Positions 1-64,000 of a stretch of 64,000 nucleotides of DNA are shown here, in pieces. How positions within the stretch are numbered: position 1 is the first letter of the stretch; each line of letters opens with the position of its first letter. The translations under genes and the position numbers were made by a program. A model generated the notes under the pieces. It worked only from the letters and a program-made list of their open reading frames with translations. It made no database searches and was not told where the DNA came from. This DNA comes from an uncultured Litoreibacter sp. (GTDB lineage: Bacteria; Pseudomonadota; Alphaproteobacteria; Rhodobacterales; Rhodobacteraceae): contig CANNGL010000001.1 in the NCBI GenBank assembly GCA_947504205.1, positions 806,001 through 870,000 of the forward strand, read 5' to 3'.

Positions 1-282
1 GGTCCATTGCGTGGATGACGCCTGATAAATTGATACCATGACCGTCAGCGAAAATATCGTGACGGCCAGCATGGCATTGGCAATAATATTGAGCAGCCGA
101 TCGACTGCTTCGCCTGTCAGATATGAACCGAGTTTTTGGGGAACATAAAGCTCGATGACTTGCGTCACAGCCAAGGCCATTACCGACAATAGGCCCATGA
201 CGATCACACGCACCCAAAGTGCGCGCCAATACTGCAACAGCTTATGCAATATCGTCTTGGGAAGAGAGATCAGATTATCCAC
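1..282 (-). CDS. DUF2254-family membrane protein, N-terminal part (cut by window edge)
   Basis: Reading the minus strand from a GTG at 282 gives an open frame to the window edge (94 codons). It has a short basic N-terminus, a hydrophobic segment around residues 27-43 (VRVIVMGLLSVMALAV) and a second from about residue 70 containing IIANAMLAVTIFSLTVM followed by YQASSTQW. That second segment resembles the conserved core of DUF2254 integral membrane proteins, whose function is unknown. A TTG three codons upstream is an alternative start; a stop lies just before it. It is transcribed divergently from the flavoenzyme at 415. Family assignment is by motif resemblance only. Confidence 0.6.
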   Translation of the reverse strand, partial: MDNLISLPKTILHKLLQYWRALWVRVIVMGLLSVMALAVTQVIELYVPQKLGSYLTGEAVDRLLNIIANAMLAVTIFSLTVMVSIYQASSTQWT

Positions 283-414
283 TGAGCCCAACTTAGCACG
301 TCATCACAAAGTTCCCCATAGACGCGGGCAATCAAGTTGATGTCGGTTTCCCACTAGTTGTTTTCAAAACACAATTCTACGGTAGCCCAAAACCCAAATA
401 CACGGAGACCCACC

Positions 415-2823
415 ATGAAAACCACCACCAGAGTTGTCGTCATTGGCGGCGGGGTCGTTGGGTGCTCGGTGCTTTATCATCTGACAAAGCTGGGTTGGTC
501 AGACGTGATGCTTCTGGAGCGCTCTGAGCTAACATCTGGCTCGACGTGGCACGCTGCTGGCGGCTTTCACACGCTCAACGGCGACACCAATATGGCCGCG
601 CTTCAGGGGTATACGATCCGCCTCTATCGGGAACTGGAAGAAATTACTGGTATGTCCTGCGGCCTGCACCACGTAGGCGGCATCACTCTGGCAGATAATC
701 AAGACCGATTTGATATGCTCGTCGCTGAGCGCGCCAAGCATCGCTATATGGGTTTAGAAACCGAGATCGTAGGTCCGGAAGAAATCGCCAAAATCGCCCC
801 CATCACCAACACCAACGGTATTATCGGGGCTCTTTACGACCCGCTCGACGGACATCTGGATCCGTCCGGGACGACCCACGCCTATGCAAAGGCTGCACGT
901 CTGGGCGGCGCTGCAATCGAAACGCATTGCAAGGTCGAAGAGACCAATCAACGGGCTGATGGCACGTGGGATGTGGTAACAAACAAAGGCACCATTCATG
1001 CAGAGCACGTGGTCAATGCAGCGGGCCTTTGGGCCAGAGAAGTCGGCGCGATGGCTGGCGTCTACTTTCCGCTTCACCCCATGGAACACCAATACCTGGT
1101 CACCGAAGACACACCGGAGATCTATGACCGGGACAGTGAGCATCCACATGTCATGGACCCGGCCGGAGAAAGCTACCTTCGCCAAGAAGGTCGTGGGCTA
1201 TGTATTGGATTTTATGAACAACCCTGCCGCCCTTGGGCCGTCGATGGCACCCCTTGGGATTTTGGGCATGAATTGTTGGCCGATGATTTTGAGAAAATCG
1301 AAGACTCTATCGCCTTTGCCTTCAACCGCTTTCCAGTGTTGGAGCGCGCTGGGGTCAAATCCGTGATCCATGGCCCGTTCACCTTTGCTCCGGACGGCAA
1401 CCCTCTCGTGGGCCCGGTGCCAGGCATGCGCAACTATTGGTCCGCCTGCGCAGTAATGGCCGGATTCTCTCAAGGAGGCGGCGTCGGTTTGATGCTGGCA
1501 CAATGGATGATCGAGGGTGAGACTGAACGCGACACATTCGCGATGGATTGTGCGCGTTTTGGCAAGTGGATCACGCCGGGCTATACGCGGGCAAAGGTTA
1601 TCGAGAATTATCAGCGCCGCTTCTCAGTCAGCTACCCCAATGAAGAGCTGCCCGCCGCACGCCCACACCGCACAACGCCGCTATATGATATCTTCGACAG
1701 CATGGGGGCGGTCTGGGGGCATCAGTTCGGATTGGAAGTACCGAATTACTTCGCAGAAGGCGATGAACCTCGCTTTGAAACACCTTCCTTCCGACGCTCA
1801 AACGCATGGAAAGCGACAGCGCGAGAAGTAGCTGCCATGCGTGAAGCCGCAGGCATAAATGAAACCCACAATTTCGGGAAATTCTCGGTTACGGGCGCAC
1901 ATGCGCGGGCGTGGCTCGACAAGATCCTGGCGGGCCGCGTTCCGAAACCGGGCCGCTTGTCTCTCACTCCGATGTTGTCGCCCAAAGGCCGGCTTATCGG
2001 CGATTTCACGATCTCCTGCCTGCGCGATGACGAATTCCAGCTTACAGCTTCCTATGGCTCACAAGACTATCACCTGCGTTGGTTACTCCAACATCAGGAA
2101 GACGGCGTAACTATCGAGAATATATCAGATAAACGCACGGGATTTCAGGTTGCAGGTCCTTTGGCGCGAGACATTCTGCAAGCGTGCACGAGAAATGACG
2201 TCAGCGCGTTGCGCTTCATGGACGTCGAGCGCATGACAGTTGGTCAGGTGGAATGCATTGTCCAGCGGGTCAGCTACACTGGCGATTTGGGTTATGAGAT
2301 TTACTGTGAGCCAATCGACCAACGCACACTTTGGCACACTCTTTGGAAGGCGGGCGAACCTCTCGGGATGAAGCCTTTTGGGATGCGCGCCATGATGTCC
2401 CTGCGGCTTGACAAGTTCTTCGGCTCATGGATGCGGGAGTTCTCACCCGACTATACCGCCGCAGAAACCGGCATGGATCGTTTCATTTCGTGGTCCAAGA
2501 ACGTCGACTTTATCGGTCGCGCCGCCGCGGAGGCAGAGCGTGCATCCGCGCCCGACCGGCAACTTTGTGTATTCGAGGTGGATGCCGATGACGCGGATGT
2601 TGTTGCTTACGAGCCCATCTTTGTCGGAGATGATGTTGTTGGGTTCTGTACGTCTGGCGGATTTTCACACCATGCGGGAAAGTCGATCGCCCAAGGCTTC
2701 TTGCCGCGTGATATCGCAAAGGACGGAACAAAGGTTCACATCGAAATCCTTGGCGATTTGCGTCCTGCCACGGTTATCACGACACCACTGTTTGATGCTG
2801 ATGGTGCGCGAATGCGGGGTTAA
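415..2823 (+). CDS. FAD-dependent dimethylglycine/sarcosine dehydrogenase-type oxidoreductase with C-terminal GcvT domain
   Basis: An 802-residue two-domain flavoenzyme. The N-terminal DAO domain opens with the dinucleotide-binding loop VVVIGGGVVGCSVLYHL (residues 7-23) and carries GSTWHAAGG at 42-50; in dimethylglycine dehydrogenase the His of this motif binds FAD covalently. The C-terminal half (from about residue 410) is a GcvT/aminomethyltransferase fold, as in enzymes that oxidatively demethylate N-methylglycines and pass the one-carbon unit to tetrahydrofolate. The ATG at 415 is chosen because CGGAGACC lies eight bases upstream; an upstream in-frame TTG at 358 lacks a site. Exact substrate (dimethylglycine, sarcosine or a relative) cannot be fixed from sequence. 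A role in glycine betaine breakdown together with the one-carbon genes at 15-22 kb is inference. Confidence 0.82.
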   Translation: MKTTTRVVVIGGGVVGCSVLYHLTKLGWSDVMLLERSELTSGSTWHAAGGFHTLNGDTNMAALQGYTIRLYRELEEITGMSCGLHHVGGITLADNQDRFDMLVAERAKHRYMGLETEIVGPEEIAKIAPITNTNGIIGALYDPLDGHLDPSGTTHAYAKAARLGGAAIETHCKVEETNQRADGTWDVVTNKGTIHAEHVVNAAGLWAREVGAMAGVYFPLHPMEHQYLVTEDTPEIYDRDSEHPHVMDPAGESYLRQEGRGLCIGFYEQPCRPWAVDGTPWDFGHELLADDFEKIEDSIAFAFNRFPVLERAGVKSVIHGPFTFAPDGNPLVGPVPGMRNYWSACAVMAGFSQGGGVGLMLAQWMIEGETERDTFAMDCARFGKWITPGYTRAKVIENYQRRFSVSYPNEELPAARPHRTTPLYDIFDSMGAVWGHQFGLEVPNYFAEGDEPRFETPSFRRSNAWKATAREVAAMREAAGINETHNFGKFSVTGAHARAWLDKILAGRVPKPGRLSLTPMLSPKGRLIGDFTISCLRDDEFQLTASYGSQDYHLRWLLQHQEDGVTIENISDKRTGFQVAGPLARDILQACTRNDVSALRFMDVERMTVGQVECIVQRVSYTGDLGYEIYCEPIDQRTLWHTLWKAGEPLGMKPFGMRAMMSLRLDKFFGSWMREFSPDYTAAETGMDRFISWSKNVDFIGRAAAEAERASAPDRQLCVFEVDADDADVVAYEPIFVGDDVVGFCTSGGFSHHAGKSIAQGFLPRDIAKDGTKVHIEILGDLRPATVITTPLFDADGARMRG

Positions 2824-3116
2824 GCGTCGTCAAGACATTCAAGAATCATCAAATCGCGCTCTGATGCGCCCTTGGCGTAACTTATCGCGTCTTGATAGGC
2901 GTCCGAATAATAGCAATCGTGGGCCGCTTGCAGCGAAGGGAACTCTGCCACGACGTTCCGCGCGCGGTCATTTCCTTCAAGCTGTTCATACGCGCCATTG
3001 CGTGCCAGAAAATGTCCACCGTGGTCCGCAATCGCGCCGGTGGCCCGCTTGGCATATTCTGCGTAGCTGTCGGCGTCAGTCACTTTAACATGTGCAATCC
3101 AAAGCGCTTTTGGCAT
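2820..3116 (-). CDS. DUF1330 family protein
   Basis: A 98-residue protein with the DUF1330 ferredoxin-like pattern: MPKALWIAHVKVTD at the start, YAEYAK, GGHFLARNG, EFPSLQAAHDCYYSDAYQ. Members are small dimeric alpha/beta proteins of unknown role. The Shine-Dalgarno AGGAGG lies inside the last codons and stop of alaS (GTT TTA GGA GGA TAA), so translation is likely coupled to alaS. Its stop codon overlaps the stop of the convergent flavoenzyme gene in a shared TTAA. Confidence 0.85.
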   Translation of the reverse strand: MPKALWIAHVKVTDADSYAEYAKRATGAIADHGGHFLARNGAYEQLEGNDRARNVVAEFPSLQAAHDCYYSDAYQDAISYAKGASERDLMILECLDDA

Positions 3117-3120
3117 CGTT

Positions 3121-5784
3121 TTATCCTCCTAAAACGGCTTCTGCCGCCTTTATCGCTGCATCGGCATTTGATGCGTCTGAGCCGCCACCCTGCGCCATAT
3201 CGGGGCGTCCACCGCCACCTTTGCCACCAACCTCAACGACTGCGGCTTTCACCAGATCAACGGCCGACAAACTGTCGGTCAGATCCTTCGTGACGCCAGC
3301 GGCCACGGCTACTTTGCCGCCTGCATCTGCAATCAGCAAAACAGCACCTGACCCCATACGGGCCTTGTGCTCATCAATCAGCGGCGGAAGGTCCTTTCCA
3401 GAAACCCCGGAAAGAACTTGAGAAAAGAACGGTACCCCGTTGATATTTCTATCGTTCACTTGCGTTTCGCCACCCGACATCGCGAGATCGCGGCGCAATT
3501 GAGCCACCTCGTTTTGCAAGGCTTTTCGCTCATCCAAAAGCGCTTTCACCCGCTCGGGAACTTCAGAATTCTGCGCCTTCAATACCAACGCAGTTGCAGC
3601 CAGATGTTGATCATGAGCCCGGAGATAATCCAAGGCTGCCTGACCCGTCAGCGCCTCGATCCTGCGCACCCCAGAACTGGAGGCACTGTCCCCAAGCGCC
3701 ACGAACGCACCAATGTCGCCGGTTTGCCGAACATGGGTGCCACCGCAAAGTTCTATTGAATACGTTTGTCCATCAGGACCCTTGCCAGTCTCGGCACGCC
3801 CCATCGATACGACCCGAACCTCATCGCCATATTTCTCACCAAACAAGGCTTGCGCTCCGATCTCGCGCGCATCATCGGGGGTCATGATCCGGGTCTCAAC
3901 CGGCGTATTTTGCCGGATATAATCGTTAACCTCAGCCTCGACGCTTTGGAGCTGCTCCGCGCTCAGGGCTTTACCATGTGAAAAGTCAAAGCGCAGGCGA
4001 TCAGGCGCATTGAGCGATCCACGCTGTGCAACATGAGCGCCCAAAGCCTCTCGCAGAGCTTCATGCAGCAAGTGGGTCGCGGAGTGATTTGCACGGATCG
4101 TACTGCGCCGCTTGTGATCAACCTTCAGCTCTGCCCCAATTCCGACAGAAATCTTTCCTGACGTGATGGTTGCAAAGTGAATGAAAACATCGGCGACCTT
4201 GCGGGTATCCGTGATCTGGGCCACGCCACCGTCAACAATCAGCGTGCCAGTATCGCCAACTTGACCACCGCTTTCCGCATAAAATGGCGTCTGGTTCAAC
4301 ACGACCTGAACGCTGTCGCCTTCAGATGCCGCATCGACTTGTTCGCCGTCTTGGACGATCGCAAGGATCTGGCCTTCTGCACTTTCGGTGTCATAGCCCA
4401 GAAAATCAGTCGTTCCATGAGCATCGGCGATGTCAAACCAGACCGACGCATCGGCGGCCTCACCCGACCCCGACCAGCTGGCCCGCGCCTTTGCCTTCTG
4501 TTCGGCCATTGCGCTATCGAAACCATCTGTATCGACCCCGCGCCCTTTCTCGCGCAGTGCATCCTGCGTCAGATCAAGTGGAAAGCCGTAAGTGTCATAC
4601 AGTTTGAATGCACTCTCTCCCGGCAGGTTAGCCCCCTCCGGAAGTCGGTCCAATTCATCATCAAGCAGCTTCAGGCCGCGATCCAATGTCTCACGAAAGC
4701 GGGTCTCTTCGGATTGAAGTGTCTCTTCGATCAAAGCCTGCGCCTGACCCAATTCGGGATAGGCGCCGCCCATCTGACGCACCAGTTCCGGCACAAGACG
4801 GTGCATCAATGGATCCTTGGCTCCCAGCAAATGCGCGTGGCGCATCGCGCGCCGCATGATCCGGCGCAACACATACCCCCGCCCATCTTTCGAGGGCATC
4901 ACACCATCAGCAATCAGGAACGACGTTGACCGCAGATGATCGGCAATAACCCGGTGATGGGTAGACCCCGGACCGTCGGGGTCGGTCGAGGTTTGGTGAG
5001 CTGATGCTTCAATCAGCGCTCGCATCAGATCGGTAGCGTAGTTGTCATTGGTTCCCTGCAGAAGCGCCGCAACCCGTTCAATTCCCATACCCGTATCGAT
5101 CGACTGGTTTGGGAGTTCGGTCCGGGATCCGTCCTCGAATTGCTCATACTGCATGAAAACGAGGTTCCAAATCTCGACAAAACGGTCTCCATCTTCTTCC
5201 GGACTGCCGGGAGGACCGCCCCAAATGTGATCGCCATGATCATAAAAAATTTCCGAAGACGGCCCGCAAGGGCCTGTTGGCCCCATCATCCAGAAGTTGT
5301 CGTCCGTTGCGATACGAATAATGCGATCATCGCTCAGACCGGCCACTTTCTTCCAGATCTCTGCAGCATCGTCATCTGTGTGGTAAACAGTAACCACGAG
5401 CTTGTCCTTGTCGATACCAAGCTCTTTTGTGACCAGCTCCCACGCAAACGGAATGGCTTCTGTCTTGAAATAATCGCCGAAACTGAAATTTCCCAGCATT
5501 TCAAAGAAAGTGTGGTGGCGCGCGGTATATCCGACATTGTCTAGGTCGTTATGCTTCCCACCTGCCCGAACGCATTTTTGCGCGGTCGTCGCCCGCGTAT
5601 AATCACGCGTTTCAACACCGGTGAACAAATTTTTGAACTGAACCATCCCAGAGTTCGCAAACATCAATGTCGGATCATTGCGCGGCACAAGCGGGCTCGA
5701 CGGCTGAATCGAATGCCCGTTTCGCTCAAAATAATTCAAAAATGTTGATCGAATTTCGTTCAGACTGATCATGTAGGACGCCAT
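3121..5784 (-). CDS. alaS: Alanine--tRNA ligase
   Basis: An 887-residue class II aminoacyl-tRNA synthetase of full family length. Visible landmarks: the N-terminal catalytic core ([30 protein letters not shown]), the editing domain zinc-ligand motifs [11 protein letters not shown] and [15 protein letters not shown], a coiled segment around residues 735-760 and a C-terminal DHHA1 domain ending in [16 protein letters not shown]. It charges tRNA-Ala and hydrolyses Ser/Gly-tRNA-Ala. The ATG at 5784 and another at 5772 (MISLNEIRS) are both possible starts; neither has a strong Shine-Dalgarno. It lies downstream of recA with a hairpin between them and is followed by the DUF1330 gene. Confidence 0.97.
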
Positions 5785-5855
5785 ATCATGTATAGGTTTT
5801 TCCGGGTTTATCCCCCTGCCCTAAGACTGTCCACATCTGGCAGCGACCAAAAGAC

Positions 5856-5883
5856 GAAAGGCGCGCCGCCAGGCACGCCTTTC
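5856..5883 (-). terminator. Probable rho-independent terminator of recA
   Basis: An 8-bp perfect stem GAAAGGCG/CGCCTTTC with a 12-nt loop lies 69 nt after the recA stop. On the minus strand it is followed by GTCTTTT, a short U-rich tail. A run of six A on the other side would serve as a U-tract for opposite-strand transcripts, but no gene on that strand needs it. Confidence 0.6.
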
Positions 5884-5951
5884 AAAAAACCTAACCCGGA
5901 TGCTTCACTCTTGCATCCATCGTATTGATATGCGGGTGTAACCCTTGGAAA

Positions 5952-7052
5952 CTACCCCTCGAGCACACCGTCGGGGTCGCCGATCTCTTCCTTAACAGCC
6001 TTTTCTTCGGCGACACTCATATCGAAATCCAAACCATGCGCTGCGCGGATCTTATCCTCGATTTCTAGCGCAATCCGGGTGTTATCTTTTAGGAATTGCT
6101 TGGCGTTTTCTCGGCCTTGCCCGATCCGCTCGTCGCCATAGCTGAACCAGGCGCCAGATTTATCGACCACACCGGCTTTGACGCCGATATCCAGCAATTC
6201 TCCCATTTTGGAGATACCCTCGCCGTACATGATGTCAAATTCGACCTGTTTGAAAGGCGGCGCCACCTTGTTTTTGACGACCTTTACCCGGGTCTGGTTG
6301 CCGACCACTTCGTCACGATCTTTGATTGCACCGATCCGGCGAATGTCAAGACGTACAGATGAATAGAACTTAAGGGCGTTTCCGCCTGTTGTCGTTTCAG
6401 GAGAGCCAAACATGACGCCGATTTTCATCCGGATCTGGTTGATGAAAATCACCATGCAATTCGACCGCGCAATCGAACCGGTTAGCTTACGCATGGCCTG
6501 GCTCATCAGGCGGGCATGAACACCGACGCTCGAATCGCCCATATCGCCTTCCAACTCGGATTTTGGCGTCAGGGCCGCGACAGAATCAACGACAACCACA
6601 TTGACGGCACCAGAGCGCACGAGAGTATCCGTAATCTCTAGCGCCTGTTCACCGGTATCTGGCTGACTGATCAGCAACTCATCCAAATCAACGCCAAGTT
6701 TGCGCGCGTATTGCGGATCCAACGCATGCTCGGCATCAACAAACGCGCAAACGCCGCCATTTTTCTGAGCTTCGGCAACGCAATGCAATGTCAGCGTCGT
6801 TTTACCTGACGATTCAGGCCCGTAAATTTCGATGATCCGGCCTTTCGGCAAGCCTCCAATACCAAGCGCAATATCGAGACCTAAAGACCCCGTAGAGGTC
6901 GCCTCGATTTCCTGAATGGCGTTTTCGTCGCCGAGCTTCATGATCGAGCCCTTGCCGAACTGCCGTTCAATTTGTGCAAGCGCCGAATCGAGCGCCTTTT
7001 GTTTGTTGCTGTCGTTCTTTGAATTCATTGTCAGGAGTTCTGCTGTGGCCAT
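5952..7052 (-). CDS. recA: Recombinase RecA
   Basis: A 366-residue RecA. Walker A is GPESSGKT at residues 78-85; the Walker B region ([12 protein letters not shown]), the L2 region ([22 protein letters not shown]) and the acidic C-terminus are all present. It forms nucleoprotein filaments on ssDNA, pairs homologous DNA and stimulates LexA self-cleavage. The ATG at 7052 ([10 protein letters not shown]) is chosen because AAGGG lies nine bases upstream and homologues start here; an open frame extends to 7091 without a site. Immediately upstream are a sigma-70-like promoter and an SOS box, so damage induction is expected. Confidence 0.98.
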
Positions 7053-7101
7053 GATTTCTACCCTTATTTCATACCGCCAATGACGCGGCAATGACTGCTT
7101 T

Positions 7102-7116
7102 GTTCGCCTCTTGTTC
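7102..7116. promoter_or_regulatory. LexA (SOS) box of recA
   Basis: GTTC-GCCTCTT-GTTC is a perfect match to the alphaproteobacterial LexA consensus GTTC-N7-GTTC. It lies just downstream of the -10 element of the recA promoter, where a bound repressor would block initiation, and 50 bp before the recA start. Confidence 0.9.
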
Positions 7117-7121
7117 TCGCT

Positions 7122-7150
7122 GTTATGAGATCAAAAAGAGAACATTTCAA
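7122..7150 (-). promoter_or_regulatory. recA promoter
   Basis: On the minus strand TTGAAA (7150-7145) and CATAAC (7127-7122) are separated by exactly 17 bp, fitting the housekeeping sigma factor. The SOS box overlaps the expected start site. Confidence 0.7.
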
Positions 7151-7231
7151 GATAAATCTTCTTGGTTCACTTTCGTGGGATTCCCGTAAAGAATGACTTA
7201 AGGCCGCAGAAAATTGGGTGTTTCTACTGAA

Positions 7232-7822
7232 ATGATGGTGTTTTTCAAGGAGCGATTGGCCTATTTGGCCACGCCGAAGACTGGAACAAGTGCGCTTGAA
7301 ACAGCTTTAGAGGGGCGTGCATCGATGATCATGCGCGACCCTCCGGGCCTCAAACATACGACGGCGCGTGGATTCAATCGGAAGTTCCGGTCCGTTTTTG
7401 AGCGCAACGGGCTCGATAAGATGGAAACCTGTGCCGTCGTCCGGGAACCCTTGGACTGGCTTGGAAGCTGGTATCGCTATCGCCGGCGGCCTGCTCTCGT
7501 CGGCAAACCTAACAGCACAGCGCAATACAGCTTTGACGAATTTCTACAGGCCTACATGACGGATACGCAGCCTCCCTTTGCGAAAGTCGGGTCGCAAGCC
7601 AGATTTGTCTCGGATGAGACGGGTGAGGTCGCTGTCGATCACTTATTTCGCTATGATCACCTTTCACACTTCTACCGTTTTTTGGAAGCACGGTTGAACT
7701 GTGAAATCGAAACAAGCCCTCAGAATGTTTCTCCGAGCATGGAACTCTCAGTCTCTAAAGATACGAAACTTAAGATATTGCAGAGGCTGGCGGCTGACTA
7801 CGAGATCTATGACTCTCTTTAG
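7232..7822 (+). CDS. Sulfotransferase-family protein
   Basis: A protein of about 196 residues starting MMVFFKERLAYLATPKTGTSALE. The KTGTSALE loop resembles the 5'-phosphosulfate-binding loop of PAPS-dependent sulfotransferases, and VVREPLDWLGSWYRYRRR resembles their 3'-phosphate-binding segment (R-x3-[DE]-W-x2-S). The target is unknown. Starts at 7232 or 7235 are equally possible; a TTG at 7214 lacks support. From memory, relatives next to recA in Rhodobacterales have sometimes been labelled gamma-glutamyl kinase, which this sequence does not support. It is convergent with cckA. Confidence 0.75.
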   Translation: MMVFFKERLAYLATPKTGTSALETALEGRASMIMRDPPGLKHTTARGFNRKFRSVFERNGLDKMETCAVVREPLDWLGSWYRYRRRPALVGKPNSTAQYSFDEFLQAYMTDTQPPFAKVGSQARFVSDETGEVAVDHLFRYDHLSHFYRFLEARLNCEIETSPQNVSPSMELSVSKDTKLKILQRLAADYEIYDSL

Positions 7823-7829
7823 ACTTGTG

Positions 7830-7847
7830 TTGGAGCAGCAGCTCCAA
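7830..7847. terminator. Hairpin between convergent sulfotransferase and cckA genes
   Basis: TTGGAGC-AGCA-GCTCCAA is a perfect 7-bp stem with a tetraloop, starting 7 nt after the sulfotransferase stop and 23 nt from the cckA stop. There is no U-tract on either strand, so it may be a weak bidirectional or RNA-end-stabilising structure. Confidence 0.45.
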
Positions 7848-7869
7848 TGCGGCAGTAGAATTAAGGGAT

Positions 7870-10176
7870 TCAAGCGGCATCTCCCAGTTGCCCTCTGACC
7901 ACGTTGGTGAGTTGGTTGAGCGAGAAGGGTTTCGGCAAGAACACTGAATTTGGCAGTTGATCCTTGTCCTTTGTCAGATGATCCTCAGCATAGCCCGAAA
8001 CAAACACCACCTTCAGGTCGGGCCGTGTCTCCCGAGCGATCTTGACCCAACTCGGACCGTCCAAGCCAGGCATCACCACATCTGATACGACCAGATCAAC
8101 CTCGATGGCGGGATCTTTCAGCGTTTCCAGAGCATCCTCCGCGCTGTCGGCTTCTATCACATCGAAGCCCCGCATTTTGAGCGCCCTGCTTGCGAAGGCG
8201 CGAACCGGAGCTTCGTCTTCGACCAGCAGAACAACGGCATTGATCGGCCCAAAATCAACCTCGACATTCTCTTCCGGCGCAACCGTCGGAACCACGACGG
8301 GCCTATCAAAGGTGGGGAAATAAATTGAAAACACCGTGCCTTTGCCGATCTCACTATCGACAAAGATGAACCCACCGCTTTGCTTGACAATGCCATACGC
8401 CGTCGAAAGCCCCAGCCCTGTGCCCTCTCCCGTCTTCTTGGTGGTGAAAAACGGCTCGAACACTTTGTTGACCTTGTCTTTTGCGATCCCTGCGCCTGAA
8501 TCGGTCACCTTGACCAACACATAGTCGCCGCGGGGCACAACGACCCGGTCGCGCTCCAAATCACCCTGGAGTTTGGCGTTGCGCGTTTCGATAAGGATGT
8601 CACCAGTGCCATCAATTGCATCGCGGGCATTGACCACGAGGTTCATGATCACCTGTTCGATCTGGCGCCGGTCAGCATGCACTGACATCAGCTTTGGGTC
8701 ATGGCTCAATGTCAGGTTTATCTGTGCACCAACAAGGCGATTGAGTAGATGCGTCAGGTCAGCCAAGGTGTCACGCATATCGAGCACCTCGAGCTGTAGA
8801 TTCTGTTTGCGTGAAAACGCCAGCAGCTGCCCCACCAGAGACGCCGCACGATTGGCATTCTGGTTGATCTGGTCGAGGTCAGCATAATCCGGATCATCAG
8901 GATCATAGCGCAACATCAGCAAGTCGCAGTGGCCGGAGATCGCGGTGAGCAGATTATTGAAATCGTGAGCGACCCCGCCAGCCAGCTGACCGATGGCCTG
9001 CATCTTCTGGCTTTGAACAAACTGCGCTTCAAGTGTCTTGAGTTCGGTAGCATCGTTGATCATGGCGATCAGCGATACCTGACCGTTGTCGATCACACGT
9101 CCAAGGCTGACCTGTAGATAGATTTCATCGCCAACGCGGGTCGTTCGCAGAACTTCAGGCTTGTGCAGAGACTTACCCTCAGCAGCCTCGGTCAGCCAAT
9201 CCGTCAATGGGCGACCAAGACCATCCACAAGCTCTGCCAGATTGTCACCTGACCGGTTATCAAGCGACAACAGGTCACGCGCCAGCCTGTTGGCTTGTTG
9301 AGTCACGCCGTCAGGCGACAGCCGAACCAGCGCGACCGGAAAATCTTCCAGCTCCTCGAGCGCCGCTGCCGGCTTCACTTCGTCATCGACGGGCGATAAA
9401 TAGTATTCAGTGCGTCCGCCAAGACCTTCGATGATCGTCACATGCACTTGTATCGCGCCGTCCTGACCCGAAAGTGAGGTGGTTGTACGGCTTGCCTCAG
9501 GTACGTCGACAAACAGGTGTTCGAGAGTTTTGACACGGCTTCCCACCAAATTGCGCAAAGCTGCATTCATAAAGAGGATTGCTCCGGATGAACCAACTGT
9601 CGCCATTGGCATCGAAATTCGCTCCGATACGCGACCGGTTTGGGGGGGAAGATCGTTCTCCTCTATCGCCCAAAGGAATGCATCATCTTGCAGCCGATGG
9701 ACCGAAATCCTGTATCTGCCAGACCGAGTGACCACATCTTCGCGACTGGCGTTCTGGCGGCTGGCTTTCGCTTGCAGTCGGAAGATGATCGCGGCTGCAT
9801 TACTAAAATCTTTTTCAAGCACCTGCTCAAAGCCATCACGGCTTTGACGCCCAAATTTCTCAGCCGCTTTCGCATTTTTATAGAGAACCTCACCATTTGA
9901 TCGCACCACAAATACTGGTCGATCATCGTGGGCGATCAGTGTGTTAATATCACCCGCTGGTCTGCTGCTGTTCCCAAGACCGTCTTTTACCCGCCGAAAC
10001 AACAGAAGCGCTGCCAGCGCCGCCCCGAAGGCCACGGTGATAATTGATAGACGCTCGTCGGGAATGAACACGCCCAAAAGAAGCACAAATGCTGCCGACC
10101 ATCCGAAATATGGGGAAGCCAATAGTCGGGCAATTCGGCCACCCGCCTCCATTTCAGGTTCCAGGATTTGGGCCAC
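7870..10176 (-). CDS. cckA: Hybrid sensor histidine kinase CckA
   Basis: A 768-residue hybrid kinase of the CckA type. Order: two membrane segments near the N-terminus, a first PAS-like domain (DDRPVFVVRSNGEVLYKNAKAAEKFG), two further PAS-like stretches, a HisKA domain with the phospho-His in GQLAGGVAHDFNNLL, an HATPase domain (NLVVNARDAI, DSGAGI, GEGTGLGLSTAYGIV) and a C-terminal receiver with the acceptor Asp in LVVSDVVMPGLDGP. In alphaproteobacteria CckA passes phosphate through ChpT to CtrA; in Rhodobacterales this controls motility, GTA and related genes. The GTG at 10176 is chosen because GAGGGAG sits six bases upstream; a TTG at 10191 is the alternative. A CtrA box lies 50 bp upstream. 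Confidence 0.93.
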   Translation of the reverse strand: MAQILEPEMEAGGRIARLLASPYFGWSAAFVLLLGVFIPDERLSIITVAFGAALAALLLFRRVKDGLGNSSRPAGDINTLIAHDDRPVFVVRSNGEVLYKNAKAAEKFGRQSRDGFEQVLEKDFSNAAAIIFRLQAKASRQNASREDVVTRSGRYRISVHRLQDDAFLWAIEENDLPPQTGRVSERISMPMATVGSSGAILFMNAALRNLVGSRVKTLEHLFVDVPEASRTTTSLSGQDGAIQVHVTIIEGLGGRTEYYLSPVDDEVKPAAALEELEDFPVALVRLSPDGVTQQANRLARDLLSLDNRSGDNLAELVDGLGRPLTDWLTEAAEGKSLHKPEVLRTTRVGDEIYLQVSLGRVIDNGQVSLIAMINDATELKTLEAQFVQSQKMQAIGQLAGGVAHDFNNLLTAISGHCDLLMLRYDPDDPDYADLDQINQNANRAASLVGQLLAFSRKQNLQLEVLDMRDTLADLTHLLNRLVGAQINLTLSHDPKLMSVHADRRQIEQVIMNLVVNARDAIDGTGDILIETRNAKLQGDLERDRVVVPRGDYVLVKVTDSGAGIAKDKVNKVFEPFFTTKKTGEGTGLGLSTAYGIVKQSGGFIFVDSEIGKGTVFSIYFPTFDRPVVVPTVAPEENVEVDFGPINAVVLLVEDEAPVRAFASRALKMRGFDVIEADSAEDALETLKDPAIEVDLVVSDVVMPGLDGPSWVKIARETRPDLKVVFVSGYAEDHLTKDKDQLPNSVFLPKPFSLNQLTNVVRGQLGDAA

Positions 10177-10225
10177 GCCGTACTCCCTCAAGAATCAACA
10201 CAAAATAAGTGATGCGCCACAATCT

Positions 10226-10241
10226 TTAAGCAGACCTTAAC
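10226..10241 (+). promoter_or_regulatory. CtrA-binding site upstream of cckA
   Basis: TTAA-GCAGACC-TTAAC is a perfect match to the full CtrA consensus TTAA-N7-TTAAC. It lies in the 103-bp gap between the RsmB-type gene and cckA, 50 bp before the cckA start. Confidence 0.75.
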
Positions 10242-10279
10242 ACACCCCCTAGATTACAGAAAATTTGAACGAATCCGAG

Positions 10280-11473
10280 CTATTGGACAAGCTCCGCATA
10301 GTAAAAACCATCTCCATCGGGACTGACATTGCAAGAGATTTCCTCTCGCAGGTCAAAAGATGAATTTCGGCTCATAAACTTCTGAACTTGATCGCTATTT
10401 TCCAACTTCAGGAATGAGCAGGTTATATACGCCAACGTGCCACCAGGGCGCAGCAGCTCGGATGCTTGATCTAAGATGCTGGCCTGCGTTACCAGAAGTT
10501 GCTCCAACCTGTCGGGCGTTAGCGACCACTTTCCATCTGGCGCGCGTCGCCATGAACCAGAGCCAGAGCAAGGCACATCGCAGACGATCAGATCATAGGG
10601 CGCGTTTGCTTTGACTGCCTCAAGGTCCAGGCGCCCTATCTCGACGCCTGCGCGGGACGCTCGAGTCGCCAAATCCTCCATGCGTTTTGCTGAACTGTCA
10701 TAGGCAAATATCTGACGCGCCCCCCGATCGGCCAGTGCCAGCGCCTTTCCGCCACCTCCAGCACAGTAATCTAGCACCCGCATATCGGCTGTCACAGGCA
10801 CCCTGAGGCATATAGATTGAGCAGAAAGATCCTGTATGTCGAGCAAGCCATTCATGTAGGCATCGCTTTGTGCAACACGCCTTGGGTTTGTTAGAACCCG
10901 CAATGCCGTCTGTACTGTCGGAAAAGCCTCGGTTTCTATGCCGTCAGCTTGTAGGCTTCGTTGGGCGTCCGCTACAGTGGTTCTCGACAGATTTACCCGA
11001 AGAAAGACATTGGCCCGCTTGCGCAAATGCTGCATGGTCGGCGCGAATTCTTCTCCGAGGCTTTCTTTTGCCTGTTCAATCAACCAATCAGGAATATCCG
11101 GAGTGAAGTCATTGCACGAGCTAAGCTCCACAAGCTCTTGATATTCTTGATCATCCAGGGGGGCGGCGTCATAGGTGCCCCCCGCCAGAAGGTCCTTCAG
11201 CCGCTCTTCAAAACCGGAGACAGGCGCTAACCGACCATCGCAGACGATGTAGCCCTTGATCAGCCCACGTCCGCTGTGGCCACCGCCAAAAAAGGCATAT
11301 GTGTTTCGGCAACGCGCAATCTGAAAACAAATATCACGCACCACTGCGCGATCCTTTGAGCCGGCGTAGCGAGCCCCTCTTGCCCACGCCAAAAGCGCCT
11401 TTTCGAGCGGAGCGCCATCAATCCACTTGTCACATACCGACATTGCCGCCGCATGGCGCGCACCGGGTGTCAC
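10280..11473 (-). CDS. RsmB/NOP-family rRNA/tRNA (cytosine-5) methyltransferase
   Basis: A 397-residue protein with an N-terminal NusB-like/helical region, a PUA-less linker and a C-terminal Rossmann methyltransferase. SAM-binding motif VLDYCAGGGGKALALA; motif IV DVPCSGSGSWRR and motif VI ITCSFLKLEN carry the two cysteines typical of RNA m5C methyltransferases (the TCS cysteine is the nucleophile). The RNA target cannot be told apart from RsmB or other paralogues by eye. The GTG start directly follows the guaB stop (TAA|GTG), so translation is probably coupled to guaB. Confidence 0.85.
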   Translation of the reverse strand: MTPGARHAAAMSVCDKWIDGAPLEKALLAWARGARYAGSKDRAVVRDICFQIARCRNTYAFFGGGHSGRGLIKGYIVCDGRLAPVSGFEERLKDLLAGGTYDAAPLDDQEYQELVELSSCNDFTPDIPDWLIEQAKESLGEEFAPTMQHLRKRANVFLRVNLSRTTVADAQRSLQADGIETEAFPTVQTALRVLTNPRRVAQSDAYMNGLLDIQDLSAQSICLRVPVTADMRVLDYCAGGGGKALALADRGARQIFAYDSSAKRMEDLATRASRAGVEIGRLDLEAVKANAPYDLIVCDVPCSGSGSWRRAPDGKWSLTPDRLEQLLVTQASILDQASELLRPGGTLAYITCSFLKLENSDQVQKFMSRNSSFDLREEISCNVSPDGDGFYYAELVQ

Positions 11474-12961
<1,488 letters not shown>

Positions 12962-13026
12962 CTATTGCATGATTTCTGCGTATGCGAAAGGGTCTATTTT
13001 GTGGAATCTACGCGGAGACCCCATAG

Positions 13027-13503
13027 ATGAGCGCTGAACAGATCGAAATTCTGGTGGATGCAGATGCCTGCCCCGTCAAGGACGAGATCTATGGATGCGT
13101 ATACCGATTGAAAATTCCAGCGATCCTCGTGGCCAATTCCTATCTCCGTCACCCTGACCATCCCTTGATTTCGATGCAGGTCGTCTCTGACGGGTTCGAT
13201 GCAGCAGATGACTGGATAGCCGAGCGAGCCGGACAAGGCAGTCTAATCGTTACATCAGATATATTGCTGGCCGAACGCGCGCTGCGAAAGAAAGCCACCG
13301 TTATCACGCCAACTGGTAACGTTCTAAATGACGGCAACATCGGAAACGCGGTTGCCAGTCGAAATCTGCTGGCCGACCTGCGCGGCGGGATCGAGCAAAC
13401 GTCTGGTCCCGCCCCTTTTCAAAAAAGTTCGCGGGTGAAATTTCTTAATACACTTGATCGCAACCTGACCGCGCTTATCCGCGCCTACCGTGACGTCTCT
13501 TAG
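13027..13503 (+). CDS. YaiI/YqxD family (UPF0178, DUF188) protein
   Basis: A 158-residue protein with the family signature [15 protein letters not shown] at the N-terminus, [14 protein letters not shown] in the middle and the C-terminal NRNLT-like segment ([13 protein letters not shown]). The fold is PIN-like with conserved acidic residues, suggesting a nuclease, but the function is not established. Its stop overlaps that of the convergent rlmE gene by four bases. Confidence 0.9.
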
Positions 13504-14210
13504 TCTTCGGTCCCACGGAACCCTGTCGCCACAACGAATTTCTCCGAACTGTCCGATCGACTGGCAGGGGGTTTCACATTCGCCACTTTTGTGAATTTCT
13601 GTTTCAACAGTTTCTGCAAATCTCCCTCGGCACCACCCGCCAGAACTTTGGCAACAAAGGTGCCTCCTTCGTCGAGTACATCGAAAGCGAAATATGCGGC
13701 TGCCTCACACAAAGCCATGATCCTAAGGTGGTCGGTTTGTTTGTGCCCGGATGACGCGGCGGCCATATCGCTCATCACGACATCGGCTTGACCACCCAAC
13801 CACGTTTTGACTTTTTCGTCAGCATCATCTTCCAGAAAATCAAGCACATGCAGCTCGACACCGGCCACAGGCTCCACTTCCTGTAAGTCGATGCCTAAAA
13901 CGGAGCCAACAGCTTTGCCCTTTCTGTCGCCCATGGCGTTCACACGTTTTGCAGCGACCTGACACCATCCGCCGGGCGCGCAACCCAAGTCAACGACGCG
14001 GGCACCGGGCACAAGAAATCGAAACTTATCGTCCAGTTCCAAGATTTTGTACGCAGCACGTCCGCGCATACCCTCAAGTTGGGCTCGTTTGACATACGGA
14101 TCGTTCAGCTGACGCTCCAGCCAACGCGTTGAGGACAGCTTGCGCCCTCGGGCAGTTTTGACTTTCACTTTCAGGTCACGCTGTCCGCGCCCGCTTGTGT
14201 TCTTTGCCAT
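13500..14210 (-). CDS. rlmE: 23S rRNA (uridine-2552-2'-O)-methyltransferase
   Basis: A 236-residue RlmE/RrmJ. The SAM motif is [16 protein letters not shown]; the catalytic K-D-K set is visible as AAYKILE, VMSDMAA and FVAKVLAGG. It methylates U2552 in the A-loop late in 50S assembly. The family's basic N-terminal segment ([19 protein letters not shown]) is present. It sits 65 bp downstream of the ppx/gppA-family gene on the same strand. Confidence 0.95.
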
Positions 14211-14275
14211 GATTCATCTTTGTCCATTTGATCTGGAACGAGCGTCCTACATCGATATGGGTATCGGAGGCCAGC

Positions 14276-15460
14276 CTAGTAAGGCCCCTCTTCCAGAACC
14301 CCGTCAGACGACATTTGCGCGTAAAGCAGACCCTCGCGCAGGCCCCGATCCGCAACCGACAGGCGATCAGTTGGCCATACGCGCAGAAGTGCCTGCAATA
14401 TTGCGGCGCCTGACATAATCAGTGCATGCCGGTCCCGACCAATTCGCGGGTCAGCCCGCCGACCTTCGGGTCCCATATGAAGATAGCTCTGGATTACGTG
14501 GTCAATCTGATCAGACGTCATACGCAACCCATCCACCTTGTTGCGATCATAACGTTTCAGGCCCAGATGGCTGGCCGCCACCGTTGTAACCGTTCCAGAT
14601 GTCCCCACGATCTGGAACCCCTCGCGTACTTGGTCTGCGTCTTTGTAAGGGCTGAATTCAGCAAGGTTTTCTTCAAAAAACCAGCTCATCAGCGCAAAAC
14701 GCGCTGCATCATCGTCTACATCGTCAAACTGGTCACGCAGTGTTGCCACGCCCAGCGGAACAGATATCCAATCGACCACTTTCGCCGCCGGGAACGCGCT
14801 GGTGCCAGCATCAAAGCCCGTGTGCAATCGCATGATAGCACGGGGCCGATCCACGCGGGGCACCCGAGACAGATCGATCCAGACCAACTCCGTCGACCCA
14901 CCGCCGATATCGACGACCAAAAGCTGTTCCGTCTTGGTCGAGACCAGCGGCGCACAAGAGACAACGGCCAGACGTGCTTCTTCTTCAGGTTCGATAATCT
15001 CCAGCGCGAGGCCTGTATCGCGTTTCACAAGCCCGATGAATTCTCCGGCATTGGTTGCGCGACGGCACGCCTCGGTCGCGACCAGCCGCATGCGGCGTAC
15101 TGCGTGGTGATTGAGCTTGCGCTGGCAGATCTTCAGCGCACCTACGGTTCTTGCCATGGAGGATCGGCTCAATTGACCCGAGGCTTCCAACCCGGCACCC
15201 AACTGCACCGATTTTGAAAAACTGTCGACCACGTGGAACTGGCTGCCCTTAGGCTGCGCGATCAGCATGCGACATGAATTTGTTCCGAGATCCAGCGCGG
15301 CATAAAGGTCGGCTGGGTCAGGTGCCCCTGCAGATGAGGGCCGTTGCGCTGGCGGCGCGACCGGATTTACGATCGAGCCCGCACGTTTTGGCGGTTTCTT
15401 CGCCAAGGTCCAGGACTCCAAATTCTCAGTTACAAACAACCTACGCGCGATCTTTCTCAC
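14276..15460 (-). CDS. Ppx/GppA phosphatase family protein
   Basis: A 394-residue ASKHA-fold phosphatase with the nucleotide-binding motifs YAALDLGTNSCRMLIA and LLVVDIGGGSTEL and a third Gly-rich loop VGTSGTVTT. It should act on polyphosphate and/or pppGpp; the motifs do not discriminate. It lacks the C-terminal HD-like extension of long E. coli-type Ppx. A 50-residue basic, proline-rich N-terminal extension precedes the first motif. The GTG at 15460 has AGAGG seven bases upstream. Confidence 0.87.
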   Translation of the reverse strand: MRKIARRLFVTENLESWTLAKKPPKRAGSIVNPVAPPAQRPSSAGAPDPADLYAALDLGTNSCRMLIAQPKGSQFHVVDSFSKSVQLGAGLEASGQLSRSSMARTVGALKICQRKLNHHAVRRMRLVATEACRRATNAGEFIGLVKRDTGLALEIIEPEEEARLAVVSCAPLVSTKTEQLLVVDIGGGSTELVWIDLSRVPRVDRPRAIMRLHTGFDAGTSAFPAAKVVDWISVPLGVATLRDQFDDVDDDAARFALMSWFFEENLAEFSPYKDADQVREGFQIVGTSGTVTTVAASHLGLKRYDRNKVDGLRMTSDQIDHVIQSYLHMGPEGRRADPRIGRDRHALIMSGAAILQALLRVWPTDRLSVADRGLREGLLYAQMSSDGVLEEGPY

Positions 15461-15546
15461 ATATCAACCTCTGTGCGCTGTCGGGCTCATGAAAATCATG
15501 AAGAATTTGAGCAAGCGTCGATCTGGCAACAGAACACAATGGCGCG

Positions 15547-15572
15547 TATGAAACGGTCGCACGTGTTTCATA
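15547..15572. repeat. Inverted repeat in the leader of the one-carbon operon
   Basis: TATGAAAC-N10-GTTTCATA, a perfect 8-bp inverted repeat, lies 76 bp before the start of the gene at 15648. It could be a regulator-binding site; no T-tract follows, so it is not a terminator. Confidence 0.45.
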
Positions 15573-15647
15573 GCCTGTCGAATTCGAAGCATGACGCCAC
15601 GGTCTATCGGTTACTGTCACCATAGAGTTTGCAGAGGAATCAAAACG

Positions 15648-15947
15648 ATGCCTGACGTCACAGTCGTTTACTGGAGAGATATTCCAGCGCAGGTCATTGT
15701 CGGCAAAGGGCGTCGCGGCGCGAAAGTCCAACTGACCGAGCGTTTTGAACAAGCTATTGATCGTTGCGCGATGAAGGTTGGCGCACAGGATACAGATGCT
15801 TACCTCGCAGAGTGGCGCAAAGCGGCACCCTACAGTGTCGAGGGCGAGATGCAAGAGGTCGCAAATGCAGAAGCTGCGCGCCTAGAGGCGGATTACGACA
15901 ACGAAAAGATCAAGGCTCTGATCGCAAATGACGGCCATGCCGTCTGA
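15648..15947 (+). CDS. Small 'virulence factor' family protein (PF13769-like)
   Basis: A 99-residue soluble protein: MPDVTVVYWRDIPAQVIV, GRRGAKVQL, then an alpha-helical C-terminal half ending in KALIANDGHAV. It resembles the small family labelled virulence factor, whose function is unknown; from memory these genes recur beside MetF-like and corrinoid genes in Rhodobacterales. ATG at 15648 is preceded by GAGGAATC. It is the first gene of an operon with the MetF-like and methyltransferase genes and ends 31 bp before the next start. Confidence 0.7.
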   Translation: MPDVTVVYWRDIPAQVIVGKGRRGAKVQLTERFEQAIDRCAMKVGAQDTDAYLAEWRKAAPYSVEGEMQEVANAEAARLEADYDNEKIKALIANDGHAV

Positions 15948-15978
15948 TGATCTGATATCACGTGTGAAGGAGAGGCTG

Positions 15979-16902
15979 ATGGCCCTGCTGAATTTCAAAC
16001 GCAGTGAAGAAACAGTAACCGTCGACCCTAAGGTTGAGGCTTTTCTAAACAACTATTCCATCGAGGTGATGCCACGCACAGCGGCCAAGGTCGATGACTT
16101 CCGCGCGTTGCTGCCCGAGGGCACACGCGTCTACATCGCTCATATCGAAGGCACTCCCATTGAAGAAATGGTCGAAACTGCCTCACGTCTGGCCAAAGAC
16201 GGCTTCAACGTTATGCCGCACTTTCCAGCCCGTATTATCAAGGATGAAGCAACTCTCGCCGATTGGATCGCGCGATATCAGGGAGAGGCCGGTGTAAATC
16301 AGGCGTTACTGCTGGCGGGTGGCGTGGCACAACCTCATGGCGATTATCATTCTTCCATGCAGCTTCTGGAGAGCGGGCTTTTCGATAAAGCCGGGTTCAA
16401 ACGCCTGCACGTCGCAGGACATCCAGAAGGCAATCGGGATATCGATCCGGATGGCTCGATGAAGAGTGTCGATGAAGCGCTTGTTTGGAAACAGAAATTT
16501 TCAGATCGTACAGATGCGAAGATGGCCTTGGCCACACAATTTGCGTTTGAAGCAAAGCCCGTTATCGAATGGGCGAATGGTATCAAGGCGGCTGGCATTG
16601 ATCTTCCGATACATATCGGTGTTGCGGGTCCCGCCAAATTGCAGACGCTGATCAAGTTTGCGATTGCTTGCGGTGTAGGCCCATCCCTGAAGGTTTTGCA
16701 AAAGCGCGCAATGGATGTGACCAAGCTTTTGCTGCCTTACGAGCCCACCGAATTCGTGAGCGAGCTAGCCGCCCACAAGGCCGCAAACCCGGATTTCAAC
16801 ATTGAGCAAGTGCATTTCTTCCCCTTGGGTGGGATCAAGACAAATGCGACTTGGGCGATCAACAACGGTGGCACTGCCGCCGTCCCCGCAGCACAAAGCT
16901 AA
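15979..16902 (+). CDS. Methylenetetrahydrofolate reductase (MetF-like)
   Basis: A 307-residue protein resembling the TIM-barrel of MetF: YSIEVMPRTAAKV near the N-terminus, MVETASRLAKDGFNVMPHFPAR, QALLLAGGVAQPHGDY, HVAGHPEGN and the C-terminal HFFPLGGI. It would interconvert methylene- and methyl-tetrahydrofolate using FAD. The ATG at 15979 has AAGGAGA at proper spacing; a longer frame starts at 15928 inside the upstream gene. It lies immediately before the methyltetrahydrofolate methyltransferase, so it probably oxidises methyl-THF produced there (inference). Confidence 0.78.
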   Translation: MALLNFKRSEETVTVDPKVEAFLNNYSIEVMPRTAAKVDDFRALLPEGTRVYIAHIEGTPIEEMVETASRLAKDGFNVMPHFPARIIKDEATLADWIARYQGEAGVNQALLLAGGVAQPHGDYHSSMQLLESGLFDKAGFKRLHVAGHPEGNRDIDPDGSMKSVDEALVWKQKFSDRTDAKMALATQFAFEAKPVIEWANGIKAAGIDLPIHIGVAGPAKLQTLIKFAIACGVGPSLKVLQKRAMDVTKLLLPYEPTEFVSELAAHKAANPDFNIEQVHFFPLGGIKTNATWAINNGGTAAVPAAQS

Positions 16903-16911
16903 GGTTTAAGA

Positions 16912-17997
16912 ATGACCCGCACAGTCCTAGAATCAAAATCAAAAAGCGTTGTGATCGGCTTTGACGAGCCGTTTTGCGTGATCGGGGAACGGATTAATCC
17001 CACGGGTCGCAAGATCTTGAACGAGGAGCTGGAGCGCGGTGATTTTTCCCGCGTCGAGACTGACGCAATCGCCCAGACAATGGCAGGCGCAAATGTGCTC
17101 GACGTCAATTCTGGCGCGGTCTTCTCGAACAAAATGGCCGAAGACCCGCGCTACGCGGACAACAACTTTGTCGAACCTGCCCTGATGAAAGAGCTTGTCG
17201 AGCGCGTACAAGCAGTCTCAGATTTGCCCCTGTGCATCGATAGCTCGGTGCCGGGTGCGCTCGAAAACGGTTTGGCGGCTGCCGAAGGGCGTCCGTTGCT
17301 CAACTCTGTCACAGGCGAAGAAGAGCGCCTTGAGTTGGTTTTGCCGCTGGTCAAAAAATACAACGTGCCGGTCGTTGCGATTTCCAACGATGACACTGGT
17401 ATTTCCGAAGACCCCGAAGTGCGGTTTGCCGTTGCAAAGAAAATCGTAGAACGCGCGGCCGATTTTGGCATCCCAGCTCATGATATTGTGGTCGACCCGC
17501 TGGTCATGCCCGTGGGAGCTATGGGAACTGCAGGCTTGCAGGTTTTCACGTTGGTGCGCCGCCTGCGCGAAGAACTTGGCGTGAACACGACATGTGGGGC
17601 GTCCAACATTTCCTTTGGCTTGCCCAACCGTCACGGGATCAATAATGCGTTCTTGCCAATGGCGATGGCTGCGGGGATGACCTCTGCCATCATGAACCCA
17701 GTCGCCTTACCTGTCGGACCGAAGAAACTTGCCGAAAAGCGCGAGGCGCTGGCCGCCGCCGGGATCATCGTCCCCAACGATATCGACATCGAACTTCTGG
17801 CTCAATTGACAGGCATGGGATCAACGAAACCGCAAGCCGGTAAGGAAATGGAAGCAATTCGCGCGGCCAACTTCCTTTCCAATCAGGATCCATCTGGCGC
17901 GGAGTGGATCAAGTTCAACAAACCCACCAATGCTGACGGATCTGCTGCGGCGGAACGCGGCGGCCGTTCAGGTGGCCGCCGGCGTCGGCGCGCTTAA
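16912..17997 (+). CDS. Methyltetrahydrofolate:corrinoid methyltransferase with Arg-rich tail
   Basis: A 361-residue pterin-binding TIM-barrel protein. Landmarks: CVIGERINPTGRK, NVLDVNSGAVFSN, LPLCIDSSVPGALENGL and VDPLVMPVGAMG, as in MeTr/AcsE and the pterin domain of MetH. It moves a methyl group between tetrahydrofolate and a corrinoid protein; that corrinoid protein is not encoded in this window. The C-terminus ends in a glycine/arginine tail (ERGGRSGGRRRRRA) with no place in the barrel. It starts 9 bp after the MetF-like gene, and its stop overlaps the convergent membrane protein gene. Confidence 0.85.
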   Translation: MTRTVLESKSKSVVIGFDEPFCVIGERINPTGRKILNEELERGDFSRVETDAIAQTMAGANVLDVNSGAVFSNKMAEDPRYADNNFVEPALMKELVERVQAVSDLPLCIDSSVPGALENGLAAAEGRPLLNSVTGEEERLELVLPLVKKYNVPVVAISNDDTGISEDPEVRFAVAKKIVERAADFGIPAHDIVVDPLVMPVGAMGTAGLQVFTLVRRLREELGVNTTCGASNISFGLPNRHGINNAFLPMAMAAGMTSAIMNPVALPVGPKKLAEKREALAAAGIIVPNDIDIELLAQLTGMGSTKPQAGKEMEAIRAANFLSNQDPSGAEWIKFNKPTNADGSAAAERGGRSGGRRRRRA

Positions 17998-18428
17998 GCG
18001 GGTTGTAACGCATCGCTGGCCGGTCTGATGATCGGCCAGATCAATATCGCCAGAAATGGTATATTGCCCAGCACGTTAGAGGCTGCGTTGGCCAGAACAG
18101 ATGCAGTTGAATCTGTAACAAACCAGACCAAGGCGCCCGTCAGCAGAAGTCGCCGGATTGCTTCCGGGTGCTGTCGATAGAGATCTCCCGACAATATCCA
18201 CCACATCACACCGAAGCTGGTGAAGACGCCACCGCAGATAGCAAACAACAATCGGGCCGTGGAATCAGTGCCCGTTTGCGCGCCGTCTATGGGCCATACC
18301 AGTATGTCGGCCAGCATGACGATGAAGCCATTCAGCGGCGGATAAGCGGCAAGTGCTGTCAGAAGCCCGAAGAAGACTGTGAGACCTGCCGCGAACCTCA
18401 GTCCTTTTGTTTGTTGATCAAGTGTCAT
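17994..18428 (-). CDS. Hypothetical membrane protein, four predicted helices
   Basis: A 144-residue protein with hydrophobic segments at about residues 11-28, 33-45, 63-82 and 92-135. I do not recognise the family. It is divergent from the XRE regulator gene at 18554, and a perfect palindrome lies between the two starts, so it may be a direct target of that regulator. ATG at 18428 is preceded by AAAGGAGGACAC. Confidence 0.7.
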   Translation of the reverse strand: MTLDQQTKGLRFAAGLTVFFGLLTALAAYPPLNGFIVMLADILVWPIDGAQTGTDSTARLLFAICGGVFTSFGVMWWILSGDLYRQHPEAIRRLLLTGALVWFVTDSTASVLANAASNVLGNIPFLAILIWPIIRPASDALQPA

Positions 18429-18489
18429 TGTGTCCTCCTTTCGAAAACAACTGCCACCTGTGTTGCGCCAAATGCGGAGGGCAAAACAA

Positions 18490-18504
18490 TTACCTCGTAG
18501 GTAA
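18490..18504. promoter_or_regulatory. Palindromic operator candidate between divergent genes
   Basis: TTACCT-CGT-AGGTAA is a perfect 6-bp inverted repeat with a 3-bp centre. It sits 62 bp from the membrane protein start and 50 bp from the XRE regulator start, the expected place for an autoregulatory operator serving both promoters. Confidence 0.55.
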
Positions 18505-18553
18505 GTGCGACGGCGCTGCGCTTACGTTAAGGATGGGAAGAAGGAGGAACGTG

Positions 18554-19315
18554 ATGCACGCTTTTGGCCAAGAATTAAAGCAATGGCGCTCTGCACGGCG
18601 CATGAGTCAGCTGGATTTGTCGCTGGCGGCTGATGTGTCGAGCCGACATATTTCTTTCCTGGAGACGGGCCGCTCTGCGCCCAGCCGGCATATGATCCTT
18701 CATCTGTCCGACGTACTTGAGGTGCCGCGGGAGCGCCGGAATGATTTGTTGCAGGCGGCCGGATATGCGGCGGGGTATCTGCGCTCAGGCCTGAACGAAG
18801 ACCACATGCGACATATGCGAGAGGCGATGATCATGATGATCGAGCGTCATGATCCCTACCCCGCTATCATCAAAGATCAGCTTTGGCGTCTCGTCTCTTT
18901 GAACAAAAGCGCCACGATTTTGTTCGGCTCAGCAGGCTTGAAAGAAGGCGATAGCCTGCTGGATTTCATGTGCAAACCCGGGATGGGGCGAGACGCGATT
19001 GAGAACTGGGGTGAGGTCGGGCATCATGTAATGGTACGCCTCAAAAACGAGAACCGTGCGATCGGTGGCTTGAAAGAGCTGGAGCACGCGATTGAGTTTT
19101 TGGCAGCAGACCCGGACGTTGCAGCATTCAGTCCGGAACTGCCGCTCTCTCCGATCATCAACACAATCTACAGCGCGAATGGATTGAGGCTTCCCTTGTT
19201 TTCGACATTTGCACAGTTCGGAGGTGCCGAAGACCTTAATCTGGCGGAGCTTCAGATCGAACTGATGTTTCCCGCCGATGACGACGCAAAGGCAATGCTC
19301 AACACTATCGCATAG
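18554..19315 (+). CDS. XRE-family transcriptional regulator, MmyB-like ligand-binding domain
   Basis: A 253-residue protein. The N-terminal helix-turn-helix is ELKQWRSARRMSQLDLSLAADVSSRHISFLETGRS (residues 5-39). The rest matches the MmyB-like PAS-related domain (about residues 95-245: YPAIIKDQLWRLVSLNKSA, PELPLSPIINTI), which binds hydrophobic ligands in known members. ATG at 18554 has AAGGAGG six bases upstream. Its target is unknown; the palindrome at 18490 is the best candidate. Confidence 0.85.
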   Translation: MHAFGQELKQWRSARRMSQLDLSLAADVSSRHISFLETGRSAPSRHMILHLSDVLEVPRERRNDLLQAAGYAAGYLRSGLNEDHMRHMREAMIMMIERHDPYPAIIKDQLWRLVSLNKSATILFGSAGLKEGDSLLDFMCKPGMGRDAIENWGEVGHHVMVRLKNENRAIGGLKELEHAIEFLAADPDVAAFSPELPLSPIINTIYSANGLRLPLFSTFAQFGGAEDLNLAELQIELMFPADDDAKAMLNTIA

Positions 19316-19319
19316 GTCT

Positions 19320-19335
19320 TAAACGAAAGCGTTTA
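19320..19335. repeat. AT-rich inverted repeat after the XRE gene
   Basis: TAAACG-AAAG-CGTTTA, a perfect 6-bp stem with a 4-nt loop, begins 4 bp after the regulator stop. It may be a small terminator-like hairpin or an operator for the next gene. Confidence 0.4.
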
Positions 19336-19371
19336 TTGACCTGTGATCCTCCGAGGCAGAGTGTGTGCGGC

Positions 19372-20052
19372 ATGTCCGTATCAAACAGTACCGCCTCGGC
19401 ACGCTTTTTACGCCTGCTGCCGCTTCTTCTTAAGCTTTTGACGATCTTTCTTGTCGTTTACGCTCTGCATCTCGGGATTGAGGCGCTCTTGGCTTGGGCG
19501 GACCAAAACGCTGTCTCCGTTCAGATGCGCTTCGCATTTTTCTTGGCGTTGATCAGTCTGTATGCTGTCGTCATTGCCATCCCGTTCGTGCCTGGTGTCG
19601 AGATCGCACTTTCTCTTCTTGTGTTGCGCGGTGCGGAGGTTGCACCATTTCTCTATGTTGCCACCATCATCGGACTGAGCGTTGCGTTCTTGGTTGGTTG
19701 GTTTTTCTCGGACACAGCAATTCGCAATTTCATACGGTCACTGGGGCTCAGCCAAGCTGCCGATCGCATTGATACTTTGTCAGAACTTAATCCTGACCGG
19801 CGTCTGGTTTTGCTGCGCGCCGCTCTGCCACCCAGCATTGCTCCGTATCTCGTGAACAGCCGATATATATTATTCGGGCTATTGCTGAATATCCCAGGCA
19901 ACATCGTGCTTGGCGGTGGTGGAGGACTTGCGCTGGTTGCAGGTCTGTCACGTCTGTTTCGACCGACGCCCATCTTCATCACAATCGCGATCGCCGTGCT
20001 GCCAGTGCCGCTTTTCATCTGGCTTATGAAGCCTGAGGGGCTAGGCCTGTAG
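19372..20052 (+). CDS. Membrane protein resembling the VTT/TVP38-DedA fold
   Basis: A 226-residue protein with about five hydrophobic segments: one near residues 15-35, a pair around 53-100 (IPFVPGVEIALSLLVLRGAE), one at about 104-120 and a C-terminal set (FGLLLNIPGNIVLGGGGGLALVAGLS, then FITIAIAVLPVPLFIWL). The proline/glycine-rich re-entrant look and the G-N-x-V-x-G-G motif recall VTT proteins, but the match is loose. Starts with the ATG at 19372; no strong Shine-Dalgarno is visible. Confidence 0.55.
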   Translation: MSVSNSTASARFLRLLPLLLKLLTIFLVVYALHLGIEALLAWADQNAVSVQMRFAFFLALISLYAVVIAIPFVPGVEIALSLLVLRGAEVAPFLYVATIIGLSVAFLVGWFFSDTAIRNFIRSLGLSQAADRIDTLSELNPDRRLVLLRAALPPSIAPYLVNSRYILFGLLLNIPGNIVLGGGGGLALVAGLSRLFRPTPIFITIAIAVLPVPLFIWLMKPEGLGL

Positions 20053-20075
20053 CGCGCTCGGCGAGGTTGCGACAC

Positions 20076-20088
20076 GAAACGCCGTTTC
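20076..20088. repeat. Short inverted repeat upstream of the corrinoid activator gene
   Basis: GAAACG-C-CGTTTC, a perfect 6-bp inverted repeat with 1-bp centre, 57 bp before the start at 20146. Its GAAAC/GTTTC half-sites also occur in the repeat at 15547, with different spacing. Confidence 0.35.
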
Positions 20089-20145
20089 ATGACATTGCAC
20101 GCGCTTGGTAATCCACTACAACGAGTGAAAACGCAGGGTGAAGCG

Positions 20146-22188
20146 ATGCCTGAAACGGATCCTCTTGTTATTTTCACACCGTCTGGGAAGCGTGGGCGGT
20201 TTCCAGCGGGAACGCCGGTTTTGACCGCTGCGCGACAGCTTGGTGTTGATTTGGACTCGGTCTGCGGCGGACGTGGCATTTGTTCAAAATGCCAGATCAC
20301 GCCCAGCTACGGCGAGTTTCCGAAACACGGTGTTACCGTGCAAGATGGCGCGCTTTCCGACTGGAACGCCGTTGAGCAGCGCTATGACGATAAGCGGGGA
20401 CTGACAAAGGGACGCAGGCTTGGCTGTCAGGCGACCGTGCAGAGCGATATCGTCATTGATGTGCCGCCGGAAAGCCAAGTGCATCGTCAAGTGGTGCGCA
20501 AACGCGCCGAAGTTCGTGATATCACGATGAACCCGTCGACCCGCCTCTACTACGTCGAGGTGGAAGAGCCCGACATGCATGACCCGTCAGGCGATCTCGA
20601 GCGTTTGATAAAAGCCCTGAGAAAAGACTGGGACCTGCCCGAACTGGAGGCGGACCTGGCCGTGTTGCGCAGCCTGCAACCCACACTGCGCAAGGGCGAA
20701 TGGAAAGTGACGTGCGCCGTCCATCTGGGTGATGATATGTTCAGCCCGCGCATCATGCATGTATGGCCGGGTTTTTACGACGGAAGTATCTATGGTCTTG
20801 CCGTAGATCTGGGCTCTACCACCATCGCCGCCCATCTTTGCGACCTGCAATCCGGCGATGTAGTCGCATCGTCCGGCGTGATGAACCCGCAAATCCGCTT
20901 TGGCGAGGATTTGATGAGCCGGGTGAGCTATTCGATGATGAACCCCGGCGGCGACGAGGAAATGACACGGGCCGTGCGCGATGGCATGAATGCCCTATTC
21001 GTCCAGATTGCCTCTGAAGCCGGAATAGACCGCAACCTGATCGTAGACGCTGTGTTTGTCTGCAACCCGGTCATGCACCACCTGTTTCTTGGCATTGACC
21101 CGTTCGAGTTGGGTCAAGCCCCGTTTGCACTGACAACCTCCGAAGCGCTGTCGATGCGTGCTATGGAGTTGGACCTAAACCTGCACCCATCAGCACGGGT
21201 TTACATCCTACCCTGCATCGCAGGCCATGTCGGCGCTGATGCCGCCGCGGTGGCGTTGTCGGAAGCCCCAAATAAATCAGAAGATCTGGTGCTTGTAGTC
21301 GATGTAGGCACCAATGCGGAAATTTTGCTTGGCAACACTGAAAAGGTGTTGGCCTGTTCGTCCCCGACCGGCCCCGCCTTTGAAGGCGCCCAGATTTCTT
21401 CAGGCCAACGTGCAGCACCCGGCGCCATCGAACATGTCGAGATTGATCCTGTCACCAAGGAGCCGCGTTTTCGCGTCATTGGCTCGGATCTCTGGTCTGA
21501 CGACCCGGGATTTGCGGAGAGCATCAAGGATAGTGGCGTTACGGGTATTTGCGGCTCAGGCATCATCGAGATTATTGCCGAAATGCGTCTTGCCGGGATT
21601 GTCGATGGTCCGGGGCTAATCGGGGCACCGGAGCAAACCGGAACCGATCGGTGTTTCCTAGACGGTCGAACCTATGCCTATAAAGTCTGGGAAGACGAGA
21701 AAACTGGCAATATCATCTCCGTTAGCAACCCTGACATTCGAGCCATCCAAATGGCCAAAGCTGCACTTTATTCCGGCGCTCGCTTGCTAATGGACAAATT
21801 TGGCGTCGACAAGGTGGACCGGGTCGTCTTGGCGGGTGCATTTGGCGCACATATCAGCCCAAAGCATGCGATGGTTCTCGGCATGATCCCAGATTGCCCA
21901 TTGGAAAATGTGACGTCTGCGGGCAATGCTGCAGGGACAGGCGCACGCATCGCACTTCTTAACACGCAAGCGCGGTCAGAGATTGAAGCCACAGTGCACG
22001 CGATCCATAAAATCGAGACGGCTATCGAGCCACGGTTTCAGGAGCATTTTGTGAACGCCTCGAACATCCCGAACTCGGTTGAGCCATTCCCGATTCTGAA
22101 CTCCGTCGTGACCCTGCCAATGATCAATTTCAACACCGGTGGCGACAGCGGTTCGGGTGGCGGTCGACGTCGTAGGCGTCGAGGGTGA
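20146..22188 (+). CDS. Ferredoxin-ASKHA (DUF4445) protein, probable reductive activator of corrinoid proteins
   Basis: A 680-residue protein. The N-terminal [2Fe-2S] ferredoxin domain has its ligands in SVCGGRGICSKCQ and the later GRRLGCQ. A linker leads to an actin-like ASKHA ATPase: GLAVDLGSTTIAAHLCDL at about residue 220, then LVLVVDVGTNAEILLGN and VLAGAFGAHI. This is the RamA/RACo architecture, which reduces inactive cob(II)alamin to Co(I) using ATP. It fits the methyltetrahydrofolate:corrinoid methyltransferase 2 kb upstream. The tail GGDSGSGGGRRRRRRG is arginine-rich. ATG at 20146 is favoured; the frame is open upstream to 20089. Confidence 0.88.
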   Translation: MPETDPLVIFTPSGKRGRFPAGTPVLTAARQLGVDLDSVCGGRGICSKCQITPSYGEFPKHGVTVQDGALSDWNAVEQRYDDKRGLTKGRRLGCQATVQSDIVIDVPPESQVHRQVVRKRAEVRDITMNPSTRLYYVEVEEPDMHDPSGDLERLIKALRKDWDLPELEADLAVLRSLQPTLRKGEWKVTCAVHLGDDMFSPRIMHVWPGFYDGSIYGLAVDLGSTTIAAHLCDLQSGDVVASSGVMNPQIRFGEDLMSRVSYSMMNPGGDEEMTRAVRDGMNALFVQIASEAGIDRNLIVDAVFVCNPVMHHLFLGIDPFELGQAPFALTTSEALSMRAMELDLNLHPSARVYILPCIAGHVGADAAAVALSEAPNKSEDLVLVVDVGTNAEILLGNTEKVLACSSPTGPAFEGAQISSGQRAAPGAIEHVEIDPVTKEPRFRVIGSDLWSDDPGFAESIKDSGVTGICGSGIIEIIAEMRLAGIVDGPGLIGAPEQTGTDRCFLDGRTYAYKVWEDEKTGNIISVSNPDIRAIQMAKAALYSGARLLMDKFGVDKVDRVVLAGAFGAHISPKHAMVLGMIPDCPLENVTSAGNAAGTGARIALLNTQARSEIEATVHAIHKIETAIEPRFQEHFVNASNIPNSVEPFPILNSVVTLPMINFNTGGDSGSGGGRRRRRRG

Positions 22189-22192
22189 TCTT

Positions 22193-23038
22193 GTGAGCGA
22201 CATCGCCGGTCCGAACGCAGACCAGGAAGAATTCTGGTCGAAGAGTGCTGGACCGAAATGGGTGGCGCTTCAAAGGGAAATGGATCACCTGTTGGAACCT
22301 GTCTTGAGTGGGATGCTGGCACGCGCGGACTTACAAAAGGGACAACGTGTTCTGGATATCGGTTGTGGCGCGGGAACAAGCAGTTTGAGGGCCCATGACC
22401 TGACACAAAACGTGGTGGGCGCCGATATTTCGCAGCCGCTCTTGGAATTGGCGCGTCGTCGGGCTGAAGATCGGCAGAACCTCGAGTTCGTTGACGCAGA
22501 TGCCGAAACACATCCATTCCCACCGGCACATTTTGACCACCTCGTGTCACGCTTCGGCACCATGTTTTTCGCCAACTCGCAGGCTGCATTCACGAACATG
22601 GCGAACGCGATGAAGTCCGACGCCTCTGTCACGCTTGCCTGTTGGGGACAGATCGAGGCCAACCCATATTTCAAACGCGCCGCGAAAGCTGCGCGCGACG
22701 TGCTTGGCCCGATGCCCCGATCGGACCCTGATGCCCCCGGACCATTTGCTTTCCGCGATCCTTCCCGAGTGTTGCCGATCCTCGCGCACGCGGGATTGAA
22801 GCATGAGCGCGTCGAGATAAAGACACTCTTCTTGATACCGGCCGGAGGGTTGGAAAGCCTTGCCCGTCTTTGCATGTCAATCGGTCCAATCGAGTCTGCG
22901 ATCCGGCACTTTGAGGCAGGCGAAGATGATCAACAGAAAATCAGGCAAAATCTGATGTCAGAGTTCAGTCGCTTTGAAGAAGACGGAGAGATCAGGATTC
23001 CCGCAGAAATCAATTTCTACAGTGCGACAAAACACTGA
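22193..23038 (+). CDS. Class I SAM-dependent methyltransferase
   Basis: A 281-residue protein with a UbiE/Methyltransf_11-type core: motif I VLDIGCGAGTSSL, acidic DADAETHPFPPAHFDHLVSRFGTMFF. Substrate unknown. The GTG at 22193 lies 4 bp after the upstream stop and has GAGGGTGATC in front, so it is probably co-translated with the corrinoid activator. A longer frame back to 22139 overlaps that gene and is less likely. Confidence 0.78.
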   Translation: MSDIAGPNADQEEFWSKSAGPKWVALQREMDHLLEPVLSGMLARADLQKGQRVLDIGCGAGTSSLRAHDLTQNVVGADISQPLLELARRRAEDRQNLEFVDADAETHPFPPAHFDHLVSRFGTMFFANSQAAFTNMANAMKSDASVTLACWGQIEANPYFKRAAKAARDVLGPMPRSDPDAPGPFAFRDPSRVLPILAHAGLKHERVEIKTLFLIPAGGLESLARLCMSIGPIESAIRHFEAGEDDQQKIRQNLMSEFSRFEEDGEIRIPAEINFYSATKH

Positions 23039-23067
23039 TCGATTCCGAAAATGACCAATCTTTGAAC

Positions 23068-23090
23068 ACCACGGACCCGGATCCCGTGGT
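23068..23090. terminator. Hairpin between methyltransferase and AraC genes
   Basis: ACCACGG-N9-CCGTGGT, a perfect 7-bp stem, lies 29 nt after the methyltransferase stop and 11 nt before the AraC start. No T-tract follows, so it could also act on the AraC leader. Confidence 0.35.
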
Positions 23091-23101
23091 ATCAAGGCGG
23101 C

Positions 23102-24133
23102 ATGGTTGAACTAGATATTCTGATGCGCGGCGGCTTTATCGCCTTGGCTTTATTCCTGATTGTTCACTGCTTACGCATGCGTGAAAAGCTGCCCTTCTGT
23201 TGGGCGGCAGTGGCATTTCTGGTCGCGAAAGCGTCATATCTGCTGGTCTCCGCGCCGCCTCTAGATGATCTCCTGATCGAGATACGGCCTTATCTCATCG
23301 CGATAGCCCGCATCAGCCCTGCGTTGCTCTGGTGGTTTGCCATGAGCCTGTTTGACGAACCGCGTTCCAGAGGGCTTTTGCCGGTGTTGATTATCTACTT
23401 CAGCTTGTCTCCATACCTGTTCGATGCGGCACTACATAATCTTGCACATAACCTTGTCCTGTTCCCCTTGATGTTTCACATCCTTTGGGTGGCGATTTCG
23501 GGTTACCGCGGAGATCTGATTGCGCCACGTCGCCGCTTCCGAGCCGTGTTCGCCGTTGTCACACCACTCGTTGCAATCGTGATCGGTGTGATTGAATTGA
23601 CCCTTCCACAAAGCGAAAACGAAATTTACCTCAGACTGCTGCAATCCTCTGTGTTTCTTGCCTTGGCACTTTGGTTCATGACCTGGATCACTGATCTGGA
23701 CAAAGACCTGCTGCTGTCCAACCGGCCCAAAGGTCAAATCTACGACGATGATGAGCAACGGTCCGAAATGTCCCGCTTGCAAGGGCTGCTGAACGCAGAC
23801 ATCCACCGGACCGAAGGCCTTACGATCGGTTCACTGGCCGAAGCCATGGAAATTCCCGAACACCGCCTGCGCCGTTTGATTAACTATCACATGGGCTACC
23901 GCAATATCTCCGAATTGATCAACGACCGGCGGATCGACGACGCAAAGGACAAACTCTCTGATCCGAGTTTGGCGACACGGCAAATTACCCAGATCGCATT
24001 TGACGTCGGATATGGGTCGCTGGCACCCTTCAATCGCGCCTTTCGGCAAAGGACAGGTCAAAGCCCGAAAGAATATCGCCGCGCGTCGCTAGGCACAGAT
24101 GAGAACCTTGACGCTGCGCCGGCACAAGGCTAA
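23102..24133 (+). CDS. AraC-family regulator with N-terminal membrane domain
   Basis: A 343-residue protein. The first 200 residues hold about six to seven hydrophobic helices (GGFIALALFLIVHCL, FAVVTPLVAIVIGVIEL, VFLALALWFMTWITDL). The C-terminal 110 residues are an AraC DNA-binding domain with two helix-turn-helix units (LTIGSLAEAMEIPEHRLRRLI and ITQIAFDVGYGSLAPFNRAFRQRTGQSPKEYR). Such proteins sense signals at the membrane; the signal is unknown. AAGGCGG precedes the ATG. Its stop is only 16 bp from the tRNA-Gly gene. Confidence 0.88.
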   Translation: MVELDILMRGGFIALALFLIVHCLRMREKLPFCWAAVAFLVAKASYLLVSAPPLDDLLIEIRPYLIAIARISPALLWWFAMSLFDEPRSRGLLPVLIIYFSLSPYLFDAALHNLAHNLVLFPLMFHILWVAISGYRGDLIAPRRRFRAVFAVVTPLVAIVIGVIELTLPQSENEIYLRLLQSSVFLALALWFMTWITDLDKDLLLSNRPKGQIYDDDEQRSEMSRLQGLLNADIHRTEGLTIGSLAEAMEIPEHRLRRLINYHMGYRNISELINDRRIDDAKDKLSDPSLATRQITQIAFDVGYGSLAPFNRAFRQRTGQSPKEYRRASLGTDENLDAAPAQG

Positions 24134-24149
24134 CCCCGAGCCCGAGCGC

Positions 24150-24223
24150 GCGGGTATGGTGAAAAGGTATCACGGCAGCTTCCCAAGCTTTAGTTACGGG
24201 TACGATTCCCGTTACCCGCTCCA
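24150..24223 (+). tRNA. tRNA-Gly (anticodon CCC)
   Basis: A 74-nt cloverleaf: acceptor GCGGGTA/TACCCGC, discriminator T, encoded CCA, D-stem GTGA/TCAC with GG in the loop, anticodon loop TTCCCAA and T-stem ACGGG/CCCGT. Two departures: the T-loop reads TACGATT, with A where position 55 is normally U (pseudouridine), and the anticodon stem has a C-U mismatch plus a G-U pair. Its 3' end is the left attachment site of the integrated element, so the gene remains whole. Confidence 0.85.
24210..24223 (+). repeat. attL core (tRNA 3' end)
   Basis: The 14 bases CGTTACCCGCTCCA at the tRNA 3' end recur exactly at 40957-40970 on the far side of the element. This defines the insertion target and the left boundary. 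Confidence 0.85.
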
Positions 24224-24278
24224 TATTTTTCCTATATGATATTGTTATTATTGTATTTATTGCTGCAATGGCTTCTAT

Positions 24279-24300
24279 TTGTTACCAGATTTGTTACCAA
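24279..24300. repeat. Left arm-type integrase site candidates
   Basis: Two direct copies of TTGTTACCA(G/A) with a 12-bp period (24279-24288 and 24291-24300), 55 bp inside the left end. The same paired motif occurs twice near the right end. It is followed by two tandem copies of CGCTGATTGC at 24306-24325. Confidence 0.6.
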
Positions 24301-24356
24301 CTGGTCGCTGATTGCCGCTGATTGCACGTGAGGCGTTTTGACTCACCCTACCCGCC

Positions 24357-25031
24357 TCAAATATCGAAGCCATCAGGTTCAATCAGGTCTGGGCCATCGT
24401 CCTTGATCCCGAATTTGGCCACCCGCCGGGCCTTGAATTTGCCGGTCCAATCGCTTCCGTAATTCTCTATCACTTCGCCATCATCATCAGCGTGGTCCAT
24501 CCAGCGCGCCATGCGCTCAGATGTCAGGATGACCGGCATCCGGGAATGAAGGTTGGCAATTTCGGGTTCCGCCGCCCGTGTGATGATGGTGCAAGTCTCA
24601 GTCCCATCGGCCAACGTGGAATGCAGACCTGCGAAGAAGAACACCGGGGCGTTTTGTTCCAGTGATATGAAGTGCGGCTGCTTCTTTCCCTTTTCCCCGG
24701 TCCATTCATAGTAACCGCTCGCCGGGATCAGACAGCGATCTGACTTCCACGCGGTCCTGAAAGTTGGCTTTTCAAATGCGGTTTCAATTCGGGCGTTGAA
24801 GGTCGTTTGCTTCCATTCCTTCACATCAGTGCCCTTCCACCAATGCGGGATGAACCACCAGCGCGCCGTTGAAGCCACCAATTCACCGTCCCGATTGATC
24901 ACCGCATTTACGGATTGTGTTGGCTTGATGTTGTAGCTGACCGAGTTGGCGCTATCAGATGGCAGGATAATGGACAGGGCTTCGTGGTATTCAGCCCACG
25001 ACGCTTCACTCAAAACAAAACGGCCACACAT
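24357..25031 (-). CDS. SRAP (HMCES/YedK-type) protein
   Basis: A 224-residue SOS-response-associated peptidase family protein. All the key features are visible: catalytic Cys2 (MCGRF), SYNIKPTQ, the IPHWWKG segment, NARIETAFEKPTFR, CLIPASGYYEW with the active Glu, and HSRMP with the conserved His. These proteins form a thiazolidine crosslink with abasic sites in ssDNA. Location at the edge of a replicating/integrating element suggests protection of its ssDNA or counter-defence, which is inference. It is transcribed toward attL and is the left-most gene of the element. Confidence 0.92.
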   Translation of the reverse strand: MCGRFVLSEASWAEYHEALSIILPSDSANSVSYNIKPTQSVNAVINRDGELVASTARWWFIPHWWKGTDVKEWKQTTFNARIETAFEKPTFRTAWKSDRCLIPASGYYEWTGEKGKKQPHFISLEQNAPVFFFAGLHSTLADGTETCTIITRAAEPEIANLHSRMPVILTSERMARWMDHADDDGEVIENYGSDWTGKFKARRVAKFGIKDDGPDLIEPDGFDI

Positions 25032-25160
25032 CTAACCTACCACCAAACTATTGCGCACTGAATTTCCTTTGTGGTTATCCTGTGCACCTTGGCCGAAGTG
25101 CTGGGACTAGATCAACCGTCAGCCCAACTAGGGCATCCGCACCATTTAGAGGTTCAACAA

Positions 25161-26009
25161 ATGAAGATGGCCATTTTAGCCGCCGCCTTGTGCGTCCTTA
25201 CAATCCCAGTGATGGCTGATGAACTGAAAGACCAACGTGACGACGCATGGTCCGCTTGTGACGCCGCAGCCCCTTCTGTGAACGCGCCTGTGGATGAACG
25301 GATCAAAGGGGCCGAATGCTACCTGTCTGCGACTGGTGACTACATCACGGCCTTGAAAAAGGTTAAGCGGGAAGCAGAAGCGGCCACAGCGAAGGCCGCT
25401 TTAGGAGACGCAAAAGACAAGTGGGATTATGCAAAACGGCTCTGCGGAGATCAGCGAGGCACCAGCACCTACATGCCATGCTTACAGTCCGCACGAGATG
25501 ATTTTGAAGACAAGTTCCCTGACTTCACCCCGCCAGCGGAAGCCAAGCCGAAGCCTACAAAATCTGCGTTCCGCACCCGAAAGAGCCGGTCGCTTGTCGA
25601 TGACAGCCCCAGCGTTTTCATTACCGCGTATTCAAATGAAAACCTGCCTATGGGTCGCTACAAAGATGCTGGACGCTTGGAATTGATGATGCGGTGTTTG
25701 GAAAACACTACTTCTTTTATCTTGTCACACGGCGATGCGTTCTTTGCCGATACCGCCGGTTTTGGAAAAGTTCGGTTTCGGCTTGATGACGACAGAGCCT
25801 TTTCGCGAAACATGGTTGAACGCTCCGACAATCAAGGGTTGGGTCTTTGGTCCGGGCGGCGATCAATCCCGATTATTCGGGATATGTTTGGCCATGATCG
25901 ACTTCTGGTAGAAATTCAGCCGTACAACGAAAGCCCGCGAACTTTCACATTTAATATTTCCAATCTGGAAGATGCTGTAAGACCGCTGCGTGAGGCCTGC
26001 AACTGGTGA
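25161..26009 (+). CDS. Secreted protein with VasI-like C-terminal domain
   Basis: A 282-residue protein with a signal peptide (MKMAILAAALCVLTIPVMA, cleavage before DEL), a helical Cys-containing region (about residues 20-110; ACDAA, AECYL, RLCGD, MPCLQ), a basic proline-rich linker and a beta-rich C-terminal half: VFITAYSNENLPMG, LMMRCLENTTSFIL, LLVEIQPYNESPRTFTFNIS, then PLREACNW. The C-terminal pattern resembles proteins labelled VasI in type VI secretion clusters. No such cluster is near, so the role here is unknown. ATG at 25161 has GAGG eight bases upstream and begins the signal peptide. It is opposite in strand to most of the element, as cargo genes often are. Confidence 0.65.
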   Translation: MKMAILAAALCVLTIPVMADELKDQRDDAWSACDAAAPSVNAPVDERIKGAECYLSATGDYITALKKVKREAEAATAKAALGDAKDKWDYAKRLCGDQRGTSTYMPCLQSARDDFEDKFPDFTPPAEAKPKPTKSAFRTRKSRSLVDDSPSVFITAYSNENLPMGRYKDAGRLELMMRCLENTTSFILSHGDAFFADTAGFGKVRFRLDDDRAFSRNMVERSDNQGLGLWSGRRSIPIIRDMFGHDRLLVEIQPYNESPRTFTFNISNLEDAVRPLREACNW

Positions 26010-26287
26010 CCTTCACTCGCCGCCCCACGGTCATTGGTGGCCAGACCCGCCCAGATGACTGGGCCATCTATTACAACGGTGGACGGGCTATTGGACGGAT
26101 CAACCACTATAACAACGGCCCAAATTCCTACTGGCAGTGGAACATTTGGACTAATCCCGGCGCATCTGGCACCGCCGACAGCCTAGAGGGCGCACAGGAC
26201 GCCCTGAAAGCGGCTGTAATGGCTCTACCCCCGGAAGATCGGTGCAGGCACGTCACGCCGGGAATGAGGTTGCGCAGGGAAGCATAG
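26006..26287 (+). CDS. Small hypothetical protein coupled to the secreted protein
   Basis: A 93-residue protein starting with GTG inside the upstream stop (GTGA overlap), so it is translationally coupled. Aromatic-rich core: DDWAIYYNGGRAIGRINHY, YWQWNIWTNPG, then an amphipathic helix (DSLEGAQDALKAAVMAL). I do not recognise a characterised family. Confidence 0.6.
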   Translation: MTFTRRPTVIGGQTRPDDWAIYYNGGRAIGRINHYNNGPNSYWQWNIWTNPGASGTADSLEGAQDALKAAVMALPPEDRCRHVTPGMRLRREA

Positions 26288-26620
26288 CCAGCGACCCGGC
26301 CCCACAACCACAAGGACTGGCAATAGCGGGACCGGGCGCGGCTTCTACACGGTGGCTGACGGCACCAGTGGAAGGACTGAATTGGGATTTGGGGCCAGTT
26401 CGGTTTCTTCGGCCCGTGGGCGATCAATCCGAACTGGACGAACAGGAAAACCTGCTCGACCGAAATAACATAAATGCACAGATAAATCTACAAAGACTGC
26501 TTTCTGTGCGATTTTAGAGAATTCTTCAATTTCCCAAAAAATTCGCGTTGCTAGGGGGTGTCGCTAGTCGCAAAGGGGCACCCCAGATTTTTGACCCCCC
26601 CCTACCCAGCATTCAAACTA
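26288..26620. other. 333-bp region without a confident gene
   Basis: One plus-strand frame (26242-26517) overlaps the preceding gene and lacks a ribosome-binding site; I do not accept it. The second half is AT-richer and contains GGGGTG...CACCCC (26554-26583), an imperfect hairpin downstream of the Doc gene on the minus strand that could end its transcript. Confidence 0.5.
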
Positions 26621-27007
26621 TCAGATTGGTCCTTCTGTTCTGTCTTTCAGCCACTGTTGAAGTTCTACCTGCGTCAAGTCGCCAGTCACCACATCCACCA
26701 TTAGATCATCCACGCGATCAAAAATGTATGTGTGCAGGATATATCTGCTGTTTGAATAAAGAAGATCGGTGCAAAGCCATGCGGTGCGCTTGTTACCATC
26801 ATTGAACCCATGGGCCGAAGCGATGCCGTGTAACAGTGCTGCACCCTTGGCGTAGATCATGCGGTGATAGCCGTGATACGGCCTACCAAGCGCGCCCAGT
26901 AGTGCATCAAGGTTGCTGATGCCATCCAGACCACCGAAGGCTTCAAGGGACTGTGCATGGGCTTCCAGCGCGTCACCCAGCTTTACCTTGTAATGTGACC
27001 TACCGAT
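26621..27007 (-). CDS. Doc/Fic-family toxin with no standard start codon
   Basis: The frame contains the Doc motif HGFNDGNKRTAW (canonical H-x-F-x-[DN]-x-N-K-R-[ST]-A). Upstream of the first ATG (26860) it runs on with clear Doc N-terminal sequence: ALEAHAQSLEAFGGLDGI and ALGRPYHGYHR. Including this the protein has about 128 residues, normal for Doc, which phosphorylates EF-Tu. No ATG, GTG or TTG precedes this region in frame: the stop at 27014 is followed only by ATC (27007) or GTA (26986) as near-start codons. Initiation at ATC, a +1 shift from the antitoxin frame, or a mutated start are alternatives. I list it from the ATC; the 5' end is uncertain. Confidence 0.7.
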   Translation of the reverse strand: MGRSHYKVKLGDALEAHAQSLEAFGGLDGISNLDALLGALGRPYHGYHRMIYAKGAALLHGIASAHGFNDGNKRTAWLCTDLLYSNSRYILHTYIFDRVDDLMVDVVTGDLTQVELQQWLKDRTEGPI

Positions 27008-27185
27008 TGGCCAACCGCTTCAACGCGTCCCTGTTCTTGCTAATAGACTGGGACACTGTGGATGGTGTCTTCTTTCCGGCGCTATGAGTGGACACGGACC
27101 CACCTTCCTTGCGGACAGTGAATGTCCCGGAACTGCTAGAGCGTTTGACGGTTGCTGTGGATTTGGTGCTTGGCATTGTGGTCAT
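27000..27185 (-). CDS. Putative antitoxin of the Doc system
   Basis: A 61-residue Ser/Thr/Lys-rich protein directly upstream of the Doc frame and overlapping its apparent 5' end. A beta-like stretch (GTFTVRKEGG) is followed by a C-terminal helix ISKNRDALKRLANR, the layout expected for a small antitoxin that wraps the Fic/Doc cleft. It is not an obvious Phd. Assignment rests on position and layout. Confidence 0.55.
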   Translation of the reverse strand: MTTMPSTKSTATVKRSSSSGTFTVRKEGGSVSTHSAGKKTPSTVSQSISKNRDALKRLANR

Positions 27186-27313
27186 CCTTGCACACCAATA
27201 TGCACACCAGATGAACCCAATTCAATCCTTACCAGTCTGGCACGGTCAAAGCTGGACTGCAATCAACACAGCCATCCATGCATAGAAGCACATCATGGCG
27301 GTGTCTGGGTCCA

Positions 27314-27523
27314 TCACCCTTCTTCTTGCCGCTTGACCCAAGCCAGCAACGTGGACCTGCGCGCGCAGATAGTGGCCCCTTCCATGTAGTGTGGCGGAAG
27401 CTGTCCCTTGGCCCGCAGCGCGTAGACACGTTTGGGGGTCGTGTTCAGAAAGCCCGCAATGGCTTTGGCACCACGCAGGACATCCAGATCACTGGGAAGC
27501 GTATGAAGTTTGGGCGGGATCAT
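27314..27523 (-). CDS. Small helix-turn-helix protein
   Basis: A 69-residue protein: DVLRGAKAIAGFLNTTPKRVYALRAKGQLPPHYMEGATICARRSTLLAWVKR. This is the MerR/excisionase-like winged-helix layout (AIAGFLN... helix-turn-helix, then a wing and TLLAWV helix). It is coupled to the upstream gene by a TAATG overlap at 27523. It could be a directionality factor or a regulator. Confidence 0.7.
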   Translation of the reverse strand: MIPPKLHTLPSDLDVLRGAKAIAGFLNTTPKRVYALRAKGQLPPHYMEGATICARRSTLLAWVKRQEEG

Positions 27524-28041
27524 TACCGCGTCACTGGGAACGGTGGCAGCACTTCACGCGCGGCGTCCACATAGGCGGTTAGAGGCATCAGGCTGATTGA
27601 CTTGTTGGTCTGGATGAAGCCCGTCTGGGGGCGAGTTTCACCAAAGTGCATCAGGGTGCGTCCGTGCGACTGCATAATGGCCCATGGGCTGTTGTCCAGC
27701 GTCATGATCAGGTGCATGTCCAATCCGGTGTCTGGGTTTTCCATCAGACCTTTGATTGAGAATGTCAGCGCATCCGCCAATGTATAGGCGTCAGGGATAT
27801 CCCCCGGCATGATATTGAACCGGCGAAGATCAGCCAAAGCCGTGATCCGATCCGTGTTGGTTGACCCAAGACCCAAGACCAAAAGAGCCAAACGGTGGGG
27901 GAATGCCGCTGGAATGGACCGGCCCACCGACGCAGGCAAAGCCCCATCTGAAATCAGACGTTTCCGCACGGTCTGCAACGGTCTGTCCGGGACGCCATAG
28001 GCGGTGGCAAGCAGTGTTGTGGCTTGGGTTAAATTCAGCAT
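27523..28041 (-). CDS. Hypothetical element protein
   Basis: A 172-residue protein of unknown function. N-terminal segment (LTQATTLLATAYGVPDRPLQTVRKRLISDG) looks like a DNA-binding helical region; the C-terminal part is mixed alpha/beta. A single inverted copy of the element's TTGTTACCAA motif lies 44 bp upstream of its start (28085-28094), possibly an operator. Confidence 0.6.
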   Translation of the reverse strand: MLNLTQATTLLATAYGVPDRPLQTVRKRLISDGALPASVGRSIPAAFPHRLALLVLGLGSTNTDRITALADLRRFNIMPGDIPDAYTLADALTFSIKGLMENPDTGLDMHLIMTLDNSPWAIMQSHGRTLMHFGETRPQTGFIQTNKSISLMPLTAYVDAAREVLPPFPVTR

Positions 28042-28120
28042 CTCACTCCCCTCTGTTGGCCGCGTCAGAATACTAAATACTGATTTGGTAACAAAGCACT
28101 AAATAGCCAAACCTAATGTT

Positions 28121-31100
28121 TTAGATTAAGTAGCCGGGGTCATCCTCGTTTACCTCTTTCACCAGCTTCACCACCTCCCTCGCGTGCTGGGCAAATCTTG
28201 GGGCCAACCTGCTTTCCACCTGCTCTATTGTAAGCCCTGAGCCATCCACATTCAGCGATTGGGTCACATTCACATTCAGGACACGGTTATCCTGCCCGCC
28301 AGCCCCTATGCTGGCCAATCTGTCCAAGTTGGGGACATTGATGGTCACTGGGATGCTGCGCCCATCAGGAAGCGGCACAAAGGCTTCTGGCCCGGCACCC
28401 TCACCGAACAAAGCCAGCTGGGGTGAGTTTGCAACGCCACCGCGCGCATAGCTGCGAAGCGGCAGCGGACCAGCACTGGTCATGATGCCGCCTTTCTCAA
28501 AGCCAAACAGTCCCCCAACAATGCTTCCGATGGGACCAAGAAAGCTTCCAAGCAAACCACCTAGTATACCGCCGCCCTTTTTACCGCCGCCGCCCCCGCC
28601 GTTGCCGCTGCCTGAGAGGGCGCTTGCGATCCGGTCAATGGCATTCGACGCGGCAAGCTCCAGCAGGCGAAGTCCGATCTTCTTCAATACGTCATCAAAG
28701 CTGTCACCCGCTTGAATGGCCCCAAGGATGTCTTCCTTAATACCGTCAAAGAATGTGGCCTTGGCTTGGATTTCCAAGTCCTGCATTGCTGTGGTCAGTT
28801 CCGCGATCCGCTCTTTTTCTTTGGGATAGGTCTCAATCAGTTTTTCGCGAAGCTGACGGATATTCTCCAGCGGTGTCAGGCGTTGGGTTTCCGACTGGGT
28901 GGCGCGTTTAATCGCATCATCCACATTCTTCAAAAGCTTCTGTTCTTCGGACAGTTCGCGGATACGGGCACCACCGCCGCCACGGGATCGACCACCACCG
29001 CCGCCACGTCTGGTGGCCACAACAGGTTGCGGTGTTGGGATCAACTGTCCGCCACCCGGTCCTGTTACTGGGCTGCTAAAGACCGCTTCTTCACCTGCAA
29101 AGCGGCGTGACAACAGGAAAGCTTGGGTGCGTTCCTTCGACAGTGCCACAGCCTGCGCCTGAGCCTGTGCAAAGGCCCTTGCAGCGGCGTCAGCGTCTGC
29201 GATGACATCCCCTAGCTCAGCGCGCAGAGCGGCCATGCTGACAGCGTTCAGGTCTAGTCCAGCGGCTTCCGCGTCCAACAGTTTCTGTTCAACGGCACGG
29301 GCGCGCTCTGCAATTTCCCCATCAGGATCAAAAGCAACACCCGCCAGTTCTGACGCCAGTGATCCAGCGACAACGGCCATCCCAGAAAGCAGTTGCTGTG
29401 AACCGCTTAAGATGGGGTTCATGCGTTCAAGTTCACTGTTGACCTGTGACAGCCTGATTTGAAGCTGGTTCAGGCGTTCGAGGTCTTCCCCACTCTGCGC
29501 ATTGGCTATCTGGCGCTCCAACACTGCCCGTTCTGCGGTCAGGTCTGCGATCTTCTGCATCCGCTGCGAAATCAAATCCGAGTTGGCCAAGACCGCTGAT
29601 TGAGCCTGTGAGATTTGCTGCGTGGCTATCAGGTTGCGCTCCACATGTTGGGTAACCACATCCGTGGCGTCTGCGATCTGTCCTTCCGTGGCGATCATGT
29701 CCCGGCGCAGTTGGGCGTATTGGTCCGCCTTCTGGATCAGGTCTGTGAAGCCTTCCTGCAACTCCAGCAATCCACGGTCGCCAGCCAGATCGCGGGCGTT
29801 CAGCGCCTCGCTGGCAGCGCGCACCGCTTCTTCATTTGAAAGACCACGGACGGATGATTGATCAAAGCCGGGTGTGTTGAACAAGACCCGATTGGCTTGG
29901 CGGCGCTGTGCGGCAAACGCGTCTTCGTTGTCCAAAGCCGCGATGTCCAGCTTGTTCTTCAAGACCTTGTTCTGTTCACCCAAGAGCTTACGCAGATCAG
30001 CAATTTCACCCTCCACGGCACCTTTGGCCTTCTGGGCCGCTAGGATGGCCGCTTCGCCTCGATTGTCCGTCGCAGTTTTCACATCATCTTCTGCGGATTT
30101 CAGGCGGGTCAGCGTTTCCGTAAGTCGCTCTTGCGTGCCTTTCACGTCATCAGCGCTGCGCGATGCTTCTGAAAGGGACGCTTCAAAGTCACGCGCTGCT
30201 TCGCTGGCATCAATCAGACTGCTTGCGATGGAACTGATGATGGTTGCTGCAGTCAGCAAAAAACCAATCGGACCACCCAAGAAGCTGACAACACCGTTGA
30301 AGGCTTTTCCGGCAATCACACCAGCGCGATAAGAACGGCTTACATTGTCCACCGCCTTGGCGTGGGTTTGGGTTGCCAAGGTCACACTACGCTCTGCGGC
30401 GGCAAGCGCAGCTGCGGCACGGATTTGGCGACGGTCAGCCCTTTCACGCGTGCTGCGTGCCCGGTTCAACTCATATGCGGCGCGTTGCTTTTGGTTGGCT
30501 ATGTCCAGATCAAGCCGGGCCTGAACCAAAGCAGCTTTGGCTGTGGCAATCCCACGGCGCGTTGCAGCTTCGTTTGCCACAGCTGCTTTCTGACTAGCTC
30601 TCAGTGCGTTTGTGACGCCTTGAATGCCACGGGTGCCTGCAACAGTGATGGCGGCTGCGCCCAGCACCTTGAAGGATGCAGCCAGCGTACGTGCCACTGC
30701 TTCGTTTTCGGACAAGAGCGATGCAAAGCCGTTGAGCGTCTGCGCGATATTGCTGGTGGCCCCAAGTTCACGATCAAATTCGCCAACAAAGACCGTCAAT
30801 GCGGATCGCACATTGGTGGTGGCTTCGGCCACAGTGATATCCAATTGCTTGAGGGCTTCTTGTGAATACTTGGAAAGACCATCAATCGCCCGAAGCACAA
30901 GATCGGCTGTCAGTTTCCCTTCTGACCCAGCTTTCTTCAATTCGCCCACGGTGATCCCTGCCTGATCAGCAATGGCTTTCAACAATTCCACAGGAGCGGC
31001 CTCGCGCAATGACTTGAGTTCATCCCCCGCCAAGAACCCACTTTGAAGGGCTTGGGCCAGCTGAGTACTGACAGACGCGGCTTCTGCGGAAGAACTGCCA

Positions 31101-31528
31101 CCCACACGGGCCAAACGCTGGATTGTGGCTGCCCGTTCTAAGTTCACATTGGCCCCATCATCTGCCCTGATTTTGTTCAGTCGCAAAAAAGCACTGGAAA
31201 GTGCTTCCAATGGTGCACGGGCTTCAATCGCCGTGGACAGAAGTTCCTTCTTAAATTCGGACGCGGTAACGCCTGCGGCTTTCAGCGTGTTGTCAACGCG
31301 TGTCGATGCCTCGCTAAACCGTCCAAATTCCCGGATGGCCAGTGCTGCGGAAAACCCACCGAATGCAGCTGCCGCTGACGCGCGCAATTTCGCAACCTGA
31401 CTTTGCACTTTGCGGAAGTTCTCATTGGTTGCACGCTCTAGCCTAGATGTGGATGCGGACATCTTGTTCATTTCCTGAATGAACCCCTGTCCGTTGGCGC
31501 GGAAAATGGCTGTGGTGGAACGTGTCAT
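28121..31528 (-). CDS. Phage tail tape-measure protein
   Basis: An 1135-residue protein and the largest gene in the element. The N-terminal part (to about residue 230) matches the tape-measure domain (FRKVQSQVAKLRASAAAAFGGFSAAL, ELLKAIADQAGITVGELKK). Long helical stretches follow, with a hydrophobic segment near residue 415 (FLGGPIGFLLTAATIISSIA), and a Gly-rich C-terminus (ILGGLLGSFLGPIGSIVGGLFGFEKGG, ARGGVANSPQLALFGEGAGPEAFVPL) typical of tape-measure C-termini. It would set tail length in a siphovirus-like particle, but no tail tube, chaperone or baseplate genes accompany it. Transcription from the capsid genes is likely reduced by a terminator just upstream. Confidence 0.88.
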   Translation of the reverse strand: MTRSTTAIFRANGQGFIQEMNKMSASTSRLERATNENFRKVQSQVAKLRASAAAAFGGFSAALAIREFGRFSEASTRVDNTLKAAGVTASEFKKELLSTAIEARAPLEALSSAFLRLNKIRADDGANVNLERAATIQRLARVGGSSSAEAASVSTQLAQALQSGFLAGDELKSLREAAPVELLKAIADQAGITVGELKKAGSEGKLTADLVLRAIDGLSKYSQEALKQLDITVAEATTNVRSALTVFVGEFDRELGATSNIAQTLNGFASLLSENEAVARTLAASFKVLGAAAITVAGTRGIQGVTNALRASQKAAVANEAATRRGIATAKAALVQARLDLDIANQKQRAAYELNRARSTRERADRRQIRAAAALAAAERSVTLATQTHAKAVDNVSRSYRAGVIAGKAFNGVVSFLGGPIGFLLTAATIISSIASSLIDASEAARDFEASLSEASRSADDVKGTQERLTETLTRLKSAEDDVKTATDNRGEAAILAAQKAKGAVEGEIADLRKLLGEQNKVLKNKLDIAALDNEDAFAAQRRQANRVLFNTPGFDQSSVRGLSNEEAVRAASEALNARDLAGDRGLLELQEGFTDLIQKADQYAQLRRDMIATEGQIADATDVVTQHVERNLIATQQISQAQSAVLANSDLISQRMQKIADLTAERAVLERQIANAQSGEDLERLNQLQIRLSQVNSELERMNPILSGSQQLLSGMAVVAGSLASELAGVAFDPDGEIAERARAVEQKLLDAEAAGLDLNAVSMAALRAELGDVIADADAAARAFAQAQAQAVALSKERTQAFLLSRRFAGEEAVFSSPVTGPGGGQLIPTPQPVVATRRGGGGGRSRGGGGARIRELSEEQKLLKNVDDAIKRATQSETQRLTPLENIRQLREKLIETYPKEKERIAELTTAMQDLEIQAKATFFDGIKEDILGAIQAGDSFDDVLKKIGLRLLELAASNAIDRIASALSGSGNGGGGGGKKGGGILGGLLGSFLGPIGSIVGGLFGFEKGGIMTSAGPLPLRSYARGGVANSPQLALFGEGAGPEAFVPLPDGRSIPVTINVPNLDRLASIGAGGQDNRVLNVNVTQSLNVDGSGLTIEQVESRLAPRFAQHAREVVKLVKEVNEDDPGYLI

Positions 31529-31544
31529 GTCGGAACCCTGAATG

Positions 31545-31576
31545 AAAAAGGGGACGGGACTGCGCCCATCCCCCTT
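31545..31576 (-). terminator. Probable terminator between capsid and tape-measure genes
   Basis: On the minus strand an imperfect GC-rich stem (AAGGGGGATGGGC against CCCGTCCCCTT, loop GCAGT) is followed by TTTTTCATT. It lies 22 nt after the capsid stop and 17 nt before the tape-measure start. Confidence 0.55.
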
Positions 31577-31598
31577 GTGGATTTATGGAAGTGCGAAC

Positions 31599-33185
31599 TT
31601 AGGCCACGGTCAGCGTGCGGGCGGCTTCGCCCTGAACCACGTCACCACCAACCCGCTGGCGGGCGTGGAAGCGCACCATGGACTTGGTGGCCAAGCTGTA
31701 AGGATCACGCAGGACCGCGATGTCCAGACGGGACACAATGCGGTAGGCGCGCGCAAAGTCACCAAACAGAACAGCCTTCATCCCAGTGATGGGATCGGGC
31801 ATGTCAGCGGCTTCAAAGACCGGACGCCCAAGGATGGTGGCAGGCTGACCGTCTGCGATGCTGTCACGCCAGATGTAGTCACCAGACACGGTTTTCAGCT
31901 TGCGGACTTCGGCCAGCGTGTTGCTGTTCATCATCCAAGCGCCGTTGGCCCGGTAAGACGCTTTCAGCTTGTAGAAAGTGGTGATCAGGTCATCCCCGTC
32001 AATCACACCAGCGGCGGCGGTGTTGCCAGTTTGGATGTCAGCGCTGTCCAAGATGCCTTTGGGCTTGCCCACGCCATCGCCCCGGATGAATGCGTCACTT
32101 TCGATTTCTCCGAAACTTTCGGCAAAATCCGCAGTCAGTTCAGCCTGCATGTCAAAGGCGCTGTCTTCCAAGTTCTGGTTGGAAATGGCGGTGAAGACAC
32201 CCAGTTCATGAACCGGAATTTTGATCTGGCCATAGGTGGGTTGATCTTCGGGGCGGTCAGCCAGTTCAGCGGTCCAGCCGCCTGCCAGCTTGGTAAGGCG
32301 TTTTGGCGTAATCAGTTCATCACGACCTGTGTTAGTGGTGCGCGCCACTTGGCGCATCGGACTGTGTTCCGTGATTTCGCGGATCAGTTCAGCGCGGTAG
32401 TCTTCTGGAACCAGCGCGCCGCCTTGCGCGTCGGTGCCTGAGTTCAAAGCCTTCACTTCTTCCGGCGACATGGCGGACTGACCATGGCGAGCGAACGCCT
32501 CAAAAGCCTTCATTTCCAAGGATGGTTCATCATCCTTCTTCGCCTGTGCGGGCACGGCGGTGGCTTTGGCTTCCAGATCGGCAATGCGGTCCAGTGCTTT
32601 TTTCAGTTCGGCGTCCAGTTCGGACGCGGTATCCAGTGGCATGTCATTGCCCCCTTCTTCGTCTGCGGCCTTCTGGGCCTTGGTTTCAGTGCCGCCATCG
32701 GCACCCTTCACATCCGTGACCGTCGCGGCGTCATTGGCCGGGAACGTGACAACAGAAATTTCAAAAAGTTCCAGTTCGGTGATCAGGCGTCCGCCACCGG
32801 GGCGCGGTTCTGCGGACACGGTGCGGTAGCCGATAGACAGCGCGTCCAGCACACCGTCCTTCATCAAGGCGTGGACGTTCTGGGCGTCTTCATTGCCCAT
32901 GGTCAGCTTGCCTTCCACGCGTAGACCTTCGGCGCTGTCTTTCAGCTTCACCCACTTCCCGATGGGCTTGGACTGGTCGTGGTAGGCCAGCATTTTGACC
33001 TTCCGGCCTGATGTCTTGATGTCTTCCAGTGTCTTGGTGAAAGCACCCGGCGCGATCACGTCACCAACCCGGTCAGGATCAGCGCCATAGGTCGCGGCCA
33101 TGCCCTTGATCACCCCGGCTTCCGGGTTCTGGAACTTCACTTCCAGCGGGAAGCGCTCCAATTCTTCCAGCGTGTCTTTAGGCAT
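31599..33185 (-). CDS. Fused HK97 prohead protease-major capsid protein
   Basis: A 528-residue protein. Residues 1 to about 165 are an HK97-type prohead protease (MAATYGADPDRVGDVIAPGAF, MLAYHDQSKPIGKW with the catalytic His, DALSIGYRTV with the Ser, ELELFEISVVTFPAN). A coiled segment (ELDAELKKALDRIADLEAKA, about 190-215) corresponds to the scaffold-like delta region. From about residue 240 comes an HK97-fold major capsid protein (GGALVPEDYRAELI, SPMRQVARTTNT, FIRGDGVGKPKGIL, VLFGDFARAYRIVSR). In most phages these are two genes. The ATG lies in the portal gene's 3' end (8-bp overlap). Confidence 0.9.
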   Translation of the reverse strand: MPKDTLEELERFPLEVKFQNPEAGVIKGMAATYGADPDRVGDVIAPGAFTKTLEDIKTSGRKVKMLAYHDQSKPIGKWVKLKDSAEGLRVEGKLTMGNEDAQNVHALMKDGVLDALSIGYRTVSAEPRPGGGRLITELELFEISVVTFPANDAATVTDVKGADGGTETKAQKAADEEGGNDMPLDTASELDAELKKALDRIADLEAKATAVPAQAKKDDEPSLEMKAFEAFARHGQSAMSPEEVKALNSGTDAQGGALVPEDYRAELIREITEHSPMRQVARTTNTGRDELITPKRLTKLAGGWTAELADRPEDQPTYGQIKIPVHELGVFTAISNQNLEDSAFDMQAELTADFAESFGEIESDAFIRGDGVGKPKGILDSADIQTGNTAAAGVIDGDDLITTFYKLKASYRANGAWMMNSNTLAEVRKLKTVSGDYIWRDSIADGQPATILGRPVFEAADMPDPITGMKAVLFGDFARAYRIVSRLDIAVLRDPYSLATKSMVRFHARQRVGGDVVQGEAARTLTVA

Positions 33186-34341
33186 CGGCAGCCCCTTCCA
33201 TGTTCATTGGCCGCAGGAAGTCATCGCCGCCCGCGTAGGGGCTGCGGTTTTCCATTGCGCGGACTTCGTTTGGTGAAAGAATTCCGGTCGTGACTGCCTT
33301 GGCGAACGCTTCCATGCGCGCGGCCAGATCGGCCTTGGCGATGTCATCAGTCAGGAATTCGGCGTATGCGGACCCGTCTTCCGGCATCAGCTTCAAGTTG
33401 ATTTCTTGTTCCCACGCTTTCAGCCAAGGCATCATGGTGAATTGCAGGAACTGGCGTCCAAGCTGTTCAGCGTTCTGGTGGGTGATCCGTTCCAGTTCTT
33501 GCAGCATGTGAAGCGGCACCCGGAACGCGCGGGCGATTTCAGCGATCTGCAACCGGCGCATTTCAAGGAACTGCATGTCAGCGTTGTGGATGCCCAAGGC
33601 GGTATATTTGGCTTCACCGTCCAGCACGGCGGTGCCTTTGCTTTCCCCCAGTGCCCGGAACTGTTTCACGGCCCGGTCAATGGCTTCATCCGTCATCGAA
33701 TTGGTGAAGGTCAGGATGCCCGCAGGACGCTGACCGGCGGACAGGCTGTTTGCCAGTTCCGCTTCCTGTTGCAGTGCCAGGGCGATGGCTTCCTTGATCT
33801 GGGTCACCACAGACAAGCCCAGAAGCCCCTTGATGTGCAGGATGTCGCGGTGCGTGTAGACCCTGTGCCCGCCTTCACTAAGGGTGACCCGGTAGGTGGG
33901 TTCCCCAGTGATGCGGTCTTCCTCCACGCTGACAGATCGGGCCGGAAGTTGGCGCAGATAGCGCGGGGCCTTCTGACCATCGCGCAGGATCAAAGCATAG
34001 GCGTTGCCGTGCAAAAGCGCGTCAGATTGCATAGACACCCGGAAGTCAAAGGCGGTGGTCCAGTCGTTTGGGTTCTTGGTGAACATGCGATGTAACGCAG
34101 ACACGCGGTCCCGCTCCACAGACCCATCAGCCTTGCGGATGTAGGCGTGCAGCGGAAGCTGACCCATGGTTTCGGTGATGATCCGGGTGCAGGCAAAGAC
34201 AGTGGGCTGTTTCAGCGCCAGTTCCGGAGTGATCACCAACCCGGCCTTGGTGGGCTGCGATGGCCACAGCATGTCCCAAACGCCACGGCTGGCGTCCTTC
34301 TGTTCAATGACTGGGGTTGCGCTACGGGTGAAAGGCCACAT
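33178..34341 (-). CDS. HK97-family phage portal protein
   Basis: A 387-residue portal protein: ALKQPTVFACTRIITETMGQLPL, HRMFTKNPNDWTTAFDFRVSMQSDALLHGNAYALILRD, the helix AIALALQQEAELANSLSAGQRPAGIL and FRVPLHMLQELERITHQNAEQLGRQFLQFTMMPWLK. It forms the ring at the capsid vertex through which DNA is packaged. A packaging terminase is normally encoded just upstream and is absent here. The start overlaps the upstream stop by one base (TGATG). Confidence 0.93.
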   Translation of the reverse strand: MWPFTRSATPVIEQKDASRGVWDMLWPSQPTKAGLVITPELALKQPTVFACTRIITETMGQLPLHAYIRKADGSVERDRVSALHRMFTKNPNDWTTAFDFRVSMQSDALLHGNAYALILRDGQKAPRYLRQLPARSVSVEEDRITGEPTYRVTLSEGGHRVYTHRDILHIKGLLGLSVVTQIKEAIALALQQEAELANSLSAGQRPAGILTFTNSMTDEAIDRAVKQFRALGESKGTAVLDGEAKYTALGIHNADMQFLEMRRLQIAEIARAFRVPLHMLQELERITHQNAEQLGRQFLQFTMMPWLKAWEQEINLKLMPEDGSAYAEFLTDDIAKADLAARMEAFAKAVTTGILSPNEVRAMENRSPYAGGDDFLRPMNMEGAADA

Positions 34342-34655
34342 CAGATGACACCCCCGCCCAGCGCGTCCAGCACCACGTTGCCAGCGGCGTCCACAAGGAA
34401 CAGTTCGCTGGATGTGACCTGAACAGCCTGAATTGTCACATTGCGCCCCACAGAGCGCACCCAGACCGGATCAGTACCGTTGTAGGCAAAGGACTTCACT
34501 TGGCCCTGTGCGGCCAGCGTGAAGCTGTCATATTCGTTTGTCGGGGGTGTTGGCCCCATGAAGAAGCGCAGATGTCCCAAGGCCCAGAAAACCGTGTGAG
34601 GGCCTACGCCAACTTGGGTCCATTCATCGGCTGTTAGGGGCACGGTCTGGATCAT
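34341..34655 (-). CDS. Small element protein, paralogue of the upstream gene
   Basis: A 104-residue protein from the ATG at 34655, which overlaps the upstream stop (ATGA). It shares a pattern with the preceding protein: W-T-x-[VL]-G-V-G-P-x-T-V, then a G-x-[LM]-x-F step, and V-W-x-R-x-V-x-R. Beta-rich, no Cys. Position before the portal suggests a particle-associated or decoration role, but I do not recognise the family. Confidence 0.6.
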   Translation of the reverse strand: MIQTVPLTADEWTQVGVGPHTVFWALGHLRFFMGPTPPTNEYDSFTLAAQGQVKSFAYNGTDPVWVRSVGRNVTIQAVQVTSSELFLVDAAGNVVLDALGGGVI

Positions 34656-35119
34656 GACGCGGCCTGCCAATACTGCGCCTGACCGCCCCGTGGACCGATG
34701 GCGACATGGACACCGCGCAACACGTCCGAGGGATCGGCCAGAACAACTGCCAGACTGCCAGACACCACGGTGGTGGGATCGGGCAATTCAGCATAAAGGG
34801 AATAGACTTCAACCGGCGGCTGGTTGGCTTGGCTGTTGGCCAAAAGCCCGGTGACCTGCATGACATCGGTGTCACGTTCCACCGCACGCGCCCACACCTT
34901 TTCAGTCTTTGCAAAGGTCACCAGACGGGTGAAGCCCTGCGCTTGGTGCAGATACCCGCTGCGCTCGACGGCTGGGGCTATATCGCCCACGTCAAACCAC
35001 ATGCGCCCGTGGTTCAGACCCACGGTCATGGGGCCTACACCTAGGTCAGTCCATGCGGCTTGTGTGACTGTGATTTTCTGGGTGGACACAGGGAACGCCA
35101 AGTTGATTTCACTTGGCAA
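34652..35119 (-). CDS. Small element protein, first of a paralogous pair
   Basis: A 155-residue protein. Its first 90 residues (ITVTQAAWTDLGVGPMTVGL, VWARAVERDTDVMQVTG) parallel the downstream protein, and a further beta-rich segment follows (VYSLYAELPDPTTVVSGSLAVVLADP). Only a TTG at 35119 is available as start, and it lacks a clear Shine-Dalgarno; the region just upstream is a rearrangement junction (tandem repeats, inverted ParB remnant), so the 5' end may have been altered. Confidence 0.55.
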   Translation of the reverse strand: MPSEINLAFPVSTQKITVTQAAWTDLGVGPMTVGLNHGRMWFDVGDIAPAVERSGYLHQAQGFTRLVTFAKTEKVWARAVERDTDVMQVTGLLANSQANQPPVEVYSLYAELPDPTTVVSGSLAVVLADPSDVLRGVHVAIGPRGGQAQYWQAAS

Positions 35120-35166
35120 CCCATTGAGGGCAAATTTGCGGACCCGTCAAAAGCCCGATTACCTAA

Positions 35167-35213
35167 ATTCCCCTGTCCTTCCCTGTCCTTCCCTAAATTT
35201 CCCTAAATTTCCC
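35167..35213. repeat. Tandem 10-bp repeats
   Basis: CCCTGTCCTT occurs twice in tandem (35171-35190), then CCCTAAATTT twice (35191-35210), flanked by partial copies. The 10-bp phase equals one helical turn. It lies between the paralogous genes and the ParB remnant. Confidence 0.7.
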
Positions 35214-35231
35214 GGCGATTTGTAACATTCC

Positions 35232-35715
35232 GTGAGTGGCGCTCGGGCGTTTGGGGCCGCGCGGATGGTCCGGTCACAAGGGGCGCATAAGCAAGAAGGG
35301 CCGAACGGCCTTTCTTACCCCGAACTGGCAAACATGTGGTCCGTGTCGGAACGGCTGGTAAAGCGCGCCAAGCGTGTGATGACCAAGGATGACCCGTTGG
35401 TGGTTGCATGGAAGCGGAAGCAGCCTGCAAGCGGCGGCTGGCGGACGAATATGACGCTGCGCAGGATCGGGGGGAGGTGTCCACGGTTGGCCAGCCAAGT
35501 ATTGTTCCAGACGGGAACAATAAACCCACCACCGCCGAACTGGGCCTAACCCGCAAACAGGTCCATGAAGCCCGCAACGTCCGGGACGCAGAGGAAGCGC
35601 AGCCGGGGTTTTTGGATGAAGTGATTGAACGCGCCAATGAAGAAGGGCGGGTCATTTCAGGCGCGGAAATCCAGCGCGAGGCAAAGCAGGTCATCACCGG
35701 CAAGGCGGCGGATGA
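35232..35715 (+). pseudogene. Broken second ParB-like gene, inverted
   Basis: Translation in one frame (35232 to about 35405) gives RAFGAARMV... MWSVSERLVKRAKRVMTKDDPLVVA, nearly matching RAFGAARMV...IWSVSEKMIDRAKRVLTKGDPLVVA of the intact ParB-like protein at 36470. The homology continues in another frame from 35408 (MEAEAACKRRLADEYDAAQ, ELGLTRKQVHEARNVRDAEEA, EIQREAKQVITG), so there is a frameshift at about 35400. The N-terminal nuclease/ParB domain is missing and the 3' end breaks at about 35715 against an oppositely oriented gene. Confidence 0.75.
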
Positions 35716-35721
35716 ACGCGG

Positions 35722-36021
35722 TTACTTCACAATCTGCGGCTTCGGGAATGCCCGTTTCCGTCGGTCAGCTTCTTCTTGTTCGACAAGCGGCTTTTCCAAC
35801 CACAGAAGCTGGTTCAACAGGTCAGTCTCTTGCACAGGCGAAGTAGCGGTATCAGCCAGCGCTTGGCAAATGTCTGTGGCCACTTCGATACCAGCCAAGA
35901 TGGTTTCCCGTGATGCGAATGGGTGCCGCTTGCTGATAAGGTCCACGACGCTTCCGCTTGGCCTCTCAAGCGACAAACCAAAAGCTGTCTCTGCTATTTC
36001 GTCTTCAAGGGCGTTAATCAC
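35722..36021 (-). CDS. Small hypothetical element protein
   Basis: A 99-residue, mainly helical protein (MINALEDEIAETAFGLSLERPSG, ETILAGIEVATDICQAL, LLNQLLWLEKPLVEQEEADRRKRAF). No family recognised. Its start overlaps the upstream gene by four bases, so the two are co-translated. It ends just at the junction with the inverted ParB remnant. Confidence 0.6.
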   Translation of the reverse strand: MINALEDEIAETAFGLSLERPSGSVVDLISKRHPFASRETILAGIEVATDICQALADTATSPVQETDLLNQLLWLEKPLVEQEEADRRKRAFPKPQIVK

Positions 36022-36302
36022 GACAGTTTCCTTCCCCTTTGTTCACGCATCCCATGCGCTTGTTCGCGGACCACACCCTGCGCCCCGATCAGGCGGCGGG
36101 TCAGCCCTTTGATGTGGTCTTCACGCTTCCGGGTCTTCGCGTTCCCAGCCATCGCATGAAGTTCCGTTTCTGCAATTTCCAACCCGGCCAGAAGCTGCGG
36201 TGACTGGGCCTGCGGAAACTTGGTTTGCAGGTATTCCACCAGCCCCGCGCCGTTGGCATTTTCAACCTTGTCCAGCGCTACAAGGGCGACATCATATTCC
36301 AT
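36018..36302 (-). CDS. Small hypothetical element protein
   Basis: A 94-residue helical protein with a basic C-terminus (KTRKREDHIKGLTRRLIGAQGVVREQAHGMREQRG). ATG at 36302 is preceded by AAGGAAATCGG. No family recognised. The pattern AGLEIAETELHAMAG resembles AGIEVATDICQALAD of the next protein, so the two may be distant paralogues. Confidence 0.6.
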   Translation of the reverse strand: MEYDVALVALDKVENANGAGLVEYLQTKFPQAQSPQLLAGLEIAETELHAMAGNAKTRKREDHIKGLTRRLIGAQGVVREQAHGMREQRGRKLS

Positions 36303-36469
36303 CCGATTTCCTTCCGTTTTGGCCCGTCCATTTTAGCCCGTCAGGAGCATCTTGACCATCTGGGTGGATGCACAGCGCCGGAACTGTAACGGGCCTGTGC
36401 GGGCGTTTTTGGTAAGGGCTTATTGGTTGGACCATTCTTCCGTGAACAAATTGGTGCCTTCTGCAACTT
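36303..36469. other. Short non-coding or gene-remnant gap
   Basis: After the ParB-like stop an ATGA-overlapping 17-codon frame (36473 down to 36420, MKVAEGTNLFTEEWSNQ) is present, then about 115 bp with no start of its own. One frame reads NARTGPLQFRRCASTQMVKMLLTG before a stop, suggesting a truncated coding sequence. I cannot identify it. Confidence 0.35.
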
Positions 36470-37462
36470 TCATTGTGTCGCTCCCCAAGTTTCGATTTCA
36501 ATCGCCAGCGCATCCACCGCAGCCTTGGCGGCGGCTACATCTCGGATGAATTGGCGGCGTTCATCTTCTTCCATGCCAAACAGACATGACCGCGCAGACT
36601 TTGCGTGCAGGTCTTGCGCGTAGGCTGAAAGGTCGGTGGCGTAGCGGATGGCCGTGCGGACGCTTTTGGCATCGGCGTCAGATAGGCGAGGCTTGTTTTG
36701 TTCCGGTTGCTTGTCATCATCCGACAACAGGATCAGCGCGTCACCTTCGGGGTCAGCTTCCAACTGTGACGGTGCCGCATCATGTTCGTCGCTGAACCCC
36801 CCCAGCTTGCCGTCCGCCAACTGCTCCAGCGCGTCAACACTGGCCACCTTAATGGGCTGGGGCTTGGGTGCATTGACAGGTTCAGCGCGCGCGGTAAGGG
36901 CTTGCGCGGCGCTTGACCGGGCCTTCAACGTGTCGTTTCGTGCCAGCCAAGAAACCATTGCAGCGCCCGCGCCTTCGCTGCCTTCAAAGTAGGTGACAAG
37001 GCGTTCCGCCGCCGCCATGGTTAGGCGTTCCGCTTCCACTTCCGCCACCACCAGCGGGTCACCTTTGGTCAGAACGCGCTTGGCCCGGTCAATCATCTTT
37101 TCAGACACGGACCAGATGGTGGACAGCCTGCTAACGCCATGTGACGTTAGCGAATTAGCCGCGCTGTCCACCATCCGCGCGGCCCCGAAGGCCCGCACAT
37201 AGAGTGGCGTGTTTTTGGACGTGACGTTCAGCGTGACGGCAAGGTCTTCCTTGTCCGCCTCTGACAGCCCGGTCAGCACCTTCTGGGGGCAATCCACCCC
37301 CAGTTCTTCGCAGGCGCGGCGGCGGTGGTGGCCGTCCAGTGTGGTGCCGTTTTCATCCACCAGAATGGGGTTCTGCACTCCGATCTTGGCAATAGACGCT
37401 TTCAGGGCTTCAAAGTCCGGTTCAGACAGCGGACGGAAGAATTGGAAGGGTGCATCAGGCAT
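36470..37462 (-). CDS. ParB N-terminal-domain protein
   Basis: A 330-residue protein. The N-terminal ParB/Srx-like domain is visible: FQFFRPLSEPDFEALKASIAKIGVQNPILVDENGTTLDGHHRRRACEELG, with the GHHRR box typical of ParB-family CTP/nuclease folds. A helix-turn-helix follows (LSTIWSVSEKMIDRAKRVL) and the C-terminal half is acidic and helical. No ParA partner is present. Roles could be element segregation or transcription control. AAAGGAAAGACTG precedes the ATG at 37462. Confidence 0.85.
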   Translation of the reverse strand: MPDAPFQFFRPLSEPDFEALKASIAKIGVQNPILVDENGTTLDGHHRRRACEELGVDCPQKVLTGLSEADKEDLAVTLNVTSKNTPLYVRAFGAARMVDSAANSLTSHGVSRLSTIWSVSEKMIDRAKRVLTKGDPLVVAEVEAERLTMAAAERLVTYFEGSEGAGAAMVSWLARNDTLKARSSAAQALTARAEPVNAPKPQPIKVASVDALEQLADGKLGGFSDEHDAAPSQLEADPEGDALILLSDDDKQPEQNKPRLSDADAKSVRTAIRYATDLSAYAQDLHAKSARSCLFGMEEDERRQFIRDVAAAKAAVDALAIEIETWGATQ

Positions 37463-37538
37463 CAGTCTTTCCTTTCGGTTGGTTGTGAAGTGCGCACCGC
37501 CAGTTGGTCCGTTTATCATCTGGCGGCGCTTTTTTGGC

Positions 37539-37880
37539 TTAGGCGGTGCCCTTCATCGGCTCTGTGGCCATGCGTTCAAACATGACTTTCACCGTGTCGC
37601 CCAGTTGGGCGTAGGATGCCGCGAAGGTCAGGGTTTGGTTGCCACTCGGGATGTCCACAGGCGCGAAGGTCAGTTTCACGTTGGCTGGCGCGCCCAATTC
37701 CACATCGGGGAACTGAACACCCTTGGCTTCCGTTTTATCGGCCAGCACGTTGACAGACACCTTATGGTAGACAGCGCCATCACTGCCAAGGCCCCGCACG
37801 ACTTCCGCACGCAAGTCCCCGGCAAAGTGAGGCGCAAACAGGTCCAGCACTGCAATCTGGTTTTTCGGTTCAAAGTTCAT
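37539..37880 (-). CDS. Hypothetical element protein
   Basis: A 113-residue protein: MNFEPKNQIAVLDLFAPHFAGDLRAEVVRGLG, then beta-rich VYHKVSVNVLADKTEAKGVQFPDVELG and TLTFAASYAQLGDTVKVMFERMA. No family recognised. ATG at 37880 has GAAAGGAAAG upstream and overlaps the stop of the 54-residue gene before it (ATGA). Confidence 0.6.
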   Translation of the reverse strand: MNFEPKNQIAVLDLFAPHFAGDLRAEVVRGLGSDGAVYHKVSVNVLADKTEAKGVQFPDVELGAPANVKLTFAPVDIPSGNQTLTFAASYAQLGDTVKVMFERMATEPMKGTA

Positions 37881-38041
37881 TGGTCTTTCCTTTCGGTTGG
37901 TTTTGGGACCCCACATAGGCGTCCCGGTTGGTGGTTAGGTTGTGGTGGTTTCGTCGCGCGCTTGGTCCCATCGGGCAGCGTCACGATTTCGCCGGTGCGT
38001 TCCATTTCGGCAATGAGGCGGTCCAGTGGGTCGGGCTTCAT
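37877..38041 (-). CDS. 54-residue protein in the coupled chain
   Basis: MKPDPLDRLIAEMERTGEIV then TLPDGTKRATKPPQ and a basic proline-rich tail. It starts and ends in ATGA overlaps with its neighbours (38038-38041 and 37877-37880), which is the main support for it being real. No family recognised. Confidence 0.55.
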   Translation of the reverse strand: MKPDPLDRLIAEMERTGEIVTLPDGTKRATKPPQPNHQPGRLCGVPKPTERKDQ

Positions 38042-38319
38042 TGGCGCACCCCAAAATGGACCAAAATCAGTTTTTGATTGATTTGGGATTGGATTTTCTG
38101 AGGAAAGCGGCGCGTTTTCTTCACCCCTGCCCGCACAAAGCCCGCAGGGGTATATGGCTTAGATGTATATGGTAAGCGATTATCGCAGGCACTTTTACCC
38201 ATTTTGGGGTCCAAATCGTACGCATTTTCGCATGTTGAGCCTAACCACCAGCGATTTTCGCGGGGGGTAAACAGCGACTTTCGCGGGGGTATGCAGCGAT
38301 TTTCGGGGGGCGTTTTCAT
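38038..38319 (-). CDS. 93-residue protein overlapping the iteron-like array
   Basis: It starts in the ATGA that ends the Rep-like gene and ends in the ATGA that starts the next gene; an uninterrupted 93-codon frame linked at both ends argues that it is translated. The composition is odd (many Pro, Arg, Lys), partly because its first 24 codons read through the repeats at 38250-38310. No family recognised. Confidence 0.45.
   Translation of the reverse strand: MKTPPENRCIPPRKSLFTPRENRWWLGSTCENAYDLDPKMGKSACDNRLPYTSKPYTPAGFVRAGVKKTRRFPQKIQSQINQKLILVHFGVRQ
38176..38310. repeat. Iteron-like array, candidate replication origin
   Basis: Three direct copies of a 20-22-bp unit with core AGCGA(T/C)TTTCG(C)GGGGG start at 38250, 38273 and 38295. 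The 23- and 22-bp spacing is not a multiple of three. A perfect palindrome with the same core, GCGAT-T-ATCGC, lies at 38176-38186. CCCCAAAATGG occurs inverted at 38049-38059 and 38199-38209. The array sits right after the Rep-like gene. Confidence 0.6.
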
Positions 38320-38690
38320 TTTTTGAAGTCCATTGATGCGCGCATGGATTTACCCGTCTTTGGGTCGCGGTAGGGCAATTCAGACAAGCGGTATTCAGAC
38401 GCTTTGCCGTTGCCAGCCCCGTCCATATGGCCGGTGTAGGTGCGGTGGATGAACCCCGCTTCAATCAGGGCGGACAGGTGCCGCCCGATGGTCTCAGGAC
38501 GCGCATTCATGTCTTGTGAAAGCGACTTGTAGGACGCGCCGATCTGACCGTTATTTGAGCCGTTGAACCGCCGCTTTAGAGCGATGTAGACCGCCTGTGC
38601 CGCTGGGTTCAGGGCCTTCCATTTTGGGTGCTGTTGAAACCAGTGCGGGACGTGGGTGAACTTGGCAGAACCCTTGCCCTTACCGCGCAT
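38316..38690 (-). CDS. Winged-helix Rep-like protein
   Basis: A 124-residue protein from ATG 38690 (MRGKGKGSAKFTHVPHWFQQHPKWKALNPAAQAVYIALKRRFNG) with a winged helix-turn-helix (IGASYKSLSQDMNARPETIGRHLSALIEAGFIHRTY). This is the layout of small replication-initiator or replisome-organiser proteins of phages and plasmids. A longer frame to 38813 exists, but its added residues lack any recognisable pattern. The iteron-like array immediately downstream supports a replication role; activity as an initiator is inference. Confidence 0.65.
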   Translation of the reverse strand: MRGKGKGSAKFTHVPHWFQQHPKWKALNPAAQAVYIALKRRFNGSNNGQIGASYKSLSQDMNARPETIGRHLSALIEAGFIHRTYTGHMDGAGNGKASEYRLSELPYRDPKTGKSMRASMDFKK

Positions 38691-38895
38691 CAGTTTGACC
38701 CAAAACAGTTGCCGCCGTATGGTCGGTAACAATCTCACCAGACGCCAAAATGTGACCTTGGGCGGATGGCATCTTGGGAACTGGCAGCGCTTTACAATAG
38801 CTGGTTTCGACACCCCACAGGCCCCTGATTGCAGCGATGCGGTCAGGGGCTTTTTCTTGTGGTCCGGGCGTGTTTGAATTAATATTCACTGGCAT
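38680..38895 (-). CDS. Possible 71-residue protein upstream of the Rep-like gene
   Basis: An open frame starting MPVNINSNTPGPQEKAPDRIAAIRGLWG. AAGGA lies only two bases from the ATG, which is too close for a good site. Its stop overlaps the Rep-like start region (38680-38690), compatible with coupling. Against it: a strong plus-strand terminator-like hairpin lies within it. No family recognised. Confidence 0.3.
   Translation of the reverse strand: MPVNINSNTPGPQEKAPDRIAAIRGLWGVETSYCKALPVPKMPSAQGHILASGEIVTDHTAATVLGQTDAR
38821..38857 (+). terminator. Plus-strand rho-independent terminator opposite the Rep leader
   Basis: GCCCCTGA/TCAGGGGC is a perfect 8-bp stem with an inner GCA-GCGA-TGC hairpin, followed by TTTTTCTT on the plus strand. 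No plus-strand gene precedes it, so it may end an antisense transcript. TACAAT occurs upstream at 38792-38797, without a clear -35. Confidence 0.6.
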
Positions 38896-38949
38896 ATTCC
38901 TTGCACGGGATGCAAAGGCGCACGGCGGGAACCGCGCGCAGAATTAAGG

Positions 38950-38978
38950 CCCCAGCCAGCAATGGCCGGGGTCTTTCT
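38950..38978. terminator. Hairpin after the AlpA-like gene
   Basis: CCCCAGCC and GGCCGGGG form an 8-bp stem with one mismatch, just after the stop of the AlpA-like gene on the minus strand. The better U-tract (TCTTTCTT) is on the plus strand, as for the hairpin at 38821. Confidence 0.45.
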
Positions 38979-39232
38979 TATTGGGTGGCGGCGCGCTGTT
39001 CCTTGGGAACGTAGTTCCAGACCACTTCGCCGCGCGGCAGCGCAGCCATGGCCGCTTCAAATTCAGCGCGCTGGAAGCGGTAGTTGCCAGCCAGAAGGAA
39101 CGGCGTAGGCCACATGCCCTGCTTACACTGCTTCATGAACGTGTTCCGCGACACGCCAAGAATGTCACAGCAGTCCTTCACGGACAGCAATTGCTTGCAG
39201 GTGATTTCGGGTGTTTCTTTTGGGTCAGCCAT
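38978..39232 (-). CDS. AlpA/excisionase-like helix-turn-helix protein
   Basis: An 84-residue protein: LLSVKDCCDILGVSRNTFMKQCKQGMWPTPFLLAGNYRFQRAEFEAAMAAL. This is the MerR-like fold of AlpA/excisionase proteins that lie next to P4-type integrases and control integration direction and element genes. The ATG at 39232 has GAGGGG six bases upstream. It is transcribed in the same direction as the integrase, 187 bp downstream of it. Confidence 0.8.
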   Translation of the reverse strand: MADPKETPEITCKQLLSVKDCCDILGVSRNTFMKQCKQGMWPTPFLLAGNYRFQRAEFEAAMAALPRGEVVWNYVPKEQRAATQ

Positions 39233-39419
39233 TTGATCCCCTCTCATTGGGTTGCGTTATGGCTGATCTGTTATGCAGACAAATGATGGTTAAGCAACAA
39301 GCCCAAAATGGCCACAGAAGTGTCTTTAGATGTCAGGAAGACCGTCTGTTTGTCAGGGGTTATCAGGGGGATCGAAAATTAGTTCGGTCCACCCAGTAAT
39401 CGTGATAAATATTTCAAAA

Positions 39420-40754
39420 TTAGCCGCGTGTCTTGAACCGCTGGGCAAAAGAAACCACCCCTGTGCCGTCCGGGATGATTCGTGTTGCTTCCGGGTCCTT
39501 ACCTGTCACCCAGTCCGCCCATTGGGCCAAGATGATGCGTCGTTTGGCCAAGAACAGCCGGGACTTGGGCTTCTTCCTGTAGGCATCATTGACCTTGTTC
39601 CAGAACTTGTGGTGCAGACACCATTCCACTTCATTATCCAAGCCTTCCAGCTTGTCATCTGCCCATTCACGGAACGTAGAACGGAAGCCGTGATTAACTG
39701 GATTGCGCCCGCATATGGCTTTGACTTTCATATGATCAAGACGCTGGTTCAGAGCCTGACTGCTCAAGACAAACCCACGCCCTTTTGGGTTGGTCATAAC
39801 ATGGTCCACGTTGCCATTGATGTCATGCAAGCGGTGCAGCACGTCCATAGCAATGTCTGTCAATGGAATGGTGAAGTCCCCCCGGTCTTTAACCTTTAGA
39901 TGGGCCGCTGGGATGCACCATTCCTGTGCCTCCCAATCGAATTCATCCCAAGTCGCCTTCTGCAATGAACCTACCCGCGTAAGGGTCAGGCTTTGTAGTT
40001 GCAGGATTAGGTCGGAGACTTGCTCAGGCTTGTATTGAGGCCAGACACTGGCAATGTCCTGATAACTCATGGCCGGGTTACCCTTCATCGCATCATCCTT
40101 CTGGGGAACAGCGTCGTTGGGCAGGCCATTGTCCAGAAGCCACTTACGCCGGTCACGCCACATCTGGGCGTCAATCCCGTGAGGGTTGTCGGGTTCCAGC
40201 ATCCGTGCATGGTCCATGCACTGTGCGAACCGCTCAATTGTCTTGATTGCCATGTTACCTTCGCCGGGACACTTTCGATAATAGTCCAGAAACACCTCCC
40301 CAAGCTGCGCCCAAGTCAGTTCCCAGACCAGCCAGTCACCCCAGTCAGGAACAATCAGCCTGTCCAAAGAAGCCCGCCAAGCCTTGGCGTCTTTGCTTTC
40401 AATGTTGGAATATTTCAGCCTGACCTTGGCGTCCAAAATCGCTTTGAAGGTGTAGTCATGCTGAGTTGTTTTCTGGGGCGGGGAAATGGCGTGTTGAAGA
40501 GCAGTCTTGCCGTCTGTGCCGTCCAATATGTTCTGAAAAGTCTGGGTGGCGATGTCTTGCGCCCGATCCCAGCCATACACTGATAGCGCACCAATAGTCA
40601 GAAGATAAGGCTGGCCGTCCACGGACTTTTTGAACAACCATGATTTACTGGAACCCTTCGCCGTGCTGCGAATTCTAAGCACCAGCCCGTCATTCCCGGC
40701 ATAGTCGCCGGGTTTGTTCCCTTGAAGCACCCTGTGCGTGATTTTTTTTGCCAT
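39420..40754 (-). CDS. Tyrosine recombinase/integrase
   Basis: A 444-residue P4-type integrase. N-terminal DUF4102-like arm-binding region (GLVLRIRSTAKGSSKSWLFKKSVDGQPYLLTIG), a SAM-like core-binding domain and the catalytic domain with R in LTRVGSLQKATW, H-x-x-R in NHGFRSTFREWA, and the later LHHKFWNKVNDAYRKK supplying the second His and the nucleophilic Tyr. It catalyses insertion at the tRNA-Gly 3' end. It is the right-most gene and reads inward from attR. Paired TTGTTACCAA sites lie immediately upstream of its start. Confidence 0.93.
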   Translation of the reverse strand: MAKKITHRVLQGNKPGDYAGNDGLVLRIRSTAKGSSKSWLFKKSVDGQPYLLTIGALSVYGWDRAQDIATQTFQNILDGTDGKTALQHAISPPQKTTQHDYTFKAILDAKVRLKYSNIESKDAKAWRASLDRLIVPDWGDWLVWELTWAQLGEVFLDYYRKCPGEGNMAIKTIERFAQCMDHARMLEPDNPHGIDAQMWRDRRKWLLDNGLPNDAVPQKDDAMKGNPAMSYQDIASVWPQYKPEQVSDLILQLQSLTLTRVGSLQKATWDEFDWEAQEWCIPAAHLKVKDRGDFTIPLTDIAMDVLHRLHDINGNVDHVMTNPKGRGFVLSSQALNQRLDHMKVKAICGRNPVNHGFRSTFREWADDKLEGLDNEVEWCLHHKFWNKVNDAYRKKPKSRLFLAKRRIILAQWADWVTGKDPEATRIIPDGTGVVSFAQRFKTRG

Positions 40755-40769
40755 TTTGAGGTCCGTTTC

Positions 40770-40822
40770 ATGTTACCAAATTTGTTACCAAGTCGGCCAT
40801 TTGTTACCAAATTTGTTACCAA
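40770..40822. repeat. Right arm-type integrase site candidates
   Basis: Two pairs of TTGTTACCAA-like decamers (40770-40779 with 40782-40791, and 40801-40810 with 40813-40822), each with a 12-bp period like the left-end pair. They also overlap the expected integrase promoter, so integrase could self-repress. Confidence 0.65.
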
Positions 40823-40936
40823 CCTTGCGCTGACTGTAATTGATGGCCATTAATTGATCGTGATGCAAGTATCCTCAATAAAATAAGGCCTTGAACAGAT
40901 TTCAGATCACATCAAAGACGTTGAATTATGACCAAT

Positions 40937-40970
40937 TTACCCGCTCCAAAATCACGCGTTACCCGCTCCA
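40937..40970 (+). repeat. attR with two tandem att-like cores
   Basis: TTACCCGCTCCA at 40937-40948 and CGTTACCCGCTCCA at 40957-40970. The outer copy matches the tRNA 3' end over 14 bp, the inner over 12 bp; they are 22 bp apart in register. Confidence 0.8.
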
Positions 40971-41016
40971 CCTCCTTTCGCTTGAGACTGATTGCGTCAC
41001 CGTTTAGGTGGCAGGA

Positions 41017-41481
41017 ATGAAATATTTGACCCCTCTTCTCAGCGACGACCTACGCATCCTCGATATTCCAGAACCGTGGGCCTATGGCATTGCGGACCGG
41101 ACCCGATTTGGAGAATTGGACGCGCTCGTTCATGTGAATCATACGGCCTATCTGCGTTGGCTTGAGGCTCTGCGCATCCGGTACTTTTTCGATTACGGGA
41201 TTTCTGACTACGGCCCAGACAGCCCACGTATTGTATTGCGACAGATCGGCATGGACTATCTGGCCGAGATGGGCCTCAACCAAGATTATGTGGTCACGGG
41301 TCGGACCACCGAATTGCGGCGAACGAGCTTCCGAATGGAGTATGCGATCTTCGTGGATGGTCAGCAAAAGACCACGGGTCACGCGATCCTTGTTTTGCTC
41401 AACCGGGACGGAACAAAGCGTGCCATCTCCGATGAAATACGTCAGACATTGATCAATCGCGATGGTGCGGCTGCGCTCTAG
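41017..41481 (+). CDS. Acyl-CoA thioesterase, hotdog fold (YbgC/FadM-like)
   Basis: A 154-residue single-hotdog protein with the family's FGELDALVHVNHTAYLRWLEALR motif (the D-x4-H-[VM]-N core holding the catalytic acid), then VLRQIGMDYLAEMG and VVTGRTTELRRTSFRMEYAIF. The substrate is not predictable. ATG at 41017 is preceded by AGGTGGCAGGA; a GTG lies at 41008. It is the first chromosomal gene to the right of the element and overlaps the pgi stop in a shared CTAG. Confidence 0.85.
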   Translation: MKYLTPLLSDDLRILDIPEPWAYGIADRTRFGELDALVHVNHTAYLRWLEALRIRYFFDYGISDYGPDSPRIVLRQIGMDYLAEMGLNQDYVVTGRTTELRRTSFRMEYAIFVDGQQKTTGHAILVLLNRDGTKRAISDEIRQTLINRDGAAAL

Positions 41482-43082
41482 CCTTTGAACTGCATGTAAG
41501 ACACGAGCATCTGCGTTGAAGGGTCTTTGCTGTCCGCTTCTGCCTCTCCGGCCAGCACCGGTGTCAACGCGTTCGCAAGTTCCTTACCAAGCTCTACACC
41601 CCATTGATCGTATGAATTGATGTCTAGCATCACACCCTCCACGAACACCCGGTGCTCGTAAAGAGCAATGATCTGGCCCAGTACAAACGGGGTAAGTTTG
41701 GGATAAACCAGCGTGGTTGAAGGACGGTCACCCGGGAAAACACGGTGGCGCGCCTGACGCTCCAGCTCATCTCCGTTCAGACCTTTCTCAGCCATGAGCG
41801 CGCGAGCTTCATCGAGCGACCGGCCCAGCATCAGTGCTTCGGATTGGGCCAGACAATTGGCCACGAGAAGCTGATGGTGATGATCGAGTTCAACTTCATG
41901 TCCGCTGCGCGCGACCATGAACTCGCACGGAATAACGCGCGTTCCCTGATGGATGAGCTGGTAAAAAGCATGCTGCCCGTTGGTGCCGGGTTCGCCCCAA
42001 ACCACGGGGCCGGTGTTTACCTCCAGGTCGCTGCCATCCATCGCGACAGACTTTCCATTGCTCTCCATCTCCAACTGCTGAAGGTAGGCCGGGAGCCGCG
42101 ACAGTCGTTGATCATAAGGCAGCACAGCGCGGGTCGCATGACCGCATCCTTGGTTGTGCCAGATACCGACCAAGGCCAATAATACCGGCAAGTTCTGCGC
42201 CAATGGGGTTTCGCGGAAATGAGTATCCATTGCCGAGCCGCCTGCTAAAAACTCCAGAAAGCGTGCAGGCCCTACAGCGAGCATCATGCCCAAGCCGATG
42301 GGCCCCCACATGGAGTAGCGACCGCCAACCCAATCCTCGAACCCGAAGACGCGTTCCGAGGCGATGCCGAAGTTCGAGGTCTTTTCCTCGGCTGTCGAGA
42401 CTGCAGCAAATTGTGCGCCCGGATCGGACACCTTCTGCGACATCCAATCCCGGGCAGTTTGTGCGTTGGTCATGGTCTCGATTGTCGTGAATGTCTTTGA
42501 GGCCACGATCACCAGTGTGGTTTCAGGATCCAATCCATTAAGCGTGTCTGCGATATGGGCACCATCTACGTTTGAAACATAGTGAACGCGCGGGCCGTCA
42601 TGATAGGGAGCCAGCGCCAACGTTCCCATGGCGGGGCCCAGATCCGAGCCGCCGATGCCAATATTGACCACGTCGGTGATCCTGCCACCCTGCCCCGTGA
42701 AGCTGCCGTCGCGCACGGCTTCGGAAAACTGAACCATACGCATCCGAATGCTTTCGACCGTGTCGAGCTCAGATTGTTCCACACCGTCTGGTGCGTCGCC
42801 AGACAGGTTTCGCAGCAACGTGTGCAGAACCGCGCGGTCTTCGGTTTCGTTGATGTGGACGCCCGCGAACATTTCATCCCGACAATTCTCAACCTCGGCC
42901 TCGCGCGCCATCTCGATCAGCAGCGATAGGCTATCCTGATCGATCTGCGTTTTGGAATAATCAAACAGCATCTCACCTGCGACGGCCGAGAACTCTTCCG
43001 CCCGATTTCGGTTCTCGGAAAATAGCGACATAATCGTCGGGCGCGCAGAGGCGCGGGTTTTAAGCTTCGACCAATCCAGCAT
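41478..43082 (-). CDS. pgi: Glucose-6-phosphate isomerase
   Basis: A 534-residue PGI. It interconverts glucose-6-phosphate and fructose-6-phosphate. Visible: VNIGIGGSDLGPAMG, VSNVDGAHIADTL, ASKTFTTIETMTNA, VWGEPGTNGQHAFYQLIHQG and GVELGKELA. Last gene of zwf-pgl-pgi, 2 bp after pgl. It allows triose/fructose phosphates to re-enter the Entner-Doudoroff route through glucose-6-phosphate. Confidence 0.97.
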   Translation of the reverse strand: MLDWSKLKTRASARPTIMSLFSENRNRAEEFSAVAGEMLFDYSKTQIDQDSLSLLIEMAREAEVENCRDEMFAGVHINETEDRAVLHTLLRNLSGDAPDGVEQSELDTVESIRMRMVQFSEAVRDGSFTGQGGRITDVVNIGIGGSDLGPAMGTLALAPYHDGPRVHYVSNVDGAHIADTLNGLDPETTLVIVASKTFTTIETMTNAQTARDWMSQKVSDPGAQFAAVSTAEEKTSNFGIASERVFGFEDWVGGRYSMWGPIGLGMMLAVGPARFLEFLAGGSAMDTHFRETPLAQNLPVLLALVGIWHNQGCGHATRAVLPYDQRLSRLPAYLQQLEMESNGKSVAMDGSDLEVNTGPVVWGEPGTNGQHAFYQLIHQGTRVIPCEFMVARSGHEVELDHHHQLLVANCLAQSEALMLGRSLDEARALMAEKGLNGDELERQARHRVFPGDRPSTTLVYPKLTPFVLGQIIALYEHRVFVEGVMLDINSYDQWGVELGKELANALTPVLAGEAEADSKDPSTQMLVSYMQFKG

Positions 43083-43084
43083 GA

Positions 43085-43732
43085 TTATGGAGCCCAGTGT
43101 ATTGTTGCTGTTGAGAGCACCGTTTTGATGGGTGCTTCTGACGGCGTGAGGTGAAATGCCTTTTCGACGGCGTCACGTTTTTCCTGACCCGTGATCAGAA
43201 CTTGGGTCGACATCGCCTCCGAAAGCACATGACCCGACATTGTAATGCGTGGCTCCAGCCCGTCAGAGGCTTCCACCGACATCAGGTGCGGTGCATCGGG
43301 TGCCAGTGCGGCGTCCAGATCAGGCGATCCGGGAAACAAAGAGGCGGTGTGCATATCAGCCCCCATCCCCAGCAAAAGCACTGATATTGGCAGCTCGGCT
43401 GTAAGATCAGGCAGTGTGTCACCCTCGGGTCTGATCGAGACATAGGTTGCGCGCGCGGCGCGTCCGGTCAAAAGGCGCGACCGGATCAGCCGTTCGTTAG
43501 AACGCTCGTGGTCGGCAGGTACGCGGCGCTCGTCGTTGAGCAAAACATGCACACGTGGCCAATCAATATCCGCCCCGGACATGTAGTCAAAAACCGGGCC
43601 TGGTGTAGAACCACCCGGCACAGCAAAGCTTGCATGTTCATGAACCAGCAAACACTCGGTCAATTCTCCAACCAAGCGGTTGGCGAGGTCCATCATCAGC
43701 ATATCGCGGTCAGCGTATTCGATGAAATTCAT
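43085..43732 (-). CDS. pgl: 6-phosphogluconolactonase
   Basis: A 215-residue SugarP isomerase-fold lactonase (DevB type): FAVPGGSTPGPVFDYM, RVHVLLNDERRVP, VLLLGMGADMHTASLFPG. It hydrolyses 6-phosphogluconolactone made by Zwf. ATG at 43732 overlaps the zwf stop (ATGA); a frame open to 43750 lies inside zwf and is not the start. Confidence 0.95.
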   Translation of the reverse strand: MNFIEYADRDMLMMDLANRLVGELTECLLVHEHASFAVPGGSTPGPVFDYMSGADIDWPRVHVLLNDERRVPADHERSNERLIRSRLLTGRAARATYVSIRPEGDTLPDLTAELPISVLLLGMGADMHTASLFPGSPDLDAALAPDAPHLMSVEASDGLEPRITMSGHVLSEAMSTQVLITGQEKRDAVEKAFHLTPSEAPIKTVLSTATIHWAP

Positions 43733-45183
43733 GCACGTAGCTCCCGCCAACGACGCCCATCCCGGTGAAGCAGCATCAACGCATCATCAGGTCCAGACGA
43801 GCCCGGTTCGTATTGTACAGGTTTGTCACCCCGCTTCTGCCAGCCTTCGATGATCGGGTCTGTCCAAGCCCAGGCTGCCTCGACCTCGTCACCACGCATG
43901 AATAGAGTTTGGTTGCCACGAATGACATCCATTATCAGTCGCTCATAAGCGTCGGTCACGTCGGCCCCTTCCGGGCCAAGTGCATCAGCGAATGTCATAT
44001 CGAGCGGTACATCGATCAAACGCATCCCGCCAGGGCCAGGTTCTTTGATGGTGACGCGCAAATCCATCCCCTCGTCGGGCTGCAGGCGGATCGACAATAT
44101 GTTCGAATGCGAGCCTGCGTCCTCATCAAAGATCGAGTGAGGCGTTTCCTTAAAATGTACAACGATCTCGGACATGCGGGCCTTCATCCGTTTACCTGTG
44201 CGCAAGTAAAATGGTGTCCCCTTCCAGCGCCAATTCGAGATATCCACCTTTAGCGCGATGAAACTCTCGGTACGGCTGTCGGGGTTTTCAGAATCCTCAA
44301 TATAAGATGGGCCGTCTTCGTCTGCACCGTATTGCCCCCGCACAATATTGTCTGCCGGCACCGGATCGAGCGCTCGGATGACCTTGAGCTTCTCATCGCG
44401 CACAGCATCGGGATCAAACTTCGACGGCGGCTCCATCGCGGTCAAACATAATAGCTGCATCAGATGGTTTTGGATCATGTCCCGCATAGCGCCGGATTTG
44501 TCGTAGTACCCGCCGCGCCCACCAACACTGACGGTCTCGGATACTGTTATTTGGACGTGATCGACATATTGCGCGTTCCAAAGCGGCTCAAAGAGCACAT
44601 TGCCAAAGCGCACGGCCATCAGGTTTTGAACTGTCTCTTTCCCGAGATAGTGGTCGATCCGGTAAATCTGGCTTTCGTCGAAGCTGGCCGCCAGGACGCC
44701 GTTGAGTTCCTTGGCGCTTTCGAGATCGCGACCGAAGGGTTTTTCCACGACAATACGGCTTTCGGGTGTCGCGATCTTATGGTCGTGCAGGCGGGTCGCG
44801 ATATCGCCAAACAAGCCCGGCCCTACGGAAAAATAGAATGCTGTGACAGCATCCTTGCGAACCATCTTCGCGAGATTGTCCCATCCGCCTTCACCGCGGG
44901 CATCGATGGCCGTGTAATCCAAACGCTCCAGAAAAGCGTCAAGAGTCTCTGGGTCGCGGTTTTCTTCCTTGATAAACTCTTCAATCGCGTCGCGGATCAG
45001 GTCTTGGTAGCCTTTTTGATCCATTTCACTCCGCGCCGCGCCGATCACCCGTGCTTCGGGGGGCATTTGCCCGGCTACGAAACGCCGATAAAGACCGGGC
45101 AGAATTTTGCGCCGCGCCAAGTCACCCGTGCCGCCAAAGATCACGAGATCGAATGTTTCAACTGGAATTACGCGGGAGACCAT
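43729..45183 (-). CDS. zwf: Glucose-6-phosphate 1-dehydrogenase
   Basis: A 484-residue G6PD. Rossmann start VIFGGTGDLARRKILPGLYRRF, then EKPFGRD and the active-site RIDHYLGKE. It oxidises glucose-6-phosphate to the lactone with NAD(P)+. First gene of the zwf-pgl-pgi operon feeding the Entner-Doudoroff and oxidative pentose-phosphate routes; edd and eda are not in the window. A perfect LacI-type palindrome lies 17 bp upstream of the ATG. Confidence 0.97.
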   Translation of the reverse strand: MVSRVIPVETFDLVIFGGTGDLARRKILPGLYRRFVAGQMPPEARVIGAARSEMDQKGYQDLIRDAIEEFIKEENRDPETLDAFLERLDYTAIDARGEGGWDNLAKMVRKDAVTAFYFSVGPGLFGDIATRLHDHKIATPESRIVVEKPFGRDLESAKELNGVLAASFDESQIYRIDHYLGKETVQNLMAVRFGNVLFEPLWNAQYVDHVQITVSETVSVGGRGGYYDKSGAMRDMIQNHLMQLLCLTAMEPPSKFDPDAVRDEKLKVIRALDPVPADNIVRGQYGADEDGPSYIEDSENPDSRTESFIALKVDISNWRWKGTPFYLRTGKRMKARMSEIVVHFKETPHSIFDEDAGSHSNILSIRLQPDEGMDLRVTIKEPGPGGMRLIDVPLDMTFADALGPEGADVTDAYERLIMDVIRGNQTLFMRGDEVEAAWAWTDPIIEGWQKRGDKPVQYEPGSSGPDDALMLLHRDGRRWRELRA

Positions 45184-45199
45184 GGATTCTTCTCTCTAT

Positions 45200-45211
45200 G
45201 TTAGCGCTAAC
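45200..45211. promoter_or_regulatory. LacI-family operator candidate at zwf
   Basis: GTTAGCGCTAAC is a perfect 12-bp palindrome with a central CG, flanked as TGTTAGCGCTAACTG. This is the hallmark of LacI-family operators. It sits between the zwf start and the likely promoter, where a repressor would act as a roadblock. Confidence 0.7.
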
Positions 45212-45382
45212 TGTTTGCCTGCTGCACGCATACGACAGCCAAGCGCAGCTGTCTACACTCGTCATTTATCATGCCAGTTCTTGGCACACCATCATCACAG
45301 CTCTGTCAGAAATCTGCGACAACCCTTTTCTTTTCTCCAATCCGCGTCGTATCAATTCCTAAATCAAAAAACAGGCTATCCC

Positions 45383-46342
45383 TTGAAAGATCAGATTGAA
45401 CCATCCGTTTCCGCCAATGCCGGGAAATTTCAGGATAAATATACCACCGCCAAAGGTGAAACACGGGCGTCTGTGGCGCTCAAAAATCCTGAAACGCTTT
45501 GGTTCAACACTGGCACTTTGTGCAACATCGAATGCGTGAATTGCTATATTCTGAGCTCGCCCAAAAACGACGCCCTGATTTATCTAAATACGGATGACGT
45601 TCGACCATATCTAGATCAACTCGAAGACCGGAAATGGAATGCGCGCGAAATCGGGTTCACTGGCGGCGAGCCGTTCATGAACCCTGATATGATCGAGATG
45701 ACGGATCTTGCCCTGTCACGTGGCTACGACGTTCTGATCCTGACCAATGCCATGAGACCGATGATGCGCAAATCCGTAAAATCCGGCCTGAGCCGATTGA
45801 TCAAGGAATATGGCGACAAGCTGACACTACGCATCTCGCTCGACCATTGGTCGAGGGAGCTACACGACGCCGAACGGGGAAGTGGAGCGTATGAAAAGAC
45901 TCTGCTCGGCATGCGTTGGCTGCGTGATCAAGGCGCACGAATGGCAGTGGCTGGACGTATGGAATGGTCAGAAGATGAAGCCTCCGCAAGAGCGGGTTTC
46001 GCAAGACTATTTGCTGAGAATGACTTCAAGATCGACGCTCAAAATCCCGGAATGACGGTTCTTTTTCCTGAAATGGATGAAGCTGTAGAGGTTCCCGAGA
46101 TCACAACTGACTGCTGGGATATCCTACAGAAATCTCCTGATGCTGTCATGTGCGCCTCCTCACGGATGGTTGTTAAGCACAAGGGAGCCGACCGGCCTAG
46201 CGTGATAGCCTGCACCTTGCTGCCCTACGAACCGGAATTTGATCTTGGCCCGACACTGAAAGAGGCCGAGCAGGACGTGCATCTAAACCATCCCCATTGC
46301 GCAAAATTCTGCGTCCTGGGTGGCGCGAGTTGTTCTTCCTGA
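45383..46342 (+). CDS. Radical SAM protein
   Basis: About 319 residues from a TTG at 45383. The cluster motif is TGTLCNIECVNCYI (C-x3-C-x2-C), followed by GFTGGEPFMNPDM, which holds the SAM-binding GGEP. C-terminal cysteines (MCASSRM, IACTLLPY, HPHCAKFCVLGGASCSS) suggest an auxiliary iron-sulfur cluster of SPASM/twitch type. The reaction is unknown. A longer frame back to 45107 overlaps zwf and gives implausible sequence; the TTG has only ACAGG nearby, so the start is uncertain. It is divergent from zwf. Confidence 0.75.
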   Translation: MKDQIEPSVSANAGKFQDKYTTAKGETRASVALKNPETLWFNTGTLCNIECVNCYILSSPKNDALIYLNTDDVRPYLDQLEDRKWNAREIGFTGGEPFMNPDMIEMTDLALSRGYDVLILTNAMRPMMRKSVKSGLSRLIKEYGDKLTLRISLDHWSRELHDAERGSGAYEKTLLGMRWLRDQGARMAVAGRMEWSEDEASARAGFARLFAENDFKIDAQNPGMTVLFPEMDEAVEVPEITTDCWDILQKSPDAVMCASSRMVVKHKGADRPSVIACTLLPYEPEFDLGPTLKEAEQDVHLNHPHCAKFCVLGGASCSS

Positions 46343-46344
46343 GC

Positions 46345-46929
46345 TTACTCTTCCAGCTCAGCATCCCAATATAAGAAATCCATCCAGCTTTCGTGCAAAT
46401 GGTTTGGCGGAAACTTCCGGCCCATATTGCGAAGCTGTTCAGACGCTGGCTGACGAGGCGGCTTCATCAATGACAGGCCCGACTGGTGCAATGGTTTGGA
46501 CCCCTTGCGCAGATTGCACTTCGAACATGCAGCAACCACGTTTTCCCAGCTTGTGATCCCACCGCGTGCGCGTGGCACGACATGATCAAAGGTCAAATCG
46601 CCCCGCGCGCCGCAATACTGGCAGCAGAACTCATCTCGCAGGAAAAGATTGAATCGCGTGAACGCGACCTTCTTTTGTGGTTTCACATAGTCCTTGAGAA
46701 CGACAACGGAGGGTATGCGTATCTCCGTCGAGGGGGACCTGACCACATCGTCATATTCCGCCAATATCGTTACACGATCGAGGAACGCCGCCTTCACAGC
46801 CTCCTGCCAGGTCCAGAGCGACAACGGGTAGTAAGACAACGGTCGATAATCCGCATTCAACACGAGCGCCGGATTATGCCTTAGGTTGCCCGGTTCTCTT
46901 ACAAACTCATGCCTGAAATCGCCGTCCAT
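46345..46929 (-). CDS. HNH endonuclease family protein
   Basis: A 194-residue protein. The HNH/zinc module is CQYCGARGDLTFDHVVPRARGGITSWENVVAACSKCNLRKGSK: two C-x2-C pairs and the D-H...N...N core. Upstream is the conserved segment LVLNADYRPLSYYPLSLWTWQEAVKA seen in chromosomal HNH proteins of proteobacteria. Role unknown; not linked to a mobile element here. ATG at 46929 with GGAGACGAG upstream. It ends 2 bp from the convergent radical SAM gene. Confidence 0.87.
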   Translation of the reverse strand: MDGDFRHEFVREPGNLRHNPALVLNADYRPLSYYPLSLWTWQEAVKAAFLDRVTILAEYDDVVRSPSTEIRIPSVVVLKDYVKPQKKVAFTRFNLFLRDEFCCQYCGARGDLTFDHVVPRARGGITSWENVVAACSKCNLRKGSKPLHQSGLSLMKPPRQPASEQLRNMGRKFPPNHLHESWMDFLYWDAELEE

Positions 46930-47115
46930 TGGTGACTCGTCTCCTGCCCTGATTTGCCGCAATTTATGGCACCAGAACGGGACCCCGCCCCAGCTTTGAG
47001 AAAACTATATATTGTCTTCTCGACCTGACAACCCCCACATATGCGGTGCGTCGGCAAATGGACTACGGTGATTGTGTATCACGGGCATGACATTTATCCA
47101 CAGGCAGCGGAGGTC

Positions 47116-47784
47116 TCAGCCCAAATCCAGTCCCAGCTGCTTGCCAATGAAGCTCAGAGCAACCCCCAACCCATCGGGTGCAATACCGTGACCTGTGCCT
47201 TTCATGACATGCCCATAGACCTCAAAGCCCGCGGTCTGCAAAGCGTCTCCAGCCTCAGGCAGAGACACGGGCGGGACCACTTCATCCTCATCGCCATGGA
47301 TCAGCAGAACCGGTGGTTTCGAGACCACCTCGTCTGCCAGCAATTCCGGCCGAAGCAAACGGCCCGAAAACCCAACGACACCTGCAAACGTGTCGTCGCG
47401 GCGTGGCGCAAGATGCAGGGCCATCATCGTACCTTGCGAGAAGCCAACCAGAACCGTTTCGCGTTCGGTCACATCTTCCGCGGCCATCGTGGCATCAAGA
47501 TAGGCATTGAGGTCTTCCAGCGCCCGGATCATTCCGGCCTCGGCCTCCTCTTCTGACGAGCCATCGATCCAGGGAATCGGAAACCACTGAAAACCCATTG
47601 GATTTCCGATGCAGCGCTCTGGCGCATTGGGGGCCACGAATGTGGTGTCCGGCAGGTGCTCTGACAGTGGATCGGCCAGTCCCAGAAGGTCTGCACCATC
47701 AGCTCCGTATCCATGCAAGAAGACGACCAGCGATGATCCTTCCCCGGATTTGGAGGCCTTCCTGCCTCCTTCCAATGCTCTCAT
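47116..47784 (-). CDS. Alpha/beta-hydrolase, carboxylesterase/phospholipase type
   Basis: A 222-residue hydrolase of the YpfH/PldB-like carboxylesterase family. HGYGADGADLL near the N-terminus, nucleophile elbow VGFSQGTMMAL, acid in LLIHGDEDEVVP and catalytic His in GTGHGIAPDGL. Substrate unknown. It starts 2 bp after the AlkA-like gene stop and so belongs to the cobK-containing operon. Confidence 0.87.
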   Translation of the reverse strand: MRALEGGRKASKSGEGSSLVVFLHGYGADGADLLGLADPLSEHLPDTTFVAPNAPERCIGNPMGFQWFPIPWIDGSSEEEAEAGMIRALEDLNAYLDATMAAEDVTERETVLVGFSQGTMMALHLAPRRDDTFAGVVGFSGRLLRPELLADEVVSKPPVLLIHGDEDEVVPPVSLPEAGDALQTAGFEVYGHVMKGTGHGIAPDGLGVALSFIGKQLGLDLG

Positions 47785-47786
47785 GG

Positions 47787-48407
47787 TCAGATCCCTTCAC
47801 GCTGTTTGACGACCCGGTAGTAGGCCCATAACGCGCGCGCCGCAACGCTACGCCACGGAGACCAGTCTTCGGCCATCTCTCGAAACATTTTTTCACTAGG
47901 CCGGGCATCCAGATTGAATAGAATGCGGGCCGCTTCTTGCAGAGCCAGATCGCCGGGTGCGAAGACATCAGCATGTCCCAGACAAAACATCGCGTAGATT
48001 TCCGCGGTCCACGGTCCGACCCCGGGCACAGCAACAAGCGTCCTGATGACCTGCTCGGGTTCTTGGTCGCGCAAGCCATCAAAATCTATCCCGGCTTCAG
48101 CAAGTGCCCGCGCATAGCGCTGCTTAGGACGCGACAGGCCACAGGCTTTGAGCAATTCGTCATCAGCAGCGGCGACGGCACCCGGTGAGGTCAGACCGGC
48201 CTCGACGACTCGCGCCCATATCGCCGCTGCTGAAGCGGTTGAAACCTGCTGGCTGACGATCGCGCTCAGAAGTTCGGAGAATCCGTCTGGCTTACGGCGC
48301 AAAGGCAACGGTCCAGTTTGCTCCAGCACGCTGGCAAAACGTGCATCACGGTGCGCCAGCCAAGCGGCCCCCTCGGCCACATCAGCATCAGTTTCAATGA
48401 TCCGCAC
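47787..48407 (-). CDS. DNA-3-methyladenine glycosylase II-like (AlkA family)
   Basis: A 206-residue HhH-GPD glycosylase: LLSAIVSQQVSTASAAAIWARV, the hairpin VPGVGPWTAEIYAMFCLG and catalytic Asp in FAPGDLALQEA. It removes alkylated purines from DNA. The GTG at 48407 is chosen; it starts inside the last codons of cobK and has GGGTGG upstream. No N-terminal AlkA subdomain or Ada fusion is present, so this is the short form. Confidence 0.83.
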   Translation of the reverse strand: MRIIETDADVAEGAAWLAHRDARFASVLEQTGPLPLRRKPDGFSELLSAIVSQQVSTASAAAIWARVVEAGLTSPGAVAAADDELLKACGLSRPKQRYARALAEAGIDFDGLRDQEPEQVIRTLVAVPGVGPWTAEIYAMFCLGHADVFAPGDLALQEAARILFNLDARPSEKMFREMAEDWSPWRSVAARALWAYYRVVKQREGI

Positions 48408-49131
48408 GGCTAGCCACCCAATCCAGCGCCGCTTCAATCGAACTGACACGATCACATGAAGGTTGCACAGGCCGACGGAGCATTAGCACAGGGATTTTCA
48501 ACTCGGCGGCAGCTTCGATCTTTGAATAGGATGCCGCACCACCCGCATTCTTGACGATCAGCCAATCGATATCGAGGTCCGTAAACAGCGCTTTTTCATC
48601 CTCCACCGAAAATGGCGGGCGTCCCACCAAAAACTCACCATTTGGAAACGGAAACGGCCCGTTCGGTGGGTCAATCTGACGACAAATCAAGTAACAATCC
48701 GAGAATTCCTCGAACTGTATCAACGTCTGACGGCCCGTCGCCAGAAATACACGCGCAGCAGGTTGCACCAGTTTGCGAGCCTCCGCGATAGACGCAACTT
48801 CTGTCTGTAGTTTGTTTTCGTCGGGCGTCCATTTAGGCCGCAAGACCTGCAGATACTGCAAGCCAAGCTCATGACAAATGCGCGCCGTGCGATTTGTGAT
48901 CCGTTGAGCAAAGGGATGGGTGGCGTCGATCACCATATCCGGTTTGCTCTGAGCAATCCAGTTGCGAAAACCATCCTCACCGCCAAAGCCGCCGACGCGA
49001 GTTTCACAATCTGGCATTTTTGGCGCCCGCGTTGCCCCCGCGAAAGAGGCAATGACCGAATGGCCTGCATCGATCAATCGTGCTGCAAGGCTGTTCGCTT
49101 CGCCGGTACCTGCGAGGAGAAGGATTTTCAT
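48394..49131 (-). CDS. cobK: Precorrin-6A reductase
   Basis: A 245-residue CobK/CbiJ: MKILLLAGTGEANSLAARL (dinucleotide-binding start), DMVIDATHPFAQRITNRTARIC, FLATGRQTLIQFEEF and the C-terminal DWLIVKNAGGAASYSKIEAA. It reduces precorrin-6A with NADPH in corrin-ring synthesis. ATGA overlap with cbiD upstream. Confidence 0.92.
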   Translation of the reverse strand: MKILLLAGTGEANSLAARLIDAGHSVIASFAGATRAPKMPDCETRVGGFGGEDGFRNWIAQSKPDMVIDATHPFAQRITNRTARICHELGLQYLQVLRPKWTPDENKLQTEVASIAEARKLVQPAARVFLATGRQTLIQFEEFSDCYLICRQIDPPNGPFPFPNGEFLVGRPPFSVEDEKALFTDLDIDWLIVKNAGGAASYSKIEAAAELKIPVLMLRRPVQPSCDRVSSIEAALDWVASRADH

Positions 49132-50174
49132 GCGCGGCCCGCACGGGCTAATATCTTGCCGGCACGATCAATGACCACCGTGTCAGCGGCAACCCCTGTA
49201 CCATCGAGCATCGTCTCGATTTGCCCCAAAGCTCTTTGAGCGATTGCCACTGCCAATTTTTCGCCGGCCTCCTCATAGGCCTCCAGAACCGTGTTGGCCT
49301 GCCGCAAATCCATGCCCGCCCAATCTGAGAGCTGATTGAAATCGGCTTGAGAGCGCTTCGAATGCAGATCGCGTGCACCCTGCGCGAGCTTCGCCATCTT
49401 ACCCAGACCACCGCCAATGGTGATGCGCGACACCGGATGACGCTTGAGATACTTCAACAATCCGCCAGCGAAGTCTCCCATATCGAGCATGGCATGATCC
49501 GGCAGTCCGTGCAGCGCCTGTACCGTGGCCTCCGAAGTGGCGCCGGTGCACCCTGCGACATGAGACAATCCGTCCGCGCGCGCGACATCGACCCCACGGT
49601 GAATTGAGGCGATCCAAGCCGCGCAGGAGAACGGACGCACGATGCCGGTGGTGCCCAGTATGGATATGCCGCCCTTGATTCCCAATCGCGGGTTCCATGT
49701 TTTCTTTGCCAGTTCCTGTCCCCCGGGAACACTGACCTCTATCACAATATCTGTCTGTTTCCCGTGGCTTGCGCAAATTTTTTCAACTACATCGCTCATC
49801 ATTTCGCGCGGAACCGGATTGATCGACGCTTCGCCAACCGCGATGGGCAAACCCGGTTTTGTGACCGTGCCGACACCGTCCCCCGCCTTAAACCAGATAC
49901 CGCCTGAGGACGCGCTGACACGGGCCCGGATGATTGCACCGTGGGTCACGTCAGGATCGTCGCCTGCGTCTTTTTCGATGCCAACCTCAGCCCAACCGTC
50001 ACCGGAATCGCTCCAGACTATATCGAATTTTGGTGTTTCACCTTTTGGCAAAGTGATGCGCACTGATCTTGGAAACTCTCCGGTAAAAAGCGCGATCAAG
50101 GCAGCCTTGGTGGCCGCCGTGGCGCAAGCGCCCGTGGTCCATCCACGGCGCAGTCGGGGGAGGTCATCACCTGT
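49128..50174 (-). CDS. cbiD: Cobalt-precorrin-5B C1-methyltransferase (CbiD)
   Basis: A 348-residue CbiD: LRRGWTTGACATAATKAAL at the N-terminus, VTKPGLPIAVGEASINPVPREMM, ISILGTTGIVRPFS and ITIGGGLGKMAKLAQG. CbiD performs the C1 methylation that CobF does in the classical aerobic route, so its pairing with CobK/CobB is notable. ATG at 50174 begins MTGDDLPRLRRGWTTG; the frame is open to 50249 but homologues start near here. Divergent from cobA with about 100 bp between them, too short for a cobalamin riboswitch plus promoter. Confidence 0.9.
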   Translation of the reverse strand, partial: TGDDLPRLRRGWTTGACATAATKAALIALFTGEFPRSVRITLPKGETPKFDIVWSDSGDGWAEVGIEKDAGDDPDVTHGAIIRARVSASSGGIWFKAGDGVGTVTKPGLPIAVGEASINPVPREMMSDVVEKICASHGKQTDIVIEVSVPGGQELAKKTWNPRLGIKGGISILGTTGIVRPFSCAAWIASIHRGVDVARADGLSHVAGCTGATSEATVQALHGLPDHAMLDMGDFAGGLLKYLKRHPVSRITIGGGLGKMAKLAQGARDLHSKRSQADFNQLSDWAGMDLRQANTVLEAYEEAGEKLAVAIAQRALGQIETMLDGTGVAADTVVIDRAGKILARAGRA

Positions 50175-50274
50175 CATGAGGCGGACTATAGGCAGACCAG
50201 TCGCCGCCGCCAATGACACAATCAAGGTCGCATGCGCTCTTTTCGACAACAGTTTTCCGCGTCATAACAGAGGC

Positions 50275-51126
50275 ATGAACGACTCTGATCCACGTCCAAG
50301 CTTTGACTGGCCGGTGCTGAAACCGGGCTGGGTCTGGCTATGCGGTGCCGGTCCAGGTGATCCTGGCCTTCTGACGTTGCACGCGTTGAATGCGCTCAAG
50401 CAAGCTGATGTGGTGATCTATGACGCTCTCGTTCAGGAAGCGATCCTCGAATGGGCACCACAGGCCGAGCATATTTATGCGGGCAAACGAGGCGGCAAGC
50501 CATCCGCGAAACAGCGTGATATCTCGCTGCGTCTTGTTGATCTGGCTCGCGAGGGCAAACGTGTCTTGCGACTTAAAGGTGGCGATCCTTTCGTTTTTGG
50601 CCGCGGCGGTGAGGAAGCGCAAACACTCGTACAATACGGAATTCCGGTCCGCATCATTCCGGGGATCAGCGCCGGTATCGGCGGGCTGGCCTATGCTGGG
50701 ATTCCGGTCACCCATCGCGACGTCAATCAATCTGTCACATTTGTTACCGGTCATGATCAAAGCGGGCAAACCCCGTCCTCGCTCGATTGGAAGGCGATTG
50801 CGCAAGGGTCGCAAGTTATCGTGATCTATATGGGCATGAAGCATATCGCCCGCATCGCTGGCGAACTAATGCGTGCAGGAAGACCTGAAAGCGAGCCTGT
50901 GGGTGTTGTGACCACCGCCACAACCTCTGAACAGCAAGTTCTGGAAACGACGCTTGGGACGATTGTTGATGATATCGCCGCAGCCGGGCTTGAGCCCCCT
51001 GCCATCATTTGTGTCGGGCGCTCGGTTCTGATGCGTCAAGTTCTGGATTGGCAGTCACAGGCCGATGGAATTGAACCACGCAACCTTGATCCGCTAGGCC
51101 GTGGGCGCCCCGCGGAAAGCGCATGA
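50275..51126 (+). CDS. cobA: Uroporphyrinogen-III C-methyltransferase
   Basis: A 283-residue SUMT without a CysG siroheme domain. Motifs: WLCGAGPGDPGLLTLHAL, VLRLKGGDPFVFGRGGEEA, IIPGISAGIGGLAYAGIPVTHR and VVTTATTSEQQVLETTL. It makes precorrin-2, the branch point to cobalamin and siroheme. ATG at 50275 with AGAGG upstream; a long open frame back to 49642 is only the shadow of cbiD. Confidence 0.95.
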   Translation: MNDSDPRPSFDWPVLKPGWVWLCGAGPGDPGLLTLHALNALKQADVVIYDALVQEAILEWAPQAEHIYAGKRGGKPSAKQRDISLRLVDLAREGKRVLRLKGGDPFVFGRGGEEAQTLVQYGIPVRIIPGISAGIGGLAYAGIPVTHRDVNQSVTFVTGHDQSGQTPSSLDWKAIAQGSQVIVIYMGMKHIARIAGELMRAGRPESEPVGVVTTATTSEQQVLETTLGTIVDDIAAAGLEPPAIICVGRSVLMRQVLDWQSQADGIEPRNLDPLGRGRPAESA

Positions 51127-52409
51127 GCCCGTCACCTGGCAAAGGGCTAATCATTGCCGCGCCAGCGTCTGGCAGCGGCAAGACCACGGTTACGCTTGGC
51201 CTTTTGCGCGCCTTGTATCGACGGGGTGTTGCAGTTTCTGCCGCCAAATCCGGACCGGATTACATCGACCCCCGGTTTCATGCAGCGGCATGTAAGTCAG
51301 ATTGTGTCAATCTTGATGCCTGGGCCATGCCCGCAGAGCGCATTCAGGACCTGGCGTCCGGCCATCAGGCGCTTGTCATTGAAGGCGCCATGGGGCTTTT
51401 TGATGGTGCACCCCCAAAAGGTGATGGCTCCGTCGCTGATCTGGCGCGATCACTGCAACTGCCTGTCGTGTTGGTCGTCGACGCATCACATATGGCGCAA
51501 TCAGTCGCCCCGGCTGTTTCAGGATTTGCCGGACATGATGCGGGTGTCGACGTCGTAGGCGTCATTCTGAATAAGGTTGGCTCCAAGCGGCACGAGACCA
51601 TGCTGCGCAATGCTCTTCGTACCATCGGCATACCGGTTCTGGGCGCGGTGATGCGTGATTTGTTGTTGGAAATGCCGTCTCGCCATCTGGGCTTGGTTCA
51701 GGCCGCAGAACATCCTGATCTGGAACGCTTTCTGGATCACGCGGGCCATGTCGTCGAAAACGCGGTTGATCTCGCGGTTCTGCAAGACCTGATGAGGCCG
51801 CTGCCCGCAGCTCCGGAAACCGAAACCAAACCACCACGTCGCCAAGGGGTGCTGGCCATCGCGCAAGACGAAGCTTTCAACTTTATCTATCCGCACCAAC
51901 TGACGGATTGGGCCGCTGAGGGCTGGGACATTCAGACATTCTCTCCCTTAGCGGATGACGAAGTCCCGGATGCGGATCGTGTCTTCCTGCCAGGTGGATA
52001 TCCAGAGCTTCATGCCGGCAAGCTGGCGAAGGCCAAGACCTTTCTGGACAGCTTGAGGTCCGTGGGAGAAACCGCTGATATCTATGGAGAATGCGGCGGC
52101 TATATGGTTCTGGGCGAAACCCTGGTCGATGCCGAAGGTGTTAAACACAAGATGGCGGGTCTTTTGCCACTTGAAACCAGCTTTGCAGAGCGAAAGCTGC
52201 ATCTGGGATATCGTCAGCTTGAAGCGGAACATGGGCCCATGACGGGCCAGTTTCGCGGGCACGAATTTCACTATGCCACCACGCTGGCTGCGGAGGGTGA
52301 ATCTCTGTTCCAAGCGAAGGATGCTGAAGGCAACGAACTGGAGCCCATGGGGCTGCGCAAGGGGCGTATCTGCGGTTCATTTGCGCATGTGATCGACAGG
52401 CGCTTGTAG
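51123..52409 (+). CDS. cobB: Cobyrinate a,c-diamide synthase
   Basis: A 428-residue CobB/CbiA. N-terminal ATP-binding domain with P-loop APASGSGKTTVTLGLL and SGPDYIDPRFH; C-terminal glutamine amidotransferase with LPGGYPELHAGKLA and the nucleophile in YGECGGYMVLG. It amidates the a and c side chains of (hydrogeno)byrinate. ATGA overlap with cobA. Confidence 0.95.
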   Translation: MSPSPGKGLIIAAPASGSGKTTVTLGLLRALYRRGVAVSAAKSGPDYIDPRFHAAACKSDCVNLDAWAMPAERIQDLASGHQALVIEGAMGLFDGAPPKGDGSVADLARSLQLPVVLVVDASHMAQSVAPAVSGFAGHDAGVDVVGVILNKVGSKRHETMLRNALRTIGIPVLGAVMRDLLLEMPSRHLGLVQAAEHPDLERFLDHAGHVVENAVDLAVLQDLMRPLPAAPETETKPPRRQGVLAIAQDEAFNFIYPHQLTDWAAEGWDIQTFSPLADDEVPDADRVFLPGGYPELHAGKLAKAKTFLDSLRSVGETADIYGECGGYMVLGETLVDAEGVKHKMAGLLPLETSFAERKLHLGYRQLEAEHGPMTGQFRGHEFHYATTLAAEGESLFQAKDAEGNELEPMGLRKGRICGSFAHVIDRRL

Positions 52410-52438
52410 GCCCCTGCCAATCGCGATACCGCTGGCGT

Positions 52439-53656
52439 ATGAACATCGCGGTCGACGATAACATTGCGAAACGCAACGTGGTTTTCCTTGTCGCCGCTCA
52501 GGCTATTCTGGGCGCGCAGATGCCGATGATTTTTGTCGTAGGCGGCCTTGCTGGCAACATGCTGTCACCCAACCCCTGTCTTGCGACATTGCCGATCTCG
52601 ATGATCGTTTTTTCTTCAATGACAACAGCGCCGTGGCTGAGCCCGCTCATGCAAAAGCACGGGAGGCGGACAGGCTTCATCATCGGCGCATTGGCCGGTG
52701 CGTTAGGTGCGGCGATAGCTGCTTTAGGATTATATGTCGGATCCTTCCTTCTGCTGCTCGCGGGCAGCTATCTGACCGGCATCTATATGTCGGCCCAAGG
52801 CTTCTATCGCTTCGCTGCAACCGACTGCGCCTCAGACGGCTTTCGACCCAAGGCGATCTCGTATGTTATGGCAGGCGGATTGCTGTCGGCGCTGTTCGGT
52901 CCGCAGCTCAATAAGGCTGTGATGGACTTCTCGGCCATTCCATTTTTTGCGACCTATCTGGCAGTTATCGCATTGAATTTAGGCGGTTTATTTCTGTTCT
53001 TCGGGCTACGCCTGCCGCCACCTGGCGCTGCGTCGGAGCAGGCGAGTGTGAAGGTTGCTCGCAGTCGTGCGGAGCTGTTGCGCACGCCGCGGATCGCGGT
53101 CGCGATCATCTGTGCGATGGTTGCCTATTCTCTGATGAACCTTGTGATGACCTCGACGCCATTGGCGGTTGTGGGCTGTGGTTTCTCCGAGATGCATGCC
53201 AACGACATTGTCTCGGCGCACGTCATTGCAATGTTTGCACCCTCATTTTTCACCGGGCATCTGATCGCGCGATTTGGCGTCGAAAAGATCGTGTCGGCTG
53301 GTCTGGTGATATTGACCGGAGCCGGTCTGGTTGCCTTGCAAGGTGTTGAACTTGCAAACTTTTATGTTGCACTCATCCTGCTGGGCCTCGGATGGAACTT
53401 CGGATTTATCGGCGCCACGACGATGCTGGCCGAGTCCCATGATCCGCATGAACGTGGTGTTGTTCAGGGGATGAATGATGCGATCGTCTTTGGCTGTGTG
53501 ACCATGGCGTCGCTGGCCTCGGGTGGCTTGATGAATTGCTCCGGCGGCACCGCAGTCGAAGGGTGGACAGCCGTCAATCTGGCGATGGTGCCGTTCCTGA
53601 CACTGGCGGGTGGCGCGCTGATCTGGTTGGTCATGCGACCACAAAAAGCGCTGTAG
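52439..53656 (+). CDS. MFS transporter
   Basis: A 405-residue protein with about twelve hydrophobic helices and an MFS-like loop between helices 2 and 3 (LMQKHGRRTGFIIGALAG). The conserved AQGFYRFAATDCA and LGLGWNFGFIGATTMLAE segments recall the MFS group near YfkF/UMF1-like proteins, but the substrate is unknown. It starts 29 bp after cobB and may be in that operon; a link to cobalamin precursors is only positional. Confidence 0.83.
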   Translation: MNIAVDDNIAKRNVVFLVAAQAILGAQMPMIFVVGGLAGNMLSPNPCLATLPISMIVFSSMTTAPWLSPLMQKHGRRTGFIIGALAGALGAAIAALGLYVGSFLLLLAGSYLTGIYMSAQGFYRFAATDCASDGFRPKAISYVMAGGLLSALFGPQLNKAVMDFSAIPFFATYLAVIALNLGGLFLFFGLRLPPPGAASEQASVKVARSRAELLRTPRIAVAIICAMVAYSLMNLVMTSTPLAVVGCGFSEMHANDIVSAHVIAMFAPSFFTGHLIARFGVEKIVSAGLVILTGAGLVALQGVELANFYVALILLGLGWNFGFIGATTMLAESHDPHERGVVQGMNDAIVFGCVTMASLASGGLMNCSGGTAVEGWTAVNLAMVPFLTLAGGALIWLVMRPQKAL

Positions 53657-53711
53657 GGTTTCCGTAGTTTATCCGTAGTTTTTCTGTAGCTACACGCGTC
53701 GTAACAAAATG

Positions 53712-54986
53712 TCAGAGCTTGGCGAAGCGCGCCTTTTGCGTGGCGCTCCATGTAACGGTCAGATGCGTGCCGTCTTCAGCCTGTTTTTCGTCATCCACAA
53801 CGTCCTGTTCGAACAACCATGCTCGCTTGCGCCCCTCGGCATAGGCGAGCACCAGATTTTCGGTTGTCATTGGTTCCTGAACGTGGGCGGGAATGATCGC
53901 CAGAAGCGTGTCCATCCCCTCGCCCGTCACGGCTGAGGTCAGAAATACGTCATCACGCCGCGCGGCGATGGTTTCAGCAGTTTCGCGCGCGTCAGGATCA
54001 AGCTGGTCGATCTTATTCCAGACCTCAAGCAAGGGGCGATCTTCATCTATGCCGAGTTCGGTCAGAATCGTTCGGACATCATCGGCCTGGCCCTCTGTTT
54101 CGGGGTGGGCAATGTCACGCACATGCAGGATCAGATCGGCGGCCAGCACTTCCTCAAGGGTGGCCCGGAACGCCGCAACAAGCTGGGTTGGAAGATCGGA
54201 GATAAAGCCGACCGTGTCCGACAGGATCACATCCAGCCCGTCAGGCAGGGTGACGGAGCGCATGGTCGGGTCGAGCGTGGCAAAGAGCATATCCTTGGCC
54301 ATCACCTCTGCCCCGGTCAGATGATTGAACAGCGTTGATTTGCCTGCATTGGTGTAGCCGACCAAAGCAACGATTGGATATGGCACCTTGGCGCGGGCCT
54401 TGCGGTGCAGTTCCCGAGTTTTGACAACCTTGGCCAGTTGCTTGCGGATACGCACAATCTGTTCGTCAATGGCGCGCCTGTCGGCCTCGATCTGGGTTTC
54501 GCCGGGACCGCCGACAAAGCCAAGGCCGCCGCGCTGCCGCTCAAGGTGGGTCCAGGCCCGGACCAGCCGCGTGCGTTGATAGCTGAGCGCGGCCAGTTCG
54601 ACCTGCAACACCCCTTCACGCGTCGCCGCCCTGTCCGAGAAGATTTCGAGGATCAGGCCGGTTCGGTCGAGGATCTTGACCTTCCAGTCCCGCTCCAGAT
54701 TGCGCTGCTGCACAGGCGTCAGGGGTCCGTCGATCAGGACGAGTTCAATTTCATTGGCTTTGAGCTGCGCCCCGAGCTCTTCAAGCTTGCCCGTTCCGAA
54801 AAGAGAGGCAGGCCGTATTTTCGGGAGCGACACAATATCGGAGCCGATCACATCAAGGCCGGGCAATGCGCGGGCCAATGACACGGCTTCTTCGATCGCG
54901 AACCGAGGATCGCGGCTGGTCTCTTGTTTCAGATCGGGATGCAGAACCCAGGCACGTGTGTCCGGGGTCTCGGTCGTTTCAACGAT
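53712..54986 (-). CDS. hflX: GTPase HflX (apparent ATC start)
   Basis: Ribosome-splitting/associated GTPase. From GTG 54884 the protein has 390 residues with GTGKLEELGAQLKANEIELVLIDGPLTPVQQRNLE, FVGGPGETQIEADRR, P-loop GYTNAGKSTLFN, switch II DTVGFISDLP and NKID. The same frame runs on upstream with TRAWVLHPDLKQETSRDPRFAIEEAV, typical HflX N-terminal sequence, back to an ATC at 54986 that overlaps the hfq stop (TAATC), just where TAATG would be expected. No ATG/GTG/TTG precedes it. I list the ATC start (424 residues); GTG 54884 would truncate the domain. Confidence 0.85.
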   Translation of the reverse strand: MVETTETPDTRAWVLHPDLKQETSRDPRFAIEEAVSLARALPGLDVIGSDIVSLPKIRPASLFGTGKLEELGAQLKANEIELVLIDGPLTPVQQRNLERDWKVKILDRTGLILEIFSDRAATREGVLQVELAALSYQRTRLVRAWTHLERQRGGLGFVGGPGETQIEADRRAIDEQIVRIRKQLAKVVKTRELHRKARAKVPYPIVALVGYTNAGKSTLFNHLTGAEVMAKDMLFATLDPTMRSVTLPDGLDVILSDTVGFISDLPTQLVAAFRATLEEVLAADLILHVRDIAHPETEGQADDVRTILTELGIDEDRPLLEVWNKIDQLDPDARETAETIAARRDDVFLTSAVTGEGMDTLLAIIPAHVQEPMTTENLVLAYAEGRKRAWLFEQDVVDDEKQAEDGTHLTVTWSATQKARFAKL

Positions 54987-55219
54987 TACTCTTCACCGTC
55001 ATATAGGCTGATCGGTTGCGCGGGCATGATGGTGGAGATCGCATGTTTGTAGACCAACTGCGACTGTCCATCCCGGCGCAAAAGCACACAAAAATTATCA
55101 AACCATGTGATAACGCCTTGTAGCTTCACTCCGTTGATCAGGAAAATCGTCACGGGAATCTTGGTTTTCCGAACGTGATTGAGGAATGCGTCCTGCAAGT
55201 TCTGTTTGTCAGAGGCCAT
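54986..55219 (-). CDS. hfq: RNA chaperone Hfq
   Basis: A 77-residue Hfq: Sm1 region [57 protein letters not shown] with the Sm2 YKHAIS motif. It forms a hexamer binding small RNAs and A-rich mRNA. It precedes hflX with overlapping ends and follows trkH after 137 bp, an order common in alphaproteobacteria. Confidence 0.97.
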
Positions 55220-55356
55220 GTTTTTCTTGCCTTTTTCTAGCCTGACACCGGTACGCCCGATGCCCCTGTCCCAGTTAAGTGGGAGTATTACTTGCCTTTT
55301 GGAAAGATTCCACCCCCGATTTCAACGTTCTAGCGGCAGGGACGGTTGGTCGCAGA

Positions 55357-56868
55357 TCAGCTGCGCCAGAAGTCGGGGTTAAAGAGCGCGATGAAGGCCA
55401 GCGTTTCGAGCCGCCCGACGACCATGGCGATCATAAGAATTGTTTTCGGCAGAGCGGGAAGGCTGGCATAGGTGAGCGTGTTGCCGGTCACCATATCGGC
55501 GAGTGGCCCGGTGGTGCTGAGCGCGGCGATGCCGAAGGCCACAGCCGCTTCAAAATCAAGGCCTGTCACCGTCAGTAAGACAATCACCGCCGCCACGCTC
55601 AGGCCGAAGAGCATGAAGAAAATCCAGGCCACAAAAGCGCCGTCGCGACGCAATTCACGACCCATCCACCCTGCGTTGCCTATGGAGCTTGGATGGATGA
55701 GTTGTTCCAGTTCGCGCACACCGTTTTTGTAAAGCGCGTAGACGCGCAGCAGTTTTACGCCACCGGCAGTGGTGGCGACCCCGCCGCCCAGCATTGCGAG
55801 GCCTGCAAATATCAGGCCGGGTGTCGGCAAGGCGGACCATGCACGCGCGGCGTCCCATTCCTGTGAGACAAAGCCCGTGGTGGTCAGGAACGACATCACA
55901 GTGAACAGAGCGCCCCAAAGCGCCGAGAGTGCCGCGAAGAAATTGTCTTCCTCATCAACATCAAAGGCCCCCACCCAATGGCGCAGGAACATGGCCAGGG
56001 TCACGGATAGGACAACCCAGAAGGCCAAGCGCAATTCGCGGTCAAACCGCAATCCCTTGATCACGGCAATGCGGTAGTCGTCCGTGAAGGTCTGGCGGGT
56101 GATTGCCAATATCAGAAAGACGAAGATCAGCGTTTCGGGGATCACACCCAGCGAAAGCGTGGTCGAGCCTTCATCCGGCACGATCCCACTGGTGGACAAG
56201 GTGGACATTGCCAGACACAGCGCGGTGAAGGCACGGGTGCCGGACAGGATCAGTGCAAGCCAAAGGATGAATGTCGCACCGATGTAGATGGGCAGCAGTT
56301 TTTCGCAGTAACGCACCAGCCGTTCCGACATATCTGCCGATTGGATCATCTGTTCGGTTTTCGTGTCAGCCCGGTGCCCTGCCCGCATCACCTCGAACCC
56401 GCCCAGATTGAGCGGGGCCATCACGGCAATCCCCGTCAGCAGAATGAAAAAGCCGCCCATCCACCCCACAATCGCCCGCCACAAATGCAGGGGATCGCTC
56501 AGACGACCGTCGATCTCGAAAATGCTGGCGCCGGTGGTTGTCAGGCTGGAGAGCATTTCGAAATAGGCATTGAAGTAGCTGACATCGCCGATGGCTTCGC
56601 GGAACGGCACGGCCATCATTGCGGGCAAGATGAGATACGCGCTGACCAGCGTGGTCAATTGGCTGCGCGCGGCATTCAGGGGCTTATGGTTCGCCGTGGC
56701 GAGGCCCACCAGAGTGGACAATGTGCCAAACAGGACTGCGCCATAGAAGAACGGCTGCGAGATGCGGTGCTGATCCAGCATCACCGCAAAAAGAGCCGGC
56801 AGCAGCATCGCCAGCGAGGTGATCCCCATCAGGACAACCATGAGTGGAAGACGCATCAGGACAGTCAC
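55357..56868 (-). CDS. trkH: Trk potassium uptake protein TrkH
   Basis: A 503-residue membrane protein with about ten helices and four degenerate P-loop selectivity regions: SSLTTTGASIF, STLSTSGIVPDEGSTTL, SFLTTTGFVSQEWD and AALSTTGPLADMV. It transports K+ with TrkA as the cytosolic gate. The GTG at 56868 follows GGGAGG; ATG at 56856 is an alternative start. Confidence 0.95.
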   Translation of the reverse strand: MTVLMRLPLMVVLMGITSLAMLLPALFAVMLDQHRISQPFFYGAVLFGTLSTLVGLATANHKPLNAARSQLTTLVSAYLILPAMMAVPFREAIGDVSYFNAYFEMLSSLTTTGASIFEIDGRLSDPLHLWRAIVGWMGGFFILLTGIAVMAPLNLGGFEVMRAGHRADTKTEQMIQSADMSERLVRYCEKLLPIYIGATFILWLALILSGTRAFTALCLAMSTLSTSGIVPDEGSTTLSLGVIPETLIFVFLILAITRQTFTDDYRIAVIKGLRFDRELRLAFWVVLSVTLAMFLRHWVGAFDVDEEDNFFAALSALWGALFTVMSFLTTTGFVSQEWDAARAWSALPTPGLIFAGLAMLGGGVATTAGGVKLLRVYALYKNGVRELEQLIHPSSIGNAGWMGRELRRDGAFVAWIFFMLFGLSVAAVIVLLTVTGLDFEAAVAFGIAALSTTGPLADMVTGNTLTYASLPALPKTILMIAMVVGRLETLAFIALFNPDFWRS

Positions 56869-56887
56869 GTCGGCGTTCCTCCCGGTT

Positions 56888-58264
56888 TCAGAAGAAATCT
56901 ATGGTGACTTGTAGCAGACGTTCGACTTCCGGCACGTCTGCGGCCATGGAGAAGATCACGATCACATCCCCCTCTTCGACCTTGGTCTGGCCAGTTGGGC
57001 GCACCACCTTGCCGCCTTTGAGCATGGCCCCCACGATCACACCTTCCGGAAAGCCTATGTCGCGGATGGTCTGGCCGGAAATTGGTGAGGTGGAGAGTAC
57101 CTCCGCTTCGATCACTTCGGCCTCGGCATCCCCGATGGAATAGATCTGGCGCACACGGCCGTGCCGGATGTGGCGCAGGATCGAGCTAACCGTCGTGGCC
57201 CGTGGGTTGATATAAGCGTCGATATCGAGGGGCGCCATAAGCGGCACAAGGGTCGGGTCATTCACCAGGCAGATGGCCATGGGGCAGCCCGCGGATTTGG
57301 CGCGCACAGCGGCCAGAATGTTGGTCTTGTCGTCATCGGTCACGGCCAGTACGGCATCGGCGCGGGAGATACTGGCCTCTTCCAGCAGCTCTGCGTTCAG
57401 GCCATCGCCATTGAGCACGATTGTGCGTTCCAGCGCATTGGCCGCCAATTCGGCGCAGGTGCGGTTCTTTTCGATGACCTTGGCCCGGACCCGCTCGGTT
57501 CGTGCTTCCAGAGCCTTGGCAACCGCAAGCCCTACATTGCCGCCGCCGATGATCACGACGCGTTCCTGCTTGGTGTTGCTTTTGCCAAATATCTCCAGCG
57601 TGCGCGGAACATCGTCGCGGTGGGTACAGACATAGATCTGATCCCCTTCGAACAACTGATCGCCCGCTTCAGGCGTGAACAGGTTTCCTTCGCGACGCAC
57701 TCCGACAACGATAGCGCGCAATGTGGAGAACAAATCGGTCAGCTGTCGCAAGGGCGTGTTGAGGACCGGGCAGTCTTCGTCCAGCAAAACCCCCAAGAGC
57801 TGGGCTTTGCCGCCCAGAAAATATTCCGTATCGAACGTGCTTGGCACGGAGAGGCGTTGGAGCGCGGCTTCCGCAACCTCCTTCTCTGGCGATATCACCA
57901 CATCAATCGGCATGTGATCGCGGCGATACAGATCGGAATAGATCGCGGTGAGATAGGATTGAGAGCGCAAACGCGCGATCTTGCGGGGAACGGAGAACAC
58001 CGAGTGGGCCACCTGACAGGTGACCATGTTCACCTCGTCAGAAAAGGTCGCTGCAATCACCATATCGGCATCACGCGCGCCTGCCTGATCGAGAATATCG
58101 GGATAGCTGGCAAAGCCAGTGATGCCTTGCACATCCAGGCTATCGGTCGCACGACGCACCAGATCGGGATTGTTATCCACCACAGTCACGTCGTTATTTT
58201 CGCCTGACAGGTGGCGCGCAATCTGCCAACCGACCTGCCCCGCTCCGCAAATGATGACCTTCAT
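56888..58264 (-). CDS. trkA: Trk potassium uptake NAD-binding protein TrkA
   Basis: A 458-residue protein with two RCK repeats, each with a Rossmann loop: MKVIICGAGQVGWQIARHLS at the N-terminus and VVIIGGGNVGLAVAKALE at about residue 232, each followed by a TrkA-C domain. It gates TrkH in response to NAD(H)/ATP. ATG at 58264 (MKVIICG) rather than the adjacent TTG. It ends 19 bp before trkH. Confidence 0.96.
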   Translation of the reverse strand: MKVIICGAGQVGWQIARHLSGENNDVTVVDNNPDLVRRATDSLDVQGITGFASYPDILDQAGARDADMVIAATFSDEVNMVTCQVAHSVFSVPRKIARLRSQSYLTAIYSDLYRRDHMPIDVVISPEKEVAEAALQRLSVPSTFDTEYFLGGKAQLLGVLLDEDCPVLNTPLRQLTDLFSTLRAIVVGVRREGNLFTPEAGDQLFEGDQIYVCTHRDDVPRTLEIFGKSNTKQERVVIIGGGNVGLAVAKALEARTERVRAKVIEKNRTCAELAANALERTIVLNGDGLNAELLEEASISRADAVLAVTDDDKTNILAAVRAKSAGCPMAICLVNDPTLVPLMAPLDIDAYINPRATTVSSILRHIRHGRVRQIYSIGDAEAEVIEAEVLSTSPISGQTIRDIGFPEGVIVGAMLKGGKVVRPTGQTKVEEGDVIVIFSMAADVPEVERLLQVTIDFF

Positions 58265-58472
58265 CAAGCAACCTTTGCTGGTTTCAGAAAAGTTGTCTGG
58301 CAGATGCCGTGAAGGGGGTCAATCGCGCTGTTTGCAGCACCTTGTTCCCACACGGCTCACCCGCCCTTTCTTGGGGTAAATATTGTAGCCAGCTCTGCGT
58401 GGACCACAACATAATCGGGTTCGCCGTGTTCACACGACAACGACAACTATTTTTTGACCAACGTGTCTTGCG

Positions 58473-59897
58473 TCAATCGGTTCCCGTTGGCTCCAGATCT
58501 TCCTGCACTTCGGCCACGCGCGTGCCTTGCTTGTTGGAGGTCACGACGCCAAGGCTTTTCAGCTTCCGGTGAAGGGCGGAGCGTTCCATTCCGACAAAAG
58601 CAGCCGTTCGTGAGATATTGCCGCCAAAGCGGTTGATCTGGGTCATCAGATACTCACGCTCGAAGAGTTCGCGAGCTTCACGCAATGGTAGGGTGGCAAG
58701 GCTTCCGCCAATGGCAATGCCGTTTGCGGCTTCGCCATTTCCTTCGGATTGCGGCACCTCGGTTGGGTCAATTTCCTCTGCATCACTGCCGAGGATCAGG
58801 ATCCGCTCCATCACGTTGCGCAACTGACGGATGTTGCCGGGCCACTGCATCGTTTGCAGCAAGGTTTTGGCTTCATCGCCCAGCTTGCGCAGAGGCAACC
58901 CTTGCACCTTGTTGAAGCCGGAGATGAAGAAATCAGCCAGCGATGGGATGTCCTCGCGGCGATCTTCGAGGCTTGGCACATGGATCGGCACGACGTTGAG
59001 ACGATGATACAGTTCTTCGCGGAACCGACCTGAGGCAATTTCAGCGCCCAAGTCCTTGTTCGTGCTGGATATTACGCGCAGATCGACGCGCACGTTGTCA
59101 TTGCCGCCGACGCGTTGAAACTGCTGTTCGACAAGCACCCGCAAGATCTTGGACTGCGTCCCGACTGGCATGTCGGCAACCTCGTCAAAGAAGATAATGC
59201 CGCCGTGGGCCTGCTCCAGCAGCCCCTGCTCGATCCCGCGTTCCTTGGTCTCGCGGCCGAACAGCACTTCTTCCATGCGCTCGGGCTCTACCGTGGCGCA
59301 GTTCACGGTTACAAACGGTGCATCCGCACGGTTCGAATTTGCGTGGATATATTGGGCAGCGAGGTCTTTGCCTGCGCCGGGACCGCCGGTCAGCATAACC
59401 CGACCATTGGTGTTGGTCACCTTGTCGAGTTGCGCTTGCAGCGCTTTGAAGGCCGAGCTTTCGCCGATCATTTCAGCCGCGCTGTTGTCGCCGCGCTTGA
59501 GTTGATTATTCTCGCGACGCAGCCGGGCCGTTTCCATAGCCCTGTGAATAACGACCATCAACTGGTCAATATTAAAGGGTTTTTCTATGAAGTCGTAGGC
59601 GCCCTGCTTGATCGCGGCAACGGCGATTTCGATATTTCCGTGACCCGAAATAATCACCACCGGCACATCCGGGTTATCGCGCTTCACGTGCTTGAGAATG
59701 TCGATCCCGTCCATGGCGCTGTCCTTGAGCCAGATGTCGAGGATCATCAATGCCGGGGGCTCTTTGTTCAGTTCGGCCATGCAGGCATCGGATGTGCCTG
59801 CGAGGCGGGTCGAATACCCTTCGTCTTTCAGGATATCCGAGATCAATTCACGAATATCGCGTTCATCATCTACAATCAGAATATCGCTCATGTTCAT
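58473..59897 (-). CDS. ntrX: Response regulator NtrX, without GAFTGA motif
   Basis: A 474-residue regulator: receiver domain (ILIVDDERDIRELI, acceptor Asp in LMILDIWLKDS), AAA+ domain with a degenerate Walker A (GGPGAGKDLAAQ) and a Fis-type C-terminal HTH (GGNISRTAAFVGMERSALHRKLKSLGV). The GAFTGA loop needed to contact sigma-54 is missing: the stretch reads EVLFGRETKERGIEQGLLEQAHGG. It should therefore not be a classical sigma-54 activator. GAGGAGTAGC precedes the ATG at 59897. Confidence 0.93.
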   Translation of the reverse strand: MNMSDILIVDDERDIRELISDILKDEGYSTRLAGTSDACMAELNKEPPALMILDIWLKDSAMDGIDILKHVKRDNPDVPVVIISGHGNIEIAVAAIKQGAYDFIEKPFNIDQLMVVIHRAMETARLRRENNQLKRGDNSAAEMIGESSAFKALQAQLDKVTNTNGRVMLTGGPGAGKDLAAQYIHANSNRADAPFVTVNCATVEPERMEEVLFGRETKERGIEQGLLEQAHGGIIFFDEVADMPVGTQSKILRVLVEQQFQRVGGNDNVRVDLRVISSTNKDLGAEIASGRFREELYHRLNVVPIHVPSLEDRREDIPSLADFFISGFNKVQGLPLRKLGDEAKTLLQTMQWPGNIRQLRNVMERILILGSDAEEIDPTEVPQSEGNGEAANGIAIGGSLATLPLREARELFEREYLMTQINRFGGNISRTAAFVGMERSALHRKLKSLGVVTSNKQGTRVAEVQEDLEPTGTD

Positions 59898-59922
59898 GCT
59901 ACTCCTCTTTTGTCTGGCTTGC

Positions 59923-62163
59923 TCAGGCCACATTTCTTGTTTGTTTGGCGTCGAGGCGCGGCAGCGTGATCACTGCCATCGCCCCAACATGGGTGCTTTC
60001 GTCAAATTGCGGCGCATCGGTCAGAGCCAGTGTGCCGCCATGCTCTTCAATGATCTTCTTCACGATGGGCAGGCCCAGACCTGTGCCTTTTTCTCGTGTG
60101 GTCACGTAGGGCTCGAACAGGCGCGCCCTGTCAGCGGGAAGACCAATCCCGTTATCAGCAATCGTTATTTTCACATGCCGTGCTGTTAGCTCACTTTGAA
60201 CGCGTATTTCCGGTGAAAACCCATCCTCGGTACCTTTTTCCGAATAGCTTTCAATGGCTTCTCCCGCGTTCTTGATCAGGTTCGTCAGGGCTTGCCCGAT
60301 CATGGTCTGGTCAATTTCGGTCAGAATTTCGTCGCTGTCGCTGGTCAGCGTGATCTCGACCCCGGGCTGACCGGATTGCTGCAGCACGACCGCATCCCGC
60401 AGCAAGGTCATCAGATCGGCCTCACGAAGATCGGGTTCCGGCATACGGGCAAATTTGGAGAACTCGTCGACAATCCGCCTCAAGTCATTAGTTTGGCGAA
60501 TGATGACGTCCGTATATTGCTCCAGCGCTTCGCTCTCATCGCCGGCCAGCGGCATGAATTTTCGTTTCAGGCGCTCGGCTGACAATTGTATCGGAGTGAG
60601 CGGGTTCTTGATTTCATGGGCGATACGCCGGGCGACATCGCCCCAAGCGGCCATTTTCTGGGCGGAGACAAGATCGGTTACGTCGTCAAAGGCAATCACA
60701 TAGCCCTCGCGATCCCCTTCCTGCGTGGTTCGGGTGGCCACACGCACCAAAAGGCTTTCCAACTGTCCGCGTCGGGTGAGCTTGATCTCCTCCTGACCAG
60801 TCCCGGCGCTGTTTGCGGAAACACGTTTGAAGAGATTTGCAAATTCGGGCACGCGGTCTGTCAGGTGGTCCCCTTCGATCCCGTCGAGGTCCAGCAGGCT
60901 CAAGGCGGCACGGTTCACAAACGTGATGTTGCCGTCGATATCCACACCAATCACACCCGCCGTCACAGAGGACAAAACAGAGTCGAATAGCCGCCTACGA
61001 CGTTCAATTTGTTCGGTATTTTGCAAAAGTGCGTCGCGTTGACCCTTCAATTGCCGGGTCATTTGATTGAACAGACGCCCCAGCATCGCGATCTCGTCAT
61101 CACCCTTGGCTTCGGTGACGCGCACATCAAGGTCTCCGGCACCAATGCGTTGCGCCGCCGAGGCCAGACGGCCCACCGGGCGGGCAAGGCGTTCTGCAAA
61201 CCACAAACCACCCCAGATCGCGGCTAGGATCAGGATCACCGCAAAGCCCAGGTAGATCAGCCCGAAGTCAAACAGGAGCCGCCCACGGTCATTTTCAAGC
61301 TGCTGATAGAGAAGAACGGTCTGTTGCGTGTCATCGAGCAAGTTGAGGATTTCGCCATCGACTTCGCGCGAGACATAAAGGTAGCGATCAATGAACGCGT
61401 CCAGCTTGTAGAGCGCGCGAAACTCGTTGTTGCTCCAATCCTCGATGATCACCAGCTCGCCTGCAGCGGCCTTGGCCAGATCATCGGCGTTGACCTGTTC
61501 GAAATCGAATAGATAGCTGCGCTCGCCACGGGCGGTCAGAATACCCGCGCCATCAATGAGATAGGCTTCCTTGAGGCCGCGCTGGACCCGTTGTTGTGCC
61601 TGACTGAGAATTTGCCTGGTGTCAGAATCCGACATGAAATTAGTAGCTTGTCGGGCGACATTCATGTAGCCGGACAGAATGCGGGTGTCGGTGATCAGAT
61701 CATCGCGCTGCTCTTGCTCATAGGCTTGCGCCGCAGACAGCGATGTTCCCACAACATTGCGAACTCTGTCGGAGAACCAGCCTTCCAGACCAAAATTCAA
61801 AGTGACGACAGCAAAGACCGCAACCAGAACGGTGGGCACCAGCGCGACGATGGCGAATACGCCTGTCAGCCGCAAATGAAGCTGTGATCCGGCAGAGCGT
61901 GCGCGTCTTGCGGCGATCATTCGTGCGATGCGTTGCGCCACCAGTGCGGCAATGACCAGCACATACACAAGGTCGGCCAATAATATGAACCGTATACCGC
62001 CGGAAGACGGATCGAGCTCTGACGGGCCCAGACCAAGATAGGTCAATACCGCCAAGACAGGACCAAGGAGCACCAGCCCGAAGGTACTGATGGTTTGAAC
62101 ACGCCTCTGCTTACGCAGCTGATTCAGCCTGTCCCAGCTCCCTGCTTTCGCCGGGGATTTCAT
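59923..62163 (-). CDS. ntrY: Sensor histidine kinase NtrY
   Basis: A 746-residue membrane kinase. Several hydrophobic helices at the N-terminus (about residues 20-110), a periplasmic sensing region, a further helix at about 300-320, HAMP (ERLARPVGRLASAAQRIGAGDLDVRV), PAS (RRRLFDSVLSSVTAGVIGVDIDGNITFVNRAAL), HisKA with DVARRIAHEIKNPLTPIQLSAERLKRKF, and HATPase (NLIKNAGEAIES, IADNGIGLP, KGTGLGLPIVKKI). It partners NtrX; functions include nitrogen, redox and envelope control in alphaproteobacteria. Confidence 0.95.
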   Translation of the reverse strand: MKSPAKAGSWDRLNQLRKQRRVQTISTFGLVLLGPVLAVLTYLGLGPSELDPSSGGIRFILLADLVYVLVIAALVAQRIARMIAARRARSAGSQLHLRLTGVFAIVALVPTVLVAVFAVVTLNFGLEGWFSDRVRNVVGTSLSAAQAYEQEQRDDLITDTRILSGYMNVARQATNFMSDSDTRQILSQAQQRVQRGLKEAYLIDGAGILTARGERSYLFDFEQVNADDLAKAAAGELVIIEDWSNNEFRALYKLDAFIDRYLYVSREVDGEILNLLDDTQQTVLLYQQLENDRGRLLFDFGLIYLGFAVILILAAIWGGLWFAERLARPVGRLASAAQRIGAGDLDVRVTEAKGDDEIAMLGRLFNQMTRQLKGQRDALLQNTEQIERRRRLFDSVLSSVTAGVIGVDIDGNITFVNRAALSLLDLDGIEGDHLTDRVPEFANLFKRVSANSAGTGQEEIKLTRRGQLESLLVRVATRTTQEGDREGYVIAFDDVTDLVSAQKMAAWGDVARRIAHEIKNPLTPIQLSAERLKRKFMPLAGDESEALEQYTDVIIRQTNDLRRIVDEFSKFARMPEPDLREADLMTLLRDAVVLQQSGQPGVEITLTSDSDEILTEIDQTMIGQALTNLIKNAGEAIESYSEKGTEDGFSPEIRVQSELTARHVKITIADNGIGLPADRARLFEPYVTTREKGTGLGLPIVKKIIEEHGGTLALTDAPQFDESTHVGAMAVITLPRLDAKQTRNVA

Positions 62164-62247
62164 CTGCTTTCTACCGCCTTGCCACTTGTTTTTGATGTGA
62201 TCTCTGAACGTAGATGACGCCCATTTGCCACGGTGACTGTTGCCACT

Positions 62248-63615
62248 TTACATCAATTTGCGGCGGCGTGTCACGTGAATATCGAGATCCGTGACTTTCT
62301 TTCTCAACGTATTGCGGTTTATGCCGAGCAGATCGGCACATTTCGCCTGATTGCCACCGGTCGCTTCCAGAGCAATTTCTATAAGGGGCAGCTCTATTTC
62401 ACGCAGCACGCGCTGATAGAGACCCGGGGGCGGCAGCACACCACCATGCAGGTCGAAATAGCGTCGCAGATGCTTGGCAACGGATGCGGACAGCTTTTCA
62501 GTGTCCCCACCTCCCATCAAAGGCTCTATCTCAGGCTGATTGCCCAGAACCTGTTCGACATCGGGGCGACCGATTTCCTCTTCGGGGGCCGTGACGATCA
62601 ACCGGCGAATGGTGTTTTCAAGCTGGCGGACATTGCCCGGCCAGCTATAGGCGCGGATCATTTCCTGCGCATCTTTCGAGAACCGACGCATCGGCGCCCC
62701 TTCCCGTTCCGCGCGCAGCAGAAAATGGTCGGTCAAAAGCGAGATGTCTTCGACCCTTTCGCGCAGGGACGGCACAGCAATCGTCACACCAGACAGCCGG
62801 TAGAAAAGGTCCTGCCGGAACAGTCCACTTTCCATCTTCTCCATCAGGTCCTGTTGCGAGGTTGCCATGATGCGGGGGGCATCATCGGTGAAACTATCGA
62901 GCATCCGCACGATACGCGCCTGTGCGTCGTCATTGAGGTCGCTGACCTCATCAAACAGGATCGACCCACCCCGCGCGCGGCTGAGCATCGTCGCGGGTCC
63001 GTCTATATCGGCCAGATCGGAGGGGCTTGCCGTAACGAAAGGTAGGTTGCGCCGATCAGAAAAGTCATGGATTGCCTTCGCGATCAAGCTCTTCCCCGTT
63101 CCGCTTTCGCCATAGATCATCACTGTGAGGTCCGTGTTCATCACACGGGCCACCAGACGGTAAAGCGACTGCATTGCGGCAGTCCGCCCGACAAGTGGCA
63201 ACTCGTCGCCGCCATCCTGCTCGACCTCGCTTGGCGCAGGCGTGCGCACGCGCTTGCGGTCCAGTGCGCGCGACGCCCGTTTCATCAGGTCGGGCAGATC
63301 AAATGGCTTCGGCAGATAATCGTAGGCATCGGCTTCGGTCGCCTGAATGGCCGTCATGATTGTATTTTGCGCGGAGATGATAATGACCGGCAGATTGGGC
63401 CTGATCCCGGTGATCGTCGGCAGCGCTTCAAGGCCATTGCCATCAGGCATGACCACGTCGGAGATCACCAGATCGCCTTTGCCTTCATCCACCCACCGCA
63501 TGAGCGTCGTCAAAGATGAGGTGGCGTGCACTTTGCAGCCCGCGCGGGTCAAAGCCTGCGTCAGAACTGTTCGGATTGTGCGATCGTCATCGGCGACGAG
63601 GACTGTTCCGTCCAT
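62248..63615 (-). CDS. ntrC: Nitrogen regulator NtrC, without GAFTGA motif
   Basis: A 455-residue regulator: receiver ([14 protein letters not shown], acceptor Asp in [13 protein letters not shown]), AAA+ (Walker [16 protein letters not shown]; Walker [12 protein letters not shown]) and a Fis-type HTH ([25 protein letters not shown]). Between Walker A and B the GAFTGA loop is absent ([20 protein letters not shown]). Rhodobacter capsulatus NtrC likewise lacks it and works with sigma-70 RNA polymerase. It lies 18 bp after ntrB. Confidence 0.95.
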
Positions 63616-63633
63616 ATTAACCTCCGGATTGGG

Positions 63634-64000
63634 TCATTCCGCGTCCTCCTTCGAGGCCACGGGAAGAGAAATGCGAAACACTGTGCGCCCAGGTACGCTG
63701 TCGACAGCAATCCAGCCGTCATGTTCCGCGATGATTTTTGAAACGAGGGCCAGGCCGAGACCGGTGCCGTTCTCCTTGCCGGAGACAAACGGTTCGAACG
63801 CGTCGCTTTCGAGTTCTGGTGGCAGTCCCGGACCGTCATCTTGGATCTCGATCTGCAACGGCACAGCGCGGCGTGACCCGTCGGGGCGTTGCACTCTTAG
63901 AGACAGTTCATAAAATGTACGCACCTTGATGTTTCCACCTGACTTATCAGCAGCTTCTGCGGCGTTCTTCAGAAGGTTCTGGAACACTTGCAGCAACTGG
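63634..64000 (-). CDS. ntrB: Sensor kinase NtrB, C-terminal part (cut by window edge)
   Basis: The last 122 codons of a histidine kinase ATPase domain: LLQVFQNLLKNAAEAADKSGG (N box), IEIQDDGPGLPPELE (G1), NGTGLGLALVSKII (G2). Position before ntrC identifies it as ntrB. An internal ATG at 63996 is not the start; the frame is open to the edge. Confidence 0.92.
   Translation of the reverse strand, partial: QLLQVFQNLLKNAAEAADKSGGNIKVRTFYELSLRVQRPDGSRRAVPLQIEIQDDGPGLPPELESDAFEPFVSGKENGTGLGLALVSKIIAEHDGWIAVDSVPGRTVFRISLPVASKEDAE

Follow-up and report, generated by a model that had tools for sequence, protein, structure and literature searches.

The window, a 64,000-nucleotide stretch of an uncultured Litoreibacter sp. 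genome, contains an insertion of 16,747 bp (24224-40970) at the 3' end of a tRNA-Gly gene, with the same 14-bp repeat at both ends (Table 1). This confirms the 16.7-kb insertion proposed by a first-pass annotation that had been made from the sequence alone. Sister genomes G403, G410 and G400 show the empty site, where tRNA-Gly(ccc) is followed within ~50 bp by a homologue of the right-flank gene. The right flank was matched in five of 21 genomes of the genus that were compared: the source genome, these three and G412, where the tRNA lies ~1.3 kb from the match.

Table 1. Features of the integrated element and its attachment site, in window coordinates. L numbers are our own handles.
Feature	Position	Strand	Evidence and remarks
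tRNA-Gly(ccc), attachment site	24150..24223	+	ARAGORN; empty sites in sister genomes
14-bp att repeat, tRNA side	24210..24223	+	direct repeat
TTTGTTACCA-type repeats near tRNA end	24277..24299		candidate integrase arm sites, putative function
SRAP (SOS response associated peptidase), cargo	24357..25031	-	PF02586 3e-55
VasI-like protein (phrog_1848), cargo	25071..26009	+	PF11319 5e-14; homologue in L056
phrog_12188 protein, cargo	26006..26287	+	homologues in L055, L057
C-terminal fragment of Fic/Doc-like protein	26621..26860	-	PF02661 5e-8; phrog_577 positions 52-123/128
69-aa HTH protein, core, 5/5 elements	27314..27523	-	A6; phrog_18541 4e-12
172-aa protein, core, 5/5 elements	27523..28041	-	A5; absent from relatives
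Tail tape measure protein (TMP), 1135 aa	28121..31528	-	PF20155 4e-32, phrog_339
Fused prohead protease - major capsid protein, core	31599..33185	-	PF04586 (Peptidase_S78) + PF05065 (Phage_capsid)
HK97-type portal, core	33178..34341	-	PF04860 5e-90
b2, 109-aa protein, core	34341..34670	-	A8; absent from relatives
b1, 155 aa, beta-rich, core	34652..35119	-	A7
cis-element: six tandem 10-bp repeats, then CTTTTGAC	35146..35220	-	conserved
Inverted partial copy of ParB HTH segment	35235..35402	+	
99-aa protein	35722..36021	-	homologue in L055
94-aa protein	36018..36302	-	74% identity to L055 counterpart
ParB-like protein, intact	36470..37519	-	349 aa
125-aa protein, no family	37539..37916	-	
Three 20-nt iteron-like repeats, 22-23 bp spacing	38249..38313		
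Rep-like, HTH_36 / replication-initiation N-terminal domain	38316..38813	-	homologues: L058, L059, L066
AlpA-like HTH_17 regulator/excisionase	38978..39247	-	family match
Tyrosine integrase	39420..40754	-	PF00589; 91% identity to L055 integrase
Two 21-bp TGTTACCAAATTTGTTACCAA repeats	40771..40822		candidate integrase arm sites, putative function
14-bp att repeat, integrase side	40957..40970	+	direct repeat

Family matches identified all of the genes that had been named from the sequence, namely the integrase, AlpA-like, Rep-like, ParB-like, portal, protease-capsid fusion and tape measure genes. The Peptidase_S78 and Phage_capsid domains share a single 528-aa frame. The Rep-like protein is 165 aa long with only an HTH_36/DnaD-type N-terminal domain, and the iteron-like array reported with it is real but small, with just three copies. 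The ParB-like gene had been described as a remnant; its full frame is intact and matches PF02195 weakly (0.0044) and a PHROG ParB family at 1e-12, although a separate, inverted partial HTH copy does exist. Pfam and PHROGs searches, and for the terminase also six-frame searches, agreed with the annotation, which had found no terminase, tail tube, baseplate or lysis gene. Comparing 20 proteins of the region with Pfam and PHROGs gave nothing above noise for families of terminases, connectors, tail tubes, baseplates or lysis proteins, and no tail tip gene was found in the window element.

Searching related genomes for the same gene set, as the annotation had advised, yielded four more elements in Rhodobacterales, at tRNA-Gly or tRNA-Ser. 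They measure 15.3-16.4 kb, and the family of five, which has att repeats, spans 15.3-16.7 kb. All five have the same core order of two small proteins (b1 and b2), portal, protease-capsid, 172-aa protein and 69-aa HTH protein. The four other capsids are 67-76% identical to that of the window, and in the capsid tree the five form one clade (support 100/100) apart from the capsids of gene transfer agents (GTAs) and prophages. All core frames are open, with dN/dS of 0.08-0.47 in all pairs and 0.06 for the integrase between the window and L055; these figures are rough, as dS approaches saturation and is above 1 in most comparisons. The window element fits the general description of a phage satellite: it is small, conserved, intact and under purifying selection, with a partial virion gene set and mobility genes.

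The 172-aa protein had no family match in Pfam or PHROGs, no match among plasmids, phages or in an IMG/VR scan, and its AlphaFold model (pLDDT 79) had no PDB or BFVD match at E<=0.001; it is at most a formal TerS candidate. The 69-aa HTH protein had no match in the phage collection and matched 12 plasmid records. Of three plasmid contexts read, two were terminase-containing, prophage-like gene sets and the third was not. An alignment suggests that b1 starts near 35089. Its structure model (pLDDT 68) gave cupin/jelly-roll matches that were weak and never reached E<=0.001, and b1 is possibly a decoration or fibre protein. The decamer array ahead of the capsid operon is found at the same position in all five elements and was the only conserved noncoding site found among them. 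As for a packaging site, no 13-mer was common to all five, and 13-mers common to four were almost all within portal, capsid and b2.

The absences are shared as well. In six-frame searches of the whole host genomes, phrog_2, PF03354 and PF03237 had no match inside any of the five elements; all of their matches lay elsewhere. Queries for TerL, TerS, HNH, connector, gp10, DUF3168 and head-closure proteins from two reference elements likewise matched none of the five, with the proviso that the connector, gp10, DUF3168 and head-closure queries were taken from L079 and very divergent forms could escape. The only tail gene found was the TMP, in two of the five elements.

The nearest capsid and portal kin are alphaproteobacterial capsid-TerL elements with capsids of about 35-44% identity. 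We compared 18 relatives (L059-L067, L046, L051, L052, L074, L075, L077, G252 and the plasmids L078 and L079), leaving out L076 (G309), a GTA cluster that matched only the protease; of the capsid matches L019-L040, the terminase check covered those refetched. Like the five, these elements have a related capsid and portal, and L059 and L066 also share the Rep-like gene. Unlike the five, all 18, at ~40% capsid identity, have TerL, mostly with HNH, connectors and TerS, and some have a tail-tube-type protein. Among the 16 non-reference relatives, HNH and TerL were present in all 16, TerS in 15, gp10 in 14 and the connector in 13. Because the five share their core and absences, have low dN/dS and form one capsid clade, while their relatives have TerL, we consider them a terminase-less satellite lineage. 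They also lack connectors, and their gene content suggests that they probably borrow the terminase, neck and tail of a helper siphophage.

Most of the capsid-TerL relatives carry a TMP, as do two of the five elements, in which this slot is variable; a TMP-sized gene comes after TerL in 15 of the 18. The lone TMP had been taken as a sign of decay. Since one of the other elements has a homologous TMP in this very position and TMPs follow TerL in most relatives, we do not read it as such. In the phage collection, parts of the window TMP were matched at 60-80% by eight of 359 records; the top-ranked match spanned 28% of the protein, and no record spanned 80%. The collection was also considered as a source of a parent phage from which the element derived by deletion, and this was rejected, as no record reached 60% identity for capsid or portal. 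No clade member was found among IMG/VR contigs: the best capsid match was 48% (80 contigs kept of 94 capsid-relative contigs), portal relatives (n=10) reached at most 35% identity, and b1, b2 and the 172-aa protein were found in none of 87 newly fetched contigs. There is thus no sign yet of packaged copies among these contigs. Of the viral scans with two-row alignments, one gave two distant portal loci and another nothing.

In existing descriptions, capsid-forming satellites make and package their own heads and need a helper only for the tail. Like capsid-forming PICIs (cf-PICIs), which are tRNA/att-bounded or episomal, the window element has integrase, AlpA and Rep, its own portal, protease and HK97-fold capsid, and no full tail. 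It is integrated at att sites with an integrase and an AlpA-like regulator, and the head genes that it encodes are those for the portal, the major capsid protein and the protease of head maturation. According to the available text of PMC10690885, the gene set of cf-PICIs also includes head-tail connectors, HNH, TerS and TerL, and the available text of PMC13230959 describes TG54 as a case of it. These genes were not found in the five elements, which add b1, b2, the 172-aa protein, the 69-aa HTH protein and, in two, a TMP. As searches for terminases, HNH and head-tail connectors found none, the element falls outside the published definition of a cf-PICI. The Streptomyces satellites MulchRoom and MiniFlayer, compared by description, likewise encode portal and capsid, MulchRoom with a helper-type tail, but also small and large terminases, a scaffold and an adaptor (PMC10690885, available text). 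P4 and classical PICIs are packaged by the helper's terminase (same text), as proposed for this element, but remodel helper capsids, whereas portal and capsid are here the element's own. GTAs of Rhodobacterales share the HK97-type portal, protease and capsid, but their capsids form a separate branch and they are not integrated, tRNA-bounded elements; the element has neither a GTA cluster with its own TerL nor a GTA-branch capsid.

The annotation had left the choice between a satellite with its own capsid and a prophage decayed by deletion. A siphophage that lost its terminase, tail and lysis genes and is now inert would explain the orphan TMP, the Fic/Doc fragment and the inverted ParB fragment. 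However, the four further elements, with the same core, the same absences and a uniform size, support a Rhodobacterales satellite. The shared lack of these genes across five distinct elements, which occupy two kinds of tRNA, intact att repeats, and open frames with dN/dS well below 1, for the capsid and other core genes alike, make decay highly unlikely, as does the lack of a terminase or full tail set in all four close relatives. Defence offers another explanation, in which portal, capsid and TMP would poison phage assembly as dominant-negative proteins and transfer would be secondary. Related elements carry defence-type cargo (NACHT, Schlafen/AlbA, PIN), the structural proteins come without means of finishing a particle, and some known defences act by disturbing TMP and tail assembly (available text of PMC10884400 and PMC11364771). 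Yet integrase, AlpA, Rep, iterons, att sites and the uniform size fit mobilization, and the protease-capsid fusion retains a complete maturation system, so that we regard a primarily anti-phage role as unlikely.

The element could also exploit the terminase and tail of the chromosomal GTA instead of those of a phage. The only terminase found in its own genome by phrog_2, PF03354 and PF03237 sits in the GTA cluster, and each of the four other host genomes has a terminase, a candidate GTA gene, whose frame is of similar length (475-486 aa). Such co-occurrence says little, since GTA clusters are very widespread in this family. Moreover, identity between the portals of the elements and that of the GTA is only 23-26%. 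The GTA stretch contains no match to the window TMP, whose closest kin among phages are in prophages with a J-type fibre. Dependence on the resident GTA seems highly improbable.

We consider it likely that the element is a phage satellite that codes for its own capsid, lacks a terminase and sits intact in the chromosome. As its own genome has only the GTA terminase by these three families, a helper would have to come from outside. The likely cycle, as read from gene content, would begin with infection by, or induction of, a helper siphophage, which would switch the element on through the AlpA-like and 69-aa HTH regulators and through the decamer array and promoter-like site before the b1-b2-portal-capsid operon. 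The integrase would excise the element at tRNA-Gly, Rep and the iterons would copy it, and its portal and protease-capsid would form shells that fit a genome of about 16 kb. Scaled from HK97, whose T=7 shell takes about 40 kb, a T=4 shell would have room for about 17 kb. The helper terminase, presumably docking on the satellite portal, would fill these shells, and the helper's neck and tail would complete the particle. In the two TMP-bearing elements, the TMP may set the length of, or adapt, the borrowed tail. The putative helper may resemble a siphoprophage in the L056 host, near a tRNA-Gly(ccc) gene, which encodes TerL, portal, TMP and a central-fibre J gene. Its TMP is 34% identical to residues 9-427 of the window TMP, and we regard it as a candidate helper class.

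Tentatively, we suggest a division of labour in which the satellite gives the shell, the portal vertex and sometimes the tape measure, while the terminase, neck and tail of a helper, or even of the resident GTA, are redirected onto this foreign portal. If true, the fit of terminase to portal and of portal to neck would be lax enough for parasitism, and a satellite lacking the tail genes would set how long the tail of its particle is. We found no description of tail-length control by satellites in the available text of the satellite literature searched. With a shell and portal but no motor or neck found, this clade would have to pair its portal with the terminase of another virus, and so offers a way to test whether motor and portal are compatible across viruses. 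That a TMP gene recurs among capsid-coding elements points to a possible control of tail length by satellites as well.

The window spans positions 806001-870000 of C1 in a 3.79-Mb host genome (G000), and the element is flanked by a repeat of the tRNA-Gly 3' end. Three congeneric genomes (G403, G410 and G400) have an empty site: downstream of their tRNA-Gly gene, no more than about 50 bp away, lies a homologue of the gene starting at 41008 in the window. The right flank was matched in five of the 21 genus genomes, namely these three, G000 itself and G412, in which tRNA-Gly lies about 1.3 kb off; the other 16 gave no match. On the minus strand, from the integrase end, the element encodes an integrase, an AlpA-like HTH protein, a Rep-like protein with three iteron-like repeats next to the end of its gene, small proteins, a ParB-like protein and two proteins of 94-99 aa. 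These are followed by b1, b2 (small core proteins), a portal, a fused protease-capsid protein, a tape measure protein (TMP), a 172-aa protein and a 69-aa HTH protein. Beyond the latter lies cargo on both strands: a Doc fragment, a phrog_12188 protein, a VasI-like protein and SRAP. When 20 proteins of the region were scanned against Pfam and PHROG, no family of terminase, connector, tube, baseplate or lysis proteins came up convincingly; stray matches, for example between the AlpA-like HTH and a TerS family (0.07), were at noise level.

Close relatives of the element are few. A capsid search of 394 family genomes (393 genera) gave one close relative among the matches listed (G294, 69%); 312 of the 394 matched at E<=1e-40, reaching at most 43% among the matches listed apart from G294. 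Many of these distant matches are probably GTA-like, given that only the capsid part was matched. A scan of 84,980 species, each represented by a single genome, with a two-row capsid alignment returned 13 loci, four of them close (satellites L055-L058); it relied on two peptide patterns, and members without these would escape it. All four are bounded by exact 13-15-bp repeats of a tRNA end (tRNA-Gly for L055, tRNA-Ser for the others), measure roughly 16.4 (L055), 16.0 (L056), 15.3 (L057) and 15.4 kb (L058), and keep the order b1, b2, portal, capsid, a variable slot, 172-aa gene and 69-aa HTH gene. The window element and L057 have a TMP in the slot, the two proteins being 40-44% identical. L055 has small unrelated genes there and L056 a NACHT-type ATPase together with a partner of 543 aa; in L058 the slot is empty. 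A profile of the 172-aa protein matched only G000 and G294 among the 394 family genomes, the same two in 385 class genomes, and only G000 and the L055 genome among the 21 genus genomes.

Features of the element, its sister satellites and related loci
Feature	Location	Strand	Description
Element	window 24224-40970		flanked by 14-bp repeat of tRNA-Gly 3' end
14-bp repeat, tRNA side	window 24210-24223		tRNA-Gly 3' end
14-bp repeat copy, far end	window 40957-40970
Decamer array	window 35146-35220		directly upstream of b1; about six tandem 10-bp repeats, then CTTTTGAC
Inverted ParB HTH fragment	window 35235-35402	+	single copy, beside full ParB
ParB-like tandem frame	L055:6079-6801	+	open; five 46-50-aa copies of HTH segment, middle variable
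Further ParB fragment	within L055:7315-7809	-
Cargo of L056	L056:12212-16493		NACHT ATPase with 543-aa partner; Tateyamaria, capsid 76%
Cargo of L057	L057:16110-17234		Schlafen/AlbA protein; G294's contig, capsid 67%
Cargo of L055	L055:15564-16651		HTH-PIN pair; Litoreibacter, capsid 75%
Cargo of L058	L058:15195-16631		I-TevI-type protein; Tateyamaria, capsid 67%
69-aa HTH homologue	L125:2690-2872		other phage-like contig
69-aa HTH homologue	L156:762-920		other phage-like contig
69-aa HTH homologue	L120:55-234		other phage-like contig
69-aa HTH homologue	L077:8780-8953		other phage-like contig; upstream of portal
Siphoprophage of L056 host (L102/L103)	G413:C2:160000-199999		near tRNA-Gly(ccc)
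TMP-sized frame of G252	L048:6448-8805
Small 'GTA family' protein	L079:8929-9327		matches tail-tube family

The I-TevI-type cargo protein combines I-TevI-type DNA-binding domains with a weak GIY-YIG match. Fragments of another ParB type, in inverted orientation, also lie in L055. The ParB-segment copies in L055 and the window could serve as silent cassettes for the binding specificity of ParB, form a multi-HTH protein, or be debris.

The missing packaging genes are a shared trait of the five elements. Whole-genome searches of the five hosts placed all phrog_2, PF03354 and PF03237 matches outside the elements, and no terminase or tail family was found by Pfam in 19 selected frames of L055-L058. 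We took reference proteins, portal and capsid excluded, from two plasmids, one of Paracoccus (L079, circular, 17.5 kb) and one of Roseomonas (L078, 16.9 kb), whose capsids are about 40% identical; only the protease matched the five elements. Among the 16 other such relatives (L059-L067, L046, L051, L052, L074, L075, L077 and G252), HNH and TerL were matched in all 16, TerS in 15, gp10 in 14 and the connector in 13. L076, considered as a seventeenth, was dropped: the protease was its only match and the locus is a GTA cluster. Conversely, nothing in the 18 wider relatives (the 16 together with L078 and L079) matched b1, b2 or the 172-aa protein, nor did anything in 87 viral contigs, of which 43 have a TerL match; the 69-aa HTH matched one of the 18 and three of the 87. 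The five elements may have lost packaging genes from an ancestor resembling the wider relatives.

The first-pass annotation had left room for the element being a decayed remnant, but the core frames are open in all five members, and by the Nei-Gojobori method portal and capsid have a dN/dS of 0.08-0.29, and b1, b2 and the 172-aa and 69-aa proteins one of 0.08-0.47, with most dS values above 1. The five capsid domains also form one clade (100/100) in a tree of 31 rows that takes in GTA, prophage, plasmid and viral-contig capsids and no row from the L056-host prophage. The integrase gave 0.06 (window versus L055); for the TMP, dN/dS lies below 0.21, a weak value as dS is saturated (pS 0.75).

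The decamer array and CTTTTGAC occupy the same position in all five elements. The array is the top 10-bp-periodic window in each (35, 39, 32, 28 and 28 matches of 50), compared with maxima of 23-28 in 20 shuffles of the window element, second-best windows of 27 in L057 and L058, and best windows of 23-32 at other loci. The scores of L057 and L058 do not stand out from these backgrounds, so in these two elements the evidence comes from position and sequence, which they share with the others. By eye, TTGAC is compatible with a -35 box and the -10 box is poor. The array may act as an activator site with a late promoter, or in packaging. L059 and L066 likewise have stretches of 10-bp periodicity, in their case directly upstream of the portal.

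A TMP-sized frame (632-895 aa) follows TerL in 15 of the 18 wider relatives (L059, L061-L067, L046, L051, L052 with L199, L074, L075, L077 with L045, and G252); the exceptions are L060, where TerL is cut short, and both plasmids. All 14 scanned frames matched PHROG tape-measure families, mostly phrog_10574; the frame of L052, where a transposase-type frame interrupts TerL, was outside the scan. The window TMP belongs to a different family (phrog_339, PF20155). Because it lies right behind the head genes and is conserved in L057, we argue that it is probably in use. By the frame lists of L059, L065 and L066, no long gene comes after the TMP in the operon. Several TMP-bearing loci end in this way without tail-tip genes recognised by eye. 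In L061 and L062, inspection by eye shows additional frames that resemble tail genes, and these two may be fuller phages. Major-tail-protein matches occur in L059, L066 and L077; given these and the tail-tube match in L079, tail genes are not lacking throughout the wider group. Its members may be cf-PICIs or small phages. L079 (NZ_CP157016.1, 17,494 bp) and L078 (CP099479.1, 16,883 bp) are circular 'plasmids' coding portal, capsid and TerL, with no tail fibre, tip or TMP annotation among their genes. They look like satellite-plasmids outside Vibrio; PMC13230959 describes a plasmid form and states that similar elements were detected in no genus other than Vibrio.

According to PMC10690885, cf-PICIs by definition code capsid, protease, portal, connectors, TerS, TerL and HNH, and need only tails. 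Satellite families are listed in PMC11389934, and the literature searched, in the portions available, yielded no description of terminase-less capsid-coding satellites or of satellite TMPs. The single terminase that phrog_2, PF03354 and PF03237 found in G000 lies within a GTA-like cluster (L006) with terminase, portal, protease and capsid frames. One less likely reading is that the element is a GTA-dependent satellite. Others, also less likely, are a defence element that poisons phage assembly and a decayed prophage. A candidate helper type is the siphoprophage of the L056 host, which looks complete and has TerL (PF03354), TMP (PF20155), portal and J-type central fibre (phrog_31, 3e-96). The phage TMPs nearest to that of the window belong to prophage-like sets in genomes G105 (where J was confirmed) and G221; tube-sized frames in the L056-host siphoprophage and G105 had no PHROG match. 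Lambda/HK97-like siphophages are therefore a putative helper class. The best account of the element is a satellite that would bring its own shell and portal, and in some members a TMP, and would borrow motor, neck and tail; the uniform element size would be compatible with the headful limits of a small shell.
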